A DNA stretch of 64,000 bases from Symbiodinium natans (Eukaryota > Sar > Dinophyceae > Suessiales > Symbiodiniaceae). Under the pieces are notes generated by a model, which had not been told where the DNA came from, searched no databases, and saw nothing but the letters and a program-made list of their open reading frames with translations. Of this stretch, positions 1-64,000 are shown in pieces (the stretch's first letter is position 1; every line of letters starts with the position of its first letter). The stretch lies in the NCBI GenBank assembly GCA_905221605.1, contig CAJNDS010002380.1, positions 90,001 to 154,000 of the forward strand, written 5' to 3'. A program made the position numbers and the translations under genes.

Positions 1-195
1 GCTTGCTTGCTTGCTCGTTTCTTTTAATGCGTGGTAACAGCAGTGATTCAAAAAATAAAAAACAAGAAAAAACAAGGAAACAAGGGGCTACTCTCCTCAA
101 CTTCTCTGCTTTCAAATTAGAAAGAAAAATGAACAAGAAAAGCGAGAGGGGGAATTCGACAAGTTCTCTACTCAATTGTTTTTTTTTTGAGGGAG
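1..195. other. AT-rich low-complexity DNA, no gene seen
   Basis: A-rich and T-rich stretches with a GCTT tandem at the very start. The open frame here has no recognisable protein features. It ends in a T run just before the foldback repeat. Confidence 0.5.
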
Positions 196-199
196 GTTG

Positions 200-650
200 C
201 TCTCTCTTAGGCAGAAGCCCCTCAACCCCCCACAACACAGCTGAGAGGATCGAGGATCTACGTTTGAGGAGTATGGTTCTATGAGCTTTCGACGCTAAAA
301 TGCATCAGAGTGCAGTTTCAGGTCTCACAGGAGCATCGCTGCAGCCGATTTTGAGGCCAGAACATTTGCTCGTAATCGGAATCGCAACAGGATGCATTCT
401 GAGGCGCGGAGCTGTGGAGTTCCATGCTGTTTCACTCCACAGCTCCGCAGCCTCATCCTGTTGCGATTCCTCCCTCGCAAATGTTCTGGCCTCAAAATCG
501 GCTGCAGCGATGCTCCTGTGAGACCTGAAACTGCACTCTGATGCATTTTAGCGTCGAAAGCTCATAGAACCATACTCCTCAAACGTAGATCCTCGATCCT
601 CTCAGCTGTGTTGTGGGGGGGTTGGGGGGCTTCTGCCTAAGAGAGATGCT
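200..650. repeat. Long near-perfect inverted repeat (foldback element)
   Basis: The left half is repeated as its reverse complement in the right half, with the centre of symmetry near position 423 (ATGCAT at 300-305 mirrors ATGCAT at 541-546). Arms run from about 200 to 419 and about 432 to 650, with a loop of only a dozen or so bases between GAGCTGTGGAG and its complement. Mismatches are few. The outer ends read CTCTCTTAGGCAG and its complement. This is a foldback (hairpin) transposable element or a large palindrome; the open frames on the two strands are mirror images of each other and are not genes. Confidence 0.9.
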
Positions 651-652
651 CC

Positions 653-745
653 ATGATGCTTTCATGGTGCGGCAAGAATGAACCGTGATGCTTTCATGAT
701 GCGGCAAAAATGGTTCCGTGATGCTTTCATGATGCGACAAAAATG
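653..745. repeat. Three tandem copies of a ~31-bp unit
   Basis: The unit contains GATGCTTTCATGATGCGGCA followed by A/G-rich sequence and ATG. Copies start near 655, 687 and 718 with small substitutions. The array lies between the foldback repeat and the helicase fragment. Confidence 0.8.
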
Positions 746-1375
746 TTCCTCATGCTCTGCGGCATGCCCGCACCGTCCGCGCGGGCCACTGCGAGCTGGA
801 CTGGCTCGTGGTCGAGGAGGTCACGCAGCTCGACGTGGGGCTGTGGGCCGACATCGCGGAGCTCTCCGTGAACCGTCGGGCGCGCTTCCTGCTGCTGGGA
901 CTTCCAGCAGCTGCCCGCCGTGCAGGACGCTTTCGGGGGCGCGCCGGTGCTGCGCTCGCTGAAGGACTCGCAGCTGCTGCACGACCTGGCGGGCGGCTGC
1001 GCGCACCAGCTCACGGAGAACCAGCGGTGGCTGCACGTGGACGAGCCGGAGCAGCCGCCGCTGCGGGAGGCCGTGCAGGCGGCGCGGGAGCGTTCCCGCG
1101 GCGGGGCCACCCCGAGCTTTGCGCCAGCGGAGCTGCTGCGCCACACGCGGCTCTGCCACGCGATTACCTATGCCTTGTGCCAGGGCCTCACGCTGCAGGG
1201 GAGGGTGTGGCTCTGCGACGCCGAGAATCCGCACTTCTCGGTGAAGCACCTCTGCGCGGGCGCGTCGCGGGCCACGAGCGCGGACCCGCGGAGCCATCCC
1301 GGCAATTTTCGGGATGTCCGAGCTGCCAAAAAAACGGGCAGCATTCCCTTCCCCGCAGCCCCCCTGGGGTGGTGA
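735..1375 (+). pseudogene. Pif1-like SF1B helicase, C-terminal half, frameshifted
   Basis: Three helicase signatures follow one another on the + strand. A Walker B-like stretch LVVEEVTQLD lies near 809-838. Motif III, expected as GDFQQLPAV, lies near 895-925. The C-terminal CQGLTLQGRVWL and a SRATS-type motif VI (GASRATSA) lie near 1175-1282. The frame changes at about 897: LLLG and the following DFQQLPAV cannot be read together without a small indel. After motif III the frame is open through HQLTENQR to about 1375. Walker A is not in this fragment. The Pif1 family unwinds DNA 5' to 3'; here it is probably a dead piece of a mobile element. Family call is good, activity very unlikely. Confidence 0.75.
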
Positions 1376-1933
1376 GGTTTCGGGACCGCCCCATTTCCTG
1401 GACGGCTCCCAGTTGCCGAACAGCGCATGCATGAGGCGGTTCCGGTCTTTCCGGGTCAGACCGCAGCACATGCGCACGGCTTTGAGAAGCACTTCACGAA
1501 ATGAGCATGCGACCGTGTCAGACACAGTACAACAGTCATCCGGAGGCAGGGGAAGGCGCTCACAAGGCGGTGCTGCAGTCCGAGTGCTCCGGACACGTCG
1601 CGGTTGCGCGCAACGGACTTTGATTCTGCTATCAAGATCCAAGACCACAACGTGAGCTGCGATCTTAAGGTCATCTGCCATGGCCGCCCGAAAGGATTTA
1701 GCTTCCACCGCACCACCGCCATGCACAGGAAGCATGGTCCATGGGCCCACTTGTTTCACAAAGCTGGTTGCGAGAAAAACATCGCCACGGCGAACGCGAG
1801 AGCGAACACTCCACGACGTGGGGAAAGCCCACAGGACGGTGTCAACCTCCGCCACCACGAATCCCGGGGCCACACGCTGGTGGTCGGGACCCAAACGCAA
1901 GGGGCGGCCAAGGAGGGACATAGCACAGACCAA
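1320..1933 (-). CDS. Unrecognised protein fragment
   Basis: An open frame of about 200 codons on the minus strand, whose downstream part runs on antisense to the helicase fragment and is not meaningful there. The stretch GLTRKDRNRLMHALFGNWE near the middle looks protein-like, and the amino-acid mix (VVLDLDSRIK, FVVAEVDTVLW) is more natural than that of neighbouring frames. No domain is recognised and no convincing start can be chosen. It may be a decayed gene of the same mobile element as the helicase, or chance in GC-rich DNA. Confidence 0.25.
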
Positions 1934-1939
1934 TATTTA

Positions 1940-2600
1940 TGGTGAGGACAATCACAACTCGCAACTTGCACCAAAGGCTGCAAAAGCGACACAAACATGC
2001 TCCCGATGTTGCAGGTCACGCGCACTGTCCGACACCGCCTCAAAACGATGGCTCGGGCAGGTTTTTTGACTCCACGCAGCATTCCAAAAAAAACACAGCC
2101 CAAGGTCGGCTGGAGCACCTCGTCAGGTTGACTTCTGCGTTCGCTGCAAGCGTATCAAGATCCCTTGCAGCCCTCAACGAAATCCAGCCTCCTCAGCTTT
2201 GAGTTCTTGACCGTCTCGCGCCTGAGCCGAAGCACGCACGCTGCTTAAACGAAACTGCAAGAGTCTGAAAACTAGACACGGCGATGCTGCATCACACTTG
2301 CTTGTAGAATTTATAGAGCAGCTGCGAGTCATGTGTCTTCCGAGCTGTCGAGCATGTCCTGGGGTTCTGCAAAAGCATATACAGGATTGAGTCAAGAAGT
2401 GCGCAGAATATGGCAGAACACAAGTTGAGGCCCAGACTTAACACGTAGTCTGCCTGCCAGGCTCAGATCAGGCCAGCCCAGAATCGAAGCAGCTGGAAAG
2501 AAGCGCTGAAGGCAAGCAATCCGAAGCAGCTTTTCGCACACCCATAGGAAGCCCGAACGTCGGGCACCCCCCTCGACTTCACTGGGCCGCCCGCCGCAGC
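1940..2600. other. No gene recognised
   Basis: Mixed-composition DNA with several short open frames on both strands but no recognisable motif, repeat or RNA. Confidence 0.4.
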
Positions 2601-2639
2601 CCCGGGAGCCGCAGCCCCAGGAGCCTACCGCCGGGTGAC

Positions 2640-3290
2640 CGGTCGGTCACACGAGCGTGCCCCCGTGTGCGCGCGCGACAAAAAAAACAAAAAATGCATT
2701 TCGCGCACGTGACTAAAGGACAAAAAATGAGCGCGCGCGCGCGCGCGCGCGACATGCACAAATGAACGCGTCACGCGGCATGCAGAAATGAACGCGTCAC
2801 GCGGCACGCATGAACGCGTTGCGCGGCATGGCTGCCCCCGTTGCCACGGGGTCCTCCACGTGCCTCCAGAGCTCCTCCTGCGGCGGCGGTTCGGTCTCCA
2901 GCCGCGGCTCTCGGCAGTCCCTCCAGGCGCTTCACCTACTTTGGCGCGCCGTCCCGGCGCCGGTGCCGCGTGAGCGCCTCCACGGCGGGCAGGAACTTTC
3001 ACGGCAGGTTCTGGTAGACGAGGCGGTTGGTCTTCAGCGCCACCAAACAGCGCGGCGGCACCCCCCGCAGCGCGCGGCGGATCCTCGCCATCGCCACGCA
3101 CTCGCAGCCCATCACGAAGTTGTGCGCCGGGCGCATGGACCGGTTCGTGAAAAGCTCAGCCCGATGACGTTCACGCTCAGCTTCGCGAAGTGCTCCTCGC
3201 CCTCGGGCCAGGCCCTCCATGACCTCCAGCGCCTGCGCCAGGCAGTCGGGCGCCACGTTACGTTGGCCGTGGTCTGCAGCGACCACTTGC
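2640..3290 (-). pseudogene. Possible N-terminal half of the broken helicase
   Basis: On the minus strand, pieces that look like one GC-rich protein occur in successive frames: HNFVMGCECVAMARIRRAL, then CLVALKTNRLVYQNLP (about 3010-3090), then RLETEPPPQEELWRHVEDP (about 2840-2900). A K-T-(D/N)-x-(L/I)-V-Y stretch before the ATPase core is a pattern I associate with some virus- and transposon-type Pif1 helicases. If right, this half was separated from and inverted relative to the + strand piece at 735-1375. Stops and frame changes make it non-functional. The family assignment is weak. Confidence 0.3.
2733..2830. repeat. GC dinucleotide run and ~24-bp tandem repeats
   Basis: A GCGCGC run of about 20 bp is followed by three near-copies of a unit containing AATGAACGCGTCACGCGGCA. 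Confidence 0.8.
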
Positions 3291-3384
3291 AGTCCGCCCA
3301 GATTCCAGCCCGGGCCGATGTAGCCGCTGCCCGACGAAGTGGTGCACCGGCACCACGTGCTCCGCCTGAAAGGGGCTTCTCTTT

Positions 3385-3640
3385 TTCCTGGCCCCGGAAT
3401 GTCTTTTTTCCGACCCCGCGACCTTTTTCAACCCCGGAAAGTCTTTTTTTGGCCTCGGTCTTTTTCCAGGCCTCGTTACGGGGCCCAAAAAAAACAAATG
3501 TCTTTTTGACGACCCTGTTCGCAGCCGTCAAAGAAGGAACGACCGTCTTTTTCTCAACCCCGCAGCGTCTTGCGACCGACCCCGCTTCTTTTTCCGGACC
3601 CCGGAATGTCTTTTTTTCAGCCTTTGCCGAACACACAGAG
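3385..3640. repeat. Degenerate tandem repeat (CCCCGGAATGTCTTTTT unit)
   Basis: Variants of CCCCGGAATGTCTTTTT and of GACCCCG plus a T run recur at about 3397, 3433, 3547 and 3598. The frames open through it encode only low-complexity sequence. Confidence 0.7.
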
Positions 3641-3839
3641 CTTCAAAAAGGAGGTGTAAAATGTTGCTGTAGCATTGCAAGCGAACAGGTGCAGTTCACA
3701 ACTCTAAACTTTAAACCCTAAATCCCAAAACCCTAAACTCTGAATCCCTAAACCCCCAACTTTAAAACCTTAACCCCCAAAAGCTCCAAACGCTACAGTT
3801 AAAGTTCGACCTAAACCCGAAATTGAGAACTAGGGGCTG

Positions 3840-5275
3840 GTTCCCTGGACAGGTAGGGGGGGCCGGCTTGTGACACAAGCACAGTCCCCCCAACCCCTGC
3901 TCATCTGCGAAATCCATCAGACAAGCAGGGTCCGCCCAACCGCCCTGCTTATCTGGAAACCTGTCAAACAAGCACAGCCCCTCTGCCTTTTGCGAAACCC
4001 GTCCCCCTACCTGTCACACAAGCACAGCCACCCCAGCCCCGCTGCTTATCTGCAACGCCTGTGAAACCTCTCATACAAGCACAGCCCCCTCAACCCCCAA
4101 CCTGCCCCTCTGCCTATTTGCAAACCCTCATACAAGCACAGTCCCCTCAACCCCCCTGCTTATCTGGGGATATACAAGCACAGCCCCTCTGCCTTTTGCG
4201 AAACCCGTCCCCCTACCTGTCACACAAGCACAGTCCCCCCAACCCCCCTGCTTATCTGCAACGCCTGTGAAACCTTTCATACAAGCACAGCCACCTCAAC
4301 CCCCCTGCTTAAAACCTGCCCCTTTGCATCCCCCTACCTGTCACACAAGCACAGTCCTCTCAATTCCCTTGCTTATCTGCAACGCCTGTGAAACTTCTCA
4401 TACAAGCACAGTCCCCTCAACCCCCCTGCTTATCTGGGGATATACAAGCACAGCCCCTCTGCCTTTTGCGAAACCCGTCCCCCTAATCCGAGCATCAGTT
4501 TAATTAATACCCCCACATTTAAAGAATTTTTTTTTGGCCGGAAGCCCGCCGGAAGACTACTTTCCATTAGGGTGGATTTCGTATGGGACAAACCCCCCAC
4601 ATTTAAAGGAATTTTTTTTGGGGGGGTTCACAAATCTGTCGGCAGGCTTCTTGTTTTGCTTGCGGAGACGCAAAGCTACAGCACCTCAGGGATCTGCAGC
4701 CTTTTGTTTTTAATAGAGAATCAATACAGGGCCATGGTCCAACTATTGCGGAACCCTGCATTCCTTATTGTGGAGGGGGGGGGGGGGGCCCCCCCACCAA
4801 TTAAACAGAAGCTCGGATTACCTGTCACACAAGCACAGTCCCCCCAGCCCTCCTGCTTATCTGCAACGCCTGTGAAACCTTTCATACAAGCACAGCCACC
4901 TCAACCCCCCTGCTTATCTGCAAAACCTGCCCCTTTGCGTCCCCCTACCTGTCACACAAGCACAGTCCTCTCAATTCCCTGGCTTATCTGCAACGCCTGT
5001 GAAACTTCTCACACAAGCACAGTCCCCTCAACCCCCCTGCTTATCTGCAAAACCTGTCGCACTGCTTATCTGCGAAACCCGTCCCCCTACTTGTCACACA
5101 AGCACAGTCCTCTCAAGTCGCCTGCATATCTGCAACGCTTGTGAAACCTCTCATACAAGCACAGCCCCCTCAACCCCCCTGCTTATCTGCAAAACCTGTC
5201 GCACTGCTTATCTGCGAAACCCGTCCCCCTACCTGTCACACAAGCACAGTCCTCTCAATTCCCTTGCACATCCTG
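3840..5275 (+). repeat. Tandem array with ACAAGCACAG and CTGCTTATCTGC core
   Basis: Subunits of roughly 45-70 bp contain ACAAGCACAGYCCCC, then CAACCCCCCTGCTTATCTGC, then variants of AACGCCTGTGAAACC or AACCCGTCCCCCTACCTG. They are arranged in a higher-order unit of about 140 bp. The array is split by an insertion at 4486-4818. The same family occurs in reverse complement at 14565-14880. Open frames through the array are repeat-encoded and not genes. Confidence 0.9.
4486..4818. mobile_element. 333-bp MITE inserted at TA (Tc1/mariner-like ends)
   Basis: The left end ATCCGAGCATCAGTTTAATT and the right end, read in reverse complement, ATCCGAGCTTCTGTTTAATT match at 18 of 20 positions. The flanks are CCCCCTA on the left and TACCTGTCAC on the right. 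Neighbouring units of the host array carry the uninterrupted CCCCCTACCTGTCAC, so the empty site is visible and TA has been duplicated (4484-4485 and 4819-4820). No transposase is encoded. Inside are two copies of a CCCCCACATTTAAAG plus T-run motif and a G14/C7 block. TA duplication points to Tc1/mariner-type mobilisation. Confidence 0.88.
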
Positions 5276-5279
5276 GTGG

Positions 5280-5711
5280 TGGTGGGCCTTGGCGTGTTTG
5301 GGGCCATGGCTTCCAAAACCACCTTTTTGGAGTCCATTTTACGTTGCCGTGGTTGTTGATGTTTCTGACTTGTCCGCTGGTCTGAGGCGGTCCGCCAGAA
5401 AATTATACCACTTTTATTTCTGTTTGCTGTAAATTGCATTTGCTTTCAACTGGAGGTCAAATGTATCTTGTTTAGGGAAAATTCAATCTCACTTCATCTC
5501 TGGTGAAGTAAGTGAATCAAGAATCTATCTCAAAACCGGATGCAAAACACTAATCAATCAGACTCATTCACAATCACACCTTTTTCATGCCGGTGGCAGA
5601 AGATCTTGGGGAAAGTTCGAGTAGAACTCCCAGCGCACCATACCTACGGCATGCGTGCTGCATCCAAATGCTTTGGATACGGGACATGACATCAGGAGAT
5701 GATCATGCCTC
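5280..5711. other. 3' flank of the retroelement, no gene
   Basis: AT-richer DNA downstream of the minus-strand RT ORF, probably its 3' untranslated region. No terminal repeat could be matched by eye to the DNA upstream of ORF1. Confidence 0.4.
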
Positions 5712-7766
5712 TCACAACCCCCAAGACTCAAAGGCGTGATCAACGAGTGTATCAAGATCGATCGTGAATTCTTTGCCCAGCTCCGGATCTTTAGAGCCGC
5801 GTGAGGGGGCATCTGCCACGTTTGAGCAGGTGTTCACGCGTTCAAACCAGATGTTAAGCCCAAGCTCGTCACACAGCACATGAACATGCTGAGCAATCGC
5901 TTCTCCATACTTGTTGCTTGAAATTCCGGCAACCATACAGGCCAGGGCACCCTCGTTGTCAGTAAACACAACGAGGTTGGTACTGCGAATGAGCGGAGCC
6001 CACAACCTGAGTCCGACAAGGATGGCTAAGCATTCGTACTCGAAAATGGGGTTGCCGCTCTCAGGATTCATGCGACGTCTCACATGCTCAGACGCGCGGT
6101 CACTGAAAAAGCCCATCTTCGAACCCACTTCATTAACAAGAACACCACCCAAGCCTATGTTATCACCCTCACAAGAGGCATCGACATAAAGATGCATGGT
6201 AGTCAAGATGTTGGCGCAGATCACCCTGGGCGGTGAGAAGTTGACTCGATCGCGCAACCTTAGTAGGGCTACCCTGGTGCACTCATCCAGGTGTCCTCCC
6301 CCTCGTTGCACAAACCGCGACAGTTGGTTGTAGGCTGTTCCAGCAACCTTTCCAGCTATCTGGTTTTCAGCAAACTGGAGTCGGCCCCTGATGCGCTCGC
6401 CATCCTTTTGCGTGAGGTAACCAGACGAGAGGATGTCGGACAAGGCCTCGAAGATCTCGTCTCGCCTCGACTCCGTGTTACACAGAGTGATACGTCCGAG
6501 ACGGGATTCAGACAAGTCGAACTTCAACCCCAACACTTTTGCACAGGAGTCGAACACAGATTCTTTGTCTTCGGCGACATCCCACCCCAACAAGCGGAAT
6601 ACTAGGCAAACACCAATGTCGAAGAGGCGGGCCAGAGGAGCCAGCTCCACACCCACAAAGTCGTCAAAATAAACGTTGATGTGGCACAAGAACAGCACTA
6701 CAAGGACTTTCCATATTTTTAGTGACACCCGGCAAAATGCGTGCACACTGTGCCGTGATCCAAACGGAAGAACCTTTTGTCGGAAAATTCGGGGACATTT
6801 CCCTTTTGGGTCGTAGACGCACAAGAAACTGTCCTCCAGCGCCTCCAGGGATAGTGGAAGGTTTTTGTAGGCCTGGTGAAGGTCCCAGGACTTCAAGAGA
6901 AGTTGGTGCAACCTGCACTTTGCATCGGCCCTCAGTCGACGGGCCAAACCTGATGCTATGCAGTCGGCGGTGTGCACGGTGATTGTGTCGTACGATGAAG
7001 ATGTGGCATTCAAACCACTTTCAAGGTAGTTATCGATGGGCCGTGTTTTGTTATTCTGCACAACGCCAAAGCGCCTGGTCAACAAAGAGCTGGCCCCCAA
7101 GTCGCTCTCTTTCAGCGGCCCGTCCAGCCACCCCCGCTCCACCTCGTCCAAGGTGACTCGGTAAGTCTCAGCATCCACCACATCATCGCCTGAGCTCTTG
7201 GTGGAGTTTAGGATGCCCTTCCGCATTCGTTGTGCTGACCCTCGCAGGTCATCGACCGCCATGGTGGCAGCTGTACGCTTAGCGCGGAACTCAGGGCAGT
7301 AGGGGATCGGGCCTCCTAAAGCAAAACCCTTAGACATATCCGCAACCAACGACGGATCATTGTGGCCGGCAGCCTCAATCATCTCGCCGAAAAGAAGCAG
7401 CCTTTTCTTGCTCAAGGTTTTCGCACAGTGCTTGGGCAGTGTCTCCTTATACACACGTTCTTGCTCGTCGAGCTCTGCGGCTCGCCCTAGCCACTGACGT
7501 AAAGCTTCAGTCCTACTGGCACCAACGGTGTGCATGCCCTCCGACGCCAAGAAGTCAATCGTTTGCTGCAACTCAGGTGGAACTCCCGAACTCATAAGAC
7601 GCGGGTGCTTAGCCTCAAGCGCTTGCTCGATGAATTCATCGCACGTCCACGGTACTCCAACCCACGTCCTAAACCTATCGGGCCTAATGGGGGGGAGCCT
7701 TCCTCGGGCCCTGCCGGTGAGGAGGCTTGGTGTCCTGGCTGTTCGGGTAAAGCAAACCCCACACAC
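5712..7766 (-). CDS. Retroelement ORF3: reverse transcriptase and RNase H
   Basis: Residue numbers start at the ATG at 7766. RT motifs: RFGVVQNNKTRPIDNY (232-247), the motif A Asp in WDLHQAYKNLP (about 294-304), LPFGSRHSVHAF (333-344) and the catalytic YFDD box in NVYFDDFVGV (364-373). RNase H follows, with acidic residues D529 (LYVDAS), E576 or E578 (FEYECLA), D603 (VFTDNEGAL) and D652 (NVADAPSRG). This arrangement of RT with this RNase H tail resembles DIRS/Ngaro-type elements and the abundant RTs of dinoflagellate genomes. All catalytic residues are present, so it may be active. The N-terminal 200 residues are unassigned. It is probably translated by -1 frameshift from ORF2. Confidence 0.9.
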   Translation of the reverse strand: MCGVCFTRTARTPSLLTGRARGRLPPIRPDRFRTWVGVPWTCDEFIEQALEAKHPRLMSSGVPPELQQTIDFLASEGMHTVGASRTEALRQWLGRAAELDEQERVYKETLPKHCAKTLSKKRLLLFGEMIEAAGHNDPSLVADMSKGFALGGPIPYCPEFRAKRTAATMAVDDLRGSAQRMRKGILNSTKSSGDDVVDAETYRVTLDEVERGWLDGPLKESDLGASSLLTRRFGVVQNNKTRPIDNYLESGLNATSSSYDTITVHTADCIASGLARRLRADAKCRLHQLLLKSWDLHQAYKNLPLSLEALEDSFLCVYDPKGKCPRIFRQKVLPFGSRHSVHAFCRVSLKIWKVLVVLFLCHINVYFDDFVGVELAPLARLFDIGVCLVFRLLGWDVAEDKESVFDSCAKVLGLKFDLSESRLGRITLCNTESRRDEIFEALSDILSSGYLTQKDGERIRGRLQFAENQIAGKVAGTAYNQLSRFVQRGGGHLDECTRVALLRLRDRVNFSPPRVICANILTTMHLYVDASCEGDNIGLGGVLVNEVGSKMGFFSDRASEHVRRRMNPESGNPIFEYECLAILVGLRLWAPLIRSTNLVVFTDNEGALACMVAGISSNKYGEAIAQHVHVLCDELGLNIWFERVNTCSNVADAPSRGSKDPELGKEFTIDLDTLVDHAFESWGL

Positions 7767-9577
7767 TGCAGCTCAGCCGTTTGGTCTGCAGTCAAGCGAT
7801 CTGTGTGATTGGTGGTGTAGGCAACAAGTATGTCACGTGTCGCCCCATGCCTGGGCATTGCACAGTGCTTCTGGTGGGGGTTAAACAGGATCCGGTTGGA
7901 CTCGAACTTCAGCTCACAGCCCATCAAGTCAGGCACGTTCGGATCTGGGCAGGGCACGTCCCCAAGCTCATTGTGTATCCAAATTCCACCCTCGAAAGAT
8001 GAAAGTTTTAAAACACAGTTAGGGAAACCTTGGGCATTGTTTTTGTCAACATGAACCCCTCCTTGAAGGTTTCGTCCAAGCATGATGGCTGAGAACGGAT
8101 GCCCTGGTGCATGCTGTTTTACGAACTGACACAGCATAGTACTGACAGCCGGGTTGAGCCGCAGGTTAGTCCTAACCCCGGTAGCCCCTCCCTGTGCATA
8201 GGCCCCTGTGGACCACGAAAACTCATCATCCAGGCCAGCACCTCTGGCCAAGCGATCCGACTTCAAGAGCTGGAACAGCTGAGTTACATCATCAGCCAAG
8301 ATAGTTTTCTGTTGAAGGCACACAGAGGCGAACTGCTCGACGGGGCAGTTCGGGTTTCCCTGATTCCTACTGCTTGGCTGGGATGAAGGTCCAGAACGCG
8401 GCGTCTCTCCACCCCCAAGTGCAACACGACGCAATATACGAGAACCCATGGGCAGCTCTGGCAAAGGCGGGTCACACGCGGCTGAGGGCGGAACAGGCAC
8501 GGCCACGGGCAGCTTGGCTGAAGCAGGCAAGAGGTCATGGTCAGATGTCACAACGACCACATCACGGAACTCAGCGACCATAGGAGCAACCTTCTTGCCA
8601 CGGGGCTGGGAGCCGAGACTGACCTGGGCCGCTCTATGTTGCTGCCGAACCTCATCTGACAGGGAACGAGCAGGCAGCTGGAACCCACGCCGGCAGAGCT
8701 CCTCAAGCAGGAGTGCGGCGACCGCCTTGCACAACCCAAGCGGGTAAGCGGTCTCCTCACTAGTAGCATAGCGGAACTTAGACACACGACCCCAAGGCAG
8801 ATGCTTATGGGAGGCGGACTCGCCAGGGCATGTCAGGTTGAGTTGGTCGAAGGCTGGCACGTTGTGCACCCACAACGTATGCTTGGGGCAGCTGCCCCCG
8901 TAGCAACAATGGTCAAACACAGCTTCCCGCAAGGACAGACCGGAGGTGCCCTGACGCCACGCAGTGGTCTGCCACATGAAAGAATTCAGGGGATTCTCGC
9001 AGCTGACAAGCTTGCCGGCAAGAACCGCCCGTTTCAGGGCTGCAGCGGACACGCCATAGAGGCGGTTGGCCGCAGCCACACGTTGAGCCAAACGGTCAGG
9101 AAGCCCGGGTAGGCCATCAGGAAAGGTATCATCCCGACACGGTTCGGGATCGTGATCGGTCTCTTGGATCAGGCGAGCACGGGAGCTCGTGCCACACGGT
9201 GGTGCAAAATGCACATAAAGACAAAAAGGGTTGTCGATCATATCATGCAAAAGCTGTACATCAAAATCACGAGTGAGATCAAGTTTGACCATGGGACAAG
9301 GGCAACGCCTGGGGATCCGATGATCGACGCCACAGGAATCTTGCAAGCCCACGGCACGAAGGGCCACAGTGAGACGAGCGCTGCCCGCAAACACTTCAAG
9401 AGCATGGAAAACAGTCAGCTGCTTGCTACCGCCAGGGTGAGCTGCACTTTCTGAAAGGGGAACATCAGGCCGGGCAGGCAACACCTCCACCGGCAACAAG
9501 CCAGCAGGCACAGCAGCCTCTTCCACAGGGGCCGCAGGCTGAGGGTGGGAACATGAAGTGATTGCGGGCTCCGCCAG
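7592..9577 (-). CDS. Retroelement ORF2: DNA-methylase-like plus 2OG-Fe(II) dioxygenase-like protein
   Basis: About 660 residues counted from the codon after TGA; numbering below starts at the GTG at 9526. Residues 42-60 read ALEVFAGSARLTVALRAVG, a SAM-binding motif I of the F-A-G-x-G type. APPCGTSSRAR (108-118) is a Pro-Cys catalytic loop (motif IV), and CENPLNSF (176-183) stands at motif VI. YPLGLCKAVAALLL near 270 resembles the C-terminal helix of C5 methylases. A linker follows. Residues about 400-600 form a second domain: HVD (492-494) gives the HxD metal pair, the distal His is H551 or H554, and R564 in TRDILVAYTT fits the 2OG-binding Arg. Functions of modifying and of oxidising DNA or RNA are inferred. 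The substrate is unknown. Confidence 0.75.
   Translation of the reverse strand: MAEPAITSCSHPQPAAPVEEAAVPAGLLPVEVLPARPDVPLSESAAHPGGSKQLTVFHALEVFAGSARLTVALRAVGLQDSCGVDHRIPRRCPCPMVKLDLTRDFDVQLLHDMIDNPFCLYVHFAPPCGTSSRARLIQETDHDPEPCRDDTFPDGLPGLPDRLAQRVAAANRLYGVSAAALKRAVLAGKLVSCENPLNSFMWQTTAWRQGTSGLSLREAVFDHCCYGGSCPKHTLWVHNVPAFDQLNLTCPGESASHKHLPWGRVSKFRYATSEETAYPLGLCKAVAALLLEELCRRGFQLPARSLSDEVRQQHRAAQVSLGSQPRGKKVAPMVAEFRDVVVVTSDHDLLPASAKLPVAVPVPPSAACDPPLPELPMGSRILRRVALGGGETPRSGPSSQPSSRNQGNPNCPVEQFASVCLQQKTILADDVTQLFQLLKSDRLARGAGLDDEFSWSTGAYAQGGATGVRTNLRLNPAVSTMLCQFVKQHAPGHPFSAIMLGRNLQGGVHVDKNNAQGFPNCVLKLSSFEGGIWIHNELGDVPCPDPNVPDLMGCELKFESNRILFNPHQKHCAMPRHGATRDILVAYTTNHTDRLTADQTAELQCVGFALPEQPGHQASSPAGPEEGSPPLGPIGLGRGLEYRGRAMNSSSKRLRLSTRVL
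7688..7694 (-). promoter_or_regulatory. Candidate -1 frameshift slippery heptamer C CCC CCA
   Basis: In the ORF2 frame the codons are TCC CCC CCA TTA. A -1 slip re-pairs the two Pro tRNAs on CCC CCC and enters the ORF3 frame (CTC CCC CCC ATT AGG). This fits the X XXY YYZ rule with X=Y=C. It lies in the 175-nt overlap of ORF2 and ORF3, about 70 nt after the first ATG of ORF3. No downstream pseudoknot was worked out. ORF3 might instead start independently at the ATG at 7766. Confidence 0.5.
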
Positions 9578-9580
9578 TCA
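9572..9580 (-). promoter_or_regulatory. Candidate stop-codon readthrough site (TGA CTG G)
   Basis: The single TGA between ORF1 and ORF2 is followed on the minus strand by CTGGCG. UGA followed by CU is a leaky context in several viral and cellular readthrough genes. ORF2 has no ATG near its beginning; the first in-frame candidate initiator around 9526 is GTG. The ORF2 frame is open from the codon right after the TGA. A suppressed stop, as in some retroviruses, is the simplest reading. It could instead be a recent nonsense mutation. Confidence 0.5.
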
Positions 9581-10828
9581 AGCGGGTTTCTTAGGGCACA
9601 CATGTGCCCCATGCATACCTCCACACCGCATGCAAACGTGCAAGCCCTTGCTGCAAGTTTGTCCAGCTTTGGCGCCGGGACAGCCTGCGGCCATGTTAAA
9701 ACCCCAACAGCGCCGCTTCCCGGTTCGTGTCCATGATGAGAGGCCTCGCAGTTCAGAAGGCAGGTTGGCGGGCTCAGTAGGGGTTTGCTTTTCCTTCCCT
9801 TTACCTTTGCCTTTGGGCTTCCGGGGTCTCTTGGCTGGGGGCCCCTCAGGGGGGTCAGGAACGCCCGGCGGGGCGGGCGCAGGATGCTTGCCCGAAGAGT
9901 CAGGAAGCGGCAAAAGGTGAAAGACTACGCGCGGGTCCTTCTGCAAATCAGCCCAGAGGCTATCCAACGGCAATTCACCGGTAGCCTTGCGACGCACCCC
10001 GGCTGGGGTTAACTCGGACAAACGGACCCAGGCAGCTCTATCAGCGTGAAGGAGTTGCTGAACAGTGGGGCTGCGGTATCCCGCCAGGACAGGCTGCTGT
10101 AGGTGGTTCATAAGAAAAGAGTTCCACTCTTGCACGCGAGCATACGTGCTAAGGCCAACAAGGTCCATGGCCAACGCGCGACGATGCAGGGCCTGGAACA
10201 GATCAAGGGCATGCGTCACGTCGCAATGCTGCTCTGCAGCGCGGTCCTTGATAAGGAGCACGGAAGAGGAAGAGCCCGGGGCCGCGACATCAAGTTCCTT
10301 GCGGGGCTTATCCATACGCAGTTCCGCCTGCCGGCAGGTAAACTTCGAAGGCTGAAGATACGAGACACAGTTGTCAGAAATCAGCTTCAGGCAAAGGTCA
10401 TAGCTTGCATGCGAGCACTCGTTGACACCAGACAAGTCAACACCTGCAAGGCGGGCAGCTTGTTTCTGCAGGCGATCACGCCGTTCGGCTGGAGGCAATT
10501 CTTTTGGCTGCTCTTCTTTATTCTCAACTAGGCACTTGGTCTCATTGACGACCAAAGTTTGTGCTTCGAAGACTAACCTGCGTACCGCGGCGACGGTACC
10601 AAGAGAGGGCTCGGCACCTCCTGCACCCCCGGGGACAGCTACTGGAGCAACTAAGGCCTTGAGTTTCTCGTCACTGGGGGACTCCCCGGGATGACCAGGG
10701 GCAAACGCCAGTTTGGCCAGAGTGTCGACGCCCTGGTCAAGCAGCCGTTGCAATGCATCATCTGGCAACCCCACCTTAGCGGCACGCTCTTTCAAAACTG
10801 CAGTAGATTCAGTCAACAAGGCGGACAT
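9578..10828 (-). CDS. Retroelement ORF1: gag-like protein with C-terminal zinc knuckles
   Basis: The start is the ATG at 10828 (MSALLTEST); the frame is open further upstream to 10939 but that part lacks protein character. About 416 residues. The N-terminal two thirds is helical and unrecognised, as is usual for gag. A basic linker (KPKGKGKGKEK) precedes a Cys/His tail: CWGFNMAAGC, a further Cys and a GLH about 9-14 residues on (CCCH-like), then CMRCGGMHGAHVC (a near-CCHC knuckle). Such tails bind nucleic acid in gag proteins. The ORF ends at TGA 9578-9580, and the same frame continues directly into ORF2, suggesting gag-pol readthrough. No other family fits. Confidence 0.8.
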   Translation of the reverse strand: MSALLTESTAVLKERAAKVGLPDDALQRLLDQGVDTLAKLAFAPGHPGESPSDEKLKALVAPVAVPGGAGGAEPSLGTVAAVRRLVFEAQTLVVNETKCLVENKEEQPKELPPAERRDRLQKQAARLAGVDLSGVNECSHASYDLCLKLISDNCVSYLQPSKFTCRQAELRMDKPRKELDVAAPGSSSSVLLIKDRAAEQHCDVTHALDLFQALHRRALAMDLVGLSTYARVQEWNSFLMNHLQQPVLAGYRSPTVQQLLHADRAAWVRLSELTPAGVRRKATGELPLDSLWADLQKDPRVVFHLLPLPDSSGKHPAPAPPGVPDPPEGPPAKRPRKPKGKGKGKEKQTPTEPANLPSELRGLSSWTRTGKRRCWGFNMAAGCPGAKAGQTCSKGLHVCMRCGGMHGAHVCPKKPA

Positions 10829-10939
10829 GGCGCACAGGATCTTAGGGTAAGCGAAAACTGGACCTAACAACACCTGCACAGAGGTGCTATGGCAAACTGT
10901 GTAGACTGTGGCCAAAGAAGCTGTAAAGGTCCTAAGCAC

Positions 10940-11319
10940 CTGCTATTAGAGCTTCCGAAAACGAGGTCAGTAATTGCAAACACGATTTGCAAAACATGAT
11001 GTCAAATCATCTCGTAGAATGCACCTTCTACAAACTCTGCAGCCGTGATCGAACCACGAGCTACAATCCTTGAAGACTGAGCGCAGCAGGCTGACACATC
11101 GTATTGTCGAGTTGCAGTTTGCTACAGAGAGCCAACTGAAGACAACAAGCATGTGAGCAGTGGCTGCTGAAACAGTCAAGCTTCATCCCTTCAGGAAAGA
11201 CAGCAGCTGGAACTCCGTGGTACCCAGATATACTGCCGGTGCCACGACCGGCAGTAAGGATGTTGCCGCGAACATCCGCAAATGCTTCCACGAGCCGCAC
11301 GCAAGCTTTTCACAGCGCC
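10940..11319. other. Spacer between the 232-codon ORF and retroelement ORF1
   Basis: No open frame or repeat of note. It could hold the element's leader or a terminal repeat, but no second copy was found near 5.3-5.7 kb. Confidence 0.3.
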
Positions 11320-12018
11320 TTACCTCTCGAGGCGCCTGTCCAGGTGATGCAAAAGCGAGCCAGTGTCTCGGATGGGCTTAGCCATCGTACACTGCTTGCA
11401 CTTCCAATGCTTGCTGTGCACTCTTCCAGAGAAGGGAACAAAACCTTTTGCCGGCCGACCGCAAAGCATCTTGCTGTCGGGTGTCGCACCTCGGGCCCTG
11501 GCGTGGATTGATTTGGTCTTAGGGTTCTGGAAGAGATCCAGGTCTACCCCTATGGTTGCACGCGGGGCCTGCACCTCGAAGCCTCGGAGGAAGCCATCAT
11601 AATCAACCGGCTCGTCGGATGAGCCCGAGGATTCACTGTCGCTAGAAGACTCCAAGGAACCTGACTCACATACACGATCTGGGCTCACGCCACCGAAGAC
11701 TGCATCTTCCTCGGCCTCCCTGGCAACCTCAGTCTCACCTTCCTGGAAACCGGGAGCGCGATCCAAACTTAACGCTGAAGCCCCCCCTTCAGAAGGTGCT
11801 GCCTCGTCGGGCGCCGTGTCATTTGCAGGGCCAGCAACACTGAAGGACGGTGCAAAGGCCGGCTGGAAAGGGGGGCGAGAAGCAAAACCACTCGGGAACT
11901 CATCAGGCGACTCAGCGTGCTCCCTGATCATGCCACTGCGGGTCAAGTCTGGAAGGAAGACCCCCACTCTGATCGATTTCAAGCATGCACACAAGTCTCT
12001 CAACGGTCCCGCCTGCAC
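11320..12018 (-). CDS. Acidic/Ser-rich protein with C-terminal Cys motif, unassigned
   Basis: About 232 codons. The middle is very acidic and serine-rich (SLESSSDSESSGSSDEPVD). The C-terminus is basic and conserved-looking: NPKTKSIHARARG, then MLCGRPAKGF, then HWKCKQC (a CxxC pair). This resembles short Cys-containing tails that I associate with ORFs of dinoflagellate mobile elements; that is recollection, not a search. It lies upstream of and on the same strand as the retroelement and may be its first ORF or the tail of an older element. An N-terminal part may be missing. Confidence 0.45.
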   Translation of the reverse strand: MQAGPLRDLCACLKSIRVGVFLPDLTRSGMIREHAESPDEFPSGFASRPPFQPAFAPSFSVAGPANDTAPDEAAPSEGGASALSLDRAPGFQEGETEVAREAEEDAVFGGVSPDRVCESGSLESSSDSESSGSSDEPVDYDGFLRGFEVQAPRATIGVDLDLFQNPKTKSIHARARGATPDSKMLCGRPAKGFVPFSGRVHSKHWKCKQCTMAKPIRDTGSLLHHLDRRLER

Positions 12019-13265
12019 ATCGCGACCATAATTTTTCTGCGCACCTTACTCGAACCGAGGTGCTGCAGATATCACATGTTGTTTCACAAAACATGACATC
12101 TGCATTCAAGAAAATGGGCACGTGCTGCACTTGCCATTTTAAATGTCATGATGCGTGCATGTGTGTGCATCACAAATGGACACGTCCCGTTTTAAAACAA
12201 AACACCGCAAATGCAACCAGAAATTTTTCCCAAGAAAAATTTCGTGATACAGCCACAGAAATAATGCCTTGTCCATCGCGATGGAAGGCCGTCTTGGTTT
12301 AATTTTATTCTTTAAGAGAGAGAAGGGATTTATTCTAAATTCCACCCACTGTGTGCATCTTCCAGGACCGTTCAGATGCGTGCTGCGACGGTGGAGATGC
12401 AAACGCACCTCTTGCAGATGGTCAAGGCAGCGGACTTAATTTCGTTCTCAGATGTGATGTGCCGCAGTAGTGACATAGTATGTGACACCTGTGCGTTTCA
12501 CGGTCATGGTAACGGGCTGGTGCGGCGCCCTCAAGAGATTCCCGCCTCTCCTGCGTGCTAAAAGGCCAAGTGGGAGGATGTACGTGCAGCACACCTGGAT
12601 GCGTCTCTTTGCCGAGCTCTTCCCGAGGGATGGTTTTTTGGAAAACTTGCGCAGACACTGCCGGGTGTCGTGACAGCTGCTCTCCGGCTGCATTTCTGCT
12701 TCTTGACAGATTGACATTATTCTCTGCTTTTTCTGCGCCTTCAGGACTTCCAACCATCCCCGTGTACCGAAGAAGCGCTCTTGGCTCATGTCAGCCGTGC
12801 TGTTGCACGTCTGGAAGGCTTCGTGCGTCCGCTCTCATATCTGCAAGAGCGGGTTTGTTCTGTCCGGCAGGACACCCAGAACCTCGCAATATTGAGGTTC
12901 GTCGTTTGCTCAAGTGACTCGAGTGTGCTCGCGTGTGTTTGCTGTTGTTTGCCTTCGAAACCTTTCCTTGTAGGACGTCGGCCCCTATGAGCGCACTGAA
13001 GGGCGGGTGCAAAAAGTCATCCCAGTTTCCAAAGGGGCCGCTTTCTTGGTCTTGATAGAGTTTCGTTTGGACAAAGATGGATCATAGACAGCTCCGAAGC
13101 CATTGTGCGTGGTGATCTGGCTTCTTTTTCGATTGGCTGGCGGCGGGATCGAGGCACGTGGGTACGCACGGCCGTCGCGATTTCAAAGCAGCCGGACATC
13201 TGAGCGCAGAGACTCTTGACTCCTGCCTGAGAAAAGCAGCAGTGTTTGCATTTGCAAACGTGCGG
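12019..13265. other. No gene recognised
   Basis: Only short overlapping frames on both strands. No repeat structure until the microsatellite at 13271. Confidence 0.4.
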
Positions 13266-13270
13266 TTTCT

Positions 13271-13700
<430 letters not shown>

Positions 13701-13734
13701 GTAGCATTCTTCGACAACCGAAGTCGGAGAGGTG

Positions 13735-14370
13735 GTGGCAGAGAGAGTTGTTCTAAATTCCACCCCCCCTCGTTTCTTGTTTTTCCTGTGGTTCATTCTT
13801 CTCGGAGTCGTAGGAGAAGTGGCGGTAGAGAGACTTGGTCGAATTTCCACCCCCTGGTATCTGTTTTTTTGTGTTTGGTTCTTCGAGAACCGAAGTCGGA
13901 GAAATGGTGGTAGAGAGAATGACTCTAAATTCCACCCCCTCGTTTCTTTTTTTGTGTTTCATTCTTCGAGAATTGGAGTCCTTGTTTTTGTTTTTTGTTT
14001 CTTGTGTTCATTCTGCGAGAATCAAGTCGGAGAAGTGGGGGTAGAGAGAATTATTCCAAATTCCACCCCCCTCGTTTCTTGTTTTTCCCCGTGTTTCCTC
14101 TAAATTCCACCCGCCCTCTTTTTGCTTAAGTGTTTCAGTCTTCGAGAATTGGAGTTATAGGACATGGCAGAGAAGTGACAATTATTCTAAATTTTACCCG
14201 TTTGTTTCTTGTTGTCATGGCAGAGAAGAGTTTTTGTAAATTTCACACCCTTGTTTCTGGTTGTCATGGCAAAGAGGTGAAAATTGTTCTAAATTTCACC
14301 CCCTTGGCAGAGAAGTGAAGAAAATCATTTTAAATTCAACTCCTTGTTTCTTGTTGTCGTAGCGGAGAAG
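13735..14370 (+). repeat. ~110-bp minisatellite with TCTAAATTCCACCCC core
   Basis: Units carry AGTCGGAGAAGTGG, then GAGAGAA, then TCTAAATTCCACCCC, then CTCGTTTCTTG and T runs, then TTCTTCGAGAA. Cores sit near 13750, 13925, 14055, 14100 and, more degenerate, at 14190-14330. The reverse complement of the same core occurs six or more times at 19.2-20.3 kb. Confidence 0.85.
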
Positions 14371-14564
14371 TTATATTTACCTTAAACCTAACCCTGAACC
14401 CCAAACCCTAAATAAACACAAAAGCCCCTTGAAGCTTTGTTGAAGCCTGAAGCCCCCCTTCAAGATTTTTTTGGGAGGCTTTTGCCGGGGGGGGGTCTGG
14501 GGGGGGGGCGCAGCCCCCCCCGCTTGCAAACATAGTATGTGAAAAGACCGCCTCTAAAGTGAGT

Positions 14565-14880
14565 GAATGCGGCGCGGGGCGTTGCAGATAAGCAGGGGGG
14601 TTGGGGGGACTGTGCTTGTGGGACAGGTAGGGGGACGAGTTTCGCAGATAAGCAGTGCGACAGGTTTTGCAGATAAGCAGGGGGGTCGAGGCGGCTGTGC
14701 TTGTATGAGAGGTTTCACAGGCGTTGCAGATAAGCAGCGGACTTGAGAGGACTGTGCTTGTGTGATACGTAGGGGGACGGGTTTCGCAGATAAGCAGTGC
14801 GACAGGTTTTGTAGATAAGCAGGGGGTTGAGGGGACTGCGCTTGTATGAGAAGTTTCACAGGCGTTGCAGATAAGCAGCA
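14565..14880 (-). repeat. Second copy of the ACAAGCACAG/CTGCTTATC array, inverted
   Basis: GCAGATAAGCAG and CTGTGCTTGT recur about every 50-70 bp, the reverse complement of the array at 3.8-5.3 kb. It is preceded by a G-rich/C-rich block (14480-14525). Confidence 0.9.
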
Positions 14881-15555
14881 CATTTAGCCGTGAAAAGTTG
14901 CCTGCAAAAAGCTTGCAGACGAACATGCCACTCGTGCAGGAGCGCCAGCAAGGCGACCCGGAAGGTGGTATAGGCCGCTTCCGCTGCCGGAAGCCAGTTC
15001 TACCAAAAGCAATAGGTTCCTACGACTCAAGTCAACGTATATATAACTGACTAGCAGCAAGCGCCCGCCTTGACCTCGACCTTGCTTGCCGAGCTGCCAA
15101 ATCCACGTCCAACAGGCACCAACGTCAGCAGGACATAAAGCCAAGGCCGCGACGTGAAGCTTCGGGCGGCACTCCTCCCATAACCCGACCGTTGCTTCGC
15201 ACAGAGGCGGCAGGTTGCTGGGCACGTTGCCAGCCACTTCGACCGCCACGCCTGGCCACTGTTCAAGCAGGCACATCCTAAGAACGAATGAGAACGCCTT
15301 GTCTTGGAGACGCGTGTCCCAGCCATGAAGCTACGTTAGCAACAAGCAAAGAAACCAGAAAGCACGCAACTGAAAGCTGCAGGCAACAACCCATGCTCAT
15401 TGCGCACGGGGCGCAACTGGCCTCAATGCTGCTGCTAGGCACACACAGGCAGACCACGTGGCAACGGCACACAGCTTTCAGCTACACCAGGTGCCGGCAA
15501 GGACTTTGTCGTGTCCGACGGAGCGAGACATCCAGCGCCAATGTGCTGAGCGCGG
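14881..15555. other. No gene recognised, 3' side of the transposase
   Basis: Short frames only. This may include the 3' untranslated region and terminus of the MULE element read leftwards from 15556. Confidence 0.35.
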
Positions 15556-16832
15556 TCACTTCAACTCACGATACACTTTCCGTGGCTTCCGAACCTTTTT
15601 CGGAGCTGGTTTGGGCTGAGCTTTGCCCATGGCCTGCCTCGCGCGGGCGCCGGGAGGGCGGCCACGAGGCTTGCTGATACGCACATTCTCCAAGCCGAGA
15701 TCGGCCTTACGGTGCGAGAACGTCAGCCCACGACAAAGCAGGATGTGCTCGCAGCCGCCCCACAGAGCATAAGGCAAACACGTGCAAGATAGCCGCGCAG
15801 GCTCAACGGTCACGTAAGCGATATTGTCAAAGAGCTTCTTGCACGGACCATAATATTGAAACTCCCACTCCGAAGCTGCCCCTGCACAGCGCAGGACACC
15901 AGCCTCTTGCAAAAAATGCTTCACCTGGTGAGGCGAGCAGACTAGAAGCTGCACACCAAGCTGCGCCATGTCCTCAGCGAGTATGGGAGCATAACAAGAC
16001 ATACGAACTGCGACAACGGACAGAGATGGAAGGAAAGGCTAAGCTCAGAGTGGCTACGAAACAGCTCCGTCGCGGCGGAACGGTGAACGGCACTGAGAGT
16101 CTGCACACCGTGCAGATGTGTGGGATCAACATCCACGCTTTGCAAGTGCAGCGCAGTGTCGGAGTTCCAATCAAAGGAGTCTAACCAATGGTCAGCATAC
16201 AGGTTTTGCATTACTCCAAGGACTTCACCCAACGGTGCACGCCCACCCACGGACTCGAGTTTCGACTGCCATGCACTGTGAATGGCTTCTGCAGGGTTAC
16301 TGCCGCAGCCAGTGCCCGAAACAATGCCCCGACATCCGACCCACCAACCTGCAAACCGATGATCTGGCAAGTATTCGTGCTCGTGGCGCAAGAGAGCCTG
16401 TGGCACTGCAGCGGTGTACGTGTTGTCCAAGTACGCAGCCACAGTGCATTCGCCCATGGATGTGAGGCGGGCTAGCAGTCCTCGCCAGCAGGCGTCAAAG
16501 ATGGAGGCGCGAGGTAGAAGCCGCAGGGATCCTAAAACGGCTTGCAGCCACCCAAGATGAGCCTTCTGAAATCTGCCTGCTACCAACGCAGTGTGCGACA
16601 AACGACTGTCGAGCTCAAGGTGCTTCTGCCTAAAGTGATAATAGTCATCACACGGGCGACTGCAAGGGAAACAGGCTTTACGCGCAGACTCCAAGCCTGG
16701 CGCAAAATCTTTGTGGACTTGCACCACATGGTCCCGCAGTGGCACGCAATGCGTTGCATGCGTATCCCACACAGTACACAGAAGGTTGCAGAAGGATGAG
16801 ATGACTTCATGCGACTCGGAGCCCACAATGGC
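15556..16832 (-). CDS. MULE-type transposase, catalytic region plus SWIM zinc finger, with a 50-nt intron
   Basis: Two minus-strand frames join across an intron at 16008-16057: donor TTTC|GTAGCC, a C/T-rich tract, acceptor GTCGCAG|TTCG. Joining gives ATELF followed by LRMSCYAPILAED in frame. The first exon begins after CCTCTCCTGCAG at 16832 (AIVGSESHEV). Catalytic features of Mutator-like transposases: VHKDFAPGLESARK with Asp, a C-x-H/YHF strand (CDDYYHFRQKH), and Glu in SNPAEAIHSAW. The second exon has a SWIM finger, CTCLPYALWGGCEHILLC (CxC then C-E-H), typical of MULE and FAR1-like proteins. The tail is basic (PKKVRKPRK). It would bind element ends and cut DNA in the nucleus. N-terminal exons are uncertain. 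Confidence 0.75.
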
Positions 16833-17616
16833 CTGCAGGAGAGGAAAGGGTCGTTCTTCTCAAACGCTGAAGCTGCAACAGCACGCTTGCTGAACGATTG
16901 CTCACTGAACGATTCTGGGAACAGCGGCAGCAACAATCACAAACATTCACAGGACCGTACGGACCGCGCTTAGACTGTAAACTAGATGCACCCCAGTTCC
17001 CAGAAGAGAAAGACCTCCAAGTTTTCGGAAGCACAGACACGTGCCGGATCAATGCCAAAGTCAACGCGTGAACGAAGTCGCGCTGTGCCAGGACCTGCGT
17101 CACATGAGACTTCTTGGCGCCGTTGAACCCAAGACGAAGCTCAAGCGCGCGCCTCATGCTGCAGCCGCAGGAGGCCCTCGAGGGGCACCGGGCCCAACAG
17201 CGGCTCGCGAAGAGACAACTGCACGCACCGCGGACACGGATGGAGGGAAAGAACCCGCACAAGTGGCGAGGTCGGTGCGCCCATAGAGGGGAAGAGAAAT
17301 TCGGCCTTGGTTGGTGCGCTAGAAAAACGCAGCTGCACAAATGGAGCAAGGAACGTAAGGCAAATACAGGCATGAAGCAATGCGGCGAACCAGTTCGCCA
17401 TGCTGCCCACCACGAAAAGAGGGCAGGACAACAAGGTGTCGAAGAGCGTGTACAGCCTCCTGGGAGCGCACCAGCGCGCCTCGCAAACGCAAGACCTGAA
17501 TTTGCAAATCGCTCGCGAGATGGTGGGCATGTCGAAGAGCTCGCTGACCTGGCAGCACAGTCAAAACGAAGAATGCTAGCGTGAGGCAGCATGTCTAGAC
17601 TGTCTGGACACCACAA
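16833..17616 (-). CDS. Possible 5' exon(s) of the MULE transposase
   Basis: An open frame upstream of the catalytic exon contains GAKKSHVTQVLAQRDFVHAL. A possible intron runs from 16950 (CCT|GTGAAT) to 16833 (TGCAG), about 118 nt, and keeps phase 0. The more upstream codons are Cys/Ser/Arg-rich and may be non-coding; other frames (for example HPCPRCVQLSLREPLLGP) are equally plausible there. The true start is not determined. Confidence 0.35.
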
Positions 17617-17944
17617 CCTTCGAGATACGAGACGCGTCGTTGCGTGTGCGACATTTGCTCAACGTCCAGGACAGAGAGCAACATCCTGACCAAAGGGGCA
17701 GCATCAGCCCACAAAACAGAACACCAACCGAAATTGAACTCTTCAAGCACCGCAGACACTCCTCCGCCTGCGCCGATGATTCGACGATGACTTCCAAACC
17801 AGGAAACTCACTAGGTCACTATTCACTCTCAGATTCGGACCAGAAATACAAAAAACGGCAGCGGCATCCATGCGGGTTTTTTTGAGCGCCAGACAAGGTG
17901 CGATTGCGCAAACATGACCACGAGAACAATCATGGGCTTACGAA

Positions 17945-18140
17945 CCTATACCAAGGTATAAGCCCCCCCTTAAGCCCCCCCTTTTTGCCCCCCCCCCCTT
18001 TTTGCCCCCCTTAAGCCCCCTCAGCCCCCCCCTAACGCCCCCCTTAAAGCCCCCCCTGGCCCCCTTAAAGCCCCCTTTAAGCCCCCCCCCAAGCCCCCCC
18101 CCCCCTTGTTGCCCCCTTACGCCCCCCAGAGAGGGCTTAC
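17945..18140. repeat. C-rich low-complexity tract (TTAAGCCCCCC)n
   Basis: Runs of 6-10 C separated by TTAAG or TTTTTG. The same style recurs at 19550-19780. Confidence 0.85.
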
Positions 18141-18185
18141 GGCTTCAAGGAGGCTTCGAGGGGGGTTCAAGGGGGGCTTGAAGGG

Positions 18186-18910
18186 GCAGCATTTTAAGAG
18201 GCAAACAAAAGCATTTGAATCCACTCAAACCCATGACGCGAGCAACGTGTTTGCCCCAACTCCCGGGCTTTTTTAACCAACCCTCCCGCTTTTTTAAGCC
18301 GGGCAAGTTTGCGTGGAAGCATATGAATCATCTCCAAAACAAAACAAAACAAAACATCTGCACAAAGGGTTTAGGCAGCTGTCAATGAGGCCCAATGCCC
18401 ACTCGACACTTGCTGGGCCTGTGGTGGAGGGTTGAGGCAGCAGTTTAAAACGCCCAATACTTGCGGAGTCTTTTCTGGAGGATTTGGGCAGCAGTTTAGG
18501 AGGCGTAACACTTGCTGGGCCCCCTGTGGGGGTTTAGGCAGCAGTTTAAGAGGCCTAATACTTGCTGGGCCCTCTCTGGAGGGTCGGGGCAGCAGTTTAA
18601 GAGGCGTAATACCTGCTGGGCCTTCTGGGTCTTTTCTGGAGGGCTTGGGCAGCAGTGTAAGAGGCGTAATACTTCCTGGCCCTTCTGTGGAGGGTTTTAG
18701 GCAGCATTTTAAGAGGCAAACAAAAGCATTTGAATCCACTCAAACCCATGACGCGAGCAACGTGTTTGCCCCAACCCCCGGGCTTTTTTACCCAACCCTC
18801 CCGCTTTTTTAAGCCGGGCAAGTTTGCGTGGAAGCATATGAATCATCTCCAAAACAAAACAAAACAAAACAAAACAAAACAAAACAAAACAAAACAAAAC
18901 AAAACAACAC
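18186..18910. repeat. Duplicated ~170-bp block flanking a ~60-bp minisatellite, ending in (AAAAC)n
   Basis: GGCAGCATTTTAAGAGGCAA starts both 18186-18357 and 18701-18905. Each copy ends in an AAAAC pentanucleotide run, three units in the first and about eleven in the second. Between them are six or so units built on GGCAGCAGTTTAAGAGGCGT plus CTTGCTGGGCC. A third, degenerate copy of the flank is at 19015-19150. Confidence 0.85.
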
Positions 18911-19159
18911 ATGGGTTCTCGGCGTAGCCCCGCGCCACGTCACTGCACAGAGGAGGCGTCGGGTACGTGCAGGCCACAGCCGCTTCCCCTAGCCTCACCT
19001 TGACAAAAGGCCCTCCTTGTTGTAAGCCGGGCAGGTTTGCTTCAAAGCATAGGAATGCTTGTTAAGCCCATAATGCAAGCATCGTGTTTGCAAATGGGGG
19101 GGGCTGCGCCCCCCCCAACCCCCCGCTTTTTTAAGCCGGGCAAGATTGAAATGTATGTT

Positions 19160-20430
19160 TAGAGTCTCACTTCTCTGGTTTCGAATAGTGAAATCCAAAA
19201 AACAAATACAAAAACATAACAAGATTCGAGGGGGTGGAATTTAGAATAAATTCCCTTCTCTCTCTTCTTAAAGGGAAGTTAATGTTTAGAGTCTCACTTC
19301 TCTGGTTTCGAAAAAAGAAGTCCAAAAAACAAAACAAGATTCGAGGGGGGTGGAATTTAGAATAAATCCTTCCCTCTCATCTTCAAGATAAATTACTGTT
19401 TAGAGTCTCACTTCTCTGGCCTCGAATAATGAAACCAAAAAACAACAAGGTTTCAGGGGGGTGGAATTTAGAATAAATCCCTTCTCTCTTTTCTTAAAGA
19501 ATAAAATTAAACCAAAAGGGCGTCTCAACACCTTCAACACCCTTTAAGCTCCACTCCTGAAGCCCCCCCCCTTTAAGCCCCCCTTTAAGCCCTTAAGCCC
19601 CCCCCTTAAACCCCCCCCTAAGCCCCCCCTTTAAGCCCCCCCTTAAGCCCCCCCCCCTTAAGCCCCCCTTAAGCCCCCCCCTTAAGCCCCCCTTAAGCCC
19701 CCCTTAAGCTCCCCCTTAAGCCCCCCTTAAGCCCCCCCTTAAGCCCCCCCTGAAGCCCCCCCTGAAGCCCCTTCAGGACTAAGGGGGTGGAATTTAAAAT
19801 TCTCGACTCTTCTCTTCTTCCATTTAGCCCTCCTTCACGCTCCCTTTAAGCAATGACCTTTTTTCGGGGGAGGCAAAGGGTCAAACCCTTTAAGCCCCCC
19901 CCTCAGCTCCCCCTTAAGCCCACCTGAAGCCTCCCTTAAGCCCCTTAACTCCCCCTTAGAAGCGCCTTCAAAGGGTCTGGCTCCAAAGCCCCCCTTAAAC
20001 CCCTTAAGCCTCGCAAGAAAAGAGCCTGCAAACATTGGTAAATTGCAAACACACCTGTGTGTGCCTTGCGGCGCGAGGGGGGTGGAATTTTAAAAAAATT
20101 CCCTTCTCTCTCTTCTTGAAGGGAAGTTAATGTTTAGCGTCTCACTTCTCTGGTTTCGAAAAATGAAATCCAAAAAACAAAACAAGATTCGAGGGGGGGG
20201 AATTTAGAACCCCCTCTCTCATCTTCAAGATAAATTACTGTTTAGAGTCTCACTTCTCTGGCCTTGAAGAATGAAAAGGTTTCAGAGGGGTGGAATTTAG
20301 AATAAATCCCTTCTCTCTTTTCTTAAAGAATAAAATTAAACCAAAAGGGCGTCTCAACACCTTCAACACCCTTTAAGCTCCTCTCCTGAAGCCCCCCCAA
20401 AGCCCCCCCCCTTAAGCCCCCCTTTAATGA
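19160..20430 (-). repeat. Inverted copies of the TCTAAATTCCACCCC minisatellite, twice, split by C-rich DNA
   Basis: GGGGTGGAATTTAGAATAAA with CTCACTTCTCTGG recurs at 19230, 19350, 19455 and again at 20080, 20195, 20285. The two blocks (about 19150-19540 and 20070-20400) are near-duplicates, both ending in CCAAAAGGGCGTCTCAACACC. The spacer is TTAAGCCCCCC repeats. Confidence 0.85.
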
Positions 20431-21035
20431 AATTTTACAAAAGCGAAATCGTCTACTCAATCAGGTGATCTCAGAACTGCTCAATTCAATCAAGCACAAT
20501 CACAAGCACCAACTCTGCTGTGTGATGCAATCACTCGAGCTCAATGTTTTCCGACTTGAGCCAAAGTTGATCCAGCAATCCTCTGGTGACCAATGCATCT
20601 CTGTGTGGATACAAAGGTGATCTGACCAATCATCCTAACACGGTCCCTCGAATTCGCAATTCATTGCAAATTCGCATCAGGTCAGATTCTCGAAACAATT
20701 CAAACTCCATCCAAAATATATATATCAGCATCAAAATTCATTCAAGAAGCAACAATGGAACACGACTCAACTGCTCAGGCTCAAATCTCTTTTGCACTTC
20801 GGAACTGCAATGTAAATCTGCAAGAATCCGGCTCAAAAGACTGTACAATGCCACGTGGAAGCAACATCACGCAGTGACGAGTGGCAATGCACCGCAGCTG
20901 AGAACGATCAACCATCGATTCTGCCAATTCCAGTCAATATATTGCTCGAGGCAATTCTGAGATCCAGAAAACGCAGCGTACGACGTCGAATGCCAATCAG
21001 CAGCTCATCAAAACTGTTGCACTCAGGCAATGCAC

Positions 21036-22286
21036 CTAGCCAATCGTGACATGGCTGCCATTCGGGACCACAATGGTCGTGCCAATGGAGGGCACGGCTT
21101 CGGGCACCGAACCACGATGCTCCGATGGGCGACTGGCTGTGCCGCCAATCTCCACTTCGTTCATGTCATCATCAATGCCGCACATCGAGAAGACATCCCT
21201 CAATGCCTTCGGGTAGGCAACGGAGCGCGTGAAGCCCATCTGGAAGCCAATCGGGTTCGCAATGGCATCCTGGTGGATTGCCCATGCAAGGTCCAATACC
21301 GTGCATCCCAATTCCACCACCAAAGCCAGGTCCCGCAGCAATGGCGACAATGCGAAGTCGGTCGCCACCATGAGCGTCGTGGCAGGCACATACGACTGGT
21401 TATGCCAATTGCTCAACCCCCCGGTGAAGCTGGGGTTCTTGGCAATTGGGGCCATGAAGGCCTTTGTTGGCCGGAAGAAGACCAATGCCGCAGCCTCCTG
21501 CCAATGGGCCTCCAAGTGGGTCTGCCTGACCCAATGGGCGAGCTTCGCCACGGCTCCTTCAATTGAGAAGGCGATGTTCAGCTGGCGGCATGGGAGACAA
21601 TCCCAGTCCAGCTCAATGTCTCCCTCAGCATCATCGGTATCCATGCCCACCAATGTCCGAACCAGACTCAAAGGCAAGCAGACAATTGCCCACAAGTTGG
21701 ACAATGTCTCGTCGTATCGTCCAGCTCCCAATGCCTTCAGCAGGGTCGTCTGCTGAACCAATGCCTTGATCCAATCCATGTGGGGCAACGCAGTGTAGGA
21801 GCCAATGGCCGTCGAAAGATCCACCGCTTCACCAATGGCCGCCGCGCAGCGCTCAATGAGCATCTTGACCTTTAGGCTCATGCTGCACCAATGGTCGTTG
21901 CCAGTTGGCAATGGTGCCGTCGCAAACCGGCAATTCAGGACGCGCAGTGGGTCCAATGCCAGCTGTGGAATCTGGCGTGTCCGAGCCACCAATGCGGAGG
22001 TGACACGATCGATCAAGATTTCGAGACGCGCCAACAATTCCGCCAAGGCCAATACACCAGTCTCTTGCGGGTGTGCGGCGACCAGCGACAATGTGATCTC
22101 TTCCTCCAATGGGAGGGCACTCACAATGGAAGCCAATAGGGTCCAGAGCAAGGCCTCCGGTCCGAATTGGCCAATGGCCAGCGTGACCAATCGCTCAAGA
22201 TTGGCCAATGCCGTCTTCCTGAGCTCAATCCCAACACCTTGGGACGACACAATGCCGCAACTGTTCTCAATTGCAGCGTTGTCCAT
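21036..22286 (-). CDS. Unknown 416-residue protein overlapping the CAAT tract
   Basis: An uninterrupted minus-strand frame from an apparent ATG at 22286. The product is rich in Leu, Ala, Ile and Val with amphipathic helices (LAELLARLEILIDRVTSAL, LVRTLVGMD), an acidic patch (MDTDDAEGDIELDWD) and no signal peptide or recognised motif. In favour of coding: the length and balanced composition. Against: the underlying DNA has a strong CAAT constraint independent of frame, and ATTG words on the minus strand are poor in stops, so the open frame could be partly a by-product. It lies downstream of, and on the same strand as, the copia fragment. Confidence 0.45.
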   Translation of the reverse strand: MDNAAIENSCGIVSSQGVGIELRKTALANLERLVTLAIGQFGPEALLWTLLASIVSALPLEEEITLSLVAAHPQETGVLALAELLARLEILIDRVTSALVARTRQIPQLALDPLRVLNCRFATAPLPTGNDHWCSMSLKVKMLIERCAAAIGEAVDLSTAIGSYTALPHMDWIKALVQQTTLLKALGAGRYDETLSNLWAIVCLPLSLVRTLVGMDTDDAEGDIELDWDCLPCRQLNIAFSIEGAVAKLAHWVRQTHLEAHWQEAAALVFFRPTKAFMAPIAKNPSFTGGLSNWHNQSYVPATTLMVATDFALSPLLRDLALVVELGCTVLDLAWAIHQDAIANPIGFQMGFTRSVAYPKALRDVFSMCGIDDDMNEVEIGGTASRPSEHRGSVPEAVPSIGTTIVVPNGSHVTIG

Positions 22287-22683
22287 GGCTGCAATGGGGC
22301 TTCAGAGGTGCACAATGCCCACAGGAATGCTCTTGTGACTGCAATCACAGCAGAGAATGCAACAAAGACAAAATTCTCAAAAGCACTTCCAAGATCACAA
22401 TTCACCTAAAAGGAAAATCGGAAAATCCTAAAGGAGAAAATAAAATACTGGGAAAACTTGAAAGAAGCAATCTATGTACAATGTGCTAGTTAGAGAGGTT
22501 CTACTCTAAACACTATGCTGCTGTACAATGCGTTGTTGCGTGTGGTCAATGTGTTGTTGCTTGCAAGGGCGAGTTTTCGTTGTGCAATGGGTGCTGACGC
22601 ATGCAATCTTTTGTTTGTAGCCTGGGCATGGCGTATGCGAAGCAATGTAAGGAATCAAAACGCGAAACCAATACATGTCCCCA

Positions 22684-22770
22684 TGTGACACAAGCATCAA
22701 TGCAGACAGTGTTTGTCAATGCCATGTGACACAAGCAGCCATGCAGACAATGTTTGTCAATGCCAATGCT
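22684..22770 (+). repeat. Two-copy tandem repeat within the CAAT tract
   Basis: CATGTGACACAAGCA(T/G)C, then ATGCAGACA, then TGTTTGTCAATGCCA occur twice with a ~42-bp period. Confidence 0.8.
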
Positions 22771-22889
22771 CTTCTTCTTCTCTCTCTCGGTCCCTCAGTC
22801 AGAACATGTAACATGTGAAGACTGAACATGCAATGCCAAAAGGAACATGTGAAACAATTTTTTTTAAGGGTAAGTGAAACGACGCCAGT

Positions 22890-24230
22890 GCTTCAGTCAC
22901 AATCGGAAGTCGTTTCGGATCAATCCTAAGCGATTCAACAGAGACTGCAATGTCTCCGTGGACACGTGAGGAGATCAGCACAGTTGTCCTTTGTGCCAAT
23001 CTTGCACACTCGCAGCATGCCTGCGTCAATCAGATTCTGCATGTACAGATACCTAAGCTCAACGTGTTTTGTACGCTTGCCAGTTCCAAACCGTGAGGCA
23101 ATAGACTTTCCAGCCGTGCTATCCGTGTGAACAGTAATGCGCACCTTGCGCGCAAATTCTGCTTCAAGGATGATCGACTTTACGTACAAAGCTTCGTTAA
23201 TGCCTTGGCCAATAGCATACAGTTCTGCTTCGCCGGAAGACAATGCTACGGTAGCCTGTGTGCGAGATGTGTGCACTATGGGTGAGCCAAGCAATTGCAC
23301 CGTGCTTCCGCTCGTCGACTTTCTTGTCTTCGAGCAACCGGCCCAATCACTGTCGACAAAGCAAACGAGCTCAAGGCTCGACTTCCAATCTGTCAACATA
23401 TGAGTCGGTCTCAATCGAAGCACCGTGTGCCGAGTACCGTTCAGATACCTCAGCAAATGCTTAAGCTTGGCGAGGCTCTCCAATGTGGGTCCTTTCACAT
23501 CACGACTGAGCTCCTTCACCGCGTAGGAACAATCAGGCCTGACGAATGCTAGCCAAAGCAATTTTCCAACTGCTGTGCGAAACTTCGAGTGCTCCTCTTT
23601 GTCAAGCGGGGTGTCAGAATCTTGAACTCTCTTCAGGGCTGAGGAGCCTGTGGTGTTCACAATGTTCGAGCTAGAGTTCATGCTATAAAGCTTCAGAATC
23701 TCTTCAATGTACTGCTGAGACATGAGGATGTCGATGGAATCTCCGTTATGGCGCAGTTTCCGTCCTAGAAAGGAATGCTCGCTCCCTGCTTCCAATCGTC
23801 CAGTGATCTTCACAAGAAGCTCTTTGTTGAGAGAATCAATGAAAGCTTGGGACTGTTCGGGGTCTCCTACAATCATCAAATCATCAACGTACGCCAAAAC
23901 ATAGAGCTGTTTCGAAGAGTGACAATACAAGTTGCTATCGGACTTACAGCGCCGGAATCCCAGCTTTTGCATGGTCTTAGCGAAATGTTCTTGCCACAAT
24001 CGTGGACTTTGCTTGAGTCCATACATAGCCCTGTTGAGTTTCCACAGACAATTTCTCGTTGGATAGTACTCTGCAGGAGGAACGACGAAAATCTCTTCAC
24101 CTGCGCCAATAGCGGCGTGAAGGAATGCAGTTGAGATATCTGCAAGGCTGATAGACCAATTGCGAGCTAAGGCCATGACAAGAAGCAATCTCATCGTCAC
24201 AAGCGAAGGCGTGCTTGCAAAGGATACTGA
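22890..24230 (-). pseudogene. 5'-truncated Ty1/copia RT-RNase H fragment
   Basis: From about 24230 the minus strand reads TPSLVTMRLLLVMALARNW and DISTAFLHA (RT motif A region), AMYGLKQSPRLWQ, then the catalytic YVDDLMIVGD, and later RNase H: FVDSDWAGC, SGEAELYAIGQG, HTDSTAGKS and LIDAGM. All are standard copia features. Gag, protease and integrase are absent, and the upstream DNA switches directly into an unrelated ORF, so the element is truncated or was fused there. Near 22980 the frame is broken: the usual tail, here STETLQSLLNRLGL, continues in another frame to a stop near 22890. Not functional. Confidence 0.88.
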
Positions 24231-25262
24231 TCTGATCAGAGGAGTCCTGTTCAGAATGCAACGGCAGAGCAAGAATGGGCTGTGGCTGCTGGCACATGGA
24301 GCACTTGCAGTGGATCTGCACAAGCATGGTGTATTGCTCCTTGGCCGGAATAGCCCAAATGGCCTTACTATACACCTCAGTAAAGCTTTGAAGCTCCAAC
24401 GGTGTAGCACTTGCCAATTGAAGATAGGTCAGACCAAGTATGTGTGCAAGCTTGGCTCGAGCAGCCTCACGTATATTATATCCAACCGCAGCAAGGACAA
24501 GAGCTGCTTGTTTAGGAAAGGGGGCGTAATGCTGGCATTGCTCTTTGTTCCATTGAGCACACGAGATGACCCGATAGGCAGCAGCAACAGGGCAATAAAG
24601 GCCAGCAATGCGCCTTTGCACTTCTTCTTGAACGTTGGCCGGGACTTCCGCCTGGAACCTTAGGACAGTATTACGTCTTCTAGCAATCTCAACCTTTTCC
24701 TTGCTACTCTCAATATTTCTTTTGCCAGTCCCACCTTCTTGACTCAACTGTGCTGAGGCAGGATTTTCCGGTAACATATTGGCAGCCGTATCATCACCTT
24801 TAACAGCAGGAGGCTTTCCATGGAGCAAAGTCGGGCACTGGGCAGTATCCGATTGCTCCATGGCAACCTTGCTTGACTTCCCATCCTGATGATTGGCACA
24901 TCTGGCTTTGTTCGGCTTATTGGCTGCAGTAGCCTTAAGTCTATCATCAGTGTGGATGTTAAAAGCATAGATGACGCTAGTATTAATCCCTATCAACTTG
25001 ATGATATCACATGAGTGACATCGTGGCAGGAATAGAAGCGCGCCCTGATGTAGGGAGACGAGAACATTGTTACTCGCAGAAGATCCCGGATGACAAGCGA
25101 GATGTTGGCCGTTCTTGAGAACTAGCGGGATCTCTAGTTCAGTCTTACCGGTAATGCGGACAAGCAGGTACTGGATAGATCCCAGTTCAGCAGTAAAGTC
25201 TTCATCCTCTTGGGAAGCCTTAGGAAGGTTTCTGGCAATCTCCAACCTTGAAAGGCTTCATT
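24200..25262 (-). CDS. Second half of an unknown two-frame protein
   Basis: Open from just after a TGA near 25262. The reading LEIARNLPKASQEDEDF and TGKTELEIPLVLKN continues naturally from the 598-codon ORF upstream, in the -1 frame. It then runs through a linker rich in Lys, Ser and Asn to VPANVQEEVQRRIAGLYCPV and YNIREAARAKLAHILGLTYL. At about 24230 it reads into the copia fragment, where it loses sense. There is no recognised domain; a Cys pair CKCSMC occurs near the end. The sequence is AT-richer than the host-gene region. I cannot tell whether this is a retroelement gag-like protein, a virus-derived gene or a host gene. Confidence 0.5.
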
Positions 25263-26930
25263 TTGGCTGAGAAATGTCTGGACACTCTGCAGCTTCACTA
25301 GTTCGGGAACATCCTCACATTTACCAGTCATAACAACGTAGGGCGCCTGTCTATCAATGATCAGGAAATGTGTTTCAAGGTCATCCTTGTGCCAAATTGT
25401 ACTAGCAATTCGTTGTTTGGACAAGGGGTGATACTCATCCCTTGCTCTGACATGGATCAATCTTCCTTGCCCAATCTTATCGCTCCCAGAGTGGCAATTC
25501 AAAAAATGTTCTCTAGGGTTCTCGGAAATGTGATTAATGGGCTTGTTGCTCCATCTTGGGGCATCAACAACCTCTTGCAGCAATTGCACTTCAGTTCTTC
25601 CACAAGGAAGGTCGAAATATTGACATTGAGTGAGCGCATCGGCAGCGGCGACAGTAGCAGTTACATGGACAGCAGGTATGACAACATCAGTGCCAGCTAA
25701 TACATGTACGATTCCTCTGTATTGCACCGGAATTTTGATGTACTCAAGATCCTGAATAATGTCTTGCATGTCTCCGGTGCAATTGTGAAAGGTGATCTGC
25801 AGAGAAACCTCTGTAGAGTTGAAAGGTTGAGTCACCTTCCAAGCAAAGATTTCCTGTGAGTTCTTCACATTGCAAATGTGAAATCTTGCGGCATGCAACG
25901 CGAGGCTGTCAGGGATGGTAAGCTGCTTTTGCCGAAGACCCAAGATAGCCTTCTGCAGCTGATAGGGGTCCGCAAAGATCCTCAGATACTTCCCAGGAGC
26001 AGTGTGGAACGCATTCATAAGCCTGTGCTGATTGAGAATGCAATGCACTTGAAAGGCTTCATCCTTAGTTCGGGCAGAGTTGATAGCATATGGGAGGTCA
26101 ACGAAGTTGACACTATTGCCCGGCATCCCTTCAAGAGGCGCAAAGCGATACCAGACCTGGAGCTCAATTTGTGATTTGCCTTCAGTTTGTTTGAGCACCT
26201 TATCATACATCTCTTCAACCTTCAGCATTAGAGCTTGAAGTTGACTTATGCTGATCTTAGGCGCTCTGAGGCAAACAACACATCGATTCTCCTGATCAGT
26301 TAACGCAACGATGGGCTGCTGTGGCTTCCTAATGTGAGCCAGTCCAAAGTCTCGACTGAGGTGTTTAACTTCCTCGTCAAATGTTCCAACAGTGCCAGCG
26401 ATAATGACTTCAGTATTGCCGGCTTCTTGCTTCATGGAAGGCGTTATGGCAATGTAGTAGCAAGTGTGATGGACAGGGTAGCTGCTGGGAATGTAAGTGA
26501 CCAAATATACAAGTTCCCGCTTGCCCTGCACTTCAATGGCACCAATAACCGTCAGGCTGTGGATTTGACGAAGGAAGTCTTCATCATAACTCCTGAAGAG
26601 TACACAGGGGATGTCTGATATGGAAAGTGAGCTGTGCAAATTACTCACGATCGTTATACTCGTCTGTTGTGTAAAACCCTTCCTTAGATTGTGAAGGAAA
26701 CTCTTACTAGGGTTGACGAGCAAGATAGAATGGAGCTCTGAGCCCTGCACTTGGCGCAATTCTTGCATAGTTTGTGTAGACACGATGCATCCATCTCTAA
26801 GATACTCCAGCAAATGTGTTGATGGTGTTCTGGCAAAGAGAGCATCATACTCAGTGAGATGACCCAACATAAAGTCGGCAAGACACTGAAATGCGCTTCC
26901 ATCGATGTTGCTGATTCGATCTTGCGACAT
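25134..26930 (-). CDS. First half of an unknown two-frame protein (598 codons)
   Basis: Starts at the ATG at 26930 (MSQDRISNIDGSAFQ) and is open to 25134. Globular composition with many beta-type stretches (YLVTYIPSSYPVHHTCYYIAI, GRLIHVRARDEYHPL), no transmembrane segment and no recognised motif. The last ~40 codons (after AFQG) look out of frame, since the natural continuation lies in the -1 frame. No canonical slippery heptamer is seen at the crossover near 25240, so a mutation is more likely than programmed frameshifting. Upstream lies the GAACGGGCGTTC array. Its family is unknown to me. Confidence 0.55.
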   Translation of the reverse strand: MSQDRISNIDGSAFQCLADFMLGHLTEYDALFARTPSTHLLEYLRDGCIVSTQTMQELRQVQGSELHSILLVNPSKSFLHNLRKGFTQQTSITIVSNLHSSLSISDIPCVLFRSYDEDFLRQIHSLTVIGAIEVQGKRELVYLVTYIPSSYPVHHTCYYIAITPSMKQEAGNTEVIIAGTVGTFDEEVKHLSRDFGLAHIRKPQQPIVALTDQENRCVVCLRAPKISISQLQALMLKVEEMYDKVLKQTEGKSQIELQVWYRFAPLEGMPGNSVNFVDLPYAINSARTKDEAFQVHCILNQHRLMNAFHTAPGKYLRIFADPYQLQKAILGLRQKQLTIPDSLALHAARFHICNVKNSQEIFAWKVTQPFNSTEVSLQITFHNCTGDMQDIIQDLEYIKIPVQYRGIVHVLAGTDVVIPAVHVTATVAAADALTQCQYFDLPCGRTEVQLLQEVVDAPRWSNKPINHISENPREHFLNCHSGSDKIGQGRLIHVRARDEYHPLSKQRIASTIWHKDDLETHFLIIDRQAPYVVMTGKCEDVPELVKLQSVQTFLSQNEAFQGWRLPETFLRLPKRMKTLLLNWDLSSTCLSALPVRLN

Positions 26931-27033
26931 GGTGCAGATACCTTACGCCGAAGCTATCCGTACTGCACAATGCGCAAGACAAATTTGCCAAAAGGTGCAA
27001 ATAAAGTAAAGAAGCTCCCACCCTTAAGAAAGA

Positions 27034-27243
27034 GAACGTGCGTTCACACTCAGCAACTTAACAAGGAAGGAAACGGGCGTTCCCAACTTTAATAAAGAAA
27101 GGGAACACAACGTAAAAAGTAAGAGAAAGAGAACGGGCGTTCTCAATCTCAGCAAGTTGCAAGAAAGAGAGAAAGAGAACGGGCGTTCTCAGTCTCACTA
27201 GTAAAGCAAGAAAGAGAAACAAAGAGAAAGAGAACGGGCGTTC
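27034..27243. promoter_or_regulatory. Five-copy GAACGGGCGTTC inverted-repeat array
   Basis: GAACG-GG-CGTTC sites at 27131-27142, 27177-27188 and 27232-27243 are exact; 27034-27045 (GAACGTGCGTTC) and about 27070-27082 (GAAACGGGCGTTC) are variants. Centre spacings are roughly 36-61 bp. Sites are separated by AAGAAAGAGA-rich DNA. The array sits 100-310 bp upstream of the ATG of the minus-strand ORF starting at 26930. GAA and TTC half-sites in inverted order recall heat-shock elements, but the spacing is longer. A binding-site array is inferred only from position and repetition. Confidence 0.5.
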
Positions 27244-27868
27244 TCAGTCTCGACTAGAGAAAGGTGGCAGGACAACTGAGGGCTCAGTTGACGCAACTTT
27301 CGAGCGCTCAACCCACAAAGACTCAAGGGAGAGCCAATGCAGCGCAAAGTGTTTACAGTGGCTTGGCTTTGGATTCTTCTTGCAAGCGGGGCTCACAAGG
27401 AACTGCGCAATGCTAAGAAGCCTAGCTACAAAGCAAACACAGCACCAAGCACACCTTCGCCTCCAGGCTGTCCCTGTAAAAGTTTCTAAACAGCACAAAC
27501 CCAACTTACACACAGCTTCGCACTTGCACAGCACTTTCTCGGTCACACAAAGCGACGTGCAGTTGTCCTGCCTTCTTAGTGCTTTCTCAGCTCTCTTGAC
27601 CTTGAGCCAAGAGTCAAAAGTAAAACTGGAAAACCCAGTTGACGCCACCTACGCAAGCTCACTTCTCCTACAAAACAAAACCTCAAGGAAAAACATGCTC
27701 GACTGCTCAGGGAAGACCTGTACGTCCCGGACATACAGTAAGTACGTCAAACATGCGCCTTGGCCAAAAAGGCATCCCGCAGACGTGTCTATACACAGAT
27801 TTTCACACCCCCTTTCGGGATGATCTTTTTGTCTCACCTCACTCTCAGATGACGACATCTTCAGATGA
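27244..27868. other. Intergenic, no gene recognised
   Basis: Short frames only, between the divergent array and the end of the copia element. A copy of TTGGCTCAAG on the minus strand (27601-27610) matches the 3' part of the dinoflagellate spliced leader but is too short to rely on. Confidence 0.35.
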
Positions 27869-28529
27869 TCACTCCAATCTCAGAGGTCTGTTGCTGTTCC
27901 CTGTCACACATGCCGAACACGGAGTGATGCATGTTGGGTTGGAGGTAACGGCCGCCACATGTTTGCAGTACACACTGTGATATTTGTCCCCAGACGGGAA
28001 CACACACAGTTCTGTGTTGCCCGGCTCTGGCTTACAGTTCCCACATTGCCACATAGTTCGCCATGATCCCTCCATGCGATGGCATGTCTGATCGTGATGA
28101 AAGATGCCCTGAGACTCTGAAGCAAAGATGCGCTTGTCAACTCTATCCTTGCAGCTGGAACTTGCATGCTTCTCCCTTGCACCAGCTGCCTTCGGCCTCG
28201 CTCTCAACGACGATGCCTCCTTTTTACCATCTGGCTCACGAGGGTTCATCTGTTGACTTCTCTCAGGCATAGAGTTGTTTTGGGCACCTTGTGGCTTCAT
28301 CGCGTCATCATCCAGAGGCGGGTTCTGTGTAGCAGCTCTTTGCTGCCCATAGCTCATCCGGAAAAACAATGCCCACGCACAACAGCATGTCATGATCAGC
28401 GTACCAACCAAGATGCCGTTGACAAAGCACCCGATGATGCTCTACTGGCCTCGCAGTCTCCACTCCAGAGCTCATCAACGCAAGAAGGGCCACTGGAATC
28501 GCCACTCTCATCAAAGGCTGTGCAACCAT
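27869..28529 (-). CDS. Third ORF of the copia element: membrane and Cys/His-rich protein, frameshifted
   Basis: Begins at the ATG at 28529, 145 nt after the pol stop. The first frame gives a hydrophobic leader (RVAIPVALLALMSSG). The next natural segment is one frame over: IIGCFVNGILVGTLIMTCCC and AWALFF form a clear membrane helix. A hydrophilic linker follows, then a Cys/His module: CGNC, later GDKYHSVYCKHV, and finally CITPCSAC. A frame change near 28430 separates leader and helix (indel or small intron). An envelope-like role is possible, as in some plant copia elements that carry extra ORFs. That is inference; no viral glycoprotein motif is seen. Confidence 0.5.
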
Positions 28530-28673
28530 GACGCCCGAGGGAAAACTAGAAAACTTGCGTTACAAAGAATCGCAAGTGCTGTGCAAACGCACTGTGCAAA
28601 ACGCACTCTGACTATACTCCTCACATGACTTGATCATGTGTGGCGTAAGATGAAACCAAATCGGATCCCCCTT

Positions 28674-31600
28674 TCAGTTTGTTGCTTTCAGGGCTTTGAC
28701 CAACCCTTCTGCCAGCACCTTGCTATACCTCCCTGTTGCTGTGTAGTCAATGTCATGGAACGAGGCATGTGTCTGGCAACTGCAGCTTCCAAACATGTCG
28801 AAAAGCTTCTGGGCGCACTCGAGATGTGAACACATGAACCTGAGACGTTTTGACACTGGAAGACCGCTTCGACTCAACACGCCGGTGGCGCATAGCCATA
28901 CATCTACGGGATACACAAGACCTGCGGCTCGAAGGACATTCTGTGTTCCCCGTCTCTTCCAAATCATGTTTTGCTTTGGCAATTCGAACGTACGTCCATC
29001 TCCAAGCCTCAGATACTTCTCTGCAGATCGCATCAACGCCTCCCACTCAAGATCAGATTTTGTACATCTTTGCACAAAGTTCCGCAGTGGCGATCCTGAA
29101 GAGCAAGGCGTGGACACGTGAACGTGGATCCAAAGCCCTCTGTTCTTCCAAGCAGTGATGACCTTGATGGTTTCTGCCAACACTCTTGAGGTCTCGGCAT
29201 TGGCTGTGATCCCGCAATACGGCACCCCAAGTGATCCACACACCTGACACAGGGCCGAATCCTCACTGCAAAACACCTCCAGCACTGCCACTTCATCAGA
29301 TTCCTTCATGCTCTCTGGAGAAACTCGCAGCTGTGACAACATGTACAACGCCTCCACATGTCCATCTTGTGTGATGAAGCCTAATCGCGTTCTGTGTTCT
29401 TGGAAGAGACGAGTTCCGAGATTTTTAGTGTAGAGATCAGCAGCATTCTCTGCGCCTCTCAGCCAACGCAACTTGAGCCGACCTCTCAAGAGATGTTCTC
29501 TCATCCATGCCAATCGGATCTCCACATGCCGCGAACGCTTAGGGACGTCTTCTGCATGAATGACATCCAACGCTGCCTGACTGTCCGTCAACAGTTCAGT
29601 GTAGATCTTGTCATGCTGTTCTTCACCACCTTCGTCCTCTGCATGGGCACTCATCTGCACATCAATTGAACCTTGAAGTTCACCAAAGGCAGTGAAGACA
29701 CGATCAAGCAAGTGCAAAAATCCGATTGTCTCCTGTGCAGCATACTGCAACGCATGAAGCTCAGCCTCACAAGATGACAAGCACACCACTCCTTGCACTT
29801 TCGCGATCCCTCGCACAAGACCTCCTCCAAAGCAGATGGCTCCACCTGTGATCCCTCTTCTGCCGATGAACCTGTATGGAGCATGAGACGCATCTGCAAA
29901 GACATGCACACCATTCCGCAGCACATCTTCGGAACATTCCAAGAACTCACCACTCAACTCCGATGACGGCAAGCGCAGTGCAACATGTCTGTCGGTGTAG
30001 AGATAACGTAGAAGTGCCCTCAACGCCGCCTCGGTGCTCTGTGTCGGCGCAGCTTGTTGCGTACTGATGAGTCCAATCATCAGTTTCAGATCTTGCCTTG
30101 TCTGGGCATACCAGAGAACCTTTCCGAGCACTCTGCGGAATCTGCTGTAGGCCTCCGACGTCAAAACCGGTGCACCTGTTTTCTCCAGTAGACCTGCCAG
30201 GTCTGGAACGGCAGTTGTGCCCTTTTGGATGCCAAATGCATCGAAGCACGATTGCAAGTATTCAGGCTTCACACCTACCTCGACTGCACTCTGTCCCGGC
30301 CACCGACGAATACACCGACCAATGAACTCAACCATGCCGCCACCTTGACTGGATGTCTTCACCCTACCTGTCACCTTTACGGTTACTCGCTTCCCGATGG
30401 CACTCAAGACCAAGTCTTCAGCCCACTGATCATCAGTGACGATTAGCAAATCGTCCACGTAGCATATGATCATCACTCTGCTTGATCTATCCTTGTGCCA
30501 CACAACACCCGCAAATAGACATGGCTCACGTGCATCACTCAACAGACCTAGTGGACGGATCAACGAAGAAAGAAGCTTAAGCCATGCCAACGAAGCATCC
30601 CGCAGTCCATTCAATGCGCAATACAGGAAGAAGAAGATAGCCTGGCCATCTTCCGAACTGATGCTTAGCGGTAGCTTCAACACAACGGGATTCGACTTGG
30701 TGTCCAACGGCGAGTTCATGAAAGCATGCCCAATGTCTGCCGCACAACCTTGCATGTCACGCGTGGCCATGAAGATCAAGGTGAGCATCATGGCATCATG
30801 GCTTGGGGTTGGTGAGCTAAACCCTTGCTTTCTTGCCGAGCCATGTGCAAGGTCCTTTGCCACAATGCGACACCTGACACGAGTGGGATTCTTTCTGGCA
30901 CAAACCCATCGAGCGGGTATAAGTCTCAGCGATGGGTTCTTAGCTTTCAGGATCTTCATTTCATGCTCAAGGATTGCCCTGCCTGTCTGACAACGCTCTA
31001 AGTTGGTGAGTTCCTCTTGCATCCCGGAGAATACAAGATCTCCCGGCAGTTCCTCCAGCGTACTGTCGTCTACTCCGGCATCAGGCTTCCAAATCAACAC
31101 GCGACGTCCTCCCAACATGAAACTCTCACTCTTCGCGTCCTGACTTCCATCTCGGAATCGAATGCTGTTCACCTCCACATCAAACATGCTCGGACTTGTC
31201 ACAACGTCGCTCAGCAGAACACTTTCACATGCGTTGCTGGACCAGCACAAGCCCTCGAGTCGTCTCGGCTCCTGGGGTCCTGAGGCTCGAATCTCATCTT
31301 CAAGATCAACAAGCTCAACATCAGGATGCCTCTTCACCCCCTTTTGCTCTGGTACCCTTGGGCCTGATCCTTGCTCGTCCACTTGCATGTGCTCGGATGA
31401 CTTGGCGGGTCTGCGCTGTAGCAGTGAAGGTCGTGATGATGCTGATGGTGATGCTGGCTCAACTACCCGCACACGCTTCAACTCTGGCCCATCACCTGTA
31501 CTCCCGGAAGCAACATCACGAGTCGACACCTCTCCACCTGAGCGCTGCTCTCTCTCTGGTCGTGGTTCATGTTCAGAAGATGACGGTGGGCGCCCCGCCA

Positions 31601-33614
31601 TTGGTGCAGGGATCCCCACCGGAATCGGCATCACTTCCTCTCGACCTTCGTCCTTCAACACCACTTTCCGTTCATCACTCTCAACATTGGTCTCAAACTG
31701 CTGGGACCTTCCTGCCTCAGCCGATCCACTTCCGGCTTCACGTGATGCATCCAAAGGTGGCTGCATAGCCACTCTAGCACCATCAGATGCCATGGACTCT
31801 GTCAACCAGCGTTCATACCTCCGATGACAGGCTCTCGTATGCGCACCGCCCAGCCTACGTCCATGTCGTGCATTGTCACACGCTGAGCATCCTTCCGTGT
31901 ATCCATGAGTTCTCACCCACTGAGCTGGAGGACCTGACGCTGGGGCTCTCAGTGACACAGGTGGCTCAAGAACTTCGCGCTCCTCACTTGCTGAAGGCAA
32001 CTGGGGGCCTCCGCCAAGAGTTCCAACGATGCCCTCAACAAGTTCCAGACGCCATGTCAAGGGTACACAAAGTTTCACCGACGTAGCTGCGAATGTCTTT
32101 AGCACCAACTGTCCCTCGACTCGGATGAGCGCTCGAACTTTGATGGCCTGTGACCCAAGGATGGGATGGAGGAAGGCACTTTCGGTGAACCTGGGAAGGT
32201 TAGGGGCGAGATCCTTGACTGATTGGGGAAGTTCTGCTAGGACTATGGCTCCAAACAAAGTGAAGGGTCCTTTTGGACTGGGCCTCCCAAGCACAAGATC
32301 ACAAGGTGCCATGTCACTCCCGTGCGCTTTAGAGAATCTGTTCAAACTTCCACACACGTAGCACAACGCACTGGCAAATCCTCCATGGTTGTAGCACAAG
32401 TCAAGCCCTTCCTGATTGAGATCTGACCTCAACGTCTGCAAGGACTCCTTAATCCTGCGCACACCACGTTCTGCCACTCCGACTGCTTCATGATGCTGGG
32501 GTCCTGCCTTTCGAACTTGGAAGGAGAATTCGCCAGAAGCCCCTGTGATCAAATCGGACACTGCCCCTTCAGCATCTGTGATCAACAACACCGAAGAGGA
32601 GCCTGACTCCAGACCAAACTCACGCAGCCACTTCACGATCTCTGTACGCGTCGCTACAAGATCCCCTGATGTCAAGATAGCACCAGTCATCATGCTCATG
32701 CGCTCGACAAGTACCAACACCCTCAGGTTGTCTGCTCGGACCTGCCTGTGATCTTCACCCGTGGATGACAAGTAGAAGAAATCTGCCACGACTTCACTTT
32801 CAAGTCTTCCGTTCACACGCTTGCGATGCTGAAAGACCGTTCTGGCAACTTGACAGTGCCTGCAGCCAGGATTATACGGTGTGTGTCCTTGCAATCGATG
32901 CTGTGCCAACTCTGCTTGTGTCGACCGTGTCACAGGCGCTACAAGAACTCCACCTTCAGCGGATATCGAGGAGAGGGAAAGTTCGACTTCGTTCGAAGAA
33001 CCCTGGGAGGGCTTCAACAGTGGTTTCAACCTCAACCAGGGAACATTTCCAAACAGTGTGACCTCTTTGGCTGTCAGGCCTGCAGAGGTGGCGAGCGCAA
33101 TCCCGGCACAATTTTGAGAAAAACTCCAACCGCGAAAACAAAGCATGGCCGTGGAAATAATGTTGTGGTTCGTGTCTCCTACCCAAACATTCATGCTTGC
33201 TGCATGCCACGTGTTCTCTCCACTCCCGTTCTCGAGCTGGAGTTCGACGGATATCGTCCGTTCACCAAGCATTCGCACAGAGCTGCCGTTTGCTGCAGAA
33301 AACTCTTGCCCTACATGCTGTCTCTTCGAATCATCAACGTAGACTCCAAACATCTCTGCATACTTCAGACTCAGCACTGTCACCCCTGCCCCGCTGTCCA
33401 GCAACCACCATTCCCCATCTCTCGCTTCTGCTCTCAGTCCAGCGATCACGAGTGGCCCCAGACAAACAGGCTGTTCAACAGGCAACACCGCACTCAACTG
33501 CAAACTCTCTCCTACGCTCTCGTCAGCAGCAGCGGTGTTCGATCTCATCTGTCCATTGCTCATCCCAACTGTTGCTCCAGCCCTCATCCCACACAAACGC
33601 ACCCCAGCCCTCAT
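28674..33614 (-). CDS. Copia pol polyprotein with C-terminal methyltransferase-like domain
   Basis: 1646 codons without a break. Protease: WWLLDSGAG with Asp-Ser-Gly at 73-75. Integrase: HHCC-type finger (HRLQGH, then CRHC, 239-254) and a DDE triad D278 (VVADFF), D347 (LLITDAEG), E382 (VAERGVR). A long, Ser/Pro/Glu-rich linker (about 500-780) includes a Cys/His motif near 574-596. RT: ADIGHAFMNSPL and the catalytic CYVDDLLIV (1051-1059). RNase H: CLSSCEAELHAL, LLTDSQAALD and ENAADLYTKNLG. Residues 1444-1646 follow the normal end of copia pol: VLEVFCSEDS resembles a SAM-binding motif I and STPCSSGSPLRNF near 1501 a Pro-Cys catalytic loop. Methylase-bearing copia elements have been reported in dinoflagellates. 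The ORF looks functional; gag does not. Confidence 0.9.
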   Translation of the reverse strand: MRAGVRLCGMRAGATVGMSNGQMRSNTAAADESVGESLQLSAVLPVEQPVCLGPLVIAGLRAEARDGEWWLLDSGAGVTVLSLKYAEMFGVYVDDSKRQHVGQEFSAANGSSVRMLGERTISVELQLENGSGENTWHAASMNVWVGDTNHNIISTAMLCFRGWSFSQNCAGIALATSAGLTAKEVTLFGNVPWLRLKPLLKPSQGSSNEVELSLSSISAEGGVLVAPVTRSTQAELAQHRLQGHTPYNPGCRHCQVARTVFQHRKRVNGRLESEVVADFFYLSSTGEDHRQVRADNLRVLVLVERMSMMTGAILTSGDLVATRTEIVKWLREFGLESGSSSVLLITDAEGAVSDLITGASGEFSFQVRKAGPQHHEAVGVAERGVRRIKESLQTLRSDLNQEGLDLCYNHGGFASALCYVCGSLNRFSKAHGSDMAPCDLVLGRPSPKGPFTLFGAIVLAELPQSVKDLAPNLPRFTESAFLHPILGSQAIKVRALIRVEGQLVLKTFAATSVKLCVPLTWRLELVEGIVGTLGGGPQLPSASEEREVLEPPVSLRAPASGPPAQWVRTHGYTEGCSACDNARHGRRLGGAHTRACHRRYERWLTESMASDGARVAMQPPLDASREAGSGSAEAGRSQQFETNVESDERKVVLKDEGREEVMPIPVGIPAPMAGRPPSSSEHEPRPEREQRSGGEVSTRDVASGSTGDGPELKRVRVVEPASPSASSRPSLLQRRPAKSSEHMQVDEQGSGPRVPEQKGVKRHPDVELVDLEDEIRASGPQEPRRLEGLCWSSNACESVLLSDVVTSPSMFDVEVNSIRFRDGSQDAKSESFMLGGRRVLIWKPDAGVDDSTLEELPGDLVFSGMQEELTNLERCQTGRAILEHEMKILKAKNPSLRLIPARWVCARKNPTRVRCRIVAKDLAHGSARKQGFSSPTPSHDAMMLTLIFMATRDMQGCAADIGHAFMNSPLDTKSNPVVLKLPLSISSEDGQAIFFFLYCALNGLRDASLAWLKLLSSLIRPLGLLSDAREPCLFAGVVWHKDRSSRVMIICYVDDLLIVTDDQWAEDLVLSAIGKRVTVKVTGRVKTSSQGGGMVEFIGRCIRRWPGQSAVEVGVKPEYLQSCFDAFGIQKGTTAVPDLAGLLEKTGAPVLTSEAYSRFRRVLGKVLWYAQTRQDLKLMIGLISTQQAAPTQSTEAALRALLRYLYTDRHVALRLPSSELSGEFLECSEDVLRNGVHVFADASHAPYRFIGRRGITGGAICFGGGLVRGIAKVQGVVCLSSCEAELHALQYAAQETIGFLHLLDRVFTAFGELQGSIDVQMSAHAEDEGGEEQHDKIYTELLTDSQAALDVIHAEDVPKRSRHVEIRLAWMREHLLRGRLKLRWLRGAENAADLYTKNLGTRLFQEHRTRLGFITQDGHVEALYMLSQLRVSPESMKESDEVAVLEVFCSEDSALCQVCGSLGVPYCGITANAETSRVLAETIKVITAWKNRGLWIHVHVSTPCSSGSPLRNFVQRCTKSDLEWEALMRSAEKYLRLGDGRTFELPKQNMIWKRRGTQNVLRAAGLVYPVDVWLCATGVLSRSGLPVSKRLRFMCSHLECAQKLFDMFGSCSCQTHASFHDIDYTATGRYSKVLAEGLVKALKATN

Positions 33615-35316
33615 CGACCTGCGGATGCTCAGGCACTGGCGGCAAAGACTCCACTAATTCAAACATCTTTCCTTTCTTGCCCTTTCCAGGACCTTTTTCT
33701 CCCTTTTCTTTGCCCTTTGCCTTTCCTTTTCCTTTATCCTTTCCTTTTCCATCTTTGCCTTTTCCTCGTTCCTTTCCTTTCTCCTTTCCTTTTCCCTTTC
33801 CAGAGGATGAGGCTGAGCCGTGGGCTTTACTGCAATGCGCGCTGATGTGTCCTAGTTCCCCACAAGAAAAACACTTCACCTTGGACATGTCTGTGCTACA
33901 GTTTTCTGTCTTGTGATTCTTCCTACCACAACGACCACACCGTTCAGCACTTACCGCAGAAACTAACACATCATGCCATGCACCGTCATGCTCACCATGC
34001 ACACTCATACTGTCCGTCATCGTTCCATGCTGTCATATCAAACACCTCATACACTTGCTTCTTTCCCGGTTCAGGTCCAAGAAAAGTCTCTGCTGACGCT
34101 CAAAACGAAGAGCTGCACTCCGACATAACTGATACGTTTCTGCTTCCGAGTGATGCAGAACGTACTTCTTCGCTTCTTCTGGCAAACTCCGCAGCAAAAT
34201 CACAAGCATGTCTCCATCTCCGATGCTCAACCCTTGCCTGTCTGGTGCTGTTGGCAGCGTGCCCAACAGCTTGGCGTAACGTGACACCTCCATGTCGATC
34301 TTTCTGATCACATCACCAACCATCGTAGCTGCATTCATTTCTGAATTTATCAAGGCGAATATTCTGTGCAACAGTTCCGACCGCAAGGCCTCTGCTCCAC
34401 TGCGCAACAAAAACTGCTGAGCCAGCTGCCTCAGCTCGTACCCACAGTTCACATTCCCCAAACTTCTGGCTGGATCTGCAAGAGACCCATCAAGTGGCAA
34501 ACCTTCGCTGAACGCCTGTATCATGAGGTTGCCCTAGCATGGTCCAAGAAAGCTGCTTTCAACAAGCCATACAGCCTCGACCGTGTCTTCTGCTCTTCAT
34601 TCAACGAATGTTGCCAAATCGTATCTGGCCAACGCACACACATGCCTATCTCTTCTGCAAACACAACGCTCGCCAGCGCTGCCCAACTTTGAAGCGACAC
34701 TACGTAGTCTGCAAACCCAGCAACCTCTTGCTCACGCGTGCTCCACTTCTCTGCATGGGTCACAGGAGGCTGACCCAACCATTTCTCAGATCGCGAAAAC
34801 ACATCCAGCTCCAGGAAGCACACCCGACGTTTGTGGCATGAACTGCTCTCGCCTAGGTTCTACAGGTACTGGCACCGGTCCAAACTGCTCAGACACTCCA
34901 CGCGCCTGCATTCCAAGTTGCTCCTGAAGCGCCGTTTGCGCCGCTTGAGCTTGCTGTGGATGAGCTGCTGCATCTGGACCAAAACGTCCTGACCAGCCAT
35001 GCCTTGCCTGGCACCCATGGGGCTTGTCCGAAGCTGCACGCTCGTCTTTGTAAAGGTCGAACTGCACTGTGGAGGCACGTCCTGGCGAATTGCTTGTGTT
35101 TTGCGGCCCTGAAAGCGGAGTCGCCCGACTGTAACTTGGGCTTTGTCCTGGCAATGCTGCTAGCGCAGTTGAGTTTTTCTGTGGATAGTCACGCTTTAAG
35201 CTCTGGGGAGTTGACCAACGTGGCCTTAACGTTTTTCTGAGGTTGTGCAGAGTCGCTTGCTGGACATTGCAGATGAAAGTTTTTTGGCAGGCTTGGACTT
35301 TGAACAGCAAAGACAT
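33523..35316 (-). pseudogene. Copia gag, broken by frameshifts
   Basis: Pieces in alternating frames: GQSPSYSRATPLSG (35316-34786), KWSTREQEVAGFADYVVSLQ and RLYGLLKAAFL (34823-34521), then ADPARSLGNVNCGYELRQLA to RFERQQRLFLDLNRE (34524-34033). A frame with VYEVFDMTAWNDDGQYECAW crosses 34060-34000. The last piece has two zinc knuckles, CGRCGRKNHKTENC and CFSCGELGHISAHC, then a Lys/Gly-rich stretch (33835-33700) and an acidic Trp-rich end overlapping pol by about 90 nt in another frame. At 34521-34524 stop and start overlap as ATGA. At least two frame changes look like mutations. Confidence 0.8.
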
Positions 35317-35429
35317 TTAAGCGTGTTGCAGGCCCGGATTTTAAGTTGCCATGCGCCCAATGAAGAAGAAGATCTTGGGGAAGGGCGTCCCCAGCGACAA
35401 GGTTGTGCACGTGGGTTTGGAGTGGGTTT

Positions 35430-35840
35430 GACCATGTTTTGAAGGGACTGAGAACAGCAGGTGGGTTTGGGGTGGGTTCGGCGTGGGTTTGGGGTGGGTT
35501 TGGCTGAGTTTGACCATGCTTGGAATGGACTGGGGTGGGTTTGACAGTGTTTTGAAAGGACTCGGGGTTGGGTTGGACCTGTTCAGAAGGGGTGCGGGTG
35601 GTGGGGTGGGTTTGACCGTGTTTTGAAGGTGGGATGGCTTTGGGGTGGTTTTGACCATGCTTTGACGGGGCTGGGATGGGTTTGACCAGGTTTTGAAGGC
35701 GCTCTTAGCTTTCGGGTGGGTTTGGGGTGGGCTTGGGCGGGTTTGACCAGGCTACGAAGGGGCTGGGTTGGGTTTGACCTCTTTTGAAAGGGTTGGGGTG
35801 AGGGGGGCCTTGACTGTGTTTTGAAGAGGCTGGGAAGGGG
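35430..35840. repeat. GTGGGTTTGACC minisatellite
   Basis: Variable units built on GGGGTGGGTTTGACCATG and TTTTGAAGG recur about every 40-60 bp. Frames through it are repeat-encoded. Confidence 0.85.
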
Positions 35841-35849
35841 GCTTGATTT

Positions 35850-38700
35850 CCACAGCAAGTGCTAGGAGACCGAGTTCCTGCAGCAGCTTAACCTGCTTGA
35901 GAACATAGCGAAGGTCACTTTCCTGCTGCGTGATGGAGGCCCTCCACCCCCGTAGAGTCTTAGCAAAACGGACCAAGGTGGCGAGCCTGCCCGCGAACGG
36001 CGGAGTCGCTGTGTTCCCGAATTAAAAAACATTGTTTTGTTATTCCGGGAAGCCTAGGACTCCACGGCACTCTATTGGTAAATTGTAATTTGCGAGGACT
36101 CCGCCGACTCCGCCGAGGCTTGTCACGCCGACTCCGCCAGAGCTACAGTAGGTGCCCCTTTAATCTTGATTAGCGACGCCGCGTCAGTGGGCAGGGGTAG
36201 AGTTGCGGGAAGAGCACGTGACTAATTCGCTGGAAGTGTGTCAGATAGTCGAAGCAGAAGGCAGTGTGTGCGTGAGGCTTGCAGCTGTGATTCTGTGACC
36301 TCCAAATCTGGGGTCGAAAAATCTAGGCAATTCTGGCTTCGTGTGTGTGGGCCTCCCCTGTAAGTCTGGCATCTTCGACAGCGGAAAGCTTTGCAGCACT
36401 GCATCTTGGTTGCTGAGCGGAGGCTGTGCATCCTTGCAAGCCGCTTGCTGTGCAGCGAAACTTGAATTTCTGTCTTTTTCTGAGCGACCGGATTTGATTG
36501 CTCAATGCATTCACCAGTCTTCTCTGGGCCCCTAAAGTGGGTGTGATGGCCTTTTATGCTTGTGGGACATTCCGAAACTGCAGCAAATCTGATCTTGTCT
36601 GTGCGAAACAAAGACAAGGAAGAAACCGTGGTAAAACCGCAGTGGGACAAAAGCCGAAGCTTTGGCACTTGAGCCATGGAATAAGAGGTTGTGCTTCTTC
36701 GTTATGCACACGGCTATGCTTCAAAGCAATGCAGCTGCTTCCAAGCTCCCTCAAAGTGCAGATGGGCAACAGTCATTGCAGCAAATCATAGAACGAATCT
36801 CTCCTAATTGCTTTTTCTGCGTGGTAACTATTGCAGATTTGGCTTGTTCTGCAGATCGACGTTGCACAGGTTTGGGAAGCCGTGGCTTTGGCTGCGGTCT
36901 TGCATTGTTACAAAGGTGGAGAAGTGTTAAAAAGTGTTGGAAGCCTTCAAAGTCTTCAAAGCCTTCAAAGGCAAAGATTCGAAGAAGACTTTAAAGCCCG
37001 TTCGTGCTGAAGGTCTGGAGATTGAGAAATTCTCATTGAATGCCTCCATCTTTTTCATTAGAGCGGCCACCGTTTTTTGTTCCACAGTTGAAGTGCGCAG
37101 ATCTTTTCAGAGCTGAGTTTAAAAGCAAGTGTAATTCCAAATCCAAAAACCCAAACTGAGCCATCGCTAAATTTAAGTTTATCCTCAAATACAAAGGCCA
37201 TGGTTGCAGAATTTAGAGCAATGTAGAATATTTGTTAGGAACATAACAGAGGAGAAATGCGACGCACACGAATTCTGCAAGTTCCTCACCGTTAACTTAC
37301 CATAGGTTCTTCTTCCCAATTCGGGCACAAGCTTTGGCGCAAATATGTTTTGAGCGTTCAAACAACGTTGGATTTAAACGTTTTAGCGGGGGGGTGGCTG
37401 TTTTCCGAATTAGTAGACCAAGGAACCTTTAAAACAAGTTTTCCATTGAGCATGAGCCAAGCATTGAAAAGACAAAGTTTGAGCCCGCTCGCAGTTCCAC
37501 TGTTACGGCATCGTGACTTGTTCTTGTAGAAACAGAAATTCATTTTTATCCTTTGGCTTGCTTTCTGTTCTAAGGAAAATTTTTGGTTGCCGTTTCATCA
37601 GGTTGCCAACTGTAAGACATTTACACCTGCTGTCCGCATTCCACCATTCCGTGCTCCACATTTACGGTTCATGCGTCAGTCTCCACGCTTCATTCCGCGT
37701 GCTGCGCTCCACGCTCCAATCTTGCAAGATGTGAGAAAATCCCGAGGGGTTGGTTATAGATTCAAATTATTTTCATCTGTGAGGCAGAGGCGCATTCAGT
37801 ATTCAACGTCTTTACGTGTCCATGTGCATGTTTTTTTTTTCCAATCCGCGCAGAAGGAGTCTTTCGTTCTGCAAAGTAGAGCCATCCCTGCTGCCGAGGG
37901 ATGAGCAGATGTGTGAAGCCACTGCTGCGGCTGCAGACTCCTGTAAACACACCAAAACATGTTGCTGTATGACATAACGCAAAGGCTTTGAGCAAGCTGT
38001 TTATGATCAAACACAAGGAAATCCAACAGACAAGGTGTGCATGTCATGGACGTTGATGCATCTCATGTTGGGAACGCACATGGTGATTGCAGCAGTCGGT
38101 AAAGCCATCACGTATTGAACTGTTGTTGCTTGGAGCCATTGGCTAATGACCAAGGAACCATATGGTGAAGCGCTGAGCATTAAGGTTTCATATCTAGGAC
38201 AATGGCATGCTGGCTTGGAGCCTTTCTTGGTAGACCCGAAGGCACCCGTCCGGCACATGGAAGTGATTGATGATTTGGTGGTGTGTACTCATGTTGATGC
38301 CAGGCTTGACGACAGCATCGCAAAATCGGCCCATACACGGCAACAGCCTTATAGGGTTGTTGCAGTGCTGCCGGTGATTTCCTTCACGTGTGTGAGGCGT
38401 TGGAGAGTTCCGAACTTAGCAGCTCAGGTGGGTATCCGCAACCAGTGTCCGGCACCGAATGATGGCTTTCATGTTAATGTGTTCACTTCGCAAGTCCCCA
38501 TAGTTTCGGGTTGATCCAGAGTCTGAACTGAAGGGCTTCAAGGTGCGGATTTGGCAGTTCAAATCCCGAGCCTAATTTGGTTCTCACCTGGCTTCGGGTC
38601 CAGTCATGCTCACCCAACGAATTTCCGTCCAGCAGAAGTTTGCTCCCGAGCTCTAAAGCTTGAAGCCTTTTGAGGCCCTGAACCCCCGAAACCGTGAGTC
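35850..38700. other. No gene recognised
   Basis: 2.8 kb of mixed, mostly AT-neutral DNA with short frames on both strands. The longest (38146-38514, +, 122 codons) has no recognisable motif. At 36930-36975 a CTTCAAAG unit repeats about four times. This is the transition from mobile-element DNA to the telomere-like-repeat region. Confidence 0.4.
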
Positions 38701-41371
38701 CAAAGCTGTAAAGGCAGTGGTCGGCATGGCCTTGGTGCACGGAGTTCAGCACAGAGGGCACGTTGCAGCGGGGGATTTTGCGTGATTTGGGAGTTTTTGG
38801 GGGTGTCGGGGGTTTCGGGGGGTTTGGGAGTTGTGGTGTTTGTGGCTTTCGGGGTTCGCAAGTTTTGGGGTTAGCGTTTTAAGTTTGGGGGTTTGAGGGT
38901 TTGGGGGCTGGAATTCCTGGGTGCAGGCAAGGCGGATTTGGAGGCATTGCGCTTCTGTTGGGATGTGAAGGTCTGTGAGAGGTTGGCCGTTCGCAGTTGA
39001 CTGATGGAACCAGGTTGAGATCTAGGGAGCAAAGCGCCACGAACGGATGCCTTAAACCCTAAAGCCCCAAACGCCCACAAGCCCCACAAAACACCCCAAG
39101 ACCCCGATGCGCCACCAAACCCTCAAGCCCTTAAACTCCCTAAGGCCTTCAAACCCCAAACTCCCGCAAGGCCCGGGCCTGAAGATGGAGCTGCAGGAGC
39201 AAAACCTTGCGGGTTGAATTCATTGCCGTTTGGCTTGCTGGCTATATAGGTACCTTTGCCTTGATTCCCGAAACCCGAAACCCTAAACCCTAAACTCTAA
39301 ACCCTTGAAAGCGGCCCTCACGCCGGGAGGAAGCCCTAGGGCCCACCAAGCGTGCCTGGCACGAGACCCAGAGCACATCGGGCGGATGTGGAAGAGATAC
39401 GGCAGAACACAGGGTTCTGTTGCACGTGCAGAGGAGAGTTGCAATTGGGGAGTTGGGTCTATCCTCATGTTGTCTCACATTGGGTTACGGTCTGTGGTCT
39501 CACCAGTGGAACTTCAACCATCCGAGAGTGAGACCTGACGCACCTTGATAGCTTCAGCAGCACCATTCGTATCATTTTAAGTTTTTTGTTCTTAGTATGA
39601 CGAGTGCTGGTTAGAATTGGGGTTTTGCGTCTGTTGGCGGAATGAAAGCCTCGAAGCCTCCCCTCAAACCAAGGTTTTGGAGAAAGCAATGGGAACTCCT
39701 CCATAACCCCAAACCCCAAACCCTAAACCCTAAACCCTAAGCCCTAAACCCTAAACCCTAACCCTAAACCCCTGAACCCTAAACCCTAAAGCCATTGAAG
39801 CGCCCTTCTTCGTTGAACGGGGCTGGGTAGTTCAAGGCTTTGGGTTCCTGCTTCCTGCTTGGTGGGTCTTGTCTTGGGTTTGCCTCGGGTCCGTTTGGGT
39901 TTTCTGCGCTTCCCCTTGTGTTCTCATGGGTCCCCCTACAGAACCTTCAAGCGCCAAGCAAAAGCCCAGAGGCCCGACGGTGTCGGAGAGGTGGGGCTCG
40001 TGCCTGCAATCGGTTTGGGCATCAGAATGCAAGGGGTCCAGGCCGTCTAGGCCCTGCGTCTTGAGTCGTTGAGCCGTCAACCCAAACGCCCAGGGCTCTC
40101 GTTGCAGGGTATGTGCGGTCCATGGGAGCCAGGGCCGAACATGGCCGAACTGTAGGTCTAGACATGCTGGTCTTAGAAATCTTCCCAAACGTATATGCGC
40201 ATGAAGTTTGCAGGCATTGCCGACTTGCACTTCAGCAAAGCGCATCTGCACCAACCAGGCAGGGGGTCCTCTGGGTGGCCACTTGGGGGGCACCTTAGTC
40301 AAGAGCAAACACTCGAAGCTCGGATCCCGTTTCGAGGCCCCCGAAACTGCCCTTGGGCCACTCGGTCTCACCGTGCCTTGTGTGGGTTCTTCGAAACTAG
40401 GGCCTTCTTTCTCAACACCGGGATTCTTTCTAAACAGGTTTCTCAAAACAGGGGCCCTCATCAGAACAAGTTCCCCCCCCCATGTGGCCAGGTCTACCAC
40501 ACCCGCAAGCGTGCCCGTGAGCCGGAAGCCTTGGCTGTCCACAGCTGAGGGCTGCTCCGGTAGGAGACTTGAAGGTCCATGTAGCTGCCCGAGTTGAAAC
40601 CCTGCTCAGACGGACCCGAAAAGAACCTTCAAGCAGGGGTTAGTTCAGTCTCGAATACCTGGCCTGTCTAGGTGTCAGCTCCAAGAATGCTCGGGCATTG
40701 CACCGTTCACATTTACAATCTAGGTACGATTTCCAGTGTTAACATTGGCATTGTGAAGGCCTTGAGAGGGCGTCGCGAAGTGAGGGAGATTTTTTCGGGA
40801 ATTTCCGAGTCGACCATACCATAAGATCCCAAGGGGCTCCAAGGGACTTTAGGCCCTAAACCGAGCATTCGATGTTGCGGAATGTTTGTCCAGGGTTCGG
40901 CCCTGTGAAAGACGTGGGTCGTCGTATCAGGGTCTTGAGCCGCGTGCTGACCGGTGCACAGCACGAGCGCAACCAGAAACGGTGTTGGATCTCGGTGTGC
41001 TTGGGGAAAAACAGTGGTGCTGCTGTGGCCCCCTTGTTGCCTTCTTGCGAAGAGGCTTTCTCGCAATGCCCATGGTTGCCAGTGTGAAGCATGTGAAGCT
41101 TCTGTGGGCCCCCACTACCAGGGTCCTGAGCCAGCTCGGTTTTGGGGTTCTTAGGGTTTTAAAAGTTTTGGGACAATTTAGGCAGTAGAAGCCCTTGAGC
41201 GCCAACATCCGAAACTCCTCCGCCACCCCTAAACGCAATCCTGCCTCAATGTTTCCTCAATGCCCCTACCCTACCCCAAACCCCAAACAACAAACCCTAA
41301 ACGCTAAACGCTGAACCCTGAACCCTAAACCCTACACCCTAAACCCTAAACTCAGCCCTCAGCAATTTCAG

Positions 41372-44300
41372 GGGCTCGAAGCGGATGTGCTTGCGCCCGA
41401 CAGCGGCCGCGGCAGTTCCAAAATGCAGAGCCTCGGTTCTCTCCCAGCTTTCTCAAGGATGGTGGATGAATCTCCAAGGTTTTAGAGTTTTGCTGAGGTT
41501 AAGCGTTGAGAGACTTTTGGGGGGTGAACCATGGTGGAGCTTTTGGGCTCCCAATCACGTTTTTTCAAACCTCTCAGCAAGAGACGCTAGCAAGGAGGCA
41601 TCCTATACCGCCATCCTTTCACCTCCAAGATCTCCCCGGCACACCCCCTCCCCCACCCCCCACTTCCTGAGGTCCTAGAGCCTTGACTGAACCTAAGCCC
41701 CAATCCCCACTTCCTCAACCCGAAGCATCCTTTTAGCCCGAGTGGAGTGCAGCTCTCCTAACCCTTCCAAACGGAAGTCCCGCTCAGGAATGTTACGGCT
41801 TTGGGGTCCGGTGCCCGTCAATTTCTGGGACCTTCACCAGATCGGGAGCAGGAGTATTTTGCCTTGGGGCTTTTGTGCCCTACTCCCCAAGCTCCCAAAA
41901 AAGTCGCTCCCGCAAATCCTAGATTCAGCCCGAAAACTCTAAGCCCTACGCTTGCGGGAGGGCTGTCCATTCGGCGGTCCCAGCAAAGTTGTTGAGTTCA
42001 CCATTTACCTTGAACCCTAAACCCTGAAAGCCTTCATTCCTGAACCTCGAACCATATCAAAACTCTGAGACTCTAAGCCCCTAAGCCCTAAACCTCTAAA
42101 CCCCAAGCCCTAAATCCCTAAACCCTAAACCCTAAACCCTCAAAAGCCTTCAAGGAAGCCCCGGCGCCCGAAGCCAGAAGACCCTTACCTACCTCGAGGC
42201 CGAAGAACCCGTGGACGGCAAATCTCCTGAGCGCGTTGGGGGCCCTGAGCTTGTATCAGGGTTTCGAAAGGGTGGGGTTTGGGGTTTAGGGTTTAGGGTT
42301 TAGGGTTTAGGGGTTTTAGGCTAGTCTTGCAAGATCCTCGCCGCTTTATGTGAGTTCAGGCTGTTTGGGGTGTGACAATGTGGGACGTCAGGGCAGGGCT
42401 GAGCCAAATCATCGCCTTAAAACGACGTAACCCTACAGGCTTTCCCAAAACCCTACGACCCCCAACCTGTCAGGATCTTCAGTCCTGGGTCTATAGACGG
42501 CTTTTCTTCAATACTTCAGAACAGGCCCCTTTGCGCTTGTAGAGTGAGAACCTGAACTTCGCTTACAAACTTGAGATAGCAGCGAGGCTGGGCATCATGC
42601 ACTTCACCAATGAGGAGATCAAGGAGGCCAGGTTTTGAGCTGTTCTCAGACTGCTCGCTCCGCCTTTCGCGGCGGGTGGGCTGCCGTGGAGTTTAGGGCC
42701 CCACGAAGGCCCGAAAGGGTGCAGGTCGGAGTTTAAGTGGAGACCCAACCCGAAAATCTTTAAACCTAAGCCCGCCGGCAAAGCTTGAGCAGCTCAAAAA
42801 TCGCCAAACCCCCGTTTTTTGTTTCCTTCCTTTTCCGTTCTTATTTCTATGTTTTCCCCCCTCTTACGCGCCAGACTTTCGACTCCCTAGTCGGGGAGGC
42901 ACGCACCCCAGACTGGGCCGAGGGTTTTTATCTCAAGGGTTTCTGGTTGAGGGGCTCGAGAAGCTGAGGAGCTGCAAGGCTTGCGTGGTCTGGGTGAAGG
43001 GCTTCAGGGTTGATACAGGCCGCGGACTTTAAGGCTCCTGCTTCAGTTCATGAGTTTCAGCTCAGGACATGGAGTTTCGGGGGCTTTCCTTGAGATGAGG
43101 AGTTTGGGTTCAGGAGTAGACCGGCAGCTGAAGCTTTCGTCGCTTTGCTTCGGAGGTTCGTGCAGGCCAAGACTTCAGATTCTGTGAGGTCGCAAGTCCG
43201 GGGGAAGCAGCTGTGATTTCGAACGCGGGGTGTTGTCGGGTGTTGGGCTGTAGAGTTGGTTCAGGGCTTGTCGGGGATCGGCAGCGGTAGCTACGTGCCC
43301 GCAGCTCAGGGAAAGCCTGAACCAAGAAGCCGGGTGTGGATGTCACCGCCCGCCCAGGCTCAATCGATTCAGAAGGTTCGGATGTTTGAGCTGCTCAAGG
43401 CAGGTCGTCTTCGGAGCGCCTCGAATGGCTTCTGTGATCACATACGCTCCAATTGCGCGCTGGTTCAGCCTTGCACCTGCACTTGTGCACGCGTCCGCAT
43501 CCACGCTTTTTTGCACCCAACCTTAAAGCCTGAACCCGAATCCTCAAGCAGGTAGCCTACGGATTCGAGCCGATGCCCGAGGATCGCAGATGCGAGAGTT
43601 TTTTAGGGGGTTTAGGGTATGAGGGTATGAGTCTCCGTTGGTTCAGGGTTTAGGGTTTAGGGTTTGGGGGTGTCGGGTCTCCTTCGTGATCCTACCGGGG
43701 AGGCTTGGGGTGCTCGGAGCCCATCTCCCCCATGGCACGGAACAGGAGATGGGCCTCTTTGTGAACACTTTTCGCGCCTGAGCCGCATTTAAAGGTTGGG
43801 GATTTTTTCTGGAACGAAAGCCCAGCCTGACCTACTGTAGGGGCCTGTTAGCCTTGCGACATCCCAAACATGCGAAACCGGGGCTTGGCGAGCTGAGGGT
43901 TTGGAGGTTTCAGTCTCGCGGGATGGGCTCCCAAGCCTTATGATCAAGTTCGGAACCCCGAAGCCTCGGAACAGCTGCGAAGCCAAGTAAGTGTATTGCC
44001 GTTCCCCAAACCATCCCAAACCCCTTTCAGAAGCTCTCAGAACTGAAAGCGCTCGTAAACGGTGTTTCTTCGAAACTCACAGAGTCTTCGAAAGCCTGCC
44101 CGCAAAGAACTCGAAGACGACGCTGGCGAACTCTCGTGGCCAGAGCTGGAGGCGTGGCGCTTTGTGATCATGGCTTTGGGCTTTGAAGGAATTGGGGCTG
44201 AAAGGCACTGAGACTCTGGCGAGAGTCAGTCGTCGCAGGGTTGCAGGGTTGGAGTGGCTAGACCTGAAGTGTTTGCAGGTAGCAGGTCCGAGATCTGCAG

Positions 44301-47060
44301 CAGTGCCTACTTTGCCCAACCAGTGCAGGGATGGGGTTTGAATACCACGTCTGCTGTTGCAATTTCTTCGTTCCCCAGGCACCCTAAACCCCAAGCTGCC
44401 CGAAACCCTAAACCCCAAACCCGAAACCCCAAACCCCAGCCCTAAACCCTAAACCCTAAACCCTAACCCTAAACCCTAAACCCGAAACCCGAAAACCCGA
44501 AACCCTAAACCCTAAACCCTAAAGACCACCCTCGCCAGGCAGGGTTCGACGAGATTCGAGACATCCTGCCGCTCGGCTGGGAGTGTTGCCGCAGGTTTGT
44601 GGGCTGGGGGCCCTAAACTCCCTAATCTCCCTAAACTCCCTAAACACCCCAAACTCAACAAATTCAGGGGGTCTGAGGTCTCGTTCCCTTGCGCGGCGAT
44701 CCTCATCGCCCTTACAACAAGCCCTAGATGGGGGTTTACTTAAATAGGGACCCTAATACAGACCCCCAAATAGTAGGATCCCCTTATGATAAGGACCCCA
44801 ATAAGGCACCCCCTAATTTCGGAAATCCCCACATGTTTGTTTCCGGTACCAGGGGTGCAGGCTCGAGAGTTTACGTCCGGAGTCCGGTCCACAATCCTCA
44901 TTGCTTCCCGTTTTCACGGGCTCCGAAAAGCCCCCGGTCTAGGGTGTAGGGTTTAAGGTTACCAGAGAACTATGACGATGCCTTGAAGAAGAGTATGTGG
45001 GTTGATGTAAATGTCGGGGGTTGACCTTCCAGGTCAGTCCGGGTTTAGGGTGTAGGGTTTCAGGTTAAGTGAAATATTACCAATAACTATGACGATGCCT
45101 TGAAAGTGTATGTGGGTTGCTGTTGGGGTGGTTGACCTTCCAGGTCCGGCGTGTCGAAGAATGCCACCGAGTGCCTTGCAGGGTCAAGTTGGCCCTACGT
45201 CAGTCTTTCAGTTGCTGCCAGTCTGATTCATGTCAAGTGCAGCATGGATCCTTTTGAAAGTCTTCAGAAATCCCGCATTGTCTCTGAACTAAACCCGTGC
45301 GAGGTACACCTCATCGGACGACCTTAGAACCGATGCCCTCAAGCCAGCGCCCTCAGTTGGACGCTGTCGCAGGGCAAAGCCGCTGTTTCCCAATGGGCTT
45401 TCATCCGATAAAGGATAGTGAGGGCGGCTCCGTTGTTTGATCTGAAGTTTTACTTTTTGCCGGTACCTGGATCTGTGCTTTCAGTTTCACACAAGCTATA
45501 TTCTTCTGTCTCAGAGAAACTAGAAGCAGCTGTTTGTGCTCGATGAAGAGAGGGCTTGCCTTGGTGGAGCCTTGAATAGTTTTTGGAGACAACAAGATAC
45601 CTTTTGTTCGTGTCAATATCAAGCCTAACAAGAACGAAATGTCTTGTTGTTGCTAACCGGAAACAAGACATGTTTCCATAAAAGGTAATCATAAGACATC
45701 TCTCTTTTGGTATGAATGATGCTTTCAATACGATCTCTGAACAAAAAGGGTCCTGAGGAGAAAGGTATCTTGCCTTGCTTAACAAGAAATGTGAAAGTCG
45801 GATGACGTGCTGGGTCAAACTTAACAACACAAAAGAACATGTAGATCGCGCGCTTATCTCCTGTCTTGCTCTTACCTGATGAGAAAGCTCATTCTTCTCT
45901 GATAGCAGCTTCCCCAAGAAAAGTGAGCGATTTGCCATCAACAATCAGAGAACCCCTGTTCATCTTGGCGGTCATCAGAGAGCGAGTCCTTGGTTCTGTT
46001 TGTCCATGTGCTGTCACAATATTCTTTCCGCCAGGGCGGGGTTGGGCGTGTGGGCTTCCAAACCCTAAACCATCCTAAACCGCACACTAAACGCCTAAAC
46101 CCTAAACCCTAAACCCTAAAAACCTAGAAGCCTACAAACCTAAACCCTGAACCCCAAACCGACAACATTGGGACTTCACAGCATTTCGTGAGCCTGGGAG
46201 AGCAAAAGCCTCGACAGATGTCCCAATGCTTTTGGGGCCCCAATACACCCAACAAAACCAGGGTTTAGGGTTCAGGGTCAAGGGGTTAGGGTTTTGTTTC
46301 GGAAGACCCCCCAAATCATTGTTTTTTTTTGCGCTGTGGTGCTTTCCCTTGTAACTTTGAAGGGGGAAAAAGCCTCGTGATGCACCGTTGTATGAAGCTC
46401 CGTTAACAGAGAAATAGGTGGATCCATGCGCGCTACCATATGGTCAGTTCTCAAAATGATAGTCCCTTGAAACCAGGGGCTGCCTTAGCATAGTACCCCA
46501 AAAAACGACCATATTTTCGAGAAGTGACCATACGTGTATATATATATATATGTATTTATTTATCGCGATGCCCAGGATTGATAGGAAGCTTGCCCCTTGA
46601 GTTTAGGGTTTGCCGTTCAGGGCACCAGCCCCTGCCCCCAGCCCCGAGGCACCGGCGGCTTATGAAGGATCCCATGGACAAGTTCAAGGTTTTGGGGGTT
46701 AGGGGTGGTTCGAAGTTTTGGAATTCGGGGGGGGTGGGGGGGGATTTTTAAGGTTCTGGGCCTGGGGTCTCGGGTTCATCATCAGCTTTAGGGCGCTTGG
46801 AGTGTGAGCCGTGAGGCTGAGGTTCATGATGCTTGACCGGAGGTTGCGTTTGGGGCCTGGGGATGTGAAGCCGTTCCATGCCCTGAGCTCTGAGCTGCCA
46901 TGAGCCACCCTAGTCCAGATCACAAGACTCTGAGGGAGCTCAAGAAGACTCCGGACTTGTCGGATCCAGGTTTGGAGTGAGCCGGAACTGTAGGTTCAGG
47001 GTTTAGGGAGTTTCGGGTCTAGGCAAGGAGCAGTTGGAACAGCTTTGTGAAATCATGGAC
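41372..47060 (+). CDS. Unrecognised intron-dense host gene (at least 8 exons, partial)
   Basis: Exons inferred from frame, phase and AG/GT signals: 41372-41478, 42159-42260, 42545-42631, 43291-43399, 44539-44594, 46649-46688, 46927-46969 and 47023-47060. All phases fit when joined; the 43399 donor is GC. Readings include LEADVLAPDSGRGSSKMQSL, LTYLEAEEPVDGKSPERVG, KLEIAARLGIMHFTNEEIKE, QSIQKVRMFELLK joined to AGFDEIRDILPLGWECC, and DPMDKFK joined to TLRELKKTPDLSDP and KEQLEQLCEIMD. The shortest intron is 53 nt. About 200 residues are covered; both ends are missing. The protein is soluble, with charged helices. I do not recognise the family. Single exons are uncertain but eight consistent junctions are unlikely by chance. 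Confidence 0.55.
44938..45145 (+). repeat. ~100-bp tandem duplication inside an intron
   Basis: AGGGTGTAGGGTTT, then AACTATGACGATGCCTTGAA, then GTATGTGGGTTG, then GGTTGACCTTCCAGGTC occur twice (44940-45035 and 45051-45150). Confidence 0.85.
45450..45944 (-). CDS. Hypothetical 164-codon frame in an AT-richer island
   Basis: The minus strand reads MLMANRSLFLGKLLSEKNEL onward. In an overlapping frame (45840-45625) a very protein-like stretch occurs: FFCVVKFDPARHPTFTFLV and PFLFRDRIESIIHTKREMSY. Base composition is clearly lower in GC than the flanks. It may be a decayed insertion (organelle- or element-derived) with a frame change, lying inside a large intron of the + strand gene. No family recognised. 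Confidence 0.3.
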   Translation of the reverse strand: MLMANRSLFLGKLLSEKNELSHQVRARQEISARSTCSFVLLSLTQHVIRLSHFLLSKARYLSPQDPFCSEIVLKASFIPKERCLMITFYGNMSCFRLATTRHFVLVRLDIDTNKRYLVVSKNYSRLHQGKPSLHRAQTAASSFSETEEYSLCETESTDPGTGKK

Positions 47061-47779
47061 GTTTCTGTGTTCGGAGCTGCACCGCACTGGAGTTTTCGGG
47101 CGTCAGAGCCTGCACTCTCTTGTTGGAGAGGTCGAAACCAAGTCCTTCTGGTGTGCCAACGACTATACAAAAATAGCTCGCCGCCAAACCCACTCCCGTG
47201 CTGTACACCCTGCTTGAGTCCAGGAAGTTGCAGAAGGATCCCCTCTGAAAAGCCCAAAGCCTCAGGGTTTAGGGTTTGGGGTGCATGTCGGGTAGATGTC
47301 AAGAGGCTTCCCTCCGCCAGGCCCCGATGACCGAGTCAATGTCCATTGGCTGGCATGAAGAGGAGGCAGCTTGCGCCTTCCGGTTTGTACAGACTATTCT
47401 GATATTGTTTCTTTCTTTTCGCAGTCATTAGAGTCTTGTTCTAGTCTCGTTTAACCCTCAGTTTTGATTGTTGTGCTTGCATCTACTGTGACTTCTACTC
47501 TTCGTCATATTACCATTCGTATCCCCCATACACCTCAACCAAGGAACATTCCCTACTTCAGACCTCAATCACGTGCACCCCCCACACGAAACCCGCCCTC
47601 ACACATTCCATCCCCCCTCTCCACCCGGCACTTTCGAGTAGCTATCCCTAACCCCAGGTGCAGCACTCTCCTGTTTGCCAGGTCTTCAATGAGCGCTTCC
47701 CCAAGCAGTCCTGTTCCGAAACGAGGCAAGCGCCCGCTCCGTTAGGGTGTGGGGCGTTCGAGGTGTTTGAGGTTGTTTT

Positions 47780-48640
47780 TTGGGGGGGTGTGGGGTGTGT
47801 GGGGTGTGTGGGGTGTGTGGGGTGTGTGGGGTGTGTGGGGTGTGTGGGGTGTGTGGGGTGTGTGGGGTGTGTGGGGTGTGTGGGGTGTGTGGGGTGTGTG
47901 GGGTGTGTGGGGTGTGTGGGGTGTGTGGGGTGTGTGGGGTGTGTGGGGTGTGTTGTGGGGTGTGTGGGGTGTGTGGGGGTGTGTGGGTGTGGGGGGGTGG
48001 GGGTGTGGGGGGTGTGGGGGGTGTGGGGGTGTGGGGGGTGCGGGGTGTGCGGGTGTGTGGCGGGGGGGGGGGGTGGGGGTGTGGGGGTGTGCCGGGGTTG
48101 TGAGGGGGGTGTGAGGGGGGGTGTGAGGGGGGGTGTGCGGGGGTGTGCGGGGGGTGCGGGGGTTGTGCGGGGGGTGTGGGGGGGTGCGGGGGGGGGGGTG
48201 TGCGGGGGGGTGGGGGGTGTGCGGGGGGTGTGCGGGGGGGTAGTGCGGGGGGTGTGCGGGGGGTGTGCGGGGGGGTGTGCGGGGGTGTGGGGGGTGGGGG
48301 GGTGGCGGGGGTGTGGGGGGGTGTGAGGGGGGTGTGCGGGGGGGGTGTGCGGGGGGTGTGCGTGGGGTGTGCGGGGGTGTGCGGGGGGGTTGCGGGGGGT
48401 GTGGGGGGGTGTGGGGTTTTGGGGTTTTGGGGTTTTGGGTTTTGGGGTGTTGGGGTGTTTGGGGTGTTTGGGGTGTTTGGGGTGTTTGGGGTGTTTGGGG
48501 TGTTTGGGGTGTTTGGGGTGTTTGGGATGTTTGGGATGTTTGGGGTGTTTGGGTGTGTGTGTGTGGGGTGCTTGGGGGTGTTTGGGAGTATTTGGGGGTG
48601 TTCAGGGGTTTCTGCGGGTGTTTTTTTTTTTTTTTTTTTT
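47780..48640 (+). repeat. G-rich satellite (GGGGTGTGT)n passing to (GGGGTGTTT)n and poly-T
   Basis: About 20 perfect GGGGTGTGT nonamers (47785-47950), then irregular G-rich sequence with up to 11 consecutive G, then GGGGTGTTT nonamers (48440-48550) and a 22-nt T run (48620-48643). G runs of four or more at short spacing on one strand would favour G-quadruplexes. All frames are open (GCVGCV, VWGVWG and similar) and none is a gene. Confidence 0.95.
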
Positions 48641-48643
48641 TTT

Positions 48644-49172
48644 TAAGGGGGTGTTTGGTCTGTTTGGCTGGTTTTTTGCTTAGCTTTCAGAGTCATAGGC
48701 CGGAGCAGTAAGTTTCACAATGGAGGGGTGGCAGCGCTGGAAGGTATGCCGATGAGATGGTGAGGTGCAAGCTCGACCCCTTCTGAATTTGCGGACCCAG
48801 ATCTCACCCCGGGTGCACTTTCCACCCGGCATGTTCTCACCATCTACGATCAGCTATGATAGGCATGCAGGATGCACGGCAGCAGGCCCTGAGTAGGCTC
48901 GTGTTAAGAGTATGTTGCTTTCTTGTATGTGACTGAAGATCGTGTCACTGCAAGCAATAGGCATGGCATGCACACAACCTCACTGCACAGAGTAAGAAAG
49001 AAGTGCGTCGATGGGTCGGGGCGCGTCGGTCCTGGCTCCCGAGTCCCCCCACCCGGGACTCCGCCCGTGCGGTCCTCAACATGTGGCACGGTTAGCAAAG
49101 GGTGAGGGCTTTGTTTTGAGGTCACTTCCAGTCCGGCCTGCACACGCACACACACACACAGTGTGTCTCTTT
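48644..49172. other. No gene recognised
   Basis: Unique DNA between the G-rich satellite and the reductase gene. It may hold the promoter or leader of the reductase gene; no motif can be named. Confidence 0.3.
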
Positions 49173-49270
49173 CTCTCTCTGTCTCTGTCTGTCTCATTCA
49201 GTGCTCTTTCGTTGTTTATTCTCTCTCTCTCCCTCCCTCTCCTTCCTTCTCTCCCTCACTACCTTTCTAG
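49173..49270 (+). promoter_or_regulatory. Polypyrimidine tract and acceptor, candidate spliced-leader addition site
   Basis: TCTCTC, CTCCCT and CTTCCTTCTC blocks run from about 49165 to 49268 and end in CTTTCTAG|GCGC. The first ATG of the reductase lies 88 nt downstream. In dinoflagellates nuclear mRNAs receive a trans-spliced leader at such acceptors, so this may mark the 5' end of the mature mRNA. An ordinary 5'UTR intron end is the alternative. Confidence 0.45.
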
Positions 49271-49357
49271 GCGCACACCACCCCCGGCATGACTGGATTC
49301 TGAAGCCTTTTGGTCGTAGCGTTGCCAGTTGCTGGCAAGGGGGGGTCCACCGCCATA

Positions 49358-50362
49358 ATGTCGTCCTTCACCATGCCTCGCGTTGCTTTTGGCTGTTGGG
49401 AGTTGCCCAAAGGGAAAGTGGAGGAAGTCGTGTATGAGGCCATCAAGGCGGGCTACCGGCACATCGACAGTGCTGAGATCTATGGCAATGAGGAGGAAGT
49501 TGGCAAGGCTGTTGCCAGAGCCTTGGCGGAAAAGATCGTCACACGTGCCGACCTCTTCATTTGCTCGAAGCTTTGGGGTACCGACTGGCACAAAGTCAGG
49601 GCAGCGTGTGAGAAGTCCATTGCGGCCCTCCAGTGCGAGTACATTGACTTGTACTTGATCCACACCTCGATCGGCCTCGATGCGGCCGTCCCTGCGGATG
49701 CCAATGGCAAGCCCGCTCGCGCAAAGATCCCTGTTCCTATATCCCCCTTGGGAATTCTTTTTGTATTTTTGTTTATATAAAGCCCAAGAGGATATTAAAA
49801 ATAATATTTCTATTGAGGTTCTAAGGGGGTATAGGTTCATCGTGTCTGGGCAGACATGGAGAGCCTCGTCGACGCCGGACTGTGCCGCCACATCGGCGTC
49901 TCGAACTTTTCCTGCCTCCAGATTGCCGACATGCAGACATACGCCAGCAAGCCCATCGCCTGCAACCAGCTTGAAGTGCACCCCTCCTACCCCAATCGTG
50001 CGCTCGCGGACTGGTGCGTCTCCCAGGGCGTGGCAGTTGTGTGCTACTGCCCTCTCGGCACAGGCAAAGGCGACCTTGAGCTCCCTGCTCTGAAAGCAGC
50101 TGGTGCGGGTGGACCCGGAGCCGCGGCCTCTCCCGCCCTTGCCGCCCTGCGCTGGGCCTTGGACAAAAGGTACCACGTTATCACGAAGAGCACTAACGTG
50201 GAGAGGATGAAGGCAAATCTTCTCGCCGACTCGGACTCATGGTCGCTGTCACCTGAGCATACCGCGGCGATTGATGCCGTGTCGGGCAAGTCATCGTCCG
50301 TCGACCTGGCCTTCAAAATCTGTGATCACGCCGAAGAGTTTGGCCTTCCGATGTACAACTGA
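49358..50362 (+). CDS. Aldo/keto reductase, two exons, 300 residues
   Basis: Exons 49358-49732 and 49835-50362 join in frame (KIP|VHRVWADMESLVDAG). The start is the ATG giving MSSFTMPRVAFGCW; the frame is open further upstream but without an ATG. The AKR tetrad is complete: D37 and Y42 in HIDSAEIYGNE, K71 in CSKLWGTDW, H102 in YLIHTS. Family signatures GLCRHIGVSNFS, NQLEVHPSYPN, and the NADPH-binding ITKSTNVERMKANL follow. Length matches the family (about 300-320). It would reduce carbonyls with NADPH in the cytosol; the substrate cannot be predicted. IHTS in place of the usual IHWP is slightly unusual. Its single intron looks like a small inverted-repeat transposon. Confidence 0.93.
49733..49834 (+). 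mobile_element. 102-nt introner-like intron with inverted termini and GTTC repeat
   Basis: The intron begins GTTC and exon 2 begins GTTC, so the insert is flanked by a 4-bp direct repeat. Inside it, CTATATCCCCCTTGG at the left and the complement of CTAAGGGGGTATAG at the right form an inverted repeat of about 12 of 13 bases with one extra T. The interior is AT-rich (TATAAAG, AATAATATTTC) unlike the GC-rich exons. Splicing GT-AG at 49733/49834 restores the reductase frame. This structure fits an introner, an intron created by a short DNA transposon. Confidence 0.7.
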
Positions 50363-51324
50363 CCCCTTTTCCATCGTGCGATTGCACAGCATTAGGGCCA
50401 GGACATTTTTAATGTCCACGAGAGGATGCGTTCAAGCGCGCTTTTGTCATGGCCAAACCGCAATCATTTGCGCCGAACACAAGCTGTTTCATGTATTGAC
50501 TCTGAGACGATGTTGTTCTATTCTTTCCCATTTTCTGGAAAGAGAACATCACCATTGACCGACAGTATTTGTACCCCGAACATCCAATTTTGCGATATGT
50601 TTCTCAAGAATGGACTCATGCAAACGTTGGGTGACGCAATTCTTTTTATCAGAGCTCTACGTGCCTTGTACACTTAACCTTCTTCAAGATTTCATATGAA
50701 GTTCAACCGACAAACATAGTTAAGGAGGCAAGTCAGCTACGGGCTGTGGCGCACTACCACCCGGCAGCTTCTGTGAGAGGGTAAAGCCGAGCGTCAGCTC
50801 ACGAGAACCCTACATGTCACCACCAAAGGCTCCCGGGGCTGTGACCACAGAGTATTCGTAAGGCTTGCACGAAACATCGGAGATGGCAGAAAGAAAGACG
50901 CAGTACTCCGCTACTTGCCTGGAGATCTTTGAAAGATGTGTAGAAGTCCCGAGACAGGAATGGTTTCGGGATCAGGGCTGCACGCGGCTATCTGGCTCAA
51001 GAACCGGTTTGTCCAAGGAGCAGTCCACCACAAGCCTTTGAAGCCACCATCTCCCTGGGTCACGTGAATTCTAGGGAGCTGCAGCCTCACTAAGTATACG
51101 TCAGTTTCCTGGGTTCCAGTGTGGACCTGGGTAGGCCGCCAGGTGGTTTTGAGGGTTCTTGTGGTACAAGTCTGATCTCAGCATTGCCAGTGGGTTCAGG
51201 GTCTAGGGTTAGTTGTGCAGCCTGTTGCAAGTTGCAAGATGCAAACTCAGACTGCCGCTCCGTTTTTGTCAGGGCGAATGACGTAGGGTCCATAGGGTAC
51301 AGTTCAAGGGCCACGCCCGGTAAG
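50363..51324. other. No gene recognised
   Basis: Downstream of the reductase stop; AT-richer to about 50720 (likely 3'UTR), then unique DNA with no recognisable exon before 51325. Confidence 0.35.
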
Positions 51325-51420
51325 CCGCGATATTTCCGCGCCTGGTGTGGCCGCCAGAATGCCGGGAGACCCAAGGGTGTGTCGCCCGAACTCTGGAAAT
51401 GGGCTCGGGGGCTTATTGAG
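51325..51420 (+). CDS. Candidate internal exon, gene unknown
   Basis: Bounded by TAAG and GTTCAG, 32 codons in phase 0 to 0, reading RYFRAWCGRQNAGRPKG and SPELWKWARGLIE. The composition is clearly protein-like. It could belong to the 5' part of the cyclophilin gene or to another gene. A MITE begins 11 nt into the following intron. Confidence 0.4.
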
Positions 51421-51431
51421 GTTCAGAATTG

Positions 51432-51527
51432 GGATGTTCCCCCTTATACTTGCAGTCCTGAATAGGGATTATAGTACCCCCCCAATATAGTCTCTAGGAA
51501 GGACGGTTAGTAGAAGGGGGAACATCC
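51432..51527. mobile_element. 96-bp MITE, GGATGTTCCCCC family (copy 1)
   Basis: Left end GGATGTTCCCCCTTATACT and right end (complement) GGATGTTCCCCCTTCTACT match at 18 of 19; similarity continues to the AGTCCT/CGTCCT positions, giving termini of about 28 bp. The interior is GGGATTATAGTACCCCC. No coding capacity. Confidence 0.8.
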
Positions 51528-51748
51528 AAAGTTGAGAACGTGAACCAAACTTTAGAATTTGTCGGGTCAGTTCTTCGAGTTATGCTCCTTGGATTCCCGA
51601 AGCTGTAGCACGGGTTGCGGGTTTAGAAGGGGACGATACTTCGGAGAGTTTGGGTTAGGAGTTGTTACAACATAAACCCAAAGGAGTCGAAACTTCAGAG
51701 ATGACAAAAAGTTACACCTCGCACTTCACCTCAACATTGTTATATCTT

Positions 51749-51832
51749 GGAATGTTCCCCCCTATACTAACAGTCCTCAATCGGGATTATAGTACCTTAT
51801 TACAATCCTTATTAATGATTGTTAGTCTAAGG
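51749..51832. mobile_element. MITE, GGATGTTCCCCC family (copy 2)
   Basis: GGAATGTTCCCCCCTATACT, then CAGTCCTCAATCGGGATTATAGTACC as in copy 1; the right end is degenerate (TGATTGTTAGTCTAAGG). Confidence 0.65.
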
Positions 51833-51834
51833 AC

Positions 51835-53930
51835 AGAGAAGACTTGAGAAGGACGAAGGATTTTGCAGAGAAAGAACCGACCAAGCACAAGAACATCCCC
51901 AAACCCCGCATCTGCCAAAATATCCTGAAGGTCCTGAATCCTAATAAACCCTTGCGCCTTGGAACCCGCACCCTGAAAATCCCAAGAAAAGAGCCCTGTT
52001 CACTTCCTAAGCAAAAGCCCTGAATTGCACCTTCTTGTGCCACCGCCAAGCTCTTTCGATTGGGGGAGAGTCATCGGCCTTGCTTTTGTTACACTTCTTG
52101 GGCCCTCTTGAGGGGGCGTACGCCCTAAGCCCCACACCTCTGAGCCCTAAAGCTGCTGGACAGCCGAGACTCTGGCAGCAACATGACGGCCCGGATCGAA
52201 ACCAGCATGGGGCGCGCGGCCCGAGGGTCTTCAGGGGTTGTAAATGAGGCTTTGAAAGGGTTTTCAGGGGATGTTCGAGAGGGTTCGAACAGGGGTTCGA
52301 CGGGATTTCAGAGGGGTTTGTTGCAGGGCTCTTGATGTGGTCGCTCAAGGCCGCTAAAGGGATTAAACAACATTTCAGGGGGTCATGCAGGAGTTTCCGC
52401 TGCAGAGAGAGGAGCTGTTTGCAAGTAAGAGGCCATGTGTGGCGAGATGCTGACCCGAAGCGTCCTGCCCTGGATTGCCCAACCGCAAAGAATCCCTGTA
52501 TGCCGACAGTCCCCCCAGAGCAATACCCTGCCCATCCCCAACTCCTCCAGCAGCGAAGCGAAGGTCGTTGCGAATCAGGCTACATTACGCCAAGACGCAG
52601 GGATCTCGAAGGGGAAGGGGCTGGAGATGCAGTCTCCTTGAGGGTTTGGGGTTTAGGGTTTAGGGTTTATGGTTTAGGGTTTGGTCTTCGGGTGCAGGGA
52701 CATACACACAGGGCTTGAGGGTTCGGCACTGAGCTTTTGCCGATGGCAAAGGGCTGAAGGGTGTGCAGCCTTCAGCCTTCAGGGTCCGAGGCTTCCCGAG
52801 CTTTCCAGGGTTGGAAACGGCTTCCAGGACATTTCGGAGCCTGTGGCGATTTGGGACAAGGGGCCCTATAACCCTAAACCCTGAGCCCTGAACCCTAAAC
52901 CCCGAAGCTGCACAAGGGTCTTCGAGGCTGAAAGGGAACGTTTCCAACCTCCGCCGACTCTCGGACCCTCGATTCACTTTGTGGACTTGCAAAAACCAAT
53001 CTTATGAGACTCCTGTTTTTTTTTCATTTTTTCCGAGGCTTTCTCTCACCTCTTTCGGGGGCCGTTCCGAAGCTTGTAAATGTTAAAGCATCTCAGCTTC
53101 AGTGACAAACCCTTGCAGCCCCAAAACCCTGCGTCCCCAAGCCCTGAGACCTCCCCGAAGTCTTAAAGCTGGTTAGTAGGGAATGGGGGAATGCGGTACC
53201 CTACATAACCCCTTAAAGGGTATATATAGGGGCGGAGATAGGGGGTCCCACGCCTTCGGCGAATTGACCGGGGCGCCAGCTGCGCTGGCGAACCCTAAAC
53301 CCTAAACCCTAAACCCTAACCCTAAACCTTAAACCCTAAACCCTAAACCCTAGACCCTAAACCCTAAACCCTAAACCCTAAACCCTAAACCCTAAACCCT
53401 AGACCCGCCCGCCACCCCTCTCACCTCTGTTGGGTAGGCGGGCGCAGTCGAGCGCTCAGCGAGACCATGGCAGGCTCTGCTAGAGCTGCAGAGCCTGCCC
53501 ACTGCACCCCTGAGGGGTCGCCAAGCTTGGTCGCCAAGCATTGTCACTGTAGCCGGGAATCCTTTGCCTTTAAAAAGATCTGAGAAGCCCTGAAAACCCT
53601 GGGTGGGAAGGCCCCTGACAGGCCCTGAGAGGGGAGGCGTTTGGGAGGCGTTGGGAGGCCCTTGCGCGGCCCCGGGACCTCCCCGGGACAGGGCACCTCA
53701 TTCCCCCATTTCCTACTTGGAGGTTCATGGTACTTATTAACCAATTATCACTGTACTTATAACCCACTTAGAAGCCCCGTAAGCGCCCTGATATGATTAA
53801 AAGTACAGTTTGTGCAGTTACCCTAAACCCTGAGCCCTAAATCCTAAACTCTAAACCCTAAACCCCTTCAAGTACAGTTATAATTGATTAAGAAGTGGCC
53901 TGAACCTCCAGGTACTAGCAGTAAGAAGCT
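51835..53930. other. Intronic or intergenic, telomere-like repeats, no firm exon
   Basis: Contains TTTAGGG arrays (52645-52682), CCCTAAA arrays (52870-52905, 53289-53404) and unique DNA. Short possible exons (for example near 52810 and 52913) could not be tied to a gene. Confidence 0.4.
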
Positions 53931-53959
53931 TGAAAGCTCCCAAGGCCACTGACCAGCAG

Positions 53960-56900
53960 AAACTTCCTGGAGCTGGCCAAGTCTGGGTGAGCCCTGGGTC
54001 GGGGTTTCGGGTTTAGGGTTCAGGGTTTAGGATTTAGGGTTATAATCTATTTTTTCGGAGGGGCTCTGAAGCAATTAGTAGTCTGGTGTGTTGTTTGGCA
54101 TCGGGCTTGGTTAGGGTTTGGGCGAAGAGTTCAGGGTAAAGCAGCCTTGGCTTTCGGGAGAAAGCATGGAGGTGCAGCGGTTTCGGTTTCATTTCTGTCC
54201 TTTTTTTGGTTTAGCGGTTTAGGGTTTCAGGGTTTAGGGTGAAGCGCAGCGTGGCTGAGGCACCAAGATGTTATAATCTGAAGGATGCGGGCTCCAATAC
54301 CCAGAAACCCTAAACTTCAACCCGCCGCTTGAGATTGGGCAGCGGTTATGGCAAGGTACTACGATGGCTGCATCGTCCACCGGGTCGTCAAGGGCTTCAT
54401 GCGCCTTGGGGGAATCTATTGCGTGACCTTTGGGTTCGGAACCCTGAAGCCTCCTATGTTCTGGTCTTGATTTTTGGGTGGTACAAATAGCCTCTTATTT
54501 GATACCTGGGCCCTTAAGCCTTTGCTTGAAGGTTCGTGGAAAGTGAAAAGTTCTCTTAGTGCTACCCCCAAGTAAGGTTAGCACATGTTAGCACATGTTA
54601 ATGTCGTATCCTGATTAGTCTGGACCCCTCCAATAATGAAAAGTTTTCCAAAAATTATTCAGGAGACAAAAATTCGATTGCCCCCCCCCCCACAATAAAG
54701 TAAAGTTTTTCGGGCACGGAAGGCTGCGAACTGTGAGCTTTTAATTACTGAGCTTACCGGAGCTTTCCTGAGCTGAGCTCATCTGAGCTTACCTGAGCTT
54801 ACCTAAGTTTACCTGAGCTCTTACCTTTAGCTTTTATTACTGAGCTTACCTGAGCTTTCCTGAGCTTACCTGAGCTAAGCTCATCTGAGCTTACCTGAGC
54901 TTAATTACTTAAGAGGAGAGGGAGAGGAAGAGGAGAGGGAAGAGGAGCGAAGAGGAAATGAAGAGGAGCCGGTGGGGGGGGCCCGGGGCCGAAAATTAGT
55001 TTGGGGGGGTCCCTTTTTTTTGGTGACACTATTGCGGGGGTGGATTTAGTTTGGGGGGGGGGGGCCCCCCCACACTAATCAGGATACCACATTATAGAGT
55101 TTCCCCACCTTGTCAGAGGGAACCTCCAACCAGGCCAATAAAACACTAAGGTTCAGGGTTTGGGGTTTAGGGTTTAGGGGTTGGGGTTCAGCGTTTAGGG
55201 TTTGGGGTATGGTATCTCACCGTGCACCTCCAAGTAGGGTTCAGGAAGTTGGATGCCAGGATGCAGACTGGCGATCCGGACCCCAGCACTTCCAACGGCA
55301 GTGGTGGCGAGTCCCCGCCGACGCGTTTAGAGTTTTGGGGGTTAGGGTTTAGGGTTTACGGGTTGGGGTTTACGTTTTAGGGTTCGTGGCCCGCAAGCCC
55401 AGATTGCGTCCGGGGTTTGGTGCTAGATTGGGGTCTCCCAAAAGCCCTGCATACTTGTACGTTGAACGTCCGCTTTCTGTGTTGGTACTGTTTCACTTCG
55501 CCAGTGGTATTCCGTAAGAGCTGCAGATACGCAGCTACGCCAAGTTTCGCAAGGCTTTTGTCGGAGGCTTGGCTGGCGGTTTAAGTAGGGTTTGGCTTGG
55601 TGGGTCTTGGAGGTTCATTTCAAGCATCCTTGACCATGGACCCTCACCCTAAAAATATGGACTGCGTGCAGGTCCTCTTTAAACTCAAGGGCTTCGCTGT
55701 TCCCGGTGCTGAGAGGGGTGGCACCTAAGCCCGTTGACCCTTAGCCACCCACAGGTGGGTACGGGAGCCTGTTCTCTTCGGGACCTACTATAGGGGTCGG
55801 AATAATTACTAATAATACCTTGGTCCCAAATCCGTATTCCAATTATTAAGGCCCCTAGACTAGTCCCTTCCATAAGGTATTGCCCCTCCCTTGTCGCGTG
55901 CGTTCCACCAGCCTTCCAGGGAGGTTCCCAAGCAGGCCACTGCTTGTGCGGTTGTCCTGGCGTCAGCCAGATCACTCTTCAAGGACGCAGCTGCCCCGCT
56001 ATCCCTCGTAGTGGACGGCGTGGGGTGTGAGATGGTGTTCGGGCCATAACCGCCTTTCACGCATCACGATGTGAAACTCTCTTTCCCGCTCGCAGCTTCC
56101 CGCTCCATACCACAGAAAATCCACGTCCTGAAGTGTTGAAGCCCAAGCCCCGAACCGCAACCCAGGATTCCACTCAAGGGCTTGGGTGTCGTTCGTTTCG
56201 TTTTGGGGGGCTGGACCCTAAACCCCAAACCCTAAGCCCCCTAAACCCTAAAAACCCGCATGGAGCCGGGAGGTCCATCTATGGCCCAACTTTTCAGGAC
56301 GAGGCTGCCAGCTGGGTTGAGGGTTTAGGGTTTAGGGTCTAGGGTTTAGGGAGCTGGGTTTTGGTTTTGGATTGTCGGTTAACTCACAAGCCGTGGCAGT
56401 TCAGGGGCAATTGTAGGTTTAGGGCTTTGGGGTTGGGCAGCCTTAGGGTGAACCTAAACCCTAAGCTAGAATGGCGGCTGATGGAATCTCCTAAACGTTG
56501 GCAGCTCCCTCCCCCCCACGCTTTGTTCTTCCCAGAGGTCAGAAGTCCCAGTACATTATGGGGTTTCAGTTTGAGGGTCCCATGTTGGTTTCTTGCGGGC
56601 TTATTGGGGCTTCTTTTGGGCTCAGCGACTTGGGCGTACGTGGTGCAGAACTCTGGGGGGGTGTGGGGTCTAGGTTAGCACCTTTAGCCCTGAACAGCAC
56701 AAGCCGGTCTATATTTTGGCAGCAGAATCAGAAGAATGATTAAATTGCTGCGCTTGTGGTTGTGCTTCTTCTTTTTCTTCTCAGAGGCGTCGCCGTCGTA
56801 GATGATGAGGATGATGATGATGATGATCATTAGACTTCTTACCATGCCTATCGTTGTGACTATTGATTAATCATGATCGCCAATGCTATCCTTCGTATCG

Positions 56901-59900
56901 TTGTAACGCTAGGTTGGTGCAAGCAGGTAGAGTGCGCCTTGCGGTTTCGGGTGGTCGAGGAAAAAAGGAACCATGAGCCTTCCACCCAACCCTACAACCG
57001 TTGTTGATCCTTTTGAGGCCCTGAAGAAAGACCGTACTGGGACTTTCATGGGTACTCAAAAGCAAGGTTATAAGTAGTATCACTATGGTTCGAACCTTGC
57101 TTAGAATTCTGAGAACCGTACGTATAAGTACCCATCCCTAAACCCTAAACAGTAAACATAAACTTTCAAGTATTTGCAGATCGTCGCGAGCCTCTCCCAC
57201 GATCGATGTGGTGTTGTATCCATGGCAAATGCCCGGCAGCTCGGAACCCCTAATCCCGGAGGTAAGCCCCGAAGCCCCAAGCCTCAAAATCCCTAAACCC
57301 TAAACCCTAAACCCATTTAACCCTAAACCCATCTAAACCCTAAACTAGGCCCTGAACCCTTCAGGAGTTCAGGGTCTGAACGTTACATTGAATGCAGTCC
57401 TTTATATTTCATGTCTGCCTGCACCCAGCCGAAACAGCGATCTACGAAGCGTCGTACGAGAGCGTTGGAGTTTAGGGTTAAGGGGGTTGCTAGAATCAAC
57501 TGGAGGAGGGACCCTTATAAGGGACCTTTGGGGTCATTTAGGGGTTATTTGGGGGCTGCTGTTTCCTTTTTTTCGTGACGGTATAAGGTATATATGGGGG
57601 TTATGTAGGATAGAAGGGGTCCCTGCTTATACCCCTGAATGGAACTTGGCCTCGGATTGATAGGTGTTGGCGGGAACACATCATTGGGCTGTACCCTCCC
57701 ACTTGAATGCGCGGTTTTTTCGTGAGGAAGTTTGAAGCCCGACAGGCTGAGCCGGCTCAGCCAGTACATGACTCGTTGAAGATCCCTGCAGCGTCGCAGG
57801 GCTTGCTAACAAGGTGCAGCGATTTCAACCAGCAACTTCCTGTGTTTGAACCCTATTCCCGGGCACGGTCGGGGTCTATGACCAAACGCCGCAAGCCACA
57901 GAGCCTGAAGTTTGAGCTTCTTGGTCACTCGTTTTTTGTTTTGCCTTTTGCATCCCACCATGCACTGGGCGGACCCTTGATTTGGCTGGAAGGAGGTCAT
58001 TGACTTGGTTGGAGACATTGATCTCAACGGAGGAAAGCATGATGCCCCAGCGCTCAGGCTGGCTTCAACACAAACTCCTCCCAGTTCTTCATCACCTTCC
58101 AGGTGTGCAGCACCCAAAACAAGGACCTAAACAACTGAAGGTCTCATGCTGCAATGCTGCCTAAACCTTTTAGATTTTTCCGGGGCGTCGCCTGGGTAGT
58201 ACAATGACGAATGTGAAGACATGTCCTGTGGAGTAGCGGGCTCGGCTAAACAAGTTCTGCCGCTAGCAGTGCTGGTGTGGGAATCCGGAACTAAAGCAAC
58301 AAAAGTGGTCCTTGAATCCCCGGAGCCCGATCTGTTGGTCCTTGAAACACATTCTGCCTCTCAGCAGTAGCCTCAATCCCCCTAATCCCCCAAACCAGGG
58401 CCACCCGCGAGCAGGGGGGGGGGGGGGAAAGCCGCAAGGCGTGTGAGCACTTGGACGGCAAGCACACGATCTTCGGTCAAGTCGAGGCCAATGAAATTCT
58501 CAAGCGCGTCTTGGGGGCCAGAGATTCTCTGCACGCAGTCTGCACGTGAAGTGTGAGACGCTTTCAGCTGCAGGGCAAGACCCTTATGAGCCTGTGCCGC
58601 ATCTTTGTCATCTCTCCTTGTTGAAACATAGTAGTTCTGGAAAGCCCAAGTTCCAAACCCAACGACATGCCGGCCAGACAGGAGTCGGATCTCGCGACTT
58701 TGCGGGAGTTTGAGCTTGTGAAGGCGGGTGGCCCTGGCTCTGTGGTGAATGGTGAATGGGTTTGATAGCTTTTGGGCTTGGTGTGGGAAGTTTCGGAAAG
58801 GCTGGCATTCGCGCCTGCACCGGTCCTCGGTGAAACTCCGCAGCCTAAGGACTTCAAATTCCGAACGCTTAACCCCTCAACCCTAAACACCCTAAACTGT
58901 GAACCGTGCATGAGGGTGCAAGCAGGGTGAGACAGGAACCCAGGTCCGAGAACAAGCACCAAAGGGTATGGCTTCACAATGCCAAGCCACAATGACGTTT
59001 GAGGGGTTCGCATTGAAGTTTTGCTGCCTAGGGTTAAGGGTTTACTTGTTTTGGTCATCTGAACCCTAGGAGACTTGAACCTAAAGAGGCTGTAGCCGGG
59101 TGTAGCAGAGGATGTTTCTACACCCTAAACCCTAAACCCTTGGGTGTAGGGATGTCAGCTTGGCAAGGTGGGCAAGAGCGACCGGTGCAAGCCTCGACCC
59201 AGGGCCTCGCAGAGGTTTTTGGAGTTCGGGTTGTAGGACTTAGGGGTCTAGGGTTTAGGGTTCAGGGTTTTTAGGGTTAGGGTTTGGGGTTTGGGGTTTG
59301 GGGTTTGGGGTTTGGGGTTTGGGGTTTGGGGTTTGGGGTTTGGGGTTTGGGGTTTAGGGCAACATCGCATCACTGCCTCCAGAGCCCCTTCCCTAAGCCC
59401 TGAACCTCAAAGCCGAAACGCTAAGAAACTCCCGATGCGGCTTTGCTGCCCAACCATGCTCATGATGCTTCCTACGCATGGCTGTCATGAGCCATTTGAT
59501 GTCACTGTGGCCCTCCCCAATCACAAGCCTCAATCAAAAAGCATCTTGAGAGGTAGGCACATGATGCTGATGCTCATGTGTCTGGCCCGGCCAGACCGGA
59601 GTAGAGGTCCGGCCTCCGTAACAAGCTGTGTGGTGTACAGAGGCAGGCGGTGCCAACCCATGACGCCCATCCATGTTGATGATGCTCGCAAGTCTGACAG
59701 CCACATGCAATTGCTGCGCACGTGAGAACCCACAGTGGCTTGCCAGAGCGCAAAACTGAAAATCCCTAAGCCCGAAGCCCAGACCCTAAACCCTAAACCC
59801 TAAACCCTAAACCCTAAACCCTAAACCCTAAACCCTGAGCCCCATTCAAACTCCTGAGGCCATCCAAGCCGATCAAAGTGTTCGGCATCCACGTGGAAGA

Positions 59901-60814
59901 AGACCCCTGGCCTGCCCCCAAGCAGCTTGACGGGTTTTGCCATCATATGTATGTTGTTTGCCATCATATGTATGTATGTTGTATTGCGCGGGTCTCGGCC
60001 CAGACCCAAAAGCCCAAAAGCCCTAAACTCTTGACACAAAAACTTCAGCCCTCAACCCCAAACCCCAAACCCCAAACCCTAGACCCTAAACCCAAAACCC
60101 TAAACCTTTTTCAGGGCTGGCCAGCCGCTGCCTCCGGGTGCTGCCATTCCTGACAAGCCGCTGGTCAACGAGGACGACGCAGGGTTCAGGGTTTAGGTCT
60201 TAGGGTTTAGGGTTGAGGGACCAGCTTCTGCAGGGTTTCTTGCGAGGATTGGGTTGATTTTTCGCGGAGGGGAGCTTTTTCAGGGCCTTGACGCAGGTTT
60301 CGCAGGTGCCAGAACTGTTCTGAGGTGAGGTTATGGGGTCACAGTTCGAATCTTTTCGTTTCTTCTGCAGTACACCCAGCTTCTGCGGTTTAGGTCCGTC
60401 GGACGGCAGTTTCAGCGATGCTGTCTGCGACTTCGTGTGTTGCGATGCTTGGTTTCCGTAAACCCTAAGCCCCGTCTTGACCTTGTTTTGAAGCGGTCAG
60501 GGTTTAGGGTTAGAAGGGTCTAGTATTAAGGGGTTTAGTATGGTTTAGTGTTCAGGGGGTTCGGGACTCTGAGTTTGGATGGGTACGAGTGGGTTTTCGG
60601 TGGGTTTGGTTGGGTTTGACTTTGGTTTCGAAGGGGCCTGCAGTTCCCCTACTGGATAAAAGTCATGTGCCATAGGTACTTCCCCGACCACACCGCCTCT
60701 AGAGGAATCCTAGGACCACATTCCCACTATGCTGACATTGCCAAGCTGGCTCGCAGTTCCTCCTTTGAGTTGGCGCCGAAGCGCGCGGTGCAGCAGAAGC
60801 GCGCAGGGCACTAG
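53960..60814 (+). CDS. Cyclophilin-type peptidyl-prolyl cis-trans isomerase, at least 9 exons, 5' end missing
   Basis: Exons: about 53960-53986 (NFLELAKSG), 54356-54400 (YYDGCIVHRVVKGFM; GC donor), 55260-about 55324 (MQTGDP and NGSGGES), about 56258-56315 (GRSIYGPTFQDEAASW), about 58058-58102 (AGFNTNSSQFFITFQ), 58439-58545 (ACEHLDGKHTIFGQV), 59859-59933 (PIKVFGIHVEEDPW), 60115-60183 (PLPPGAAIPDKPLVNEDDA) and 60676-60814 (YFPDHTASRG to KRAVQQKRAGH, TAG). Phases agree at six of the eight junctions checked. FHR is VHR here; the QFF core and the HLDGKHTIFG loop resemble nuclear/spliceosomal cyclophilins. A KHDAPA segment at 58035 is out of frame with AGFNTN, 23 nt on, so about 14 residues (normally ending SMAN) are missing: a deletion, an unseen exon or a pseudogene. 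It catalyses proline isomerisation if intact. Confidence 0.78.
55780..55867. mobile_element. 88-bp inverted-repeat element in a cyclophilin intron
   Basis: Ends GGGACCTACTATAGGGG and, in complement, GGGACTAGTCTAGGGGC; the interior GGAATAATTACTAATAAT is also nearly self-complementary with TCCAATTATTAAGG. No coding capacity. Confidence 0.55.
57508..57623. mobile_element. ~116-bp inverted-repeat element in a cyclophilin intron
   Basis: Ends GGGACCCTTATAAGG and (complement) GGGACCCCTTCTATCC. An internal GGGGGTTATGTAGG occurs in complement at 53200-53215, suggesting a related copy there. Confidence 0.45.
59283..59358 (+). repeat. (TTTGGGG)n array, ~11 units
   Basis: A pure TTTGGGG heptamer run, a one-base variant of the TTTAGGG unit just before it (59245-59282). 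Confidence 0.95.
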
Positions 60815-61750
60815 CAAAAAAAAAACCTTAGCAGTTTAGAGGTTTCAAGTGTAGAGAGCATAGGGTTTAGAGGGTTTAGGGTCTAGGGTTTACCCTAAAA
60901 CCCCAAACCCAAAACCCCCCGAACTGGCGGCCAGGACAAGCAGTGCGCTATGCAGTAGATGCTGTGCGGCCTGGTGCTCTGCACCAGTGGGCTTGAAGGA
61001 ATGTCCTTAGGGGTGAAGGCCTGAGGGTTGAGGTCTTAGGGTTTGCGCTTAGATGGGTGGGAGCGCTTTGCAGGTTCTGTGAGTCACAAATCCGAAGCCC
61101 TAAGCCCCACATAGACTTGCCAGTGCTAGCACGATGCAGCGTTTAGGGTTTCGGGTTTAGGGTTTAGGGAGGGGCCAGGGAGTGGTTCTTCCGACGGGGG
61201 GTCTTTCGGGACCTTCTTGGAGGTTCTGGGTGGTAAGGAGGGTGTTCTGCCTGTGTGAAGCCTCAACCCTCAACCCTACAACCCAAAACCCTGAACTCTC
61301 GAAACCCTAAACCCTAAACCCCAAAGCCTAAACCCTAAACCCTAAACCCTGAACCTAAAAACCCTCAACCCTAAAACCCTCAACCCAACACCTTTTAACC
61401 GCTACACCACCTTCAAGTTCAGGCACTGCGGTCCGCTGGGGTCTCTCTCTTGCCCAGCTTCCACCTTCGCTTAGCTTACCTCAGACCCTAGGGTTTAGGG
61501 TTTAGGGTTTGGGGGTTTACTTAGGGGGTTTAGCGGGTTTAGGGAGACTCAGGGCCTCTTGCACAACGTAGCCACCCCCACTTTTCCGACCGGAGAGCGA
61601 AGCAGCTGAGTAAGGAACGGGGGATGTCTGGGCCCCCCGTAAAGGGGCAACCTTCACGCGAGCCGTGATTTTTTTAAGGGCACAGACATGAAGCGAGACC
61701 TGGCGCAGCCCCTTTTTCCACGAAGAAGGTTCGTCAGCAAGAAGGGCTCG
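60815..61750. other. 3' of the cyclophilin gene, no firm gene
   Basis: Directly after the stop is a 9-A run, then TTTAGGG and CCCTAAA arrays (60870-60920, 61140-61165, 61300-61380, 61490-61540). No exon can be supported. Confidence 0.4.
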
Positions 61751-61756
61751 GAAACC

Positions 61757-61794
61757 CCCCCATTAAGGACTGTTAGTATAAGGGGGAACATCCC
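61757..61794. mobile_element. Half MITE, GGATGTTCCCCC family (copy 4)
   Basis: Right terminus only: AAGGACTGTTAGTATAAGGG followed by GGAACATCCC. No matching left end nearby. Confidence 0.5.
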
Positions 61795-62690
61795 AGCCTA
61801 AACCCTAAACCCTATCCCCTAAACCCTAAACCCTAAACCCTGAACCCCAAACCCTAAACCCTAAACCCTAAACCCTAAACCCTAAACCCTAAGCCCTAAG
61901 CCCTAAGCCCTAAACCCTGAACCCTAAGCCGCAGAAGTTTGAAGGAGCCCTCCTTGTTGAAGCAGCGACGTAGATTTTGAAGCCTGGTGAGAAGATCCGG
62001 GCGTGCCCTACAGCAAGCCGAAGCCCTGAAAGCCCTAAACCCTAAACCCTAAATCCTAAACCCTAAACCCTAAACCCTAAACCCTAAACCCTAAACCCAA
62101 AAACCCAAACCCCGAAAGTGCGAGAGCGTTGAGCCATTCACCAACCAAGCTGTCCTGAGCCCGGACACGAGATGAGGGCCCTTGAGCCCCCTATTCCTAA
62201 ACCTTAGACACTAAACCCTAAACCCTAAAAGTTAGTTTTTACAAGCCCCCCCGAAGTAGGGCCTGAACCCTGTCCTTTAATTTTCTGTCAGCGCAAGCTC
62301 GGAAAGAAGTAGGAAGACCTGGCTGGTGCGTTTAAGGTTTAGATTTTCGGGTTTAGGGTCTTCACGTAGTGGCGCGGGAAATTGTAGCACGGGAGGGGGG
62401 GGGGGTCTGCCACCTGATCGGCATTCGTTGTTTGTCGTGTTGGAAGAATCAAGTCCGCAAGATGCCTAGTCCCTCGAAACCTCAGCAAAATACCCTCACT
62501 CTTAAAACAACGCTCAGGCGACCTTGAAATCTCTCAATCGAACTAGGGGCACCACGAGTAAACCTTAAAAAGGGGGAGTACTGTGAGCGACCATGCGAAC
62601 CCCGAACCCTACACCCTAAACCCCAAGCCCAAAGCCCCAAAGCTGAACTTCGTCGAGTGCGGCAGGCAGGAAGTTTTGGGGTTTAGGTTG
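61795..62690. other. CCCTAAA arrays and unique DNA, no gene
   Basis: Long CCCTAAA runs at 61797-61930 and 62035-62100. A possible acceptor at about 62290 (TTTTCTGTCAG) leads to a very short frame with a stop; not supportable. Confidence 0.4.
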
Positions 62691-62810
62691 GGATGTTCCC
62701 CCCTTATACTAGCAGCTCCTCAATAGGGAAGAGGGTTTACGGTTTAGGGTTTAGGGAATAGGGGGTACTACAATCCCCAGTAAGGACTACTAAGAAAAGG
62801 GAGATCATCG
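62691..62810. mobile_element. MITE, GGATGTTCCCCC family (copy 3), with telomere-like insert
   Basis: Left end GGATGTTCCCCCCTTATACT then AGCAG and TCCTCAATAGGGA; right end AAGGACTACTAAGAAAAGGG followed by AGATCATC. The centre holds TTTACGGTTTAGGGTTTAGGG and GGGGGTACTACAATCCCC. Confidence 0.6.
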
Positions 62811-62814
62811 GAAG

Positions 62815-64000
62815 GTTTAGGGTTTAGTGTTTTTTTGGCATCCAAGGGGTGGATGTTGCGTGGAACAGGGGTTTGAAGTGTTTTGGTGCTAGCGGGTCAT
62901 GGGGCCTTTCAACCCGTGCCCCCCCCCTTTGTGGAGGAGAGTGTGTACAGTTTCCAAAGCCCCCTGCAACCCCGAAAACCCACCTCAGCTTGAATGCCTC
63001 TTCACCAGGAAGTCATGACTGTCAACTGTCAACTGCCAAGAGTCCTGCAGTTGTGTGCGAATTCGAAGGAAGCTCCGTCCTGTGGTCACCCGGCAGTGCG
63101 GAACTCAACAAAGTAGAGTCAGCATAAAATGGTGCTGACCGGAACAATGCCCGAGGCAGCATGCCTTGAGGACTTGGGACTGGCTTATGGTTTAGCGTCA
63201 GGGAAAGAATAGGGTTTCAGCCGAGGCCGGCCCTGGTAGCAGCATTCGCGTGCGTCCGATGACCTCGATTTAGATTCTCGACCAATCCTGGGTGCTTCTG
63301 AGAATTGGGATCCCCCGCACAAAGGAGTATCTTGCGACACCGATGTATCTTGGTACGGTCTGAGTATTCTTGCCCCCAGAAGTGCCTTAATGGACAAGGG
63401 ATCCCATGCGGTTGGAAGCCTCACGTCGTCAGACGCGCTGCCAAGCACAAACGGATAAGATAACCGGCAACTTTGCCAGAGTCGGTTTACTGACACATGG
63501 CTCTTTATCAAGAAATCGCGTAGCCTACACAGTGCTTGTTCCTTATAAATTAGCATTTTTATAGGGCTTTTAGTGTTCTCTTCGTTCATATTCTAGTAGG
63601 AGATTTCGTGCGGTTAACTTACAAATCCCCAATAAAATGCTCTTTTCGTACAATTTTTTTATCAGGATTCCAAGGAGTTGATTGGTGTGACAATAGGATG
63701 AGTGAATAAGCCCAGAGGATAGAATGCTTTCAAGGTTTAGAAATCCTATTACAAAACGCTCTCTTGTTTCGTTCAATCATTCATTTCGTACACTTGTAAT
63801 ATAAATTCACGCGTGTACTCGCTCATTCACTCACCACACCTTTATGATTATATTAACGAATGAATGAGCTTAATGACTTGGAAATCTAGTAGTAATATCC
63901 CCAATTCGTTCTGCTTCGTTCACGCAGCATGCAGGGTGGGCTTGTGCTTGGTGGCATAGCTTGTGGAGCAGATAGTGATCCCCTTTCCAGGGCACGAGCG
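62815..64000. other. No gene recognised
   Basis: Leaves the telomere-like-repeat region; from about 63500 the DNA becomes AT-rich with TTCGTTCA/GAATGA words. The frames at 63185-63589 and 63570-63776 (-) have no recognisable features. Confidence 0.4.

Follow-up and report, generated by a model that had tools for sequence, protein, structure and literature searches.

Why should telomere-type DNA lie at the ends of introns, and why should it face one way at their starts and the other way at their ends? The question was raised by a 64,000-nt stretch of the Symbiodinium natans genome (referred to below as the window), for which the first-pass annotation had described introns running from TTTAGGG to CCCTAAA repeats and had proposed such DNA as a source of introns, of 5' splice sites or of a stem in the pre-mRNA. 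The repeat pattern proved to be real and genome-wide, but several of the splice sites originally called were wrong.

Telomeric heptamers in a homology-anchored gene

The heptamers TTTAGGG and CCCTAAA occur 165 times in the window, where dinucleotide shuffles predict 9.0 ± 3.1. In the dinoflagellate assembly that served for the genome-wide counts (759.4 Mb), (TTTAGGG)3 has 1,185,204 forward and 1,184,385 reverse matches, whereas the reversed control has 41 and 33. TTTAGGG is the telomere unit of dinoflagellates (PMC11453091), and its arrays are found here at non-terminal sites inside genes (in the window and in loci L033-L067), as is characteristic of interstitial telomeric sequence (ITS). A dinoflagellate nuclear genome is indicated by exact DinoSL 21-mers (104 forward and 101 reverse, none for the control), by GC and GA donors (a GA donor in locus L040) and by AG|G acceptors. 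The features in question are interstitial telomeric arrays within spliceosomal introns of a dinoflagellate, these introns being predicted from exons joined by protein homology.

The anchor of the analysis is the second gene of the window (53.9-60.8 kb, + strand), part of a cyclophilin-type prolyl isomerase gene at 53955..60811. Its 11 exons, joined by homology (the start of the protein lies outside the join), encode a 212-residue cyclophilin (Pfam PF00160, E 3.7e-35; closest solved structure PDB 8xi2_S, E 6.5e-35). The join fixes ten introns with five GT and five GC donors, AG acceptors in all ten and AG|G in nine. It agrees with the boundaries called earlier at 53987, 54356, 58103-58438, 59859, 60115 and 60184, moves the donor from 55325 to 55311 and an exon start from 56258 to 56273, and adds an exon missing from the earlier calls (57180..57230, encoding IVASLSHDRCGVVSMAN); the donor called at 56316 is better placed at 56304, as judged from the conserved protein length. 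A KHDAPAL frame upstream of one exon was dropped as coding, the conserved protein being continuous without it. A KAPKAT reading frame upstream of another exon is a candidate coding segment and was first taken as such.

Counting TTTAGGG against CCCTAAA in these ten introns gives 9:2 for the 75 nt following the donor, 1:17 for the 75 nt preceding the acceptor and 10:6 for the remaining 4,721 nt, so that 29 heptamers fall in about 1,500 nt of intron ends versus 16 in the middles. Five introns carry both types. In four of them TTTAGGG comes first: 53987..54355 (GT..AG|G; the first TTTAGGG follows the donor by 25 nt and the last CCCTAAA precedes the exon by 41 nt), 55311..56272 (GT..AG|G; CCCTAAA up to 20 nt before the acceptor), 56304..57179 (..GCAG|A, with a GC donor inferred from protein length; TTTAGGG starts at 20 nt and CCCTAAA stops 30 nt short of the acceptor) and 59191..59858 (GC..AG|G; three TTTAGGG at 64-163 nt from the donor, seven CCCTAAA ending 26 nt before the acceptor). 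The order is reversed in 57231..58057 (GC..AG|G), where five CCCTAAA followed by two TTTAGGG form an outward-facing pair with no exon there in the homology join. Three more introns hold one type at its expected end: 58517..59167 (GC..AG|G) and 59934..60114 (GT..AG|G) have CCCTAAA only, the last copy 31 and 10 nt before the acceptor, respectively, while 60184..60675 (GT..AG|G) lacks CCCTAAA and has its donor within the repeat-like sequence GTTCAGGGTTTAGG. The remaining two had rightly been singled out as exceptions: 54401..55259 (..AG|G), whose donor is a GC, contains TTTAGGG only, with the last copy 59 nt before the acceptor, and 58103..58438 (GT..AG|G) contains no heptamer. Overall, a CCCTAAA array is the final one, 10-41 nt ahead of the acceptor, in six of the ten introns, which is a usual distance of a branch point. 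The first exact TTTAGGG stands 20-63 nt past the donor in five and farther away or absent in the others, so the GTTTAGGG-like intron start described earlier holds directly at 60184 only.

The other genes of the window were treated separately. The telomere-type clusters of the first gene (41372..47660, + strand; 41.4-47.7 kb) were confirmed. Its exons are candidate calls and, since the concatenated exons gave no Pfam match above cut-off and no convincing PDB relative, it was kept out of all exon counts. Six introns delimited by boundaries partly taken from the earlier calls and partly guessed contain six TTTAGGG and three CCCTAAA in their first 100 nt and one and 13, respectively, in their last 100 nt; within the same limits, the intron at 44595 has both ends reversed. 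The stretch from 47275 to 52144, which holds an aldo/keto reductase gene (49358..50362, + strand; PF00248, E 2.3e-38; a single 102-nt intron), is free of telomere heptamers.

Orientation of the arrays around exons across the genome

Beyond cyclophilin, the exon set comprised 41 homology-anchored dynein and myosin exons, leaving out 18 of 37 dynein and six of 28 myosin matches (long frames or their neighbours); 39 exon-like kinesin matches (stop-free frames of 150 residues or fewer) stayed outside the exon counts. When the anchored exons of the three families are scored by the nearest repeat within 60 nt, 16 of 17 donor sides show TTTAGGG and 14 of 18 acceptor sides CCCTAAA. By contig, seven are consistent with this rule, none is against and one is tied. 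The exon-anchored counts weaken with distance (three contigs against at 120 nt; 17/23 on the donor side and 18/25 on the acceptor side at 200 nt). The strand bias relative to transcription that had been claimed near both splice sites is far beyond chance and genome-wide, and its absence, sought in homology-fixed introns, was not found.

No heptamer lies within 200 nt of 22 of the 41 exons, and these show no strand skew (GC skew 0.004 upstream and 0.064 downstream, p 0.54), whereas the 19 exons with heptamers have -0.288 upstream and +0.262 downstream (p 0.0005). The orientation is therefore no general property of intron ends; the idea that introns here generally start G-rich and end C-rich was dropped on the same grounds.

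A matching signature is seen in the spacing of arrays over the whole genome. At an exon-sized spacing of 100-130 nt, outward pairs (CCCTAAA..TTTAGGG) number 194,914 versus 60,787 inward ones; at 400-430 nt the two are balanced (136,865 versus 138,014). Distinct places per 100 listed rows of two genome-wide listings, counted by eye, were 48 and 34. Head-to-head junctions (0-30 nt) outnumber tail-to-tail ones by 6,284 to 2,282, a small part of all arrays. For comparison with non-exon sequence, 20 MITE copies were taken; six of them are flanked by arrays at up to 200 nt on either side, one of the six outwardly. On this small number, the notion that non-exon islands are flanked outwardly as well was abandoned. 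A naive open-frame test failed to separate the islands between arrays (mean fraction covered 0.669 for C-to-G islands versus 0.718 for G-to-C gaps), unlike a codon model, which separated the two classes. A Pfam search of the three + strand frames of locus L021 returned no family, and the outward pattern was found in none of the viral contigs, a set from which records close to the window's genome may be missing.

One way to read this orientation is selection by splicing. Repeats would enter introns either way round, TTTAGGG near an acceptor would be lost as a source of false AG acceptors, and CCCTAAA, which lacks AG and GT, would be kept or favoured there, as it offers a pyrimidine tract with a branch-point-like CTAAA motif, the G runs on the donor side being helpful or tolerated. 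The position of the final CCCTAAA arrays in the cyclophilin introns fits such a filter, as do the mixed orientations in mid-intron and around MITEs and the genome-wide balance at 400-430 nt. On the other hand, orientation is no less strict at the donor side than at the acceptor side, although CCCTAAA should be harmless there, and the enrichment of heptamers at intron ends is not given by loss alone. The lack of skew in repeat-free introns also implies that G-rich donor and C-rich acceptor signals are not required. Overall, we regard splicing selection as a possible but doubtful account of the pattern.

Age of the introns and origin of the arrays

Whether the repeats made the introns could be judged in dynein paralogs. 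At the K|A position, two paralogs have repeat-free introns of 59 and 76 nt, while in the other two TTTAGGG follows the donor, the donor being AAG|GC in all four. At the TQ|AL position, a 53-nt repeat-free intron in one paralog corresponds in another to 1,196 nt with nine TTTAGGG and 69 CCCTAAA; this intron (L037:576-1771) consists as a whole of some 290 nt of mostly TTTAGGG type turning into about 900 nt of mostly CCCTAAA type. Donors of the short (53-76 nt) repeat-free introns are GA or GC. The shared positions suggest that the arrays probably grew inside short introns, i.e. that telomeric DNA was added to old introns rather than creating them, a conclusion drawn from a comparison of paralogs, in which repeat loss is also conceivable as the direction of change.

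The proposals that repeats are the source of the introns and of their 5' splice sites accordingly find no support where they can be tested. Insertion of telomeric DNA into exons, made spliceable by a donor derived from GTTTAGGG, would agree with the one cyclophilin donor in ten that lies in repeat-like sequence (60184). The constant dynein donor, the short repeat-free introns at the same positions, the distance of exact TTTAGGG from most cyclophilin donors and the GC donors in half of those introns as joined all speak against such insertion, which we consider highly improbable.

That the arrays are retained because they form an RNA stem bringing the splice sites close to each other appears highly unlikely as well. 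The ends of four of the ten cyclophilin introns do co-fold far better than mononucleotide shuffles (z < -2.7), but the other six do not outfold them, and the mean for ends of the same intron (-19.7) is hardly better than that for ends of different introns (-16.5, sd 16.3), so that RNA pairing is possible but generic and the stem specifically joining the ends of one intron, as first suggested, is not borne out. Moreover, equal complementarity exists across each exon, and more than half of the anchored exons (the 22 above) have no heptamer nearby.

A transposable element (introner) with telomere-like inverted ends, inserted into genes or introns, would be a further source. Dinoflagellates are known to have introners that carry inverted as well as direct repeats (PMC7789003 and PMC11453091), and the window itself has an introner-like intron of another family, namely that of the aldo/keto reductase gene (49733..49834, + strand), whose ends CTATATCCCCCTT and AAGGGGGTATAG are roughly inverted, with GTTC at both borders and relatives in loci L018, L013 and L022. 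A self-comparison of about 300 kb (the window and sampled loci) with telomere-like sequence masked, in which a rare introner family could be missed, revealed duplicate loci, local repeats and two families of MITEs but no body extending from donor array to acceptor array. In addition, the ten cyclophilin introns are bordered by direct repeats of just 1-4 nt, hardly more than the splice consensus provides, array length ranges from one heptamer to hundreds of nt, and arrays occupy intron positions common to repeat-free paralogs. An element of this kind is unlikely.

The explanation that we prefer, with a probability of roughly 40%, is that the arrays derive from telomeric repeats added to both sides of breaks within old, very short introns. 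A double-strand break in such an intron would receive telomeric repeats on both free 3' ends, either from telomerase or by copying from telomeres, before the ends are rejoined; the left arm would then read TTTAGGG and the right arm CCCTAAA, irrespective of the gene strand. As the intron was minute at the outset, both arms would border on exons. MITEs and other DNA inserted later could part the arms, the arrays could lengthen or decay, and exonic breaks repaired by capping would be removed by selection. Splicing may tolerate the arrays because CCCTAAA repeats contain neither AG nor GT, and they could even supply a branch point.

Two-sided capping is consistent with the outward excess at 100-130 nt, the oriented exon flanks, the short repeat-free paralog introns, the L037 intron, the skew confined to heptamer-bearing exons, the excess of head-to-head over tail-to-tail junctions and the rarity of outward-flanked MITEs. 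It is at odds with the scarcity of head-to-head junctions at 0-30 nt, whose number is smaller than the 400-430 nt count by a factor of about 22 and for which instability of close inverted repeats has to be assumed. It is also weakened by the cyclophilin introns, of which just half carry both types (one of these five reversed) and two more are off-rule or repeat-free, and by mammalian head-to-head telomeric insertions being the exception (PMC7215372). Only tentatively do we extend two-sided capping to a view of telomere addition at intronic breaks as a major force of gene architecture here. In this view, tens of thousands of short ancestral introns would have been broken open and have received telomeric DNA at both edges, leaving exons that resemble head-to-head chains of telomere-capped fragments and C-rich arrays that now belong to the functional 3' splice region.

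Comparison with known systems

Interstitial telomeric repeats are commonly interpreted as rare and random traces of repair. In this genome they are oriented relative to transcription, adjacent to exons and spread genome-wide, and the genome would thus record either a habit of two-sided break capping or strict filtering of telomeric DNA by splicing. Such arrays could partly explain why introns of these algae are long and rich in repeats, and both gene finders and telomere-length assays for these species must reckon with millions of internal copies. No description of exon-oriented telomere repeats in introns was found in the open-access literature searched; for example, the available main text of PMC8045281 contains neither "telomer" nor "TTTAGGG".

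In mammals, telomeric repeats are inserted at breaks, and short ITS are thought to be scars of break repair that decay with age (PMC7215372; see also PMC8537989 and PMC2246262 on ITS at double-strand breaks). The likeness lies in telomere-type arrays within chromosomes, some of them in introns: 31% of human ITS in the list of PMC7215372 are intronic and none exonic. The intron share there fits random insertion, and the accessible part of that paper describes no orientation to splice sites, whereas here location and orientation are related to gene structure and the sites are very many. The head-to-head telomere fusion of the human 2q13 type (same source) resembles the TTTAGGG-type arrays running into CCCTAAA-type ones, as in L037 and at the 6,284 junctions, but it is a single chromosome fusion, while those seen here are many and lie within introns.

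Introners of Amoebophrya have inverted repeats of 8-20 nt and direct repeats of 3-5 nt (PMC7789003), and others are reported from dinoflagellates (Roy et al. 2023, as cited in PMC11453091). They share with the present introns complementary ends and the algal group. The ends described here differ in being telomeric heptamers of very variable copy number, with no common interior in the compared sample.

Ciliates possess telomere-capped, gene-sized molecules and telomere-bearing elements. Such nanochromosomes, mentioned in PMC1805493, are similar in that short coding pieces lie between outward-facing telomere repeats, but the pieces in the dinoflagellate are exons of continuous chromosomal genes.

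Telomeric repeats beside exons of known strand

The source genome is that of a dinoflagellate, as seen from its DinoSL leader (104 forward and 101 reverse occurrences; control 0), GC donors and AG|G acceptors, and TTTAGGG is given as the telomere unit of dinoflagellates in the accessible text of PMC11453091. Counted over the whole assembly (759,417,921 bases in 2,543 contigs), three-unit TTTAGGG occurs 1,185,204 times forward and 1,184,385 times reverse; the reversed sequence, as control, gives 41 and 33 matches. The window (C2068:90001-154000) holds 165 heptamers (TTTAGGG or CCCTAAA) against 9.0 expected. Density is uneven: on contig C1, 240001-280000 is rich in heptamers and 200001-230000 almost devoid of them. 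Locus L009 has N at 5,000 of its 10,000 bases.

Joining the exons of the second + strand gene (53955..60811) through the conserved cyclophilin-type prolyl isomerase protein fixed ten introns. The 212-residue product matches PF00160 (E 3.7e-35) and solved cyclophilin structures (best E 6.5e-35); the homology-fixed splice sites include GC at 5/10 donors and AG|G at 9/10 acceptors. This join upheld the strand pattern of the first-pass annotation, but one exon had been missed and a few borders misplaced. The first 75 nt of these introns contain 9 TTTAGGG and 2 CCCTAAA, the last 75 nt 1 and 17, and the middles (4,721 nt) 10 and 6. Four + strand introns are exceptions: 54401-55259 has TTTAGGG close to the acceptor, 57231-58057 carries the two repeat types in reverse order, 58103-58438 is heptamer-free and 60184-60675 is without CCCTAAA. 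An island at 57345-57470 within a cyclophilin intron is flanked outward (CCCTAAA..TTTAGGG) while the protein is continuous across it; it is either a skipped exon, a former exon or an exception to the rule. The join uses no exons between 52.2 and 53.95 kb; a possible gene start, judged by eye, lies at 52182 (frame MTARIETSMG), with one CCCTAAA ~30 nt upstream. Comparison of the exons of gene 1 (41372..47660) with Pfam and PDB found no family above threshold and no convincing structural relative, and its introns were therefore left out of the counts.

Outside this gene, strand was anchored by homology in 19 of 37 dynein (PF12774) and 22 of 28 myosin (PF00063) matches, picked from listings that showed no flanks. 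A heptamer lies within 200 nt of 19/41 of these exons; about half (22/41) have none nearby. The upstream 200 nt contain 91 CCCTAAA and 20 TTTAGGG, the downstream 200 nt 67 TTTAGGG and 14 CCCTAAA; the nearest upstream array is CCCTAAA in 12 exons, TTTAGGG in 5 and absent in 24, and the nearest downstream array TTTAGGG in 12, CCCTAAA in 4 and absent in 25. Within 60 nt, cyclophilin introns included, the nearest repeat is TTTAGGG on the donor side in 16/17 cases and CCCTAAA on the acceptor side in 14/18 (12/12 and 8/11 with the window excluded), weakening to 17/23 and 18/25 within 200 nt. Since exons of the same gene are not independent, contigs were also counted: 7 follow the rule, 0 oppose it and 1 ties within 60 nt, and 7 follow it with 3 against at 120 nt. 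The orientation rule is thus strong beside exons and fades with distance, and the strand bias proposed in the first-pass annotation holds in the homology-fixed introns.

Across loci L033-L067 there seem to be two kinds of gene: those whose introns carry telomeric repeats (e.g. on contigs C1812, C1971, C96 and C204) and those with no such repeats near the analysed exons (e.g. C2403, C1757 and C1852). GC skew around the 19 heptamer-bearing exons is -0.288 upstream and +0.262 downstream (p 0.0005); around the 22 heptamer-free ones it is nil (0.004 and 0.064, p 0.54), so intron ends need neither a G-rich start nor a C-rich end. The chief rival to the origin proposed below, and in our judgement somewhat less likely than it, is that splicing filters repeat orientation: CCCTAAA contains no AG or GT and may supply a branch point, and TTTAGGG close to an acceptor introduces extra AGs. 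Such selection accounts for acceptors but leaves the donor-side orientation unexplained.

Pair orientation across the genome

Exons preceded by CCCTAAA and followed by TTTAGGG should yield an outward excess at exon size, whichever their strand. An initial set of 244 kb (the window plus 18 loci) contained 51 outward and 19 inward pairs of neighbouring clusters at a spacing of 100-199 nt, and 7 and 23 at 200-299 nt. Genome-wide, two-unit arrays 100-130 nt apart gave 194,914 outward and 60,787 inward matches, compared with equality at 400-430 nt (136,865 and 138,014) and 2,282 and 6,284 at 0-30 nt. One array pair yields several matches; in the 100 rows listed for each orientation at 100-130 nt, 48 outward and 34 inward distinct places were judged by eye, and extrapolation from the start of one contig gives a rough estimate of ~94,000 and ~21,000 places. 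With the cyclophilin gene kept out of the training set and only sequence beyond the window used for testing, a codon model gave outward islands of 90-260 nt higher scores (median 4.43, n=49) than inward gaps (median 3.32, n=32; p 0.0021) or same-orientation gaps (n=61; p 0.0003). A cruder open-frame test found outward islands and inward gaps alike.

Dynein paralogs and the origin of the arrays

Dynein paralogs have intron positions in common. At NLK|A(V)LFRPV, L038 and L039 (GLK|A in the latter) carry heptamer-free GC..AG introns of 76 and 59 nt, and L035 and L047 have 2 and 5 TTTAGGG in the 400 nt after the donor, their acceptors not being found in the stretches examined; the AAG|GC donor is common to all four. 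At YVTATQ|ALHL, a repeat-free GA..AG intron of 53 nt in L040 corresponds to a GC..AG intron of 1,196 nt in L037 with 9 TTTAGGG and 69 CCCTAAA, in which ~290 nt mostly of TTTAGGG type are followed almost directly by ~900 nt mostly of CCCTAAA type. The earlier suggestion that the repeats are a source of introns finds no support at these two positions, where repeat-free paralogs have compact introns. On the simplest reading of the sequences, arrays would have grown inside pre-existing compact introns; array loss from the repeat-free paralogs is a possible alternative.

We tentatively attribute the oriented arrays to two-sided telomeric addition at intron breaks (probability roughly 0.4). A break would fall within a tiny intron, both 3' ends would gain TTTAGGG, and rejoining would leave TTTAGGG on the donor side and CCCTAAA on the acceptor side, beside the exons, whichever the gene strand; MITEs, judging by their looks, would have come in later. 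Two-sided addition agrees with a rule that is similarly strong on both sides, with the lack of skew in repeat-free introns, with head-to-head junctions (inward at 0-30 nt) outnumbering tail-to-tail ones, and with the MITEs: of 20 copies, 6 have arrays on either side, and 1 of these 6 has outward flanks. A point against this origin is the scarcity of close head-to-head arrays, with ~22 times fewer of them than of pairs at 400-430 nt.

Other readings rank below both two-sided addition and selection. A transposon carrying telomere-like ends is less likely, as masked self-comparison of about 300 kb shows no bodies in common and direct repeats at the ten cyclophilin introns are only 1-4 nt. RNA pairing between intron ends is possible but unspecific: the pre-mRNA stem envisaged earlier could form, yet in co-folding the two ends of one intron do little better than ends taken from different introns.

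Neighbouring elements and known systems

The window also contains large minus-strand retroelement-like frames (5712-9577 and 22935-33653), which by eye we take to be copia- and DIRS-like, and a minisatellite of GGGGTGT-type repeats (47770-48600) upstream of an aldo/keto reductase gene. The MITEs form two families with inverted ends, ~100 and ~140 nt long, and include 51429-51530, 53714-53808, L035:869-970 and L022:3882-4020; across the loci examined, 11 and 9 copies reach 60 nt or more. The reductase gene has a 102-nt + strand intron (49733-49834) whose ends are roughly inverted; GTTC stands at each border and in one case forms the donor. With its relatives (L018:8019-8114, L013:9676-9771 and L022:4995-5038) this intron represents an introner-like family.

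Among the matches listed for the open-access literature, available in part, no description of oriented telomeric repeats in introns appeared. The introners of Amoebophrya, as described in the accessible text, have inverted repeats of 8-20 nt and direct repeats of 3-5 nt (PMC7789003), and the family found here is another one. Mammalian interstitial telomeric sequences are regarded as scars left when breaks were repaired; in human, introns hold 31% of those listed, equal to chance expectation, and a possible effect on splicing is called worth testing by the authors (PMC7215372, accessible text).
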